This document shows positions 1 through 20,109 of a stretch of 20,109 nucleotides of DNA, in pieces (positions within the stretch are counted from its first letter, which is position 1; every line of letters starts with the position of its first letter). The DNA comes from a virus: IMG/VR virus record IMGVR_UViG_3300050821_010443, positions 1 to 20,109 of that record; one strand, written 5' to 3'. A program made the position numbers and the translations under genes. Under the pieces are notes generated by a model that was not told the DNA's origin, did no database searches, and was given only the letters and a program-made list of their open reading frames with translations.

Positions 1-160
1 AAGTCAGGCTGACGTCACTTTTGCGTGCAGCGTGCAGCGCCCTGGCGATCGGACGCAGCTCGTTACGACCCATGCGGTTCAAGTCCGCACGAGTGTACAC
101 CTGGCCGTTATGCTCGACGGCCTTTTCGAGATTGGCAATGCCAATAGGTAATAATTCCAT
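1..160 (-). CDS. Partial minus-strand gene, unknown function (N-terminal 53 residues)
   Basis: Read on the minus strand from an ATG at 160-158, the frame stays open to the left edge, so only the N-terminus is visible. It begins MELLPIGIANLEKAVEH and continues through VYTRADLNRMGRNELRPIAR. The composition is natural for a soluble, helical, basic protein. The stretch RADLNRMGRNELRPIARAL loosely resembles the helix-extended-helix of SAP or Rho-N domains, but this is only a resemblance. No Shine-Dalgarno site is seen; the 5' leader (161-245) is rich in hairpins. It is the only minus-strand gene besides the regulator at 9676-9948. The true function cannot be assigned from this fragment. Confidence 0.6.
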   Translation of the reverse strand, partial: MELLPIGIANLEKAVEHNGQVYTRADLNRMGRNELRPIARALHAARKSDVSLT

Positions 161-823
161 AGGTTGCGGTTGGTTGGTTTGGAGCTTTGCTCCATCTGTG
201 CGTCTCACTCGGGCTCAACGTGAGCGTCAAGCGTGACGCACAACTGGAAAATTGCTTTGCAATAACACTGTGAGTCTCTTGCGAATCTTCGCGTCTAGCT
301 TCGCTTCACCGATTCAGCTTCTGTGTTCCGCTCTTGCTAGCTTGCTGCTAGCGTTCCAGTGATTCGACACCGACTCACTGTGCGGGTTTCACGTTGGGCG
401 TTGGATTACCGCCTACGGTACGTCGCTTGCTTGACTCACCCCTCATCTGCTCGACACCGTTAGGTGCCTTTACGATCGCAGTACCACGCCATGAGGAGAC
501 AGCGCTAGAATGTGAAGGAACTTGCGAGCTAACCGCCTTGTCAGCACCGCCATCGAACGAGAATTTCGTCGACCCACCAATTTACGCCGAAAAGCTAGCA
601 GCCGTCAAATTTGCTAGCCTATTGTTAGTTTTTGCGAAGCAAAGTTCGCTAATACGCTCCCTCGCGAGCGCGCCCAGGTCATGTGATCGCATCATCAGGC
701 CAGCCCGCGCTTGCCTGGAGCCGCCTCTGCGCGCCCAAGCATTATGCAGGAGCGGCCTCGCGCGCATTCTGTACGTGCTACGCTTGAGCCTGCAGACCAC
801 CCACGCTACATTCGCAAGCTCAT
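161..823. other. Long non-coding stretch with many short inverted repeats
   Basis: No convincing gene is seen on either strand; the open frames here have low-complexity, unnatural translations. The stretch contains a perfect hairpin GGAGC-TTT-GCTCC (181-193), an 8-bp inverted repeat TGTGCGTC/GACGCACA (197-204 and 235-242) with a nested CTCAC/GTGAG pair (204-208 and 220-224), a hairpin GCGA-atct-TCGC (281-292), and GTGAGTC/GACTCAC (270-276 and 372-378). Four GCTAGC palindromes also lie here (336, 347, 594, 613). It may be a regulatory leader for the minus-strand gene at 1-160 or an unrecognised non-coding RNA region. Confidence 0.5.
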
Positions 824-1216
824 ATGAACGAGCTACTCGAGCGCTCAAAGCGCAAAAACGCCAATCATGCCGATAAACCACTTCCTGTGGTCCCCACTAA
901 TCGCAAACTGACCAAGGAGCAAATCAGCGAAGCAAGCGATACAGTGAGAGCAAATCTCACCGATGTTCTGGTCAAGATATCAGCAAAGCTGGCCAGCCTT
1001 CCAGATCACGCTATCGGCACTCAAAACCTGGCTCAAGTCGCCAAGCTGACCGATACCGCAGCAAAGCTGTTCAGCTGGCCAGCTCCCAAAACCGTCGATT
1101 CTCTCGCTCAAGGAGTCGCTCCCACTGCCGCCATCAATCTCGCCCTCATTCGCACCACTCCTGAACAGCTTAGAGCCAAAGCGCAGCAAACTGCAATAAA
1201 CCGACTAGCTGGCTAA
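824..1216 (+). CDS. Hypothetical phage protein, 130 aa
   Basis: A 130-residue protein with natural composition and no membrane segment or signal peptide. It has a basic N-terminus (RSKRKNANHADK), a helical centre beginning LTKEQISEASDTVRANL, and a C-terminal stretch INLALIRTTPEQLRAKAQQ. The ending with a TPEQLR-type motif recalls some small phage packaging or DNA-binding proteins, so a small-terminase-like role is possible; I could not support it further. The start is the first ATG of the frame; no Shine-Dalgarno site is visible. It stands alone between two non-coding stretches, and a promoter-like sequence follows its stop codon. Confidence 0.65.
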   Translation: MNELLERSKRKNANHADKPLPVVPTNRKLTKEQISEASDTVRANLTDVLVKISAKLASLPDHAIGTQNLAQVAKLTDTAAKLFSWPAPKTVDSLAQGVAPTAAINLALIRTTPEQLRAKAQQTAINRLAG

Positions 1217-1221
1217 AAAGC

Positions 1222-1252
1222 TTGACTTTTTGCCCCTTACTTCCTGTAAAAT
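1222..1252 (+). promoter_or_regulatory. Sigma70-like promoter
   Basis: A TTGACT -35 box (1222-1227) is followed by TGTAAAAT (1245-1252), which can be read as TGTAAA with a 17-nt spacer or TAAAAT with a 19-nt spacer. It would transcribe the structured non-coding stretch that follows, or the gene train beginning at 2126. A perfect 12-bp palindrome (1321-1332) lies 69 bases downstream. Confidence 0.45.
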
Positions 1253-1320
1253 CCCGAAGCGAAGCGAAGCGGTTCTTAAAGAAACCATGGAACGTTGCTA
1301 ACGCCAAACCAACAAACCAA

Positions 1321-1332
1321 TTCAACGTTGAA
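1321..1332. promoter_or_regulatory. Perfect 12-bp palindrome TTCAACGTTGAA
   Basis: TTCAACGTTGAA equals its own reverse complement. It lies about 70 bases downstream of the promoter at 1222-1252, and a related GAACGTTG occurs near 1290. This is the form expected for a homodimeric regulator site, but no regulator can be named. Confidence 0.3.
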
Positions 1333-1622
1333 CAGCCAATCCAGCCCATTCCAGCGCCCAGAACTTAGGCGAGGAATCCAACGTGCAAACGCGAGCGATC
1401 ACAAGGCGTGATCAGAGCGCTGCTGCTGGCGCACAAATAAATCACGTGAAGGACACGCGCCATTTGCTAGCACGGCTTTTTGTGTCCAGCCCGAAACCAC
1501 TGGATACTCAGTCTTGCGAGTATCAAACTGATTACCCTCGTAAACAGGGCTCTCTTTCAGAGTTTATGCCACTTTCTCGCCACTTTTGCCTTAGAGTTTT
1601 GCGCTGCTAGCAAAGCGACAGA

Positions 1623-1928
1623 TCAATTCACGCGCTCGGACAAAGAGAAAGGAGTTCTCTTTGTCACACGCGACCGTCCCACCCCTCGGGCGGCCGCGGA
1701 TACGCGGGGGGGTACGCCGCCACGTCCGCCCACTCTCGAAAGAAAATGGATTGGAACATTTAGTGTGGCTTCGGACTGTTCGATAAAGGTTTCCATGCAA
1801 CGGAACCAGAAATCGGAGGGGCGGCGGAAGCCTTTGAGTTTGATGAACTTTTTGAGTTTGATTTCTTGGGAGGGAGTGGCGCGGCAGGTGGAGAGGTTCT
1901 GGGATTTCTTTTCATTTCCTGCACTCAT
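1623..1928 (-). CDS. Doubtful minus-strand ORF, 101 aa
   Basis: From an ATG at 1928 the minus strand encodes a 101-residue frame. The middle (EIKLKKFIKLKGFRRPSDF, then WFRCMETFIEQSEATLNVP) has plausible protein composition. The C-terminal third is arginine- and glycine-rich and is read through the GC-rich stem-loop patch, which looks non-coding. No Shine-Dalgarno site precedes the start. It may be a short real gene with a longer fortuitous tail, or nothing. I list it only because nothing else explains the frame. Confidence 0.2.
   Translation of the reverse strand: MSAGNEKKSQNLSTCRATPSQEIKLKKFIKLKGFRRPSDFWFRCMETFIEQSEATLNVPIHFLSRVGGRGGVPPRVSAAARGVGRSRVTKRTPFSLSERVN
1639..1665. repeat. Perfect 11-bp stem-loop
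   Basis: GACAAAGAGAA (1639-1649) pairs perfectly with TTCTCTTTGTC (1655-1665) around the five-base loop AGGAG. No T-run follows, so it is not a typical intrinsic terminator. The Shine-Dalgarno-like AAGGAG is held in the loop, but no good reading frame follows it. A weaker GGGCGG/CCGCCC pair lies just downstream. Confidence 0.6.
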
Positions 1929-1971
1929 TGCAAAAGGCAACAATGCGGAGAAAGGGGATGCAACCTCGCTT

Positions 1972-1996
1972 TTGCCTGACATTGCCTGACGTTGCC
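1972..1996. repeat. 10-bp-spaced direct repeats TTGCCTGAC
   Basis: TTGCCTGAC occurs at 1972-1980 and 1982-1990, and a partial third copy TTGCC starts at 1992. The 10-bp register places all copies on one face of the helix. They lie about 130 bases before the first gene of the plus-strand train and could be protein-binding sites; no binding protein can be named. Confidence 0.35.
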
Positions 1997-2125
1997 ATAC
2001 ACACACAGATTCCGTGCCTGGGCTGATAAATATTGGATAACAATTTCGTCATAAATACGGCTTGTGTAGATCAAGTAAATGGTGTTAGGACTTAATAAAG
2101 TTAGTGAGAAAGGACGTGTTTAGCA

Positions 2126-2320
2126 ATGAGCCTAACGGAAGAGCTGCCGGATTTTGGGTTATGGAAGACGAGCCGGCTGGAGTTTCTGCTAGCAGAGTAC
2201 ACGGAGAGTCTGGCGGCGGTGAGGCGGTATTACGGGGCGGGGCACGAGGAGACTAGGGAGTACGAGCGGTGGGTGGCGGCGATGGAGGCGGAGTTGGAGG
2301 GGAGGAAGGTGGGGAAATGA
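2126..2320 (+). CDS. Small hypothetical protein, 64 aa
   Basis: This is the first gene of a long plus-strand train. It is an acidic, helical, soluble 64-residue protein with no recognised domain; the helix runs through LEFLLAEYTESLAAVRRYYG and the C-terminal half is likely coiled coil. The start is chosen for the AGAAAGGA Shine-Dalgarno-like stretch upstream of the ATG and for the AT-rich leader. Its stop overlaps the next start (ATGA at 2317-2320), suggesting translational coupling. One GCTAGC is read here as Leu-Ala. Confidence 0.7.
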   Translation: MSLTEELPDFGLWKTSRLEFLLAEYTESLAAVRRYYGAGHEETREYERWVAAMEAELEGRKVGK

Positions 2321-2565
2321 CTGACACCGAAGTTGCGGTCACTGAAGAGACAGTGAACAAAATCCGGCCTTTTCTTGCCGGGTTGCCGGCATATCTTCAG
2401 GGCGCCATCCTGGCCGACTTGCTGTCGCTCTGGCTCGCCGGTCACCATGTAGAGGGCGACGGGCAAGCGACCGCTCAGCTGCGCTCCAATCTTCTGGAAA
2501 GCCATCTCTCTCTAGTCAAACAGATGATCCCTGAAAATGCGAGACTCCTCGGAACTGCCGTATGA
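2317..2565 (+). CDS. Small hypothetical protein, 82 aa
   Basis: I place the start at the ATG of the ATGA overlap (2317) rather than at the earlier in-frame ATG at 2269, which would add a glycine-rich artefact. The purine-rich GGAGGAAGGTGGGG just upstream provides the ribosome-binding site. The protein begins MTDTEVAVTEETVNK and has a mildly hydrophobic helix around FLAGLPAYLQGAILADLLSL, more likely amphipathic than membrane-spanning. No family is recognised. It is coupled at both ends by ATGA overlaps. Confidence 0.7.
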   Translation: MTDTEVAVTEETVNKIRPFLAGLPAYLQGAILADLLSLWLAGHHVEGDGQATAQLRSNLLESHLSLVKQMIPENARLLGTAV

Positions 2566-2672
2566 GCGAGCTGCCTGACAAGGTGGATTGGCGTGAAGCT
2601 GTCATCGAAGCCGAGATTGCGCGGCTGGATAGGCTTGATTTCATCCAACGCGCACGGGAGGCCACACGATGA
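2562..2672 (+). CDS. Very small ORF, 36 aa
   Basis: It starts at the ATGA overlap with the upstream gene (2562) and ends in an ATGA overlap at 2669-2672. The product begins MSELPDKVDWREAVIEAEIA and ends IQRAREATR, so it is a short charged helix. The last residues are encoded by the first copy of the repeated start-site module (CCAACGCGCACGGGAGGC), which also supplies the ribosome-binding site for the next gene. Overlaps on both sides argue that it is translated; its function is unknown. It could mainly serve to carry ribosomes into the next gene. Confidence 0.6.
   Translation: MSELPDKVDWREAVIEAEIARLDRLDFIQRAREATR
2645..2662 (+). repeat. Repeated start-site module, copy 1 of 3
   Basis: CCAACGCGCACGGGAGGC occurs identically at 2645-2662, 2900-2917 and 3411-3428, each time just before a start codon (2669, 2924, 3435). 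The GGGAGG core is positioned as a Shine-Dalgarno site. In copies 1 and 3 it is coding (QRARE at the C-terminus of the upstream gene); in copy 2 it lies after the stop and is untranslated. A diverged fourth copy at about 3090-3110 encodes QERAEEATK before the start at 3112. Confidence 0.8.
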
Positions 2673-2899
2673 GTGTGCGACACCTGAACGGCGGGCCTCT
2701 TGATGGCGAGGAAATGCAAGTTCCTGATCCGCCTTGGCCTTGGCTAAAAATCGTGGTCCAAGACGCTTACGAGATCCCAACCTTTGAATCCATCATGACC
2801 AGTGAGACGCCAAAGCTAAGGATTCTTCCGGTTGCACTTTACCGCCTGGTCCGCTACACGGACGGTCGCCTCGGGTACGAATATGAATGCATGGACTAA
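2669..2899 (+). CDS. Small phage protein with GGPLDGE motif, 76 aa
   Basis: The 76-residue product opens with RHLNGGPLDGEEMQVPD and closes with RLVRYTDGRLGYEYECMD. This layout, an N-terminal NGGPLDG and a C-terminal Y-x-x-DG-x-x-Y-x-Y strand, is common in small uncharacterised proteins of many phages; their function is not known. It is a beta-rich soluble protein with no membrane segment. The start overlaps the upstream stop and is served by GGGAGG of the repeated start-site module. The gene ends just before the second copy of the module. Confidence 0.75.
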   Translation: MSVRHLNGGPLDGEEMQVPDPPWPWLKIVVQDAYEIPTFESIMTSETPKLRILPVALYRLVRYTDGRLGYEYECMD

Positions 2900-2917
2900 C
2901 CAACGCGCACGGGAGGC
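2900..2917 (+). repeat. Repeated start-site module, copy 2 of 3
   Basis: Identical 18-nt copy lying between the stop at 2899 and the ATG at 2924, wholly untranslated. It shares the extended ending ACCAAATGA with copy 3. Because this copy is non-coding, conservation of the 18 bases is better explained by a DNA or RNA role (ribosome binding, recombination) than by the peptide. Confidence 0.8.
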
Positions 2918-2923
2918 GACCAA

Positions 2924-3115
2924 ATGAGCTTATTCATGACCCCTGGCAAGCTCGACCCAAAAGACGCGGAGATTGAGCGGCTGAAGCGGGAGCGAAAGAG
3001 CCTGATTAAACTGGTTCACGACCTATCGCAAGGACTAGAGGATTCGCGTCGGATGGTTTTATACGACGACGAGTATAGCAAGCTGCAGGAGCGCGCGGAG
3101 GAAGCGACTAAATGA
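2924..3115 (+). CDS. Small coiled-coil hypothetical protein, 63 aa
   Basis: The product is highly charged and almost entirely helical. From residue 10 (KDAEIERLKRERKSLIKLV) leucines recur in heptad fashion, predicting a coiled coil and probably oligomerisation. It ends QERAEEATK, a peptide nearly identical to the ends of the genes stopping at 2672 and 3438, encoded by a diverged copy of the start-site module. Its start is served by copy 2 of the module and its stop overlaps the next start (ATGA at 3112). Function unknown. Confidence 0.7.
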   Translation: MSLFMTPGKLDPKDAEIERLKRERKSLIKLVHDLSQGLEDSRRMVLYDDEYSKLQERAEEATK

Positions 3116-3438
3116 GTGAGTATCAGTTCCATCACCTGGGGTGTGGATGCGGATGCAATGATTACCTCCGCAACCCGACCGTCAGCAATGTGAGAGGGAC
3201 AGCCAGTAATCAGTGCCCGTACTGCGGCGGCCTCAATGGGATGCATACCTGGGCTGGATCTGGCGTATGCCCTGGGCTTAACCCACATTATCCAGGTAGC
3301 CATTGGGTAGGCCCGTATCAACCGCTCGAAGGACAAGTGATGGTAGATCTGATGTACTTGCGGCTGGAGGTTCGGCGGCTGACAGAAATGGTGCAGGAAC
3401 TCCTCCTTCTCCAACGCGCACGGGAGGCCACCAAATGA
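3112..3438 (+). CDS. Cys/His-rich small protein, 108 aa, possible zinc binder
   Basis: The N-terminal half is rich in Cys and His: HHLGCGCGC at residues 7-15, CPYCGG at about 35-40, then HTWAGSGVCPG and a HYPGSH segment. The spacing is compatible with a zinc-ribbon-like fold, although no named family is recognised. The C-terminal third (VDLMYLRLEVRRLTEMVQ) is a helix that could mediate oligomerisation, ending in LQRAREATK from the third start-site module. ATGA overlaps join it to both neighbours. Function unknown. Confidence 0.7.
   Translation: MSEYQFHHLGCGCGCNDYLRNPTVSNVRGTASNQCPYCGGLNGMHTWAGSGVCPGLNPHYPGSHWVGPYQPLEGQVMVDLMYLRLEVRRLTEMVQELLLLQRAREATK
3411..3428 (+). repeat. Repeated start-site module, copy 3 of 3
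   Basis: Identical 18-nt copy (CCAACGCGCACGGGAGGC) inside the 3' end of the gene at 3112-3438. It encodes QRARE and places GGGAGG a few bases upstream of the ATG at 3435. Confidence 0.8.
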
Positions 3439-3836
3439 ATGACGATAACCGCAAAGTGACGGTCTGCTCGGAGTGTCTGCAGGCGACCTGCTGGCAGGGG
3501 ATCTTTTGCTGTGACAACTACCGGGACGCTGGAACCGTCGATCTCCCGGTCTGGGCGCTGCAGAAGCTAGCATTGGAAAATCCCGTGAGGCGGCAAATGA
3601 CTGAGGCCCAGGAAGAGGTATTCGAGCGGGTGAACGAGCTCTTAAAGGAGCACTTCGAGGGTTACCTGATCAGTGTGGTTGACGAGAACGAGGTGGGGAA
3701 GATCACCACCATGCAGTACCACGGGGGCTTACTTCAAGCGATAGGGCTAGCGCGTGCGAGCGAGCATAAGATGCTGGAGCACCAGGCGGACGGGATCGAG
3801 TTCCGCAAGAGAGAAGACGAGGAGGACGAAGAATGA
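3435..3836 (+). CDS. Cys-rich hypothetical protein, 133 aa
   Basis: The start at 3435 follows the third start-site module and overlaps the upstream stop (ATGA). The longer frame opening at 3303 would duplicate already coding sequence and is rejected. The N-terminus carries a Cys cluster (VCSECLQATCWQGIFCCDNY, residues 10-29) that may bind a metal. The middle is helical (EAQEEVFERVNELLKEHFEG) and the C-terminus is a strongly acidic tail ending REDEEDEE. No family is recognised. The next gene starts in an ATGA overlap at 3833. Confidence 0.7.
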   Translation: MNDDNRKVTVCSECLQATCWQGIFCCDNYRDAGTVDLPVWALQKLALENPVRRQMTEAQEEVFERVNELLKEHFEGYLISVVDENEVGKITTMQYHGGLLQAIGLARASEHKMLEHQADGIEFRKREDEEDEE

Positions 3837-4006
3837 AGCGCCGGCCAACGCTCCAGGACGTGATGCAGGATCGTCCGGTTTGCCCGCCCGAGGTCCTGGC
3901 CCTGCTCCGGGACATGAAGAGGTATGTCGAAGATAATGGATTCGGCTCTGAGCAGACAGAGCTGATCGAGCGGGCCGAAACCCTTTTAAGAAAACACACC
4001 GTATGA
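3833..4006 (+). CDS. Small hypothetical protein, 57 aa
   Basis: It starts at the ATGA overlap at 3833 and stops in an ATGA overlap at 4003-4006. The product begins MKRRPTLQDVMQDRPVCPPE and continues VLALLRDMKRYVEDNGFGSE. It is a basic then acidic soluble protein of three short helices, with no recognised domain. The GAGGACGAAGA before the start provides a purine-rich ribosome-binding stretch. The overlaps make it very likely real although it is short. Confidence 0.65.
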   Translation: MKRRPTLQDVMQDRPVCPPEVLALLRDMKRYVEDNGFGSEQTELIERAETLLRKHTV

Positions 4007-4218
4007 AATACAAAACTGTTCCCCTCAATATGATCATCGATCTGGGGTACGACATGCGAGGATTTATCGCGCTGCACACTGACGAGGAGCTGATCCGGCT
4101 GGGGCGACGAGCGGTCAATGCGAAGATGGAAGGGCTAGCCGCGATGCTAGCAAAGGAGATCGCCGAGCGAGACCAGAACGAGAAAGTCCTTTCTAATTTA
4201 TTCGGACCGGCAAAATGA
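4003..4218 (+). CDS. Small hypothetical protein, 71 aa
   Basis: A 71-residue soluble protein beginning MKYKTVPLNMIIDLGYDMRG. The second half is helical and charged (LAAMLAKEIAERDQNEKVLS). Two GCTAGC palindromes 12 bp apart (4134 and 4146) are both read as Leu-Ala here. It is coupled to both neighbours by ATGA overlaps, with no intergenic space for a separate promoter. No family is recognised. Confidence 0.7.
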   Translation: MKYKTVPLNMIIDLGYDMRGFIALHTDEELIRLGRRAVNAKMEGLAAMLAKEIAERDQNEKVLSNLFGPAK

Positions 4219-4580
4219 CATTCAACGAGATCAAGCCCTACGAGAACCTGGATCTGAAATGCTATCGCTCGCTACCGGACGGCCGCTGGGAGATTGGCAT
4301 CCTGAAAATGCTCTGGGGTAAAGCGCGGGTCCGGATCGCGCTAGCAGACAACAACGGCTACGTTCCAATCGATTATTGGGGCGGCGATCATAAGACTGCC
4401 TACATACTATTGGGCTTTCTGCTCGCCATCCTGACGTCGTTACCCGAATCGATCGAGCTGCACACCCTGGTCTTGATTTTCCCGCAGCAGGACGATAAAG
4501 ACATGGGGCCGGAATTCTGGCGCCGGCTGTTCCTGGCCGCCACCGAGGCGCGAACCATTTGGGGAGATTTCCAGGAATGA
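4215..4580 (+). CDS. Hypothetical protein, 121 aa, with hydrophobic centre
   Basis: The N-terminal half is beta-rich (CYRSLPDGRWEIGILKMLWG). The centre (YILLGFLLAILTSLP, about residues 63-77) is hydrophobic enough for a short membrane-associated helix, though a buried core helix fits equally. The C-terminal half holds FPQQDDKDMGPEFWRRLFL. No family is recognised. ATGA overlaps on both sides place it in the translationally coupled train. Confidence 0.65.
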   Translation: MTFNEIKPYENLDLKCYRSLPDGRWEIGILKMLWGKARVRIALADNNGYVPIDYWGGDHKTAYILLGFLLAILTSLPESIELHTLVLIFPQQDDKDMGPEFWRRLFLAATEARTIWGDFQE

Positions 4581-4822
4581 TAACCGAAAAACGCCAACGT
4601 CAGCTCACCCTGATAGCCGAGGCGATCGAACAGTACCTCGAGCCCGGCGAGATCTATTTTCTCGTCCTCGGCTACGCTGGTACAGAGAAGGTCAACCTGG
4701 TTTGCAATGCGCCCTACGAGCTCACGGACGAATTGCTGAAAACCATTATCGAGCGGTATCGATCCGGTAAACGCCCTCAAAAGCTCCCTGACCCTGACTT
4801 TGGACAAGCGGAGGAGGACTAG
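4577..4822 (+). CDS. Hypothetical protein, 81 aa
   Basis: The start is the ATG of the ATGA overlap (4577), with AGG just upstream; an earlier in-frame ATG (4559) is less likely. The protein reads MITEKRQRQLTLIAEAIEQY, then EIYFLVLGYAGTEKVNLVCN, an alpha/beta arrangement of about 80 residues. The pattern of an N-terminal helix, a short strand pair and a final helix (ELLKTIIERY) is seen in small phage proteins of unknown role. It ends the coupled train; the next gene is preceded by a structured leader. Confidence 0.65.
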   Translation: MITEKRQRQLTLIAEAIEQYLEPGEIYFLVLGYAGTEKVNLVCNAPYELTDELLKTIIERYRSGKRPQKLPDPDFGQAEED

Positions 4823-4831
4823 AACCCACTT

Positions 4832-4921
4832 TGGCTTGCCGTTCCGTACTAGAGGAAAAGCCGTCTACCCGGCAACCGTGCCATGAGAGGCCGGGGAACA
4901 AACCAATAGATCGGCAAGCCA
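4832..4921 (+). ncRNA. Possible structured 5' leader RNA
   Basis: TGGCTTGCCG (4832-4841) pairs perfectly with CGGCAAGCCA (4912-4921), enclosing about 70 bases. Inside, TTCC/GGAA (4842-4845 and 4854-4857) and CCCGG/CCGGG (4868-4872 and 4891-4895) could form two further helices, giving a three-way-junction-like fold. The closing helix ends nine bases before the ATG at 4931, and that start has no Shine-Dalgarno sequence. The arrangement suggests a cis-acting element controlling translation of the downstream gene. It matches no riboswitch or ribozyme consensus that I can recall. Confidence 0.4.
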
Positions 4922-4930
4922 GCTTTTCTT

Positions 4931-5398
4931 ATGAGCGAACCCTACGATTCAACACTCGATACCGCAGCGCACATCCGCCAAGTCCAGGAAGCAATTTTTG
5001 TGGTGGTCGACAAACTCGCGGGACGCGCCCTGGTCCACGACGCTAGCAAACTCGCCGAGCCCGAGAAGAGCGCCTTCGACCAGGCCACGCCGAGACTGAA
5101 GCACCTGAAGTACGGCAGCGATGAGTACCGCGCCGCCTTGCGCGAGATCAAGCCCGCGCTCGAGCACCATTACCAGGCCAACGATCATCACCCGGAACAC
5201 TACGGCGAGGACGGGATCCTGGGAATGAGCCTCATGGCTATAATAGAGATGCTAGCCGATTGGAAGGCCGCCGGCGAACGCCACGATCCGCCGACCGGGC
5301 TCAACCAGTCGATTGCTTTTAACAGCGTCCGCTTCAAGATGCCGCAGTACCTGACCCAGATTTTCTACAACACGGCGCGCGAGCTCGGCTGGGAGTAA
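4931..5398 (+). CDS. DUF5662-like phage protein with HD-type metal-binding residues
   Basis: The protein matches the pattern of DUF5662, a phage family rich in His and Asp and of unknown function. Visible motifs are HIRQV (H14), LVHDASKLAEPEK (H36-D37), EHH (H79-H80), NDHHPEHY (H86, H87, H90) and EMLADWKAAG (E106, D110-W111). These ordered His/Asp pairs resemble HD-superfamily metal sites, suggesting a small hydrolase, but no substrate is known. The length of 155 residues fits a single-domain protein. The gene has its own structured leader (4832-4921) and no Shine-Dalgarno site, and it breaks the ATGA chain seen upstream, so it may be controlled separately. Confidence 0.75.
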   Translation: MSEPYDSTLDTAAHIRQVQEAIFVVVDKLAGRALVHDASKLAEPEKSAFDQATPRLKHLKYGSDEYRAALREIKPALEHHYQANDHHPEHYGEDGILGMSLMAIIEMLADWKAAGERHDPPTGLNQSIAFNSVRFKMPQYLTQIFYNTARELGWE

Positions 5399-5410
5399 GA
5401 TGGTTCCAAC

Positions 5411-5719
5411 ATGGACGAACTGGCACAAAGCGAGGTGGTGCAGGATACTCTAAAAAACATTGAAAGAGTGTCGGCGTGGCCAATCGAGGCCCTCAATATT
5501 GCCTTGTTCGCCTTGGTCTTATTTGTTTGCTGGCGCTATATCCGAAACGTTCGGACCGACTTTCAGAAGCTGCAGGATCTCGCAGAAACAGAACGCCGTG
5601 AATACACCGCTCACCTCAGATCAATGCTGGCGGAGAATAACCGGATCGTTGAACGCAATAACGTCATTTTCGAGAAGATTGAAAAACGTCTCGAGCGCAT
5701 CGAGGACGGAGGCAGTTGA
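5411..5719 (+). CDS. Small membrane protein with coiled-coil tail, 102 aa
   Basis: One membrane helix (residues about 26-44, EALNIALFALVLFVCWRYI) is followed by a long charged coiled coil (residues 50-100, including LQDLAETERREYTAHLRSML). The segment WPIEAL precedes the helix. The layout is similar to the protein at 17428-17706 (KQPLEWW, helix, coiled coil), and both recall inner-membrane spanin or holin-associated proteins. Because it lies far from the endolysin, that role is uncertain. Its stop abuts the next start directly (TGA then ATG). Confidence 0.65.
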   Translation: MDELAQSEVVQDTLKNIERVSAWPIEALNIALFALVLFVCWRYIRNVRTDFQKLQDLAETERREYTAHLRSMLAENNRIVERNNVIFEKIEKRLERIEDGGS

Positions 5720-6109
5720 ATGAGTACCACCTGCATAGATCCCGCCTGGCTAGCACGACACCCGGACGTTGCAGCCTTCGCCGCTAGCGCCAAGGTCAAA
5801 CACCCGATCGACCGAGCGCATCCCTACCCGCCTGGGTCCGGGCCGCCAGGCCAGACGTGCGGCACCTGCATGAAGCTCTGCACCAAGCAGTATTCGAAAA
5901 ACTATTTCAAGTGCCACGTCTTGCGCAAATTCTGGACGGCCGGCCCGGCCACCGATATCCGAAAAAAGGATCGGGCCTGCTTGTCCTGGGAACCGCGGAT
6001 CGACAAGGTGGAACCAATCAGCACCAGAAACCGGCACGAGCCGAATCAGTACCCGCAGCTAGCAGAGTTCTCGCCAATGAGGCGCAGAATGACAAGGAGA
6101 ACGAGTTGA
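5720..6109 (+). CDS. Cys-rich phage protein, probable zinc-binding domain, 129 aa
   Basis: The centre contains GPPGQTCGTCMKLC, then YFKCHVL and GPATDIRKKDRACLSW. The order C-x2-C-x3-C, KC, TDIR and AC is a pattern found in small phage proteins and is compatible with a zinc-binding fold; the biochemical role is unknown. The N-terminus (DPAWLARHPDVAAF) looks like a separate short helix. The C-terminal third is basic and Pro/Arg-rich, probably disordered. The gene starts immediately after the preceding stop. Three GCTAGC palindromes (5749, 5783, 6058) fall inside it. Confidence 0.7.
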   Translation: MSTTCIDPAWLARHPDVAAFAASAKVKHPIDRAHPYPPGSGPPGQTCGTCMKLCTKQYSKNYFKCHVLRKFWTAGPATDIRKKDRACLSWEPRIDKVEPISTRNRHEPNQYPQLAEFSPMRRRMTRRTS

Positions 6110-6111
6110 TT

Positions 6112-6282
6112 ATGACCGAACGAGAGAAAGTCTTATACGACGTGGCTAAACTGCTTTACGCGGAGGCTCCCGGAATCAAACCAAACCAGGCCTGGGATGC
6201 GGCGGAGGCGTTTTACGAGGAAATGCTAAAACGCATTGGCGCACCGCCCGAAGAAGTGGGTGACCGGGCACCGCGAACGTAG
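6112..6282 (+). CDS. Small hypothetical protein, 56 aa
   Basis: I choose the ATG at 6112, preceded by AAGGAGA about nine bases upstream; the longer frame opening at 5857 would overlap the Cys-rich gene in another register. The product begins MTEREKVLYDVAKLLYAEAP and continues NQAWDAAEAFYEEMLKRIG. It is a compact, soluble, two-helix protein with no recognised family. Its last 47 bases overlap the proposed TTG start of the next gene. Confidence 0.6.
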   Translation: MTEREKVLYDVAKLLYAEAPGIKPNQAWDAAEAFYEEMLKRIGAPPEEVGDRAPRT

Positions 6283-6742
6283 GGCACACCCCTTGAAAGC
6301 CAAGCAGGAACGCCGGGAGCTTAAACGGCTCTACTCGCGGATCCCGACCTTCAAGTGCGTTGAGGGCTGCACGGATTGCTGCGGCCCGGTGCCAGTCAGC
6401 CGGGAGGAGCATAAGATGGGCGCTAAACTGATGAGCCCGGAGCTAGCCGGACAGCTGCTTGATATCATGTCAGCGGGCGGCGCTAGCTCGGAAGAACTCA
6501 ATGCTAGCCCTGAGCTCACGCAATGGGCGAAGAATCTCGGGGCCTGCTTGAAATGCCCTTACGTGATCGAGCACGGCGGCGGTTGCGCGATTTACGATAA
6601 CCGGCCATTTCTCTGCCGCCTTTTCGGCACCATTCCCTCTATGCCGTGCCCTCATGGAGCGGGCCCCGAAAAAATGCTTTCCGTTGCGGACGAACGCGAC
6701 CTAATGCGTAGCTATCACAAACTCATTGTTATAGTACAATAG
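6236..6742 (+). CDS. YkgJ-like Cys-cluster protein (putative zinc/iron-binding)
   Basis: The protein carries the Cys cluster of the YkgJ/CxxCxxCC family (PF03692), proposed to chelate zinc or iron. C41-x3-C45-x2-CC (C48-C49) is followed by CLKC (C104, C107), GGCAIYDNRPFLCRLFG (C117, C127) and CPHG (C138). The segment IYDNRPFLCRLFG is characteristic of the family. The frame opens at a TTG (6236) inside the previous gene; a GTG at 6257 or a later TTG are alternatives, so the N-terminus is uncertain. Cellular role in phages is unknown. Three GCTAGC palindromes fall within about 60 bp (6442, 6482, 6503). Confidence 0.8.
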   Translation: MAHRPKKWVTGHRERRAHPLKAKQERRELKRLYSRIPTFKCVEGCTDCCGPVPVSREEHKMGAKLMSPELAGQLLDIMSAGGASSEELNASPELTQWAKNLGACLKCPYVIEHGGGCAIYDNRPFLCRLFGTIPSMPCPHGAGPEKMLSVADERDLMRSYHKLIVIVQ

Positions 6743-6783
6743 TCTAGAGTAATGTGCGGACCTATTCCCTAGAGAATCTTATC

Positions 6784-7149
6784 ATGAGCAAATTTACCCC
6801 GGAGGAGATGGGGCTGGAGGAAGTTCTGTCTTTTGGTGTGCCCTTCAGCGATGGATCGTCAACGTTGGTTCCGATGGAGCAACCGTACTCGCAAGCCCTT
6901 CAACATAAGGCGGCTTATTTTAATATGTCGGTTCCAGAGTACGTTGTCAGAGTGCTCAAAAAGGCCCAGACGGATCCGTTTTCGCCCTGGAATAACCCGG
7001 CGTATCCGGTTCCAGACTTCCTGCGGCGCGCCCACCGAGCTTGTCACTGTGCCGGCTGCGGCAGGCTGATCGAAAAGCTTTGGCCGTTGATCGCGGCCTG
7101 TGTTTCCATAACCCTTCTGTTGCCGTGCATCTACGATTATATTCAGTAG
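6784..7149 (+). CDS. Hypothetical protein with C-terminal membrane helix, 121 aa
   Basis: I take the ATG at 6784 rather than the GTG at 6754. The N-terminal and middle parts are soluble (FTPEEMGLEEVLSFGVPFSD; later YFNMSVPEYVVRVLKKAQTD, which resembles a short RHH-like helix pair). Residues about 92-99 contain CHCAGCG, a possible metal site. A C-terminal helix (WPLIAACVSITLLLPCIYDY) is clearly hydrophobic. Together this looks like a tail-anchored protein with a small cytoplasmic domain. An AT-rich TATAGTACAAT stretch near 6731 could be a promoter, but a -35 box is not obvious. Confidence 0.6.
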   Translation: MSKFTPEEMGLEEVLSFGVPFSDGSSTLVPMEQPYSQALQHKAAYFNMSVPEYVVRVLKKAQTDPFSPWNNPAYPVPDFLRRAHRACHCAGCGRLIEKLWPLIAACVSITLLLPCIYDYIQ

Positions 7150-7225
7150 AGGAGATGACAAATATCGGAGAGCCCTGGTCAATTTAAGCATTGCCATACT
7201 CTAGCTCATATTGCACGGTCCCCTG

Positions 7226-7420
7226 ATGATTGCGGCTGCTAACGGTGGCGCGGGCGGGGGAAATGGCCCCGATTTTCTCTTTGGCCTCAGCCCCCTTGAT
7301 CGCAAAGAGTTTGAGCGCCGAGCGGCGGCCGCGGGAATGACGTTGCAAGAGTTTATCGCCGAGATCCTCAGACGGGAACTCGACAAGGATGAGAACGGCA
7401 ACCCGCCCAAGATCAATTAA
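7226..7420 (+). CDS. Probable ribbon-helix-helix (CopG-like) DNA-binding protein, 64 aa
   Basis: After a glycine-rich N-terminus, the segment LSPLDRKEFERRAAAAGMTL followed by QEFIAEILRREL matches the two helices of ribbon-helix-helix repressors (helix A, the turn AAGMTLQ, helix B). The preceding strand (PDFLFGLS) could be the DNA-contacting ribbon. Such proteins usually bind operators as dimers. The start is the ATG at 7226; a TTG at 7211 is an alternative, and neither has a clear Shine-Dalgarno site. It lies just left of the attachment region and may regulate the integration module. Assignment is by motif shape only. Confidence 0.55.
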   Translation: MIAAANGGAGGGNGPDFLFGLSPLDRKEFERRAAAAGMTLQEFIAEILRRELDKDENGNPPKIN

Positions 7421-7421
7421 G

Positions 7422-7568
7422 ATGTGGCAGAATTGGCACAGACGAATCCTCTTTTTCCAGCGAGCCTACGCAACGTGCACGCAGCGAAAGGTTTATAATT
7501 TCAATAATCGATGTGCCGTCTGCGGATCCGCTCCAGTGGCCGAAAAGGGCGCAAGAGTGGCGGATTAG
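7422..7568 (+). CDS. Possible small ORF, 48 aa, Cys-containing
   Basis: The ATG follows the previous stop by one base. The frame reads MWQNWHRRILFFQRAYATCT and ends NNRCAVCGSAPVAEKGARVA. The C-x2-C pair in CAVCG could be half a zinc site, and the start of an HNH-like domain would look similar, but no His/Asn motif follows. It ends inside the left repeat (GTGGCG) of the attachment region. It could be a real small gene or a truncated remnant left by recombination at the attachment site. Confidence 0.35.
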   Translation: MWQNWHRRILFFQRAYATCTQRKVYNFNNRCAVCGSAPVAEKGARVAD

Positions 7569-7573
7569 TGGCG
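7557..7573. repeat. Left GTGGCG repeats, candidate integrase arm sites
   Basis: GTGGCG occurs at 7557-7562 and 7568-7573 (11-bp step), about 55-70 bp left of the tRNA-derived core. The same hexamer recurs on the right side of the core at 7808 and 7820. Tyrosine integrases of the lambda type bind short arm sites on both sides of attP. Calling these arm sites is an inference from position only. Confidence 0.3.
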
Positions 7574-7626
7574 TCTGGTAATTATAGTGTTGAAATATCA
7601 ATCACTTACGACCCAAACTTTCAAGA

Positions 7627-7680
7627 CTCAAAATCCAGTGTCCGCAAGGACGTGTGGGTTCGATCCCCTCCGTCGGCACC
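7627..7680 (+). other. Attachment-site core: 3' half of a tRNA-Leu(CAA) gene (attP-like)
   Basis: The segment reads as the 3' part of a tRNA-Leu. It has an anticodon loop CTCAAAA (7627-7633, anticodon CAA at 7629-7631), the 3' anticodon-stem strand TCCAG, a long variable arm with GTCC-GCAA-GGAC, a T-arm GTGGG-TTCGATC-CCCTC (one T-T mismatch), the acceptor strand CGTCGGC (7671-7677), discriminator A and CC. The 5' half (a GCCGACG strand and D-arm) is absent upstream, so it is not a tRNA gene. Phage integrases often use the 3' end of a tRNA gene as attB and carry a copy in attP. The integrase starts about 800 bp downstream. Because phage-like genes lie on both sides, this looks like attP of a non-integrated genome rather than a prophage end. 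Confidence 0.8.
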
Positions 7681-7770
7681 CTCTTAAGCCCCTCTAAATC
7701 AACGGTTTACGCAGGGTTTACCCGTAGAAGGCGACTTAATAAGCTTTAGTAAAAGATCGACCGACCGCAG

Positions 7771-7776
7771 TATAAT
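7771..7776 (+). promoter_or_regulatory. Consensus -10 box TATAAT
   Basis: A perfect TATAAT lies between the attachment core and the first gene of the integration module. A matching -35 box is poor (TTTAGT at 7745 is 20 nt away). It could drive the genes from 7798 through the integrase, perhaps with an activator. Confidence 0.35.
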
Positions 7777-7797
7777 GTAATAAAATACGGTGAGAGA

Positions 7798-8280
7798 GTG
7801 GTCCAAAGTGGCGAGACTGGTGGCGAGACTGCCAAATGCGAAATCGCCAATTCCGCCAAGTATCTTGACTTGGTTGAATTCTCTGCCAATACTTTACTAA
7901 TGCTGAACATAGAATACTGTAAGTCGTTGGTGGCCATCGCAGGCCTGTCGATCACCGTTGAGCAATATGATTCGGGCCAAATCGGGTTTATCGCCAGACC
8001 CATGATTAAGGGGCGCCGTCATAATCGCTCATTCTCAACTTCCAAATACGGCACTCCGGAAAATGCCGCTAAAGCCGCGATCAACTTTTGCAAAGAAATA
8101 GAGAAAGGCATGCATACCGAGCGCCTCGACCGCCGCGAGACTTATCACATCCCGGAAACGCTTCTCCCGGACATCTCTTACTTCGTCAACAAGCTCATCT
8201 ATTTGAAAGTCGATCCGGTTCGAGTCTTGAGCGAAGCAGCTGCAGCCGCCTTTCACAAACAATTCACTCAGGATTCCTAA
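7798..8280 (+). CDS. Possible AP2-like DNA-binding protein, 160 aa
   Basis: The centre (GQIGFIARPMIKGRRHNRSF, then STSKYGTPENAAKAAINFCK) looks like the three strands and helix of an AP2-type DNA-binding domain, often found near phage integrases and homing endonucleases. The C-terminal part is helical with no recognised motif. The frame opens at a GTG (7798) about 20 bases after the -10 box; an ATG at 7900 would give a 126-residue product that still keeps the domain. The stop overlaps the next start (TAATG). Composition is less GC-rich than the neighbours, and there is no GCTAGC in it. Family assignment is tentative. Confidence 0.6.
   Translation: MVQSGETGGETAKCEIANSAKYLDLVEFSANTLLMLNIEYCKSLVAIAGLSITVEQYDSGQIGFIARPMIKGRRHNRSFSTSKYGTPENAAKAAINFCKEIEKGMHTERLDRRETYHIPETLLPDISYFVNKLIYLKVDPVRVLSEAAAAAFHKQFTQDS
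7808..7831. repeat. Tandem 12-bp repeat GTGGCGAGACTG, two copies
   Basis: GTGGCGAGACTG occurs twice back to back (7808-7819 and 7820-7831), about 130 bp right of the attachment core. It shares GTGGCG with the left repeats at 7557-7573. Candidate right-arm integrase or excisionase sites. If the GTG start at 7798 is right, the repeat is also coding. Confidence 0.4.
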
Positions 8281-8492
8281 TGGACCTTGAACGACTACAG
8301 GCGCTGAACTCAATGGAGCCCTTCCGGGCCTTCGTACTGGAAACAGCAGGCGGAAAGGAAATTATGATCGACGAGCCGGGTCACCTGGCGCTGCCGCCGA
8401 AAGGCTTCGACCTTGTCACCGCATTTGCGGCCGATGGCCAACACTATCTTTTGACTCTAGCCAGTATCGCAAGTGTCGAGGTGGTCTCGTGA
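8280..8492 (+). CDS. Small hypothetical protein, 70 aa
   Basis: The ATG at 8280 overlaps the previous stop (TAATG), and the stop overlaps the GTG start of the integrase (GTGA at 8489-8492). The protein (MDLERLQALNSMEPFRAFVL, then IDEPGHLALPPKGFDLVTAF) is an alpha/beta fold in which helix LNSMEPFRAF leads into strands. This layout, RLQAL.....PFRAF......G....I..P.., is common in small uncharacterised bacterial proteins. The position suggests a gene co-transcribed with integrase. Its function is unknown. Confidence 0.65.
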   Translation: MDLERLQALNSMEPFRAFVLETAGGKEIMIDEPGHLALPPKGFDLVTAFAADGQHYLLTLASIASVEVVS

Positions 8493-9679
8493 AAATCATT
8501 TCCACCAACGGCCACAGGCTGCCAGACGGCTTTCGCCGGATCGTTTCGGAAACTACTGGAAAGGTAACCTTCGAGGTCGTCGCTGGCGTCGTTGACCATG
8601 TCAAGATTCGCAAGCAATTTGGCGAGGGCACCTACGGATCCGAGGCCGCGGCGCTGGCAGCCGGTAAGCACTGGTACAATGACAAGCGTGGCGAGATCAG
8701 GCGGGACCGATCGGCAGTTCTGACGGTCAGCGACCACACTCGGCTAGCCGTACTTGAGGCCGAGCGGCGCCTGGAGCCCTACGGCAAAACCTTGCTGCAG
8801 GCCGTCAACACCGCGATCGAGGTCTACAAGCAGGACGTCATCGGCGAGAGCCTCACCTTCGCCCAGGCGGCCGAGCGCTTCATCAAACATAAGCAGATGG
8901 AGAATTGCCGGCCATCATATCTCGACGACATTAAGGACCGGATGCAGGCCTTGAGCCAGTTTAACGGCGAGCCCCTTTCGAGCATCACCGGCGAGGCGCT
9001 GATTGAGTTTCTCCAGGACCGGGAAATCGGCGCGGTCACCTGGAACAACTGGCGACGGAACCTGCGGGTGTTTTTTAACTTCTGCATGGATCCAAGCCGA
9101 AACCTGCTCCGAAAAAATCCAGCGATGGCGATTCCCGAGAAAAAGGTAGACGAGGAAGAGGTCGAGGTCCTCTCGGTCGACCAGGCGAGGAAGCTCCTCA
9201 AGCTCGTGAAGGACTCTTTCGCACGACAAATCCCCTGGCTAGCCCTCGGAATGTTTGCCGGGCTGCGGCGCAACGAGGCCCAGGCCGCTCAATGGGAAGA
9301 CATCGATTGGGAACACAATGTGATAAAGGTACGCTCCTCCAAGGTCAGAAGCGTGAGCACTCGCTACGTGGAGCTGACGGACGCGGCGCGGTCATTCCTG
9401 GAAGGACACAAGCAGGAGTCCGGGCCGATCGCGACAGGAGTCTTTGCCCGGAGAAATGACTTCAAGGAGATCGCCGCGCTTACGGGAATCGACTGCTCAA
9501 AGAATCTTTACCGACACAGCTTCGGGTCCTATCACCTGGCGCAGCATCAAAACCGGGGCAAGACAATGGATCAGATGGGCCACGAAAATTTGCAGACATT
9601 TGTCCGGTGGTACAGACGACCAATGCCCAGACTGGTCGCTGAAGCCTACTGGAACATCCGGCCCGACACGCTCGGCTAG
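8489..9679 (+). CDS. int: Tyrosine-family site-specific integrase
   Basis: This 396-residue protein is a tyrosine recombinase that would integrate the phage at the tRNA-Leu attachment site about 800 bp upstream. The N-terminal 75 residues contain an arm-binding-like domain (FEVVAGVVDHVKIRKQFGEG). Residues 120-215 are the SAM-like core-binding domain. The catalytic domain shows R260 in AGLRRNEAQ, a probable catalytic lysine K285 in SSKVRS, R342 in NLYRHSFGSYHLAQ, H365 in MGHEN, and the nucleophile Y375 in VRWYRR. The first His of the usual HxxR box is N339; the RHSFGSYHLA segment is typical of integrases I associate with Verrucomicrobiota. The GTG start overlaps the upstream stop. Its TAG stop shares a CTAG with the convergent gene. 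Confidence 0.93.
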   Translation: MKIISTNGHRLPDGFRRIVSETTGKVTFEVVAGVVDHVKIRKQFGEGTYGSEAAALAAGKHWYNDKRGEIRRDRSAVLTVSDHTRLAVLEAERRLEPYGKTLLQAVNTAIEVYKQDVIGESLTFAQAAERFIKHKQMENCRPSYLDDIKDRMQALSQFNGEPLSSITGEALIEFLQDREIGAVTWNNWRRNLRVFFNFCMDPSRNLLRKNPAMAIPEKKVDEEEVEVLSVDQARKLLKLVKDSFARQIPWLALGMFAGLRRNEAQAAQWEDIDWEHNVIKVRSSKVRSVSTRYVELTDAARSFLEGHKQESGPIATGVFARRNDFKEIAALTGIDCSKNLYRHSFGSYHLAQHQNRGKTMDQMGHENLQTFVRWYRRPMPRLVAEAYWNIRPDTLG

Positions 9680-9948
9680 GCTTTCGCCTTCGCCTTTTTC
9701 TGCCGTTCAGCGTTCCCGCCGGGTGCGGGGGCGCTGGGTTGCTCTTCCGGCTCTGGTCCCGGTTGGAGCGGAAAATCAAAAGGGGCGTCTTTGCCCTTGT
9801 TGAGGTCCCACAGGATAATCAGTTTGATGTAGTCAGTGCGCGACAATCGGAGCCGCTTGGCGCGGGCATCCATGTCCTCTTTCACCGAAACTGGAATGGA
9901 AAAAGAGCAGGATACGTGTGGGTCAGATTCTGGTTGGGTGGTGCTCAT
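9676..9948 (-). CDS. Ribbon-helix-helix type regulator, 90 aa
   Basis: A 90-residue protein on the minus strand. Residues 12-50 (VSCSFSIPVSVKEDMDARAK, then RLRLSRTDYIKLIILWDLNK) fit a ribbon-helix-helix fold: one strand, helix A, the turn RLRLSRT and helix B. These dimerise and bind operators. The C-terminal half is Pro/Glu-rich then lysine/alanine-rich, probably disordered. It is divergent from the excisionase-like gene across an AT-rich gap and convergent with the integrase, so it is a good candidate for a lysogeny or integration regulator. Its stop codon and that of the integrase share the bases CTAG at 9676-9679. Confidence 0.75.
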   Translation of the reverse strand: MSTTQPESDPHVSCSFSIPVSVKEDMDARAKRLRLSRTDYIKLIILWDLNKGKDAPFDFPLQPGPEPEEQPSAPAPGGNAERQKKAKAKA

Positions 9949-10116
9949 TTATTTTTAGCTCTGCCGCGACAGGAACAAACAGGTTTTATTGGATGCTGAT
10001 AAAATAGAGTAAAGTATGTTTTAACGCAAGACCAACAAAATCAAGGCGCATTTTATTAGAATTTAATTAACTTTGTTCTTGATTTGGCGACTGGTCAGCC
10101 CAAAGCTTCTCCCCCT
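9949..10116. promoter_or_regulatory. Divergent AT-rich switch region
   Basis: This 168-bp gap separates the minus-strand RHH regulator from the plus-strand HTH gene and is the most AT-rich stretch of the window. It holds a minus-strand promoter candidate (10001-10029), a TTTTAACGCAAG motif (about 10019-10030) and AACTTTGTT (10069-10077). The latter is related to TTTAACAAAG found at 13351 and, inverted, at 15631. This is where a lysogeny/lytic choice would be expected to be made; operators are inferred, not proven. Confidence 0.55.
10001..10029 (-). promoter_or_regulatory. Candidate minus-strand promoter for the RHH gene
   Basis: On the minus strand, TTGCGT (plus 10024-10029) and TATTTT (plus 10001-10006) are separated by exactly 17 bases. 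They lie 53 bases before the ATG at 9948. Both boxes are imperfect, so this is only a candidate. Confidence 0.35.
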
Positions 10117-10335
10117 ATGGAGATTGATACGGACTTGATCACCATGCAGGAGGCCGCCGATATTTGCCGTTTCAAGGGGGTATGGGCGATCAGGGCAGCG
10201 ATCCGGCGAAGGGAATTGCCGGCGATCAAACTCAGCCATCGCCACATCGTCATCCCCAGACAAGCCTTCTATAAGTGGATGAACGCGCGGAAGCTCCGCG
10301 TGATTGACAACGCTAGCAACCGGGTCCTCGAATGA
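10117..10335 (+). CDS. Excisionase-like HTH DNA-binding protein, 72 aa
   Basis: The protein matches the HTH_17/excisionase-type fold: LITMQEAADICRFKG (first helix and turn), VWAIRAAIRRRELPAIKLSH (recognition helix and wing) and HIVIPRQAFYKWMNARKL (terminal strand and helix). Such proteins act as Xis-type directionality factors or small regulators. I use the ATG at 10117; the frame extends to a TTG at 10084 but the domain begins just after the ATG. It diverges from the RHH gene. Its stop overlaps the next start (ATGA at 10332). Confidence 0.75.
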   Translation: MEIDTDLITMQEAADICRFKGVWAIRAAIRRRELPAIKLSHRHIVIPRQAFYKWMNARKLRVIDNASNRVLE

Positions 10336-10496
10336 ACCCCGAAGACCTGGCCCTGGCCCTGGCCCTCGGCGCGTCCTGCGTCGGAATCGGCTGGCTAGCC
10401 AGAGGAATATTTCAAGAACTCAGACGCCGCCGCCATGCCAAAGCCTGGATCCGGTCGCGTCCATATTTGCCATCGAGCAATAGGAAACACCAATAA
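10332..10496 (+). CDS. Small membrane protein, 54 aa
   Basis: Starts at the ATGA overlap with the HTH gene. The product begins MNPEDLALALALGASCVGIG, followed by WLARG, giving one N-terminal hydrophobic helix. A strongly basic tail with RRRRHAKAWIRSRPYLP follows, so the orientation is probably N-out, C-in. The function is unknown. One GCTAGC (10394) is read as Leu-Ala at the end of the helix. Five bases separate its stop from the next start. Confidence 0.6.
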   Translation: MNPEDLALALALGASCVGIGWLARGIFQELRRRRHAKAWIRSRPYLPSSNRKHQ

Positions 10497-10501
10497 ACTA
10501 G

Positions 10502-11764
10502 ATGAGCGAACAAACAATCGACCTCATGGCGGACGGAGACGTTGCCGCCGAGGTCAGAAGCGAAATTATCGCTCCGACCGCCCTGGAAGCAATCCAGAGG
10601 GCCGAAGTCGACATTGCGATCGTCACCGCCAAGCGTTACCCGCGCGACATCGCCCGATCATTGAAAACCTGCAAAGAACTCGCACTCCGCAACCCGGCAA
10701 TTGCCAGACGGTGCAACTACGCCGTCCCAAGGGCTGGCAAAAAGATCATCGGCCCGAGTGTCCACTTTGCCCGGATCGTCGCCTATTCCTGGGGTAACGC
10801 GACCGCGCTCTCCCGGGTGATCGGCTGTGACCAGGAGAACGCCCACATCCAGGGCGTCTTTCACGACCTGCAGACTAACCTGCGAATCGGAATTGAGATG
10901 GATTGGCCGGTCCAGGCCCCACACGATCCGACTCCGGAACGCTGGAAGGATCAGATGACCCTGGCCAAACGGGCCGGCGCCGCGGTGGGCTTGCGCACGG
11001 CGATCTTTAATGTCATCCCGATGGTCCTCTTTGATTCCATCGCCGAGGAGGCCAAGATGGTCGCAGTCGGGGACGCTAAGACTTTCGAGGACCGGCGCAA
11101 TGTCGCGATCGCGGAGTGCAAGAAGATCGGTGTCACCCAGGGGATGGTCTACCGGACGCTCGAACGCAACGGGCTGGAAGCGATCACGACCGATGACCTG
11201 ATTTATCTGCACGGCTTGCTAGCATCGGTGGCCGACAACACTCTCACCGTGTTCCAGGCTTTCGGGCCGCCGGAAAAAGAAACGGTCGCGGCCCAGGTCC
11301 CAAAGACGAGAAACCGGCAAGCGCCGGCGGAGAACCGGCCGCCCGAGCCCCCCGAGACGAAAAAGCCAAATGCTGAGACGGAAGAGCCCAAACGCGAGAC
11401 GCCACCCGCCCCTATTAGCCAAGCCGCCCCTGCTAGCGAGACGGCCGCTCCCGAACCAAAGCAGGAAGCGCCACCTCCGCCGCCGCCACCGGCCAAGAAG
11501 GAAAAGAAGGCCGAAGCCAAAACGGAAACTAAGAAAGAGGATCTCGCAAACCCGATCGAAACAATCCGCGCTAACCTGATAGAGGCCAAGGTTACCGAGG
11601 CCCAGCTCATCAGCTGGCTCAACGATATCGGAACCGTTCCGGACGGGACAACCAAGCTCGAGCAGGTCAACGCCAAGTGGCTCAAGATGGTTTTGGACGA
11701 TTGGGACGGGATCCTGGAGCAGGTCAATGCATTTCTGCAGTCAACCGCTGCAAGTTTCCCATGA
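10502..11764 (+). CDS. Putative phage recombination (single-strand annealing-like) protein with Pro-rich linker
   Basis: The N-terminal 265 residues match a widespread phage protein family with motifs AKRYPRDIARSLKTCKELAL, YAVPRAGKKIIGPSVHFARI, QGVFHDLQTNLRIG, LRTAIFNVIPM, VAVGDAKTFEDRR and LIYLHGLLASVAD. I recall it as an uncharacterised family beside phage nucleases; a RecT- or annealing-like role is inferred from the neighbouring nucleases, not from catalytic residues. Residues about 270-350 are a disordered linker rich in Pro, Lys and Glu, including seven consecutive prolines. A helical C-terminal domain of about 65 residues follows (VTEAQLISWLNDIGTVPDG), perhaps a partner-binding module. 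The stop overlaps the nuclease start (ATGA). Confidence 0.7.
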   Translation: MSEQTIDLMADGDVAAEVRSEIIAPTALEAIQRAEVDIAIVTAKRYPRDIARSLKTCKELALRNPAIARRCNYAVPRAGKKIIGPSVHFARIVAYSWGNATALSRVIGCDQENAHIQGVFHDLQTNLRIGIEMDWPVQAPHDPTPERWKDQMTLAKRAGAAVGLRTAIFNVIPMVLFDSIAEEAKMVAVGDAKTFEDRRNVAIAECKKIGVTQGMVYRTLERNGLEAITTDDLIYLHGLLASVADNTLTVFQAFGPPEKETVAAQVPKTRNRQAPAENRPPEPPETKKPNAETEEPKRETPPAPISQAAPASETAAPEPKQEAPPPPPPPAKKEKKAEAKTETKKEDLANPIETIRANLIEAKVTEAQLISWLNDIGTVPDGTTKLEQVNAKWLKMVLDDWDGILEQVNAFLQSTAASFP

Positions 11765-12918
11765 GCAGCCCAGAAAAACGTTACCCGCGCAGTTCGTTCT
11801 TCTACTCGATGGACAACTGCGACGCGGCTTTCGAACTTTCGCAAGCCAGCGGCGAGGAGCCCCCGACGATCTATTCGGACAAGGGGACCAGTATCCATGC
11901 CGTGCTAGCCGAAAGAGCCTTGCCGAAGGAGCTCGACGATGCCGAAGCTGACCTGGCAGCCGATCTATCCGATCAACGCCGCCGGTTGGTCGACGGCTGG
12001 GTCAACAGCCAGGTAGACTTTGAGATGATCGAAGAGCGGCTCTGGATGCGCAAAGGGCTCAGGCCTGTGTACTCCGGGCAACCTGATCGGGTGATCGTGT
12101 CCGGGCCCAGGGTGCTCATCCCGGACTACAAAACCGGCTGGCACCCGCTGGACCACATTGTCGCCACCAATTCCCAGCTGCGATCCTACGTTCCGCTAGC
12201 AGTGGACGAAATAGAGCTGCGCCGCGGGGAATTAGGCCACGTGGAAGAAGTTACGGTCGCGATCCTCAAACCGGGCAAGAAAAGTCCGGCCGCCGTCTTT
12301 AACGCTGAGGCGATCAACGATGCGCGAGCCTGGGCCTTGGACGTAGTCGCACGCGCGACCGCGAAAGGCCCCAAGAAGCCGAACCGCGGGCCGTGGTGCA
12401 CCTACTGCTCGGGCAAGGTGCTGTGTCCTTTGTGGCGGGAGGATATCCTGACCACAGCTGGCCAGGCGGACGTCGCGGTGCGGGATATTCCGGACCTGGT
12501 CCTGCGCGAGCTAGCACCAAAGCTGGCGATCGCCGCGACAGTGATTGAAAAGCTTAAAGCCCGGCTTGAGGCACGAGTCAAGGAAGCGCCTGACCACTTT
12601 CCTGATTGGCGTTTTGAACCAGGCCAAAAGAAGCGTCACATTAGCAGTGTCTTCAAAGTCGCGAAGGCTCTCATTGACGCCAAACACCTAACAAGCGGGC
12701 AATTCCTGGAATGCTGTAGCGTTGGGATTACCAAACTTGAGGACGGTATCAGAAAAGCTAATGACTTCACGGTCTCGCAGACCGCGGAGGTGCTTAAAGC
12801 CACGATCGGCGATTACATCGATCTGAAACCAGATAAGGACAAACTAGTTTACGATCCTCAGCCAAAGGTGCTAGCAAATGCGAACGATGAATCTGCGCCA
12901 GCCGAAAAAGCAGGCTAA
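11761..12918 (+). CDS. PD-(D/E)XK nuclease, DUF2800/Cas4-like, with probable Fe-S cluster
   Basis: This 385-residue protein has the order typical of DUF2800/Cas4-like exonucleases. C20 lies in SMDNCDAAF, GTSIH (H46) is the conserved motif I, SGQPDRVIV (D109) and IPDYKTGW (D122, K124) form the D...DxK core, and NSQLRSY (Q139) follows. CTYCSGKVLC (C213, C216, C222) with C20 makes a likely four-cysteine [4Fe-4S] site. Such enzymes resect DNA ends for phage recombination. The start is the ATG of the ATGA overlap (11761), not the earlier one at 11677. It is coupled to the putative annealing protein, as in exonuclease/annealase pairs. The C-terminal 100 residues are not assigned. Confidence 0.8.
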   Translation: MSSPEKRYPRSSFFYSMDNCDAAFELSQASGEEPPTIYSDKGTSIHAVLAERALPKELDDAEADLAADLSDQRRRLVDGWVNSQVDFEMIEERLWMRKGLRPVYSGQPDRVIVSGPRVLIPDYKTGWHPLDHIVATNSQLRSYVPLAVDEIELRRGELGHVEEVTVAILKPGKKSPAAVFNAEAINDARAWALDVVARATAKGPKKPNRGPWCTYCSGKVLCPLWREDILTTAGQADVAVRDIPDLVLRELAPKLAIAATVIEKLKARLEARVKEAPDHFPDWRFEPGQKKRHISSVFKVAKALIDAKHLTSGQFLECCSVGITKLEDGIRKANDFTVSQTAEVLKATIGDYIDLKPDKDKLVYDPQPKVLANANDESAPAEKAG

Positions 12919-13324
12919 CAGAACCCGGCCTATTTCGGAGAACATCCTACGCTGCATGAGCCCAGAGCAGCGCAAGAAGTACGGGCAGATGACCAGCCAA
13001 GAGGCGCAGGAAAAATTCTGCCGCGACACCGAGAAGCAGATGCACGTTGACGTGCGCCGGGAATGCCTTCGCCAGCGGATCTACGTTATTGAGGCGCCGA
13101 TGCATAAGAGGTCGGCGCTGCCAACGGGTCATCCGGACCTAACGCTTTTAAAAGATGGTTACAATATGCTGCTCGAGCTCAAGGTGGCAACCAGGCTGTC
13201 CACCGATCAGATCGATCGGATCGCCGAGCTCGAGCAGTGCGGGAACCCTACCGTGGTCGCCAACTCGCTAGCGGATGCCATCAACGCGATCCACGCCTGG
13301 CTGACAAAGATCGGAGCTCGCTGA
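12878..13324 (+). CDS. VRR-NUC domain nuclease, 148 aa
   Basis: The C-terminal half matches the VRR-NUC fold of the PD-(D/E)XK superfamily: TGHPDLTLL (D87), MLLELKVATRLSTDQIDRI (E100, K102, Q111) and CGNPTVVANSLADAINAI. D...ExK...Q is the full catalytic set. VRR-NUC proteins cut branched DNA such as flaps and Holliday junctions, and phages use them as resolvases or restriction-like nucleases. The N-terminus is basic and has two cysteines. The start overlaps the upstream gene by 41 bp; AAAGGTG nine bases before the ATG supports it. Two downstream ATGs are possible alternatives. Confidence 0.85.
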   Translation: MRTMNLRQPKKQANRTRPISENILRCMSPEQRKKYGQMTSQEAQEKFCRDTEKQMHVDVRRECLRQRIYVIEAPMHKRSALPTGHPDLTLLKDGYNMLLELKVATRLSTDQIDRIAELEQCGNPTVVANSLADAINAIHAWLTKIGAR

Positions 13325-13341
13325 TTTTTTTGGCTACCCCG

Positions 13342-13369
13342 TTGACAAACTTTAACAAAGTACGATAAA
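13342..13369 (+). promoter_or_regulatory. Promoter TTGACA-16-GATAAA with operator-like palindrome
   Basis: A perfect TTGACA (13342-13347) is followed by GATAAA (13364-13369). The spacer contains ACTTTAACAAAGT (an inverted repeat ACTTT/AAAGT around AAC), placed where a repressor would block RNA polymerase. It would drive the replication genes from 13511. The core TTTAACAAAG is found again, inverted, at 15631-15640. Confidence 0.65.
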
Positions 13370-13415
13370 TCTTGCGATCACCTGGGGCGTCTAGCAGCGC
13401 CGTAAAAGAGTGTTA

Positions 13416-13494
13416 AACACGCCCTCGGGCGTGCAGTCTTGGGGTCTCTCTCACTTTTTCCCCTCTGCTAGGACTGCACGGCCCGAGGGTGTTC
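13416..13494 (+). promoter_or_regulatory. Long leader hairpin (attenuator-like)
   Basis: AACACGCCCTCGGGCGTGCA.. (13416-13438) pairs with ..TGCACGGCCCGAGGGTGTT. (13472-13494) almost perfectly around a pyrimidine-rich loop of 33 bases. The left arm contains its own compact hairpin CACGCC-CTCG-GGCGTG (13418-13433), which is mutually exclusive with the long fold. It lies between the promoter at 13342 and the strong GGAGGTG ribosome site of the gene at 13511. This is the architecture of an attenuator or translational switch; TTTT follows the right arm only weakly. Confidence 0.6.
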
Positions 13495-13510
13495 TTTTGG
13501 AGGTGACAGA

Positions 13511-14353
13511 ATGAGTCTGCAGCATGTCGGGGCCGTCCTCTATGACGCCGAAAACAAGGATCCGTACATGGTCATGATTTTGCTTTCGCTAGCGGATTTC
13601 GCCGATTCGGAGACGGGCGAGTCTCACCGGAGCATCAAGGAAATTTCGAAAATGTCCCGCTGCAGCGACCGGCAGACGCAAAACTACTTGCGCCTGATGT
13701 GTGAGCTGGGCTGGATAGAAGTCACAAGCAGAAGTGGCAAAAATGGGGCGAGTCTCCCAAACGGATATCGTTTGGTTCGCCATCACAGGGGGGGTGCACA
13801 ATATGCAGGGGGTGCACACTGTGCGGAGGGTGCACAGCAGATAGAAAGAGAAGCGTCCCCCCTTAATGGTTCCCCTTCTCTTCTCCCCCACTCCCCCTCT
13901 TCTTCTTCCTCTCCTTCAGCCCCCCTCGAAGAGAAAGACAGAAGCACGCGCGAGGCGGCTGACGCCGATTTGTTCGGAGCGAGCAACGGAAAGCCAGATT
14001 CCTTCGAAACTCTCCATCGTTACTGCCGATCACTCGGGCTCGCCTGGGACGACGCCACCCACCTGTGGGGTCATTGGCAGGAAAATGGGTTTAAGCGAGG
14101 TAAAGTAAAAATAAAGGATTGGAAGCGCTGTGTTCAAACGTATGCGACCGGGACATGGCTGCCTTCCAGGAGGCCCGGCTATAAGCCCAGCCCGATGCAA
14201 GAGGCCTACTTCCAGAGGCAGAACCAGGAGTACCTGGAGGCGCAGGAGACCCGGCACCGAAGGGAAAGCGAAGAATGGGAGATGAACGCCACGCCGGCCG
14301 ATCGTGAAGCCCGCGCCAACTTTCTGCGGCTGAAGAACGAGGAGGCGCAATGA
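13511..14353 (+). CDS. Phage replication initiator, winged-helix type
   Basis: A 280-residue protein. The N-terminal 90 residues (MILLSLADFADSETGESHRS, KEISKMSRCSDRQTQNYLRL, MCELGWIEVTSR, NGYRLV) form a typical winged helix of replication initiators (HTH_36-like). The centre is a linker encoded by iterons (GGAQYAGGAHCAEGAQQ) and then a Ser/Pro-rich stretch. The C-terminal half (HLWGHWQENGFKRGKVKIKD, then a charged helix) resembles the helicase-loader region of DnaD- or O-like proteins. It precedes the DnaB-like helicase with an ATGA overlap, as lambda O precedes P. A strong GGAGGTG lies six bases before the ATG. Confidence 0.75.
   Translation: MSLQHVGAVLYDAENKDPYMVMILLSLADFADSETGESHRSIKEISKMSRCSDRQTQNYLRLMCELGWIEVTSRSGKNGASLPNGYRLVRHHRGGAQYAGGAHCAEGAQQIEREASPLNGSPSLLPHSPSSSSSPSAPLEEKDRSTREAADADLFGASNGKPDSFETLHRYCRSLGLAWDDATHLWGHWQENGFKRGKVKIKDWKRCVQTYATGTWLPSRRPGYKPSPMQEAYFQRQNQEYLEAQETRHRRESEEWEMNATPADREARANFLRLKNEEAQ
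13792..13845 (+). repeat. Three 18-bp iterons (GGGTGCACA) inside the initiator gene
   Basis: GGGTGCACA recurs at 13792, 13810 and 13828 with an exact 18-bp step. The repeats lie in frame (six codons each). Exact spacing and position inside a replication initiator gene are the hallmark of lambdoid origins, where O binds iterons of 18-20 bp within its own gene. A candidate replication origin, together with the tract at 13870-13917. Confidence 0.65.
13870..13917 (+). other. Pyrimidine tract next to the iterons
   Basis: Forty-eight bases contain only T and C except one A (13890). They lie 25 bases to the right of the iterons and encode the Ser/Pro-rich linker of the initiator. Strand-asymmetric tracts beside iterons are used as unwinding or single-strand regions in some phage origins; lambda has an A-rich counterpart. 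A triplex-prone or unwinding element is plausible but unproven. Confidence 0.5.
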
Positions 14354-15639
14354 ACCATCCCGATGACGATGAGAAGATCCTCGTCGGGCTCATGGCAAAC
14401 TACCCGAATGTCGCGTGCGAAGCTGGTCACCGGATCTCGTCCCTCCAGATCAACAACGATTTTTACCGCCGGGTTTTCGTGGCGGCGCGCGAGGCGGCCA
14501 AGGACAGGGTCCTGTGCTTCGAGGAGGTCAAGCGCCGATTTAACCCGGCAGACCAGGATGAGCTCATGCTTTTTGCGGGAGTTTATGACGTTCGCTGCGT
14601 CGAGTTGAGCGGCCGTTACTACATCGAGCGGGTTATCGAAGCCGCGGCCCTCCGCAAATTCCGCAGCTCCTATCTCTCGCTAGCAGACTCGGTTGAACAC
14701 CTAACCGTGGACGACGCGCTGCTAGCATCCGAAGAAATGCGCAACTCGGTCCGCGTGCCCAACCTGTGGCACGACTGGAAGCAGTACGGCGACGATTACG
14801 AGACCGACATCCAAACCAGAGTCGACAATGCCGGCAAGTCCGCGCCTGTCCGGCTGGGGATCGCGCCCATCGACAACTGGCTCCAATTTCAGCCGGGGCA
14901 CCTGACGGTAATCTGTGCCAGGCCGAAGACCGGCAAATCGTTTCTGGTGGCCAAGTTGATCAACGAGTCGACGGTCAAGCACGACATTCCAGGGCTCTAC
15001 TGCTCGATCGAGATGAGCGCGGCGGAGACCTACGACCGGATCCTGGCCATGCAAAGCCAGGTCTCGACCAAACGGATCCAGAGCGGGAACGTCGCGCCGG
15101 CGGACCTGGCACGCCTGGGCGGGCTCCTGCTCAAGCTCAAACAGAAGCCGCTCTCCTTCAGCCGGGAAGAGCGCGAACCGCGGATCTTGTCCGCGATCTC
15201 CGAAGCGATCCAAAAACACCGGATCCGCTACGTCGTGATCGACTACCTGCAACGGATCAAGCGCGAGGGCACCGCTTACCGCAAAAAGTTCGAAGAGGTC
15301 GACCAGGTCACCGAAAACCTCAAAAGTTTTGCGGAAAAAAATGCGGTCTCGATCATCCTGCTTTCCCAGGTGAACGGAAGCGGCGCGATGGCGTTTTCGG
15401 CTTCATCCGAAGCCCACGCGGACGAGAAGCTCATCATGAGCGCCATGAGGGACTGCATACCTCGCCGCGTGAAAATAACGATCGAATTTCAGCGTCACGG
15501 CCCGAGCGGAATGAGCTGCGAGACTGAGTTTGACGGTGATACGCGCTTTTTTGTTCCCGTCGAACCGCTTGCCACAAAGGGCAAAAAGTCAAGAACACCT
15601 TACGCAGACTACGAGGACGAGGTTGACAAGCTTTGTTAA
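14350..15639 (+). CDS. Replicative DnaB-type helicase
   Basis: The 429-residue protein has an N-terminal helical domain (MNHPDDDEKILVGLMANYPN, helices to about residue 130) and a RecA-type ATPase domain. Visible motifs are ARPKTGKS (Walker A, 190-197), YCSIEMSAAETYDRILA (motif H1a-like), YVVIDYLQRI (Walker B, about 294-303) and LLSQVNGSG (H3, Q340). It unwinds DNA at the phage fork and is presumably loaded by the initiator immediately upstream. The C-terminal part is shortened and lacks the usual DnaB ending, but retains SAMRDCIPRRVKITIEFQRH. ATGA overlap with the initiator suggests coupled translation. Its last codons overlap a promoter-like TTGACA (15623). Confidence 0.9.
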   Translation: MNHPDDDEKILVGLMANYPNVACEAGHRISSLQINNDFYRRVFVAAREAAKDRVLCFEEVKRRFNPADQDELMLFAGVYDVRCVELSGRYYIERVIEAAALRKFRSSYLSLADSVEHLTVDDALLASEEMRNSVRVPNLWHDWKQYGDDYETDIQTRVDNAGKSAPVRLGIAPIDNWLQFQPGHLTVICARPKTGKSFLVAKLINESTVKHDIPGLYCSIEMSAAETYDRILAMQSQVSTKRIQSGNVAPADLARLGGLLLKLKQKPLSFSREEREPRILSAISEAIQKHRIRYVVIDYLQRIKREGTAYRKKFEEVDQVTENLKSFAEKNAVSIILLSQVNGSGAMAFSASSEAHADEKLIMSAMRDCIPRRVKITIEFQRHGPSGMSCETEFDGDTRFFVPVEPLATKGKKSRTPYADYEDEVDKLC

Positions 15640-15649
15640 AACGTATTAA
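15623..15649 (+). promoter_or_regulatory. Promoter-like site with inverted copy of the operator motif
   Basis: TTGACA (15623-15628) and TATTAA (15644-15649; a short 15-base spacer) overlap the end of the helicase gene. CTTTGTTAAA (15631-15640) is the exact reverse complement of TTTAACAAAG in the promoter at 13342. It would start transcription of the late small genes from 15692. TTGACA by itself is also just the codons for Val-Asp-Lys, so chance must be considered. Confidence 0.4.
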
Positions 15650-15691
15650 ACCTTAATGCCAAAGCATACCCCGAAAATCCCTGGAGAATTT

Positions 15692-15844
15692 ATGGCTTCG
15701 CGCGCGAAATCTGGAGCGGTTCCAAAGCTAACCCACACCATCACGCCGTCGCCGGCGCAGCCGATCAAGGGCAAGGCGACCAAGACGGATAAAGGCCCCA
15801 TGAGTACGAGCGAGTATTCGGGCCATCTACGGAGGAAGAAATGA
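15692..15844 (+). CDS. Small hypothetical basic protein, 50 aa
   Basis: I choose the ATG at 15692 because GGAGA lies five bases before it; the earlier ATG at 15656 has no ribosome site. The product begins MASRAKSGAVPKLTHTITPS and is lysine-, proline- and threonine-rich, ending SGHLRRKK. It is probably disordered and nucleic-acid-binding. The stop overlaps the next start (ATGA at 15841). No family is recognised. Confidence 0.6.
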   Translation: MASRAKSGAVPKLTHTITPSPAQPIKGKATKTDKGPMSTSEYSGHLRRKK

Positions 15845-16050
15845 ACTCCGACCTTCGCCCCCGTGCTCCGCAAGGGCCATCCGATGCGGAGCTCAACGCT
15901 ATCCCACCCGATCCGCATCTGCCCTGCTTCGGTGGCAACAACATGGCCGCCACGATCTTTAACGGCGGGATGCTAGCAGTGGCCATGGGCGGCTCCGCGC
16001 CGGATCACTCGCGGGTCGTGGTTTCCACGTTGGTCGAACGCGGGCGGTAG
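15841..16050 (+). CDS. Small hypothetical protein, 69 aa
   Basis: A 69-residue protein reading MNSDLRPRAPQGPSDAELNA, then LPCFGGNNMAATIFNGGMLA and VAMGGSAPDHSRVV. It is glycine- and alanine-rich with a C-terminal strand, and contains no clear membrane segment or known motif. It starts in an ATGA overlap and is separated from the next gene by two bases. One GCTAGC (15972) is read as Leu-Ala. Confidence 0.6.
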   Translation: MNSDLRPRAPQGPSDAELNAIPPDPHLPCFGGNNMAATIFNGGMLAVAMGGSAPDHSRVVVSTLVERGR

Positions 16051-16052
16051 CC

Positions 16053-16256
16053 ATGGCCAAGCTGAACGCAAAGAAGCGCAACGCACTCAAGACTTCCAGC
16101 TTCGCGGAGCCGGGCGAGCGCAAGTACCCGATCCAGGACGCCTCCCACGCTCGCAACGCGCTAGCAAGAGTTTCCCAGCACGGGACGCCGGCGGAGAAAG
16201 CGAAAGTCCGCGCGGCGGTCAAACGCAAGTACCCATCCATCGGAAAGGACAAATGA
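16053..16256 (+). CDS. Small basic protein of the DUF6582-like type, 67 aa
   Basis: The sequence (LNAKKRNALKTSSFAEPGER, then KYPIQDASHARNALARVSQH) closely follows a small family recurring in phages and bacteria, with motifs K-R-x-AL, FA-P--R-YPI-D-SHA-NAL and KAKVRAAVKRKYP at the C-terminus; I recall it as DUF6582-like. It is strongly basic and soluble. In phages it often sits in structural or lysis regions, and a role is not established. It has no clear ribosome site of its own, two bases after the previous stop. Its stop overlaps the next start. Confidence 0.8.
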   Translation: MAKLNAKKRNALKTSSFAEPGERKYPIQDASHARNALARVSQHGTPAEKAKVRAAVKRKYPSIGKDK

Positions 16257-16459
16257 GCATTGCACAGGCAAACAAACTCACGACCGGGTCTAAGGTCTAC
16301 TATCGGGACCTGATCAATTTGCAGGATTACGCTGCAACTGTCACCGCCATCACTCCGGGCAAGACGTTGACCGTTTCGGTCACAGCGCCTGGCCTGACTC
16401 TGAACTACGGCCTGGGTGGCGAAACGACTCCCGAAATCCCGCTCTATCCGCTGAACTAA
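16253..16459 (+). CDS. Small beta-rich hypothetical protein, 68 aa
   Basis: A 68-residue protein reading MSIAQANKLTTGSKVYYRDL, then DYAATVTAITPGKTLTVSVT. Alternating strands and the G-S-K-V-Y-Y-R start resemble small SH3-like barrels, but no family is identified. The start overlaps the previous stop (ATGA), and a short hairpin follows the stop. Position between the helicase and the lysis module suggests a late gene. Confidence 0.65.
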   Translation: MSIAQANKLTTGSKVYYRDLINLQDYAATVTAITPGKTLTVSVTAPGLTLNYGLGGETTPEIPLYPLN

Positions 16460-16465
16460 CCCACC

Positions 16466-16479
16466 CCCGAAAATTCGGG
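16466..16479. terminator. Small hairpin CCCGA-AAAT-TCGGG
   Basis: CCCGA (16466-16470) pairs with TCGGG (16475-16479) around AAAT, between two genes. No T-run follows on the plus strand, so it would be a weak terminator at best; it may instead set the spacing or stability of the mRNA. Confidence 0.3.
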
Positions 16480-16504
16480 AAAAACCTCCAAGGAGCAAAA
16501 ACCT

Positions 16505-16876
16505 ATGCCAGACGACGAACCAACACCTTACGGGCCGCCGATCCATCAAGACGAACCTGCTAGCCAGCAAACACAGCCGGGTCATTCTGAGACCGAAAAT
16601 CCGGTCCGACCTGGGCAACCTGTGGTCGAAGAAAAATATCGGCACGAGCCGCTGGACCCGCGCGATCCGCGCAATCCACGAGTGGCCGCCGATCCGAATG
16701 ATCCGCGCACCAATCCGCGCTTCGCCTCGTCCGCCCCAACGGCCGATCCTACTCCTCCAGGCGAGCATCCGCTACACGCCCCGGTTGGACAAGCGGCGGT
16801 GGACCTGGGGCCGATCAATTCCAGGCTCGATTCCATCGAAGCAAAACTCGATCAGCTGTTGGAAAAAGACGAGTAA
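16505..16876 (+). CDS. Proline-rich protein with Asp-Pro-Arg repeats, 123 aa
   Basis: AAGGAG nine bases before the ATG gives a good ribosome site. The first 95 residues are disordered and rich in Pro, Asp, Glu and Arg, with repeats such as DPRDPRNPRVAADPNDPRTN. The last 25 residues (INSRLDSIEAKLDQLLEKDE) form a coiled coil that would oligomerise the protein. The design, a flexible tether plus a trimer- or dimer-forming helix, is seen in phage tail or head accessory proteins, but no family is recognised. It precedes the membrane-protein cluster. Confidence 0.65.
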   Translation: MPDDEPTPYGPPIHQDEPASQQTQPGHSETENPVRPGQPVVEEKYRHEPLDPRDPRNPRVAADPNDPRTNPRFASSAPTADPTPPGEHPLHAPVGQAAVDLGPINSRLDSIEAKLDQLLEKDE

Positions 16877-16882
16877 CCGCAA

Positions 16883-17038
16883 ATGAGCACGCTCTTGATC
16901 CTCCTTATCATCCTGATCGTGCTCGGCGGCGGCGGCGGCTATTACGGCTACGGGAGGTGGGGATACGGCGGAGGCCTTGGCATTTTCGGCCTGGTTCTCA
17001 TCGTCCTGCTGATTGTCTGGTTGCTCGGATACCGCTAG
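16883..17038 (+). CDS. DUF3309-like small membrane protein, 51 aa
   Basis: The product has two hydrophobic helices (MSTLLILLIILIVLGG and LGIFGLVLIVLLIVWLLG) around a Gly/Tyr/Trp-rich loop (GGYYGYGRWGYGGG). This matches the layout of the DUF3309 family of tiny membrane proteins. In phages it could be holin-like, which fits its place upstream of the endolysin gene. The TAG stop at 17036-17038 is part of a GCTAGC palindrome, the only one of the 44 read in that frame. Confidence 0.75.
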   Translation: MSTLLILLIILIVLGGGGGYYGYGRWGYGGGLGIFGLVLIVLLIVWLLGYR

Positions 17039-17044
17039 CAAAAA

Positions 17045-17167
17045 ATGAACATCGGCGATGACCAAATTATTCTGATCGCGTTCGTCTCCCTCGCGCTCGG
17101 GTGCCTGGTTCTCTTCGGCGTGGGCGAGCTGGTCACTTCCTGCGTTAGACGCTGGCCAGTGCAATGA
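17045..17167 (+). CDS. Tiny membrane protein, 40 aa
   Basis: The product begins MNIGDDQIILIAFVSLALGC and continues LVLFGVGELVTSCVRRWPVQ, so it has one membrane helix with an acidic N-terminus and a basic C-terminus (N-out, C-in). Its stop overlaps the next start (ATGA at 17164). It is part of a run of four small membrane proteins before the hydrolase and is a candidate holin or antiholin. The A-rich AAAAA just before the ATG is not a Shine-Dalgarno site. Confidence 0.6.
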   Translation: MNIGDDQIILIAFVSLALGCLVLFGVGELVTSCVRRWPVQ

Positions 17168-17415
17168 CAGGCGCTCTCATGACTGAGCAAGAGACACCGA
17201 AGCCTGCCACGGACATGAAAACATTGGTGACCACAGCCGTCGCGGTGAAGATCGCTGGCATCATCGGAGCGGCCATTCTCCTGATCTTGCAAACTCTGCT
17301 CGTCAAGGAAGGGGCAACGATTGAAGGGCACGCCAGCCAAATGGTCGATTACGAGCGGCTGATGCAACAGGAGATCAAAGAGATCAGGGACATGGTGCAG
17401 ACGATGAAGAAATGA
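17164..17415 (+). CDS. Small membrane protein, holin candidate, 83 aa
   Basis: One membrane helix (residues about 28-46, VKIAGIIGAAILLILQTLL) is preceded by a hydrophilic head (TEQETPKPATDMKTLVTTAV) and followed by a charged helix (YERLMQQEIKEIRDMVQTMK). An in-frame second ATG at 17179 (MTEQE) gives a dual-start layout like that of lambda holin/antiholin, although this is only a positional similarity. It is upstream of the hydrolase. Confidence 0.6.
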   Translation: MTGALMTEQETPKPATDMKTLVTTAVAVKIAGIIGAAILLILQTLLVKEGATIEGHASQMVDYERLMQQEIKEIRDMVQTMKK

Positions 17416-17427
17416 AACCCATGGCCG

Positions 17428-17706
17428 ATGTTCCTAGCCCAAATCGATGTTCAGCACGCGCAAACTGTAGTCGAGCAGGCGCAGGAGACGGTCGGTCATA
17501 TCGCCAAACAGCCCCTCGAATGGTGGATGGCTGCTTTAACGGTTGGAAGCTTGACCTGCATTTATTTGGTCGTTCGCAAGATGCTCCACAATCACCGGGT
17601 GCTAGCAGAAAGGTTTCTGGCCAAAGTGGAAGACAAGGATAAGGAAATCGCCCGACTTAACGACCGGATGTTCGTATTGCTCGAGGAACGCTGGAAAACA
17701 CGATGA
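17428..17706 (+). CDS. Small membrane protein with coiled-coil tail, 92 aa
   Basis: The N-terminal 30 residues are amphipathic (QIDVQHAQTVVEQAQETVGH). PLEWWMAALTVGSLTCIYLV (about residues 30-49) is a membrane helix. The C-terminal half (VLAERFLAKVEDKDKEIARL) is a coiled coil. The same order is seen at 5411-5719. It may be an inner-membrane spanin- or holin-associated protein. The start at 17428 is the first ATG after an in-frame stop; the frame opening at 17412 is a shadow. The stop overlaps the hydrolase start (ATGA at 17703). Confidence 0.65.
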   Translation: MFLAQIDVQHAQTVVEQAQETVGHIAKQPLEWWMAALTVGSLTCIYLVVRKMLHNHRVLAERFLAKVEDKDKEIARLNDRMFVLLEERWKTR

Positions 17707-18386
17707 GTGATCTATCCAAAGTTGATTCCGTAGCCGGTGTCTCGATCTACTCGGTCGCAGGCGAGCCGAAGAGCTACATTTTTAAGGCTGGCCTGATGAT
17801 AGACTGTGACGGGAGCCCGAACGCCTATGGTCCGAATAACTCAGGGATCGATTACACTGCCAACGGCGGCGACGACTCGGGCGGCAAGGCGGGCGCATGG
17901 TGGGGAGGCCCTGTCGATGCCTACGGCAAGCCGATCGTCCAGAAGATTTACGAGCCCTCACCAGGGCTTTATGTGAGCGGCACCAGCCTAGCTTGTACCA
18001 CTTACCCGGAGCATAGCCAGTATCGCTACATCGACGCCGAAAGCATTCCGTTTTTCGTTTTGCCAGGCTCTCATCAAAACGGCGCAAAGGTTGGCGATGT
18101 GGGGCTCTGCTATAACACCAGGACGGGTGACAACTGCTACGGCATTTATGCCGACACCGGGCCGAGCTCCAAGATCGGCGAGGCATCGATGCGAATGGCC
18201 GAGGCGCTAAAAATTGATCCTGACCCAAAAAAGGGCGGGACCGAATCCAAGATCATCGTTTACCTCGTTTTCCCCGGCTCAGTCGGGGCCTGGAAACCGC
18301 CGAATGTCTGGTTTGATGTCGCCAACACGCTGACTAAAGCCTGGGGCGGGCTAGCACGTCTCAAGAAATTGTTACCGGAACTCTGA
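17703..18386 (+). CDS. GH75-like glycoside hydrolase, probable endolysin
   Basis: The 227-residue protein matches the GH75 (chitosanase-type) layout seen in bacterial and phage genes. It has MIDCDGSPNAYGP (30-43), WWGGPVDAYGKPIVQ, GLYVSGTSLA, YIDAESIPFFVLPGS (109-123), GDVGLCYN and CYGIYADTGPSSKIGE (145-160). D151 and E160 are the likely catalytic acids. No signal peptide is visible, so export would depend on a holin; four small membrane genes lie directly upstream. In a phage it most likely degrades the cell wall at lysis, though activity on peptidoglycan is inferred. The stop overlaps the next start (TGATG). Confidence 0.8.
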   Translation: MSDLSKVDSVAGVSIYSVAGEPKSYIFKAGLMIDCDGSPNAYGPNNSGIDYTANGGDDSGGKAGAWWGGPVDAYGKPIVQKIYEPSPGLYVSGTSLACTTYPEHSQYRYIDAESIPFFVLPGSHQNGAKVGDVGLCYNTRTGDNCYGIYADTGPSSKIGEASMRMAEALKIDPDPKKGGTESKIIVYLVFPGSVGAWKPPNVWFDVANTLTKAWGGLARLKKLLPEL

Positions 18387-19495
18387 TGAACGAACTCAAG
18401 CAAGTGGTGATAGCGTTCTCCGCCACGCCCTGCTACATCGCGCAGGACACGCCGGGACCATACAACCAGGAAGAGCTGGGAGTGCTGTGGCTCGACTGGG
18501 TGGCCGAGCTATCGGCGAATTCGATCCGAAACTACGAACTGGTGCTCCTTTCGCCGACTAGGACCGCGCTGCCGCCTTCCTTGGACGCCTGGGGCAAGGT
18601 GACCAAGTTCGTCGAAAACCATGCAGTCGCCCAATGGCCGCAGGGTCCCAACCGGGTGTTTCAGCAGGTTCTGTGGTTCTACTACCATAAGAAGCTCCAA
18701 GGACCGTTTTTTTGGGTTGAGCCTGATTGTATGCCGCTCACGCCTGACTGGCTGGATCTCGTCGCTGATGAGTATCGGCGCTGCGACAAGCCGTTCATGG
18801 GAGCCGTGGTCGATCCGAACCCGCCGAAGAACAGGGCGCCGCGGCATATGACCGGAAACGCGGTTTATCCGGACAAGGCTTACATACTCGCGCCGAGGCT
18901 CATGGAGGCCCATCACACAGCCTGGGACGTGCACGCCGCGCCGCAGATCCTGCCCAAGGCCCACCTAACGAAGTTGATTCAGCACGATTGGCGCCGGCCC
19001 GAGATCGAAACCGCAGACGAGCTCCGCCGGATCCTGCAGCCAGAGGCGGTCCTGTTTCACTCCGACAAGTACGGCGCGATCCCAAGGCTCCTCAGCAAAA
19101 GCCCGCGCCAGGCTGCGCCTGTTCTTGAGCCCGGCGAAGTTCCGATCCTCGAATACGCTGCTAGCAGGCTGCCGCCGCCAGCAGGACAAGGACCGGATCC
19201 CACGATACCTCAACCGACGCCGGCCGCTTCGCTCGACGAAGCGCTGCGGATCATCCAGGAAGCCAGCCTCGAGGATCCGCTGGTCCGCAAACGGATCGCG
19301 AAGTTCATGGTCACCAACGACATCGTCAATCACGGCCACTGCACGCAGTACGGAAAGCCCTTCGGTGGCAAAAAAGGGGCGAAATACAAGACGCCGGCGG
19401 CCAGAGGAAAAGTCACCCTGATGACCGACGCCGAATTCGAGAAACGGATAAAGGCCAACGCACAAGAGAATGTCCCAGCTACCGTCACAGAATGA
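18386..19495 (+). CDS. Putative glycosyltransferase (GT-A-like) with C-terminal extension
   Basis: The first 250 residues look like a GT-A type fold: VVIAFSATPC at the start, YELVLLSP, and FFWVEPDCMPLTPDWLDLVA (109-127), with E112-P-D114 in place of DxD. FMGAVVDPN and HMTGNAVYPDKAYIL (154-168) follow as substrate-side segments. It is likely to transfer a sugar to DNA, a virion protein or a cell surface component, which cannot be told apart here. Residues about 250-280 are Pro-rich, and the last 90 (SLDEALRIIQEASLEDPLVR, HGHCTQYGKPFGGKKGAKYK) form an extra domain. It overlaps the terminase start by 26 bp. Position between endolysin and terminase is unusual. Confidence 0.6.
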   Translation: MNELKQVVIAFSATPCYIAQDTPGPYNQEELGVLWLDWVAELSANSIRNYELVLLSPTRTALPPSLDAWGKVTKFVENHAVAQWPQGPNRVFQQVLWFYYHKKLQGPFFWVEPDCMPLTPDWLDLVADEYRRCDKPFMGAVVDPNPPKNRAPRHMTGNAVYPDKAYILAPRLMEAHHTAWDVHAAPQILPKAHLTKLIQHDWRRPEIETADELRRILQPEAVLFHSDKYGAIPRLLSKSPRQAAPVLEPGEVPILEYAASRLPPPAGQGPDPTIPQPTPAASLDEALRIIQEASLEDPLVRKRIAKFMVTNDIVNHGHCTQYGKPFGGKKGAKYKTPAARGKVTLMTDAEFEKRIKANAQENVPATVTE

Positions 19496-20109
19496 AGCGT
19501 GGCCCTTCTACTTCGAGGCGTTTGGTGACCTGCCCGAGATTCAGAAGCTCCTCTACTGCGCCAGGCACGAGCCCGATCCGGAGCTAGCAGAGTATTATCT
19601 AGGCCGCTACGAGTACCGCAAGCGGGCGATTGAAGCGATCTGGAGCGCCGAAGACGTTCTCTGGCACGGCTGGATTGATCGGGCGTTGCGCTCCTTCTGC
19701 GATTACAACTGGATCACCTGGACCGGACCGGCCGGCAGCGGGAAGTCGTTCGCAGCCTCTCTGTTTGCGCTCGAGTACTGGATGGAGGAGCCGGACCGCA
19801 CCAGCGTCATCATGGCTAGCACCACCAAGGGCGCGCTAGCACGCCGGCTTTGGTTTTATGTTCAGGATCTACACTCCAAGATTGGACCGGAGGTCGGCCC
19901 GAAGGGTGAGCCGATTTATTCCGAATACCTCATTCGTTGGCGAGCTGGCGACAAGAAGAATGGCATATTCGGCCTGGCAGTTGAGGACGGCCCAATTGAG
20001 GAGGCACTTCACAATCTCATCGGATTTCACAATAACCGTGTACTTCTTATCGTCGACGAGGCACCCGGCGTCCGGGAAGCCCTTTTCCAGGCGTGCGACA
20101 ACCTTAGCA
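19470..20109 (+). CDS. terL: Large terminase subunit, partial (N-terminal 213 residues)
   Basis: The frame starts at ATG 19470, 26 bases before the upstream stop, and runs off the right edge, so the nuclease half is not seen. It has an N-terminal helical part with YYLGRYEYRKRAIEAIWSAE, then WTGPAGSGKS (Walker A, 86-93), a segment TSVIMASTTKGALARRLW and NRVLLIVDEAPG (Walker B with the catalytic Glu, about 190-200). The order and spacing fit the packaging ATPase that drives DNA into the procapsid. Four GCTAGC or near-copies occur in it, including a pair 20 bp apart (19815 and 19835). Confidence 0.85.
   Translation, partial: MSQLPSQNEAWPFYFEAFGDLPEIQKLLYCARHEPDPELAEYYLGRYEYRKRAIEAIWSAEDVLWHGWIDRALRSFCDYNWITWTGPAGSGKSFAASLFALEYWMEEPDRTSVIMASTTKGALARRLWFYVQDLHSKIGPEVGPKGEPIYSEYLIRWRAGDKKNGIFGLAVEDGPIEEALHNLIGFHNNRVLLIVDEAPGVREALFQACDNLS

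Follow-up and report, generated by a model that had tools for sequence, protein, structure and literature searches.

GCTAGC as a probable highly iterated palindrome, parallel to cyanobacterial HIP1, in one clade of uncultured phages

The cause of the accumulation of HIP1-type palindromes has been debated for decades. In E. coli, Dcm and very-short-patch repair link a methylated motif to a repair bias and to CTAG depletion (CTAG, CCWGG). HIP1 (GCGATCGC) is common among cyanobacteria, in which it reaches frequencies of 300–2,700 per Mb, with alternate HIPs at 500–2,500 per Mb, and each highly over-represented cyanobacterial sequence has a putative matching methyltransferase (Elhai 2015, PMC4390886). 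The motif GCTAGC is absent from that paper. A GCTAGC m5C mark has been mapped in Bacillus megaterium S2, with 563 sites in the genome (PMC8112702), so that methylating enzymes with precisely this target are known to exist; over-representation does not feature in that report.

The window, by which we mean the whole 20,109-bp stretch of DNA analyzed here, covers part of the genome of an uncultured, temperate tailed phage. An exact search returned 44 copies of GCTAGC (2,188 per Mb), the first starting at position 336 and the last occupying 19835–19840, and base composition predicts 6.0; the original prediction had counted the same 44 copies with 5–6 expected. Relatives were found and ordered using the terminase large subunit (TerL) as a marker, which defined clade A (the window and six other lineages) and a sister clade B. 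The enrichment extends beyond this contig to all seven clade A lineages, with 218 copies over 117 kb vs 35.4 expected and an enrichment of the hexamer of 5–9x; relative V (49,852 bp) carries 80 copies, which is 5.3x expectation and 1,605 per Mb. Non-redundant clade B, a sample of about 35 kb from few lineages, holds 6 copies vs 9.8 expected (0.6x). The excess is genuine and genome-wide, does not depend on codon choice and is common to the seven lineages of clade A, and it is lacking in clade B.

These features are best read as those of a highly iterated palindrome that closely parallels cyanobacterial HIP1. Like HIP1, GCTAGC is a palindrome with GC at both ends that occurs in coding and non-coding DNA, and the excess is found genome-wide, within genes and between genes, as in a HIP; its frequencies in the window and in relative V lie within the published ranges for HIP1 and alternate HIPs. 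As with HIPs, the excess is present in one lineage and missing in a near relative, and the motif extends past its core. Phages can carry such a signal: Nostoc phage N1, our positive control, has 33 copies of HIP1 vs 0.17 expected and Nodularia phage 2AV2 has 20 vs 0.29 expected, the copy numbers being per 50 kb, and the clade A phages likewise carry their palindrome at high frequency. The hosts of N1 and 2AV2 are known cyanobacteria, however, and a C5 methylase is annotated in N1, whereas no such gene was found in the window or in relative V; for GCTAGC the cognate methyltransferase is putative. The observed/expected ratio of GCTAGC (5–7 in the comparison with HIP1, 5–9x across clade A, for a hexamer) appears lower than that of the HIP1 octamer (55–228) or of the hexamer GGCGCC (at least 15), the methods behind these ratios not being identical. 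A concentration of one-base deviants at the first and last positions is a further feature of HIPs; in clade A the outer deviants are 2–5x commoner than in clade B but still stay below expectation, and the inner deviants are similar in the two clades.

Could ordinary composition, that is codon, amino-acid or dinucleotide bias, yield this excess? A third-order Markov model built on the window gives 15.7 copies, well short of 44, and GCTAGC has the top enrichment among the 64 hexameric palindromes, so that the Markov comparison proposed with the original prediction upheld the signal. At the highest order, a Markov model of the window alone brings the figure to 36.9, which would favor the compositional explanation, but this model includes the motif itself, since GCTAG and CTAGC are mostly parts of GCTAGC. 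Of 65 CTAG tetramers in the window, 44 (68%) lie inside GCTAGC, in line with the two thirds claimed earlier. The claim that no codon effect is involved was borne out by synonymous-codon shuffling, in which the 19 window genes gave 2.6±1.6 expected vs 25 observed and 36 genes of relative V gave 8.6±2.8 expected vs 63 observed; any push of the protein sequence towards Leu-Ala or Ala-Ser is slight at most. The enrichment is seen in both frames and in non-coding DNA alike, and clade B stands at 0.6x although its proteins and G+C are similar. The synonymous shuffles and the clade contrast have refuted an explanation by composition, which now has next to no probability.

In our gene model 26 sites fall in the Leu-Ala frame, nine in the Ala-Ser frame, none in the forbidden frame and nine between genes; the earlier figures were 28 for Leu-Ala, nine for Ala-Ser and at least six for non-coding sites. 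Six non-coding copies (336–341, 347–352, 594–599, 613–618, 1466–1471 and 1606–1611) lie outside genes as described before, yet a gene at 824–1216, with a counterpart in relative V (62% aa identity), sits among them. Further copies between called genes are at 10312–10317, where there is a doubtful short ORF (10084–10335), at 10394–10399 and at 17034–17039. Sites in the Leu-Ala frame were located in the ORFs 2126–2320 (2188–2193), 3303–3836 (3566–3571, 3746–3751), 4003–4218 (4134–4139, 4146–4151), 4215–4580 (4340–4345), 5720–6109 (5749–5754, 6058–6063), 15841–16050 (15972–15977) and 16053–16256 (16160–16165), as well as in the DUF5662 gene 4931–5398 (5251–5256), the CxxCxxCC-domain gene 6236–6742 (6442–6447), the integrase 8489–9679 (8743–8748, 9238–9243), gene 10502–11764 (phrog_3657; 11218–11223), the exonuclease 11761–12918 (11904–11909, 12195–12200, 12510–12515, 12870–12875), the VRR-type nuclease 12878–13324 (13267–13272), the replication gene 13511–14353 (13588–13593), DnaB 14350–15639 (14679–14684, 14721–14726) and the GH75-like gene 17703–18386 (18350–18355). 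The Ala-Ser frame is used in the DUF5662 gene (5042–5047), ORF 5720–6109 (5783–5788), the CxxCxxCC-domain gene (6482–6487, 6503–6508), the phrog_3657 gene (11432–11437), ORF 16505–16876 (16559–16564), ORF 17412–17642 (17601–17606) and gene 18386–19495 (19160–19165). The N-terminal part of TerL, on the plus strand at 19470–20109 and cut by the contig end, contains sites at 19583–19588, 19815–19820 and 19835–19840 (alignment columns 122, 354 and 374), each present in six of the seven clade A lineages, and the last also in L143. A mosaic origin of the three sites of L143 was considered and rejected, there being no recombination signal at the nucleotide level in TerL or the lysin region.

Clades A and B have the same gene order and similar G+C, and clade B shares 76–80% aa identity in TerL and 72–76% in a portal-like protein with clade A. 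A single branch of the TerL tree (support 100/99) divides carriers of GCTAGC from non-carriers; as the tree is without an outgroup, it is compatible with gain in clade A as well as with loss in clade B. GCTAGC spells 47% of Leu-Ala dipeptides in clade A vs 9% in clade B, and 29% vs 0% of Ala-Ser dipeptides. At Leu-Ala and Ala-Ser dipeptides that diverged lineages of clade A have in common, GCTAGC was retained in 160/219 comparisons (73%) and other spellings in 32/181 (18%), which answers the earlier suggestion to examine conservation at synonymous positions. At non-site dipeptides the partner genome has GCTAGC in 59/181 comparisons (33%), and this points to a continuing gain. Sites are gained and kept one by one in clade A. 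A relic signature, left by an ancestor that lived in a GCTAGC-rich host and now just decaying slowly, would fit the CTAG-keeping outer-base variants, which like decay products are found at 0.20–0.48 of expectation in clade A vs 0.06–0.12 in clade B. Such a relic is nevertheless very unlikely in view of that gain and of the persistence of sites at only 66–85% nucleotide identity between clade A lineages.

The preferred extended site in clade A is the symmetric YGCTAGCR. In the window the base following GCTAGC is A in 26 of 44 copies, as had been noted, and the octamer TGCTAGCA occurs 10 times vs 0.3 expected. The preference for a purine at the following base exceeds what codon usage gives (Fisher P=0.003). 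Outside this hexamer, CTAG is under-represented in clade A as well as in clade B (0.24 and 0.14). Dcm and very-short-patch repair link CTAG depletion to a methylated motif and a repair bias; in clade A, by contrast, CTAG forms part of the enriched word, and GTTAGC/GCTAAC, its C-to-T precursors, are no more depleted in clade A than in clade B (0.72 vs 0.78). Single-base variants, 11 in number, are too few for a deamination footprint to indicate which C may be methylated. Gaps between sites are Poisson-like (CV 0.98 vs 0.98±0.13 by chance), and an even spacing was accordingly rejected; this random spacing argues that the sites are autonomous. Gaps of 40 bp or less show a weak excess (22 vs 15.7 expected, P=0.06); one homologous pair of sites, recurring in the terminase genes of several relatives, accounts for many of the gaps of 20 bp.

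Several of the functions listed in the original prediction fared poorly against these data. The helical-turn phasing suggested by close pairs was not borne out, the gaps being random. A packaging signal is disfavored because clade B, with a similar terminase and portal-like protein, has no excess; pac or cos sites, which are few in copy number and conserved with the terminase, do not fit 44 copies in 20 kb. A DNA-uptake or Chi-like signal is also disfavored: such words are non-palindromic and strand-oriented, whereas GCTAGC is perfectly palindromic, its copies are randomly spaced and its extended form is symmetric too. Restriction-site avoidance, considered in addition to those functions, was rejected, as GCTAGC is over-represented in clade A and not under-represented.

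The symmetry of YGCTAGCR would suit a dimeric protein, and a phage-encoded DNA-binding protein might bind GCTAGC at dispersed places, as its operator or for recombination or DNA organization (cf. the stoperators of mycobacteriophage L5), clade B having lost or never had the protein. The trait follows phage phylogeny in the TerL tree, its sites are strongly retained and for many genes of clade A no function is known. The sites are, however, randomly spaced, lie in every kind of gene and far outnumber known operators; the exonuclease and DnaB-type helicase, which make up a replication/recombination module, are common to clades A and B, and no binder specific to clade A was identified. We regard such a protein as an unlikely cause.

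Direct selection on GCTAGC density, as opposed to biased repair, is another conceivable cause: the palindrome, possibly methylated, would act as a self mark sparing the DNA from host nucleases or defense. The 73% retention at strongly diverged synonymous positions and the presence of sites in non-coding DNA are compatible with this, as is Anabaena phage A-4L, which entirely lacks GATC, an indication that phages do respond to host marks. Chi-type self marks, on the other hand, are not palindromic and are strand-biased, whereas the GCTAGC sites are perfectly palindromic and randomly spaced, and about 100 sites per genome would each need strong selection. On balance we doubt that a self mark accounts for the excess.

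Searches for C5-cytosine and N6/N4 methyltransferases (PF00145, PF01555) gave no match in the window or in the 50-kb relative V. An orphan methyltransferase, one of the options first listed, is likely, but it would be encoded by the host, as the searched families are not in these phage sequences. Scans of genome contigs for a host with the DnaB and integrase alignments found no relative, and protein searches of phages and plasmids gave either no matches or distant and mixed ones (Akkermansia, Helicobacter, Streptomyces, Arthrobacter, Microcystis), too weak for naming a host. Viral contigs scanned for three clustered copies of GCTAGC mostly showed local repeats or chance occurrences, and among the clustered-GCTAGC viral records checked none matched clade A in length and genome-wide density.

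We consider it somewhat probable, at roughly 55%, that clade A carries GCTAGC, preferentially as YGCTAGCR, as a highly iterated palindrome owing to the host in which these phages replicate. Among the options of the original prediction, support is best for the HIP1 analogy and for a signature that the phage acquired from its host, on account of the seven clade A lineages, the occurrence in coding and non-coding DNA and in both frames, the high retention and the precedent of phage N1; the mechanism is our inference. The clade A host would possess a methyltransferase for GCTAGC (or GCYRGC or CTAG), and its repair machinery would favor changes that create or keep methylated GCTAGC. Phage DNA replicating and integrating in that host would be stamped alike, as HIP1 is found in phage N1. 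Clade B would be unmarked if its hosts lack the enzyme or the repair partner, or if its replication is independent of both. Two observations sit uneasily with a host origin. Phage A-4L, with zero copies of HIP1, shows that not every phage of HIP1-type hosts carries the mark, and GCTAGC at one per 450–600 bp, with no spacing limit, misfits the repair model of Elhai, in which saturation is near 1 per 1000 nt.

More tentatively, this host imprint may represent a new HIP of an environmental bacterial group, perhaps non-cyanobacterial, in which methylation-guided repair would rewrite any resident DNA, phages included. This would affect roughly one in two of the Leu-Ala positions, and one in three of the Ala-Ser positions, at which the protein allows the motif, and GCCGGC would be a further target in most members, though not in all.

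Sister clades that are alike in proteins, gene order and G+C and that differ sharply in one palindrome amount to a natural experiment. Through their two hosts, the pair of clades A and B lets models of biased repair and of selection be tested, and our findings suggest that palindrome signatures could serve for matching uncultured phages to their hosts.

All 44 copies of GCTAGC counted in the original prediction were recovered, and their excess held against base composition, from which 6.0 are expected; 44 of the 65 CTAG tetramers in the window lie within GCTAGC. A third-order Markov model, proposed there as a check, predicted 15.7 sites, far under the observed number. The highest-order Markov expectation is 36.9, an unfair null because the 5-mers mostly belong to the motif. 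Two better nulls were a synonymous-codon shuffle, which keeps all proteins and codon usage, and a comparison with relatives. Shuffling 19 window genes gave 2.6±1.6 sites versus 25 observed. The relative V (IMGVR_UViG_3300046375_000022; 49,852 bp; loci L123, L124 and L002), reached through its DnaB (79% amino acid identity to the window), carries 80 copies, and shuffling 36 of its genes gave 8.6±2.8 versus 63. The signal is hence, in agreement with the original prediction, no codon effect, and codon bias was rejected as its source. By our own gene model, 26 of the 44 window sites encode Leu-Ala and 9 encode Ala-Ser, the remaining 9 falling outside called genes.

The 20,109-bp window makes up an entire IMG/VR virus record, and no nucleotide relatives of it were found among 50,697 phage records. 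It encodes an integrase (8489–9679), a phrog_3657 protein (10502–11764), a PD-(D/E)XK exonuclease with DUF2800 (11677–12918), a VRR-type nuclease (12878–13324), a replication-initiation protein (13511–14353), a DnaB-type helicase (14350–15639), a GH75-like gene (17703–18386; GH75 is a chitosanase family) and a terminase large subunit (TerL) truncated by the contig end (19470–20109). With integrase, replication genes and terminase among its content, the window thus represents part of the genome of a temperate tailed phage. At 7798–8280, a small protein matches the AP2 DNA-binding domain at E 3e-7, narrowly missing the Pfam cut-off; domains of this type occur in homing endonucleases. V encodes a tail fibre with collagen repeats and carbohydrate-binding (CBM5/12) modules (L123:3735–5036).

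A terminase alignment of the window and V identified 20 loci (L129–L148); one of these, L130, matches a stretch of V exactly across TerL. The observed/expected ratio of GCTAGC was 5.0–9.0 in L131–L135 and L130, and 0–0.9 in L136–L148 with the exception of L143 (3 sites in 4.6 kb). In the TerL tree, a single branch (support 100/99) divides the GCTAGC-rich clade A, comprising the window and six other lineages, from its sister clade B; lacking an outgroup, this tree is compatible with either gain in clade A or loss in clade B. TerL nucleotide identity is 74–93% inside clade A and 68–72% between the clades, and G+C is 0.556–0.578 in clade A and 0.528–0.550 in clade B; the two clades also share the exonuclease and the order of the genes surrounding TerL. 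With near-copies removed, clade A pooled 218 sites versus 35.4 expected in 117 kb, an enrichment in relatives of the kind the original prediction had proposed to check, and clade B 6 versus 9.8 in 35 kb, the latter from few lineages with several near-identical contigs. The GCTAGC excess is real, strong and clade-wide. A 420-aa protein of V (L123:1594–2856), for which no family match was found, is 93% identical to that of L131 (clade A) and 90% to that of L142 (clade B), conservation across clades far beyond that of TerL; it is possibly the major capsid protein. In the clade B phage L136, positions 6728–8257 code for a protein with an autotransporter beta-domain (PF03797, E 8e-29), an unusual gene for a phage and one that suggests a Gram-negative host.

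Permissive dipeptides were spelled GCTAGC in 87 of 184 Leu-Ala and 48 of 165 Ala-Ser cases in clade A genes, as compared to 2 of 22 and 0 of 21 in clade B. In ordered comparisons of diverged clade A lineages that both have the dipeptide, GCTAGC was retained in 160 of 219 (73%) and other spellings in 32 of 181 (18%), while 59 of these 181 non-site dipeptides were GCTAGC in the partner; since ordered pairs are non-independent, these figures are effect sizes and not significance tests. Sites that are so well kept and are still being gained imply that a directional force is at work, whether biased repair or selection. Among the alternatives (ALTERNATIVES), binding of GCTAGC by a phage-encoded protein and direct selection for the hexamer as a self mark both appear unlikely. 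Roles as a packaging signal, or as a Chi or uptake sequence, were tested and did not fit, nor did restriction avoidance as an explanation.

A purine flanks the hexamer in 337 of 436 half-sites, giving the extended site YGCTAGCR, and within Leu-Ala this preference exceeds codon usage (52/64 versus 52/89, Fisher P=0.003); it accounts in part for the A noted after 26 of the 44 sites. CTAG outside GCTAGC is depleted, to 0.24 of expectation in clade A and 0.14 in clade B. GATC occurs at about twice its expectation in clade A (2.18) and clade B (1.96) alike, hence this bias is unlinked to the GCTAGC trait. The suggested pairing of sites near multiples of a helical turn was not upheld: gaps are Poisson-like without even spacing, and a single homologous site pair in TerL supplies most of the 20-bp gaps that recur. 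Permissive clade A dipeptides 50–100 bp from another GCTAGC were occupied in 6 of 50 cases (12%) versus 36±8% by shuffling, in one distance bin out of six, the other distances matching chance.

A second palindrome, GCCGGC, is also strongly enriched across most of clade A, namely in V (97 versus 25 expected; 86 observed versus 31±5 by synonymous shuffle) and L131–L135, but hardly in the window (13 versus 10.5). L128, a 39-kb contig (G+C 0.67) distantly related through the phrog_3657 protein (33% amino acid identity), lacks GCTAGC but has GAGCTC, TGATCA and TTCGAA at 5–6 times expectation, which may represent a further palindrome signature.

The nearest known parallel is HIP1, the highly iterated palindrome (HIP) of cyanobacteria, together with their alternate HIPs; each over-represented sequence has a matching putative methyltransferase, and Elhai proposed that G-methylC guides a repair system (PMC4390886). 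Both GCTAGC and GCCGGC start and end with GC, as this model requires; a poorer fit to it are the GCTAGC density, which is not capped at one site per kb, and the indifference of the sites to their neighbors. No match to the PF00145 (C5-cytosine) or PF01555 (N6/N4) methyltransferases was found in the window or in the 49,852-bp sequence of V, and Pfam scans that covered most ORFs of the two, small ones excepted, revealed no others. Enzymes producing m5C in GCTAGC exist in Bacillus megaterium S2 (PMC8112702). In the open-access papers searched, GCTAGC was nowhere described as a highly iterated palindrome.

As a positive control, HIP1 was counted in three cyanobacterial phages (L149, L150 and L151). 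Nostoc phage N1 (33 versus 0.17 expected) and Nodularia phage 2AV2 (20 versus 0.29) carry it at 70–200 times expectation and are nearly devoid of GGCC, whereas Anabaena phage A-4L has no HIP1, GATC or GGCC; the methylated words are thus answered in opposite ways. These counts demonstrate that phages are able, though not obliged, to carry a host-type palindrome. The GCTAGC excess is convincingly HIP-like; as to mechanism, we infer that clade A phages bear the palindrome of their host, which a putative host enzyme and methylation would underlie.
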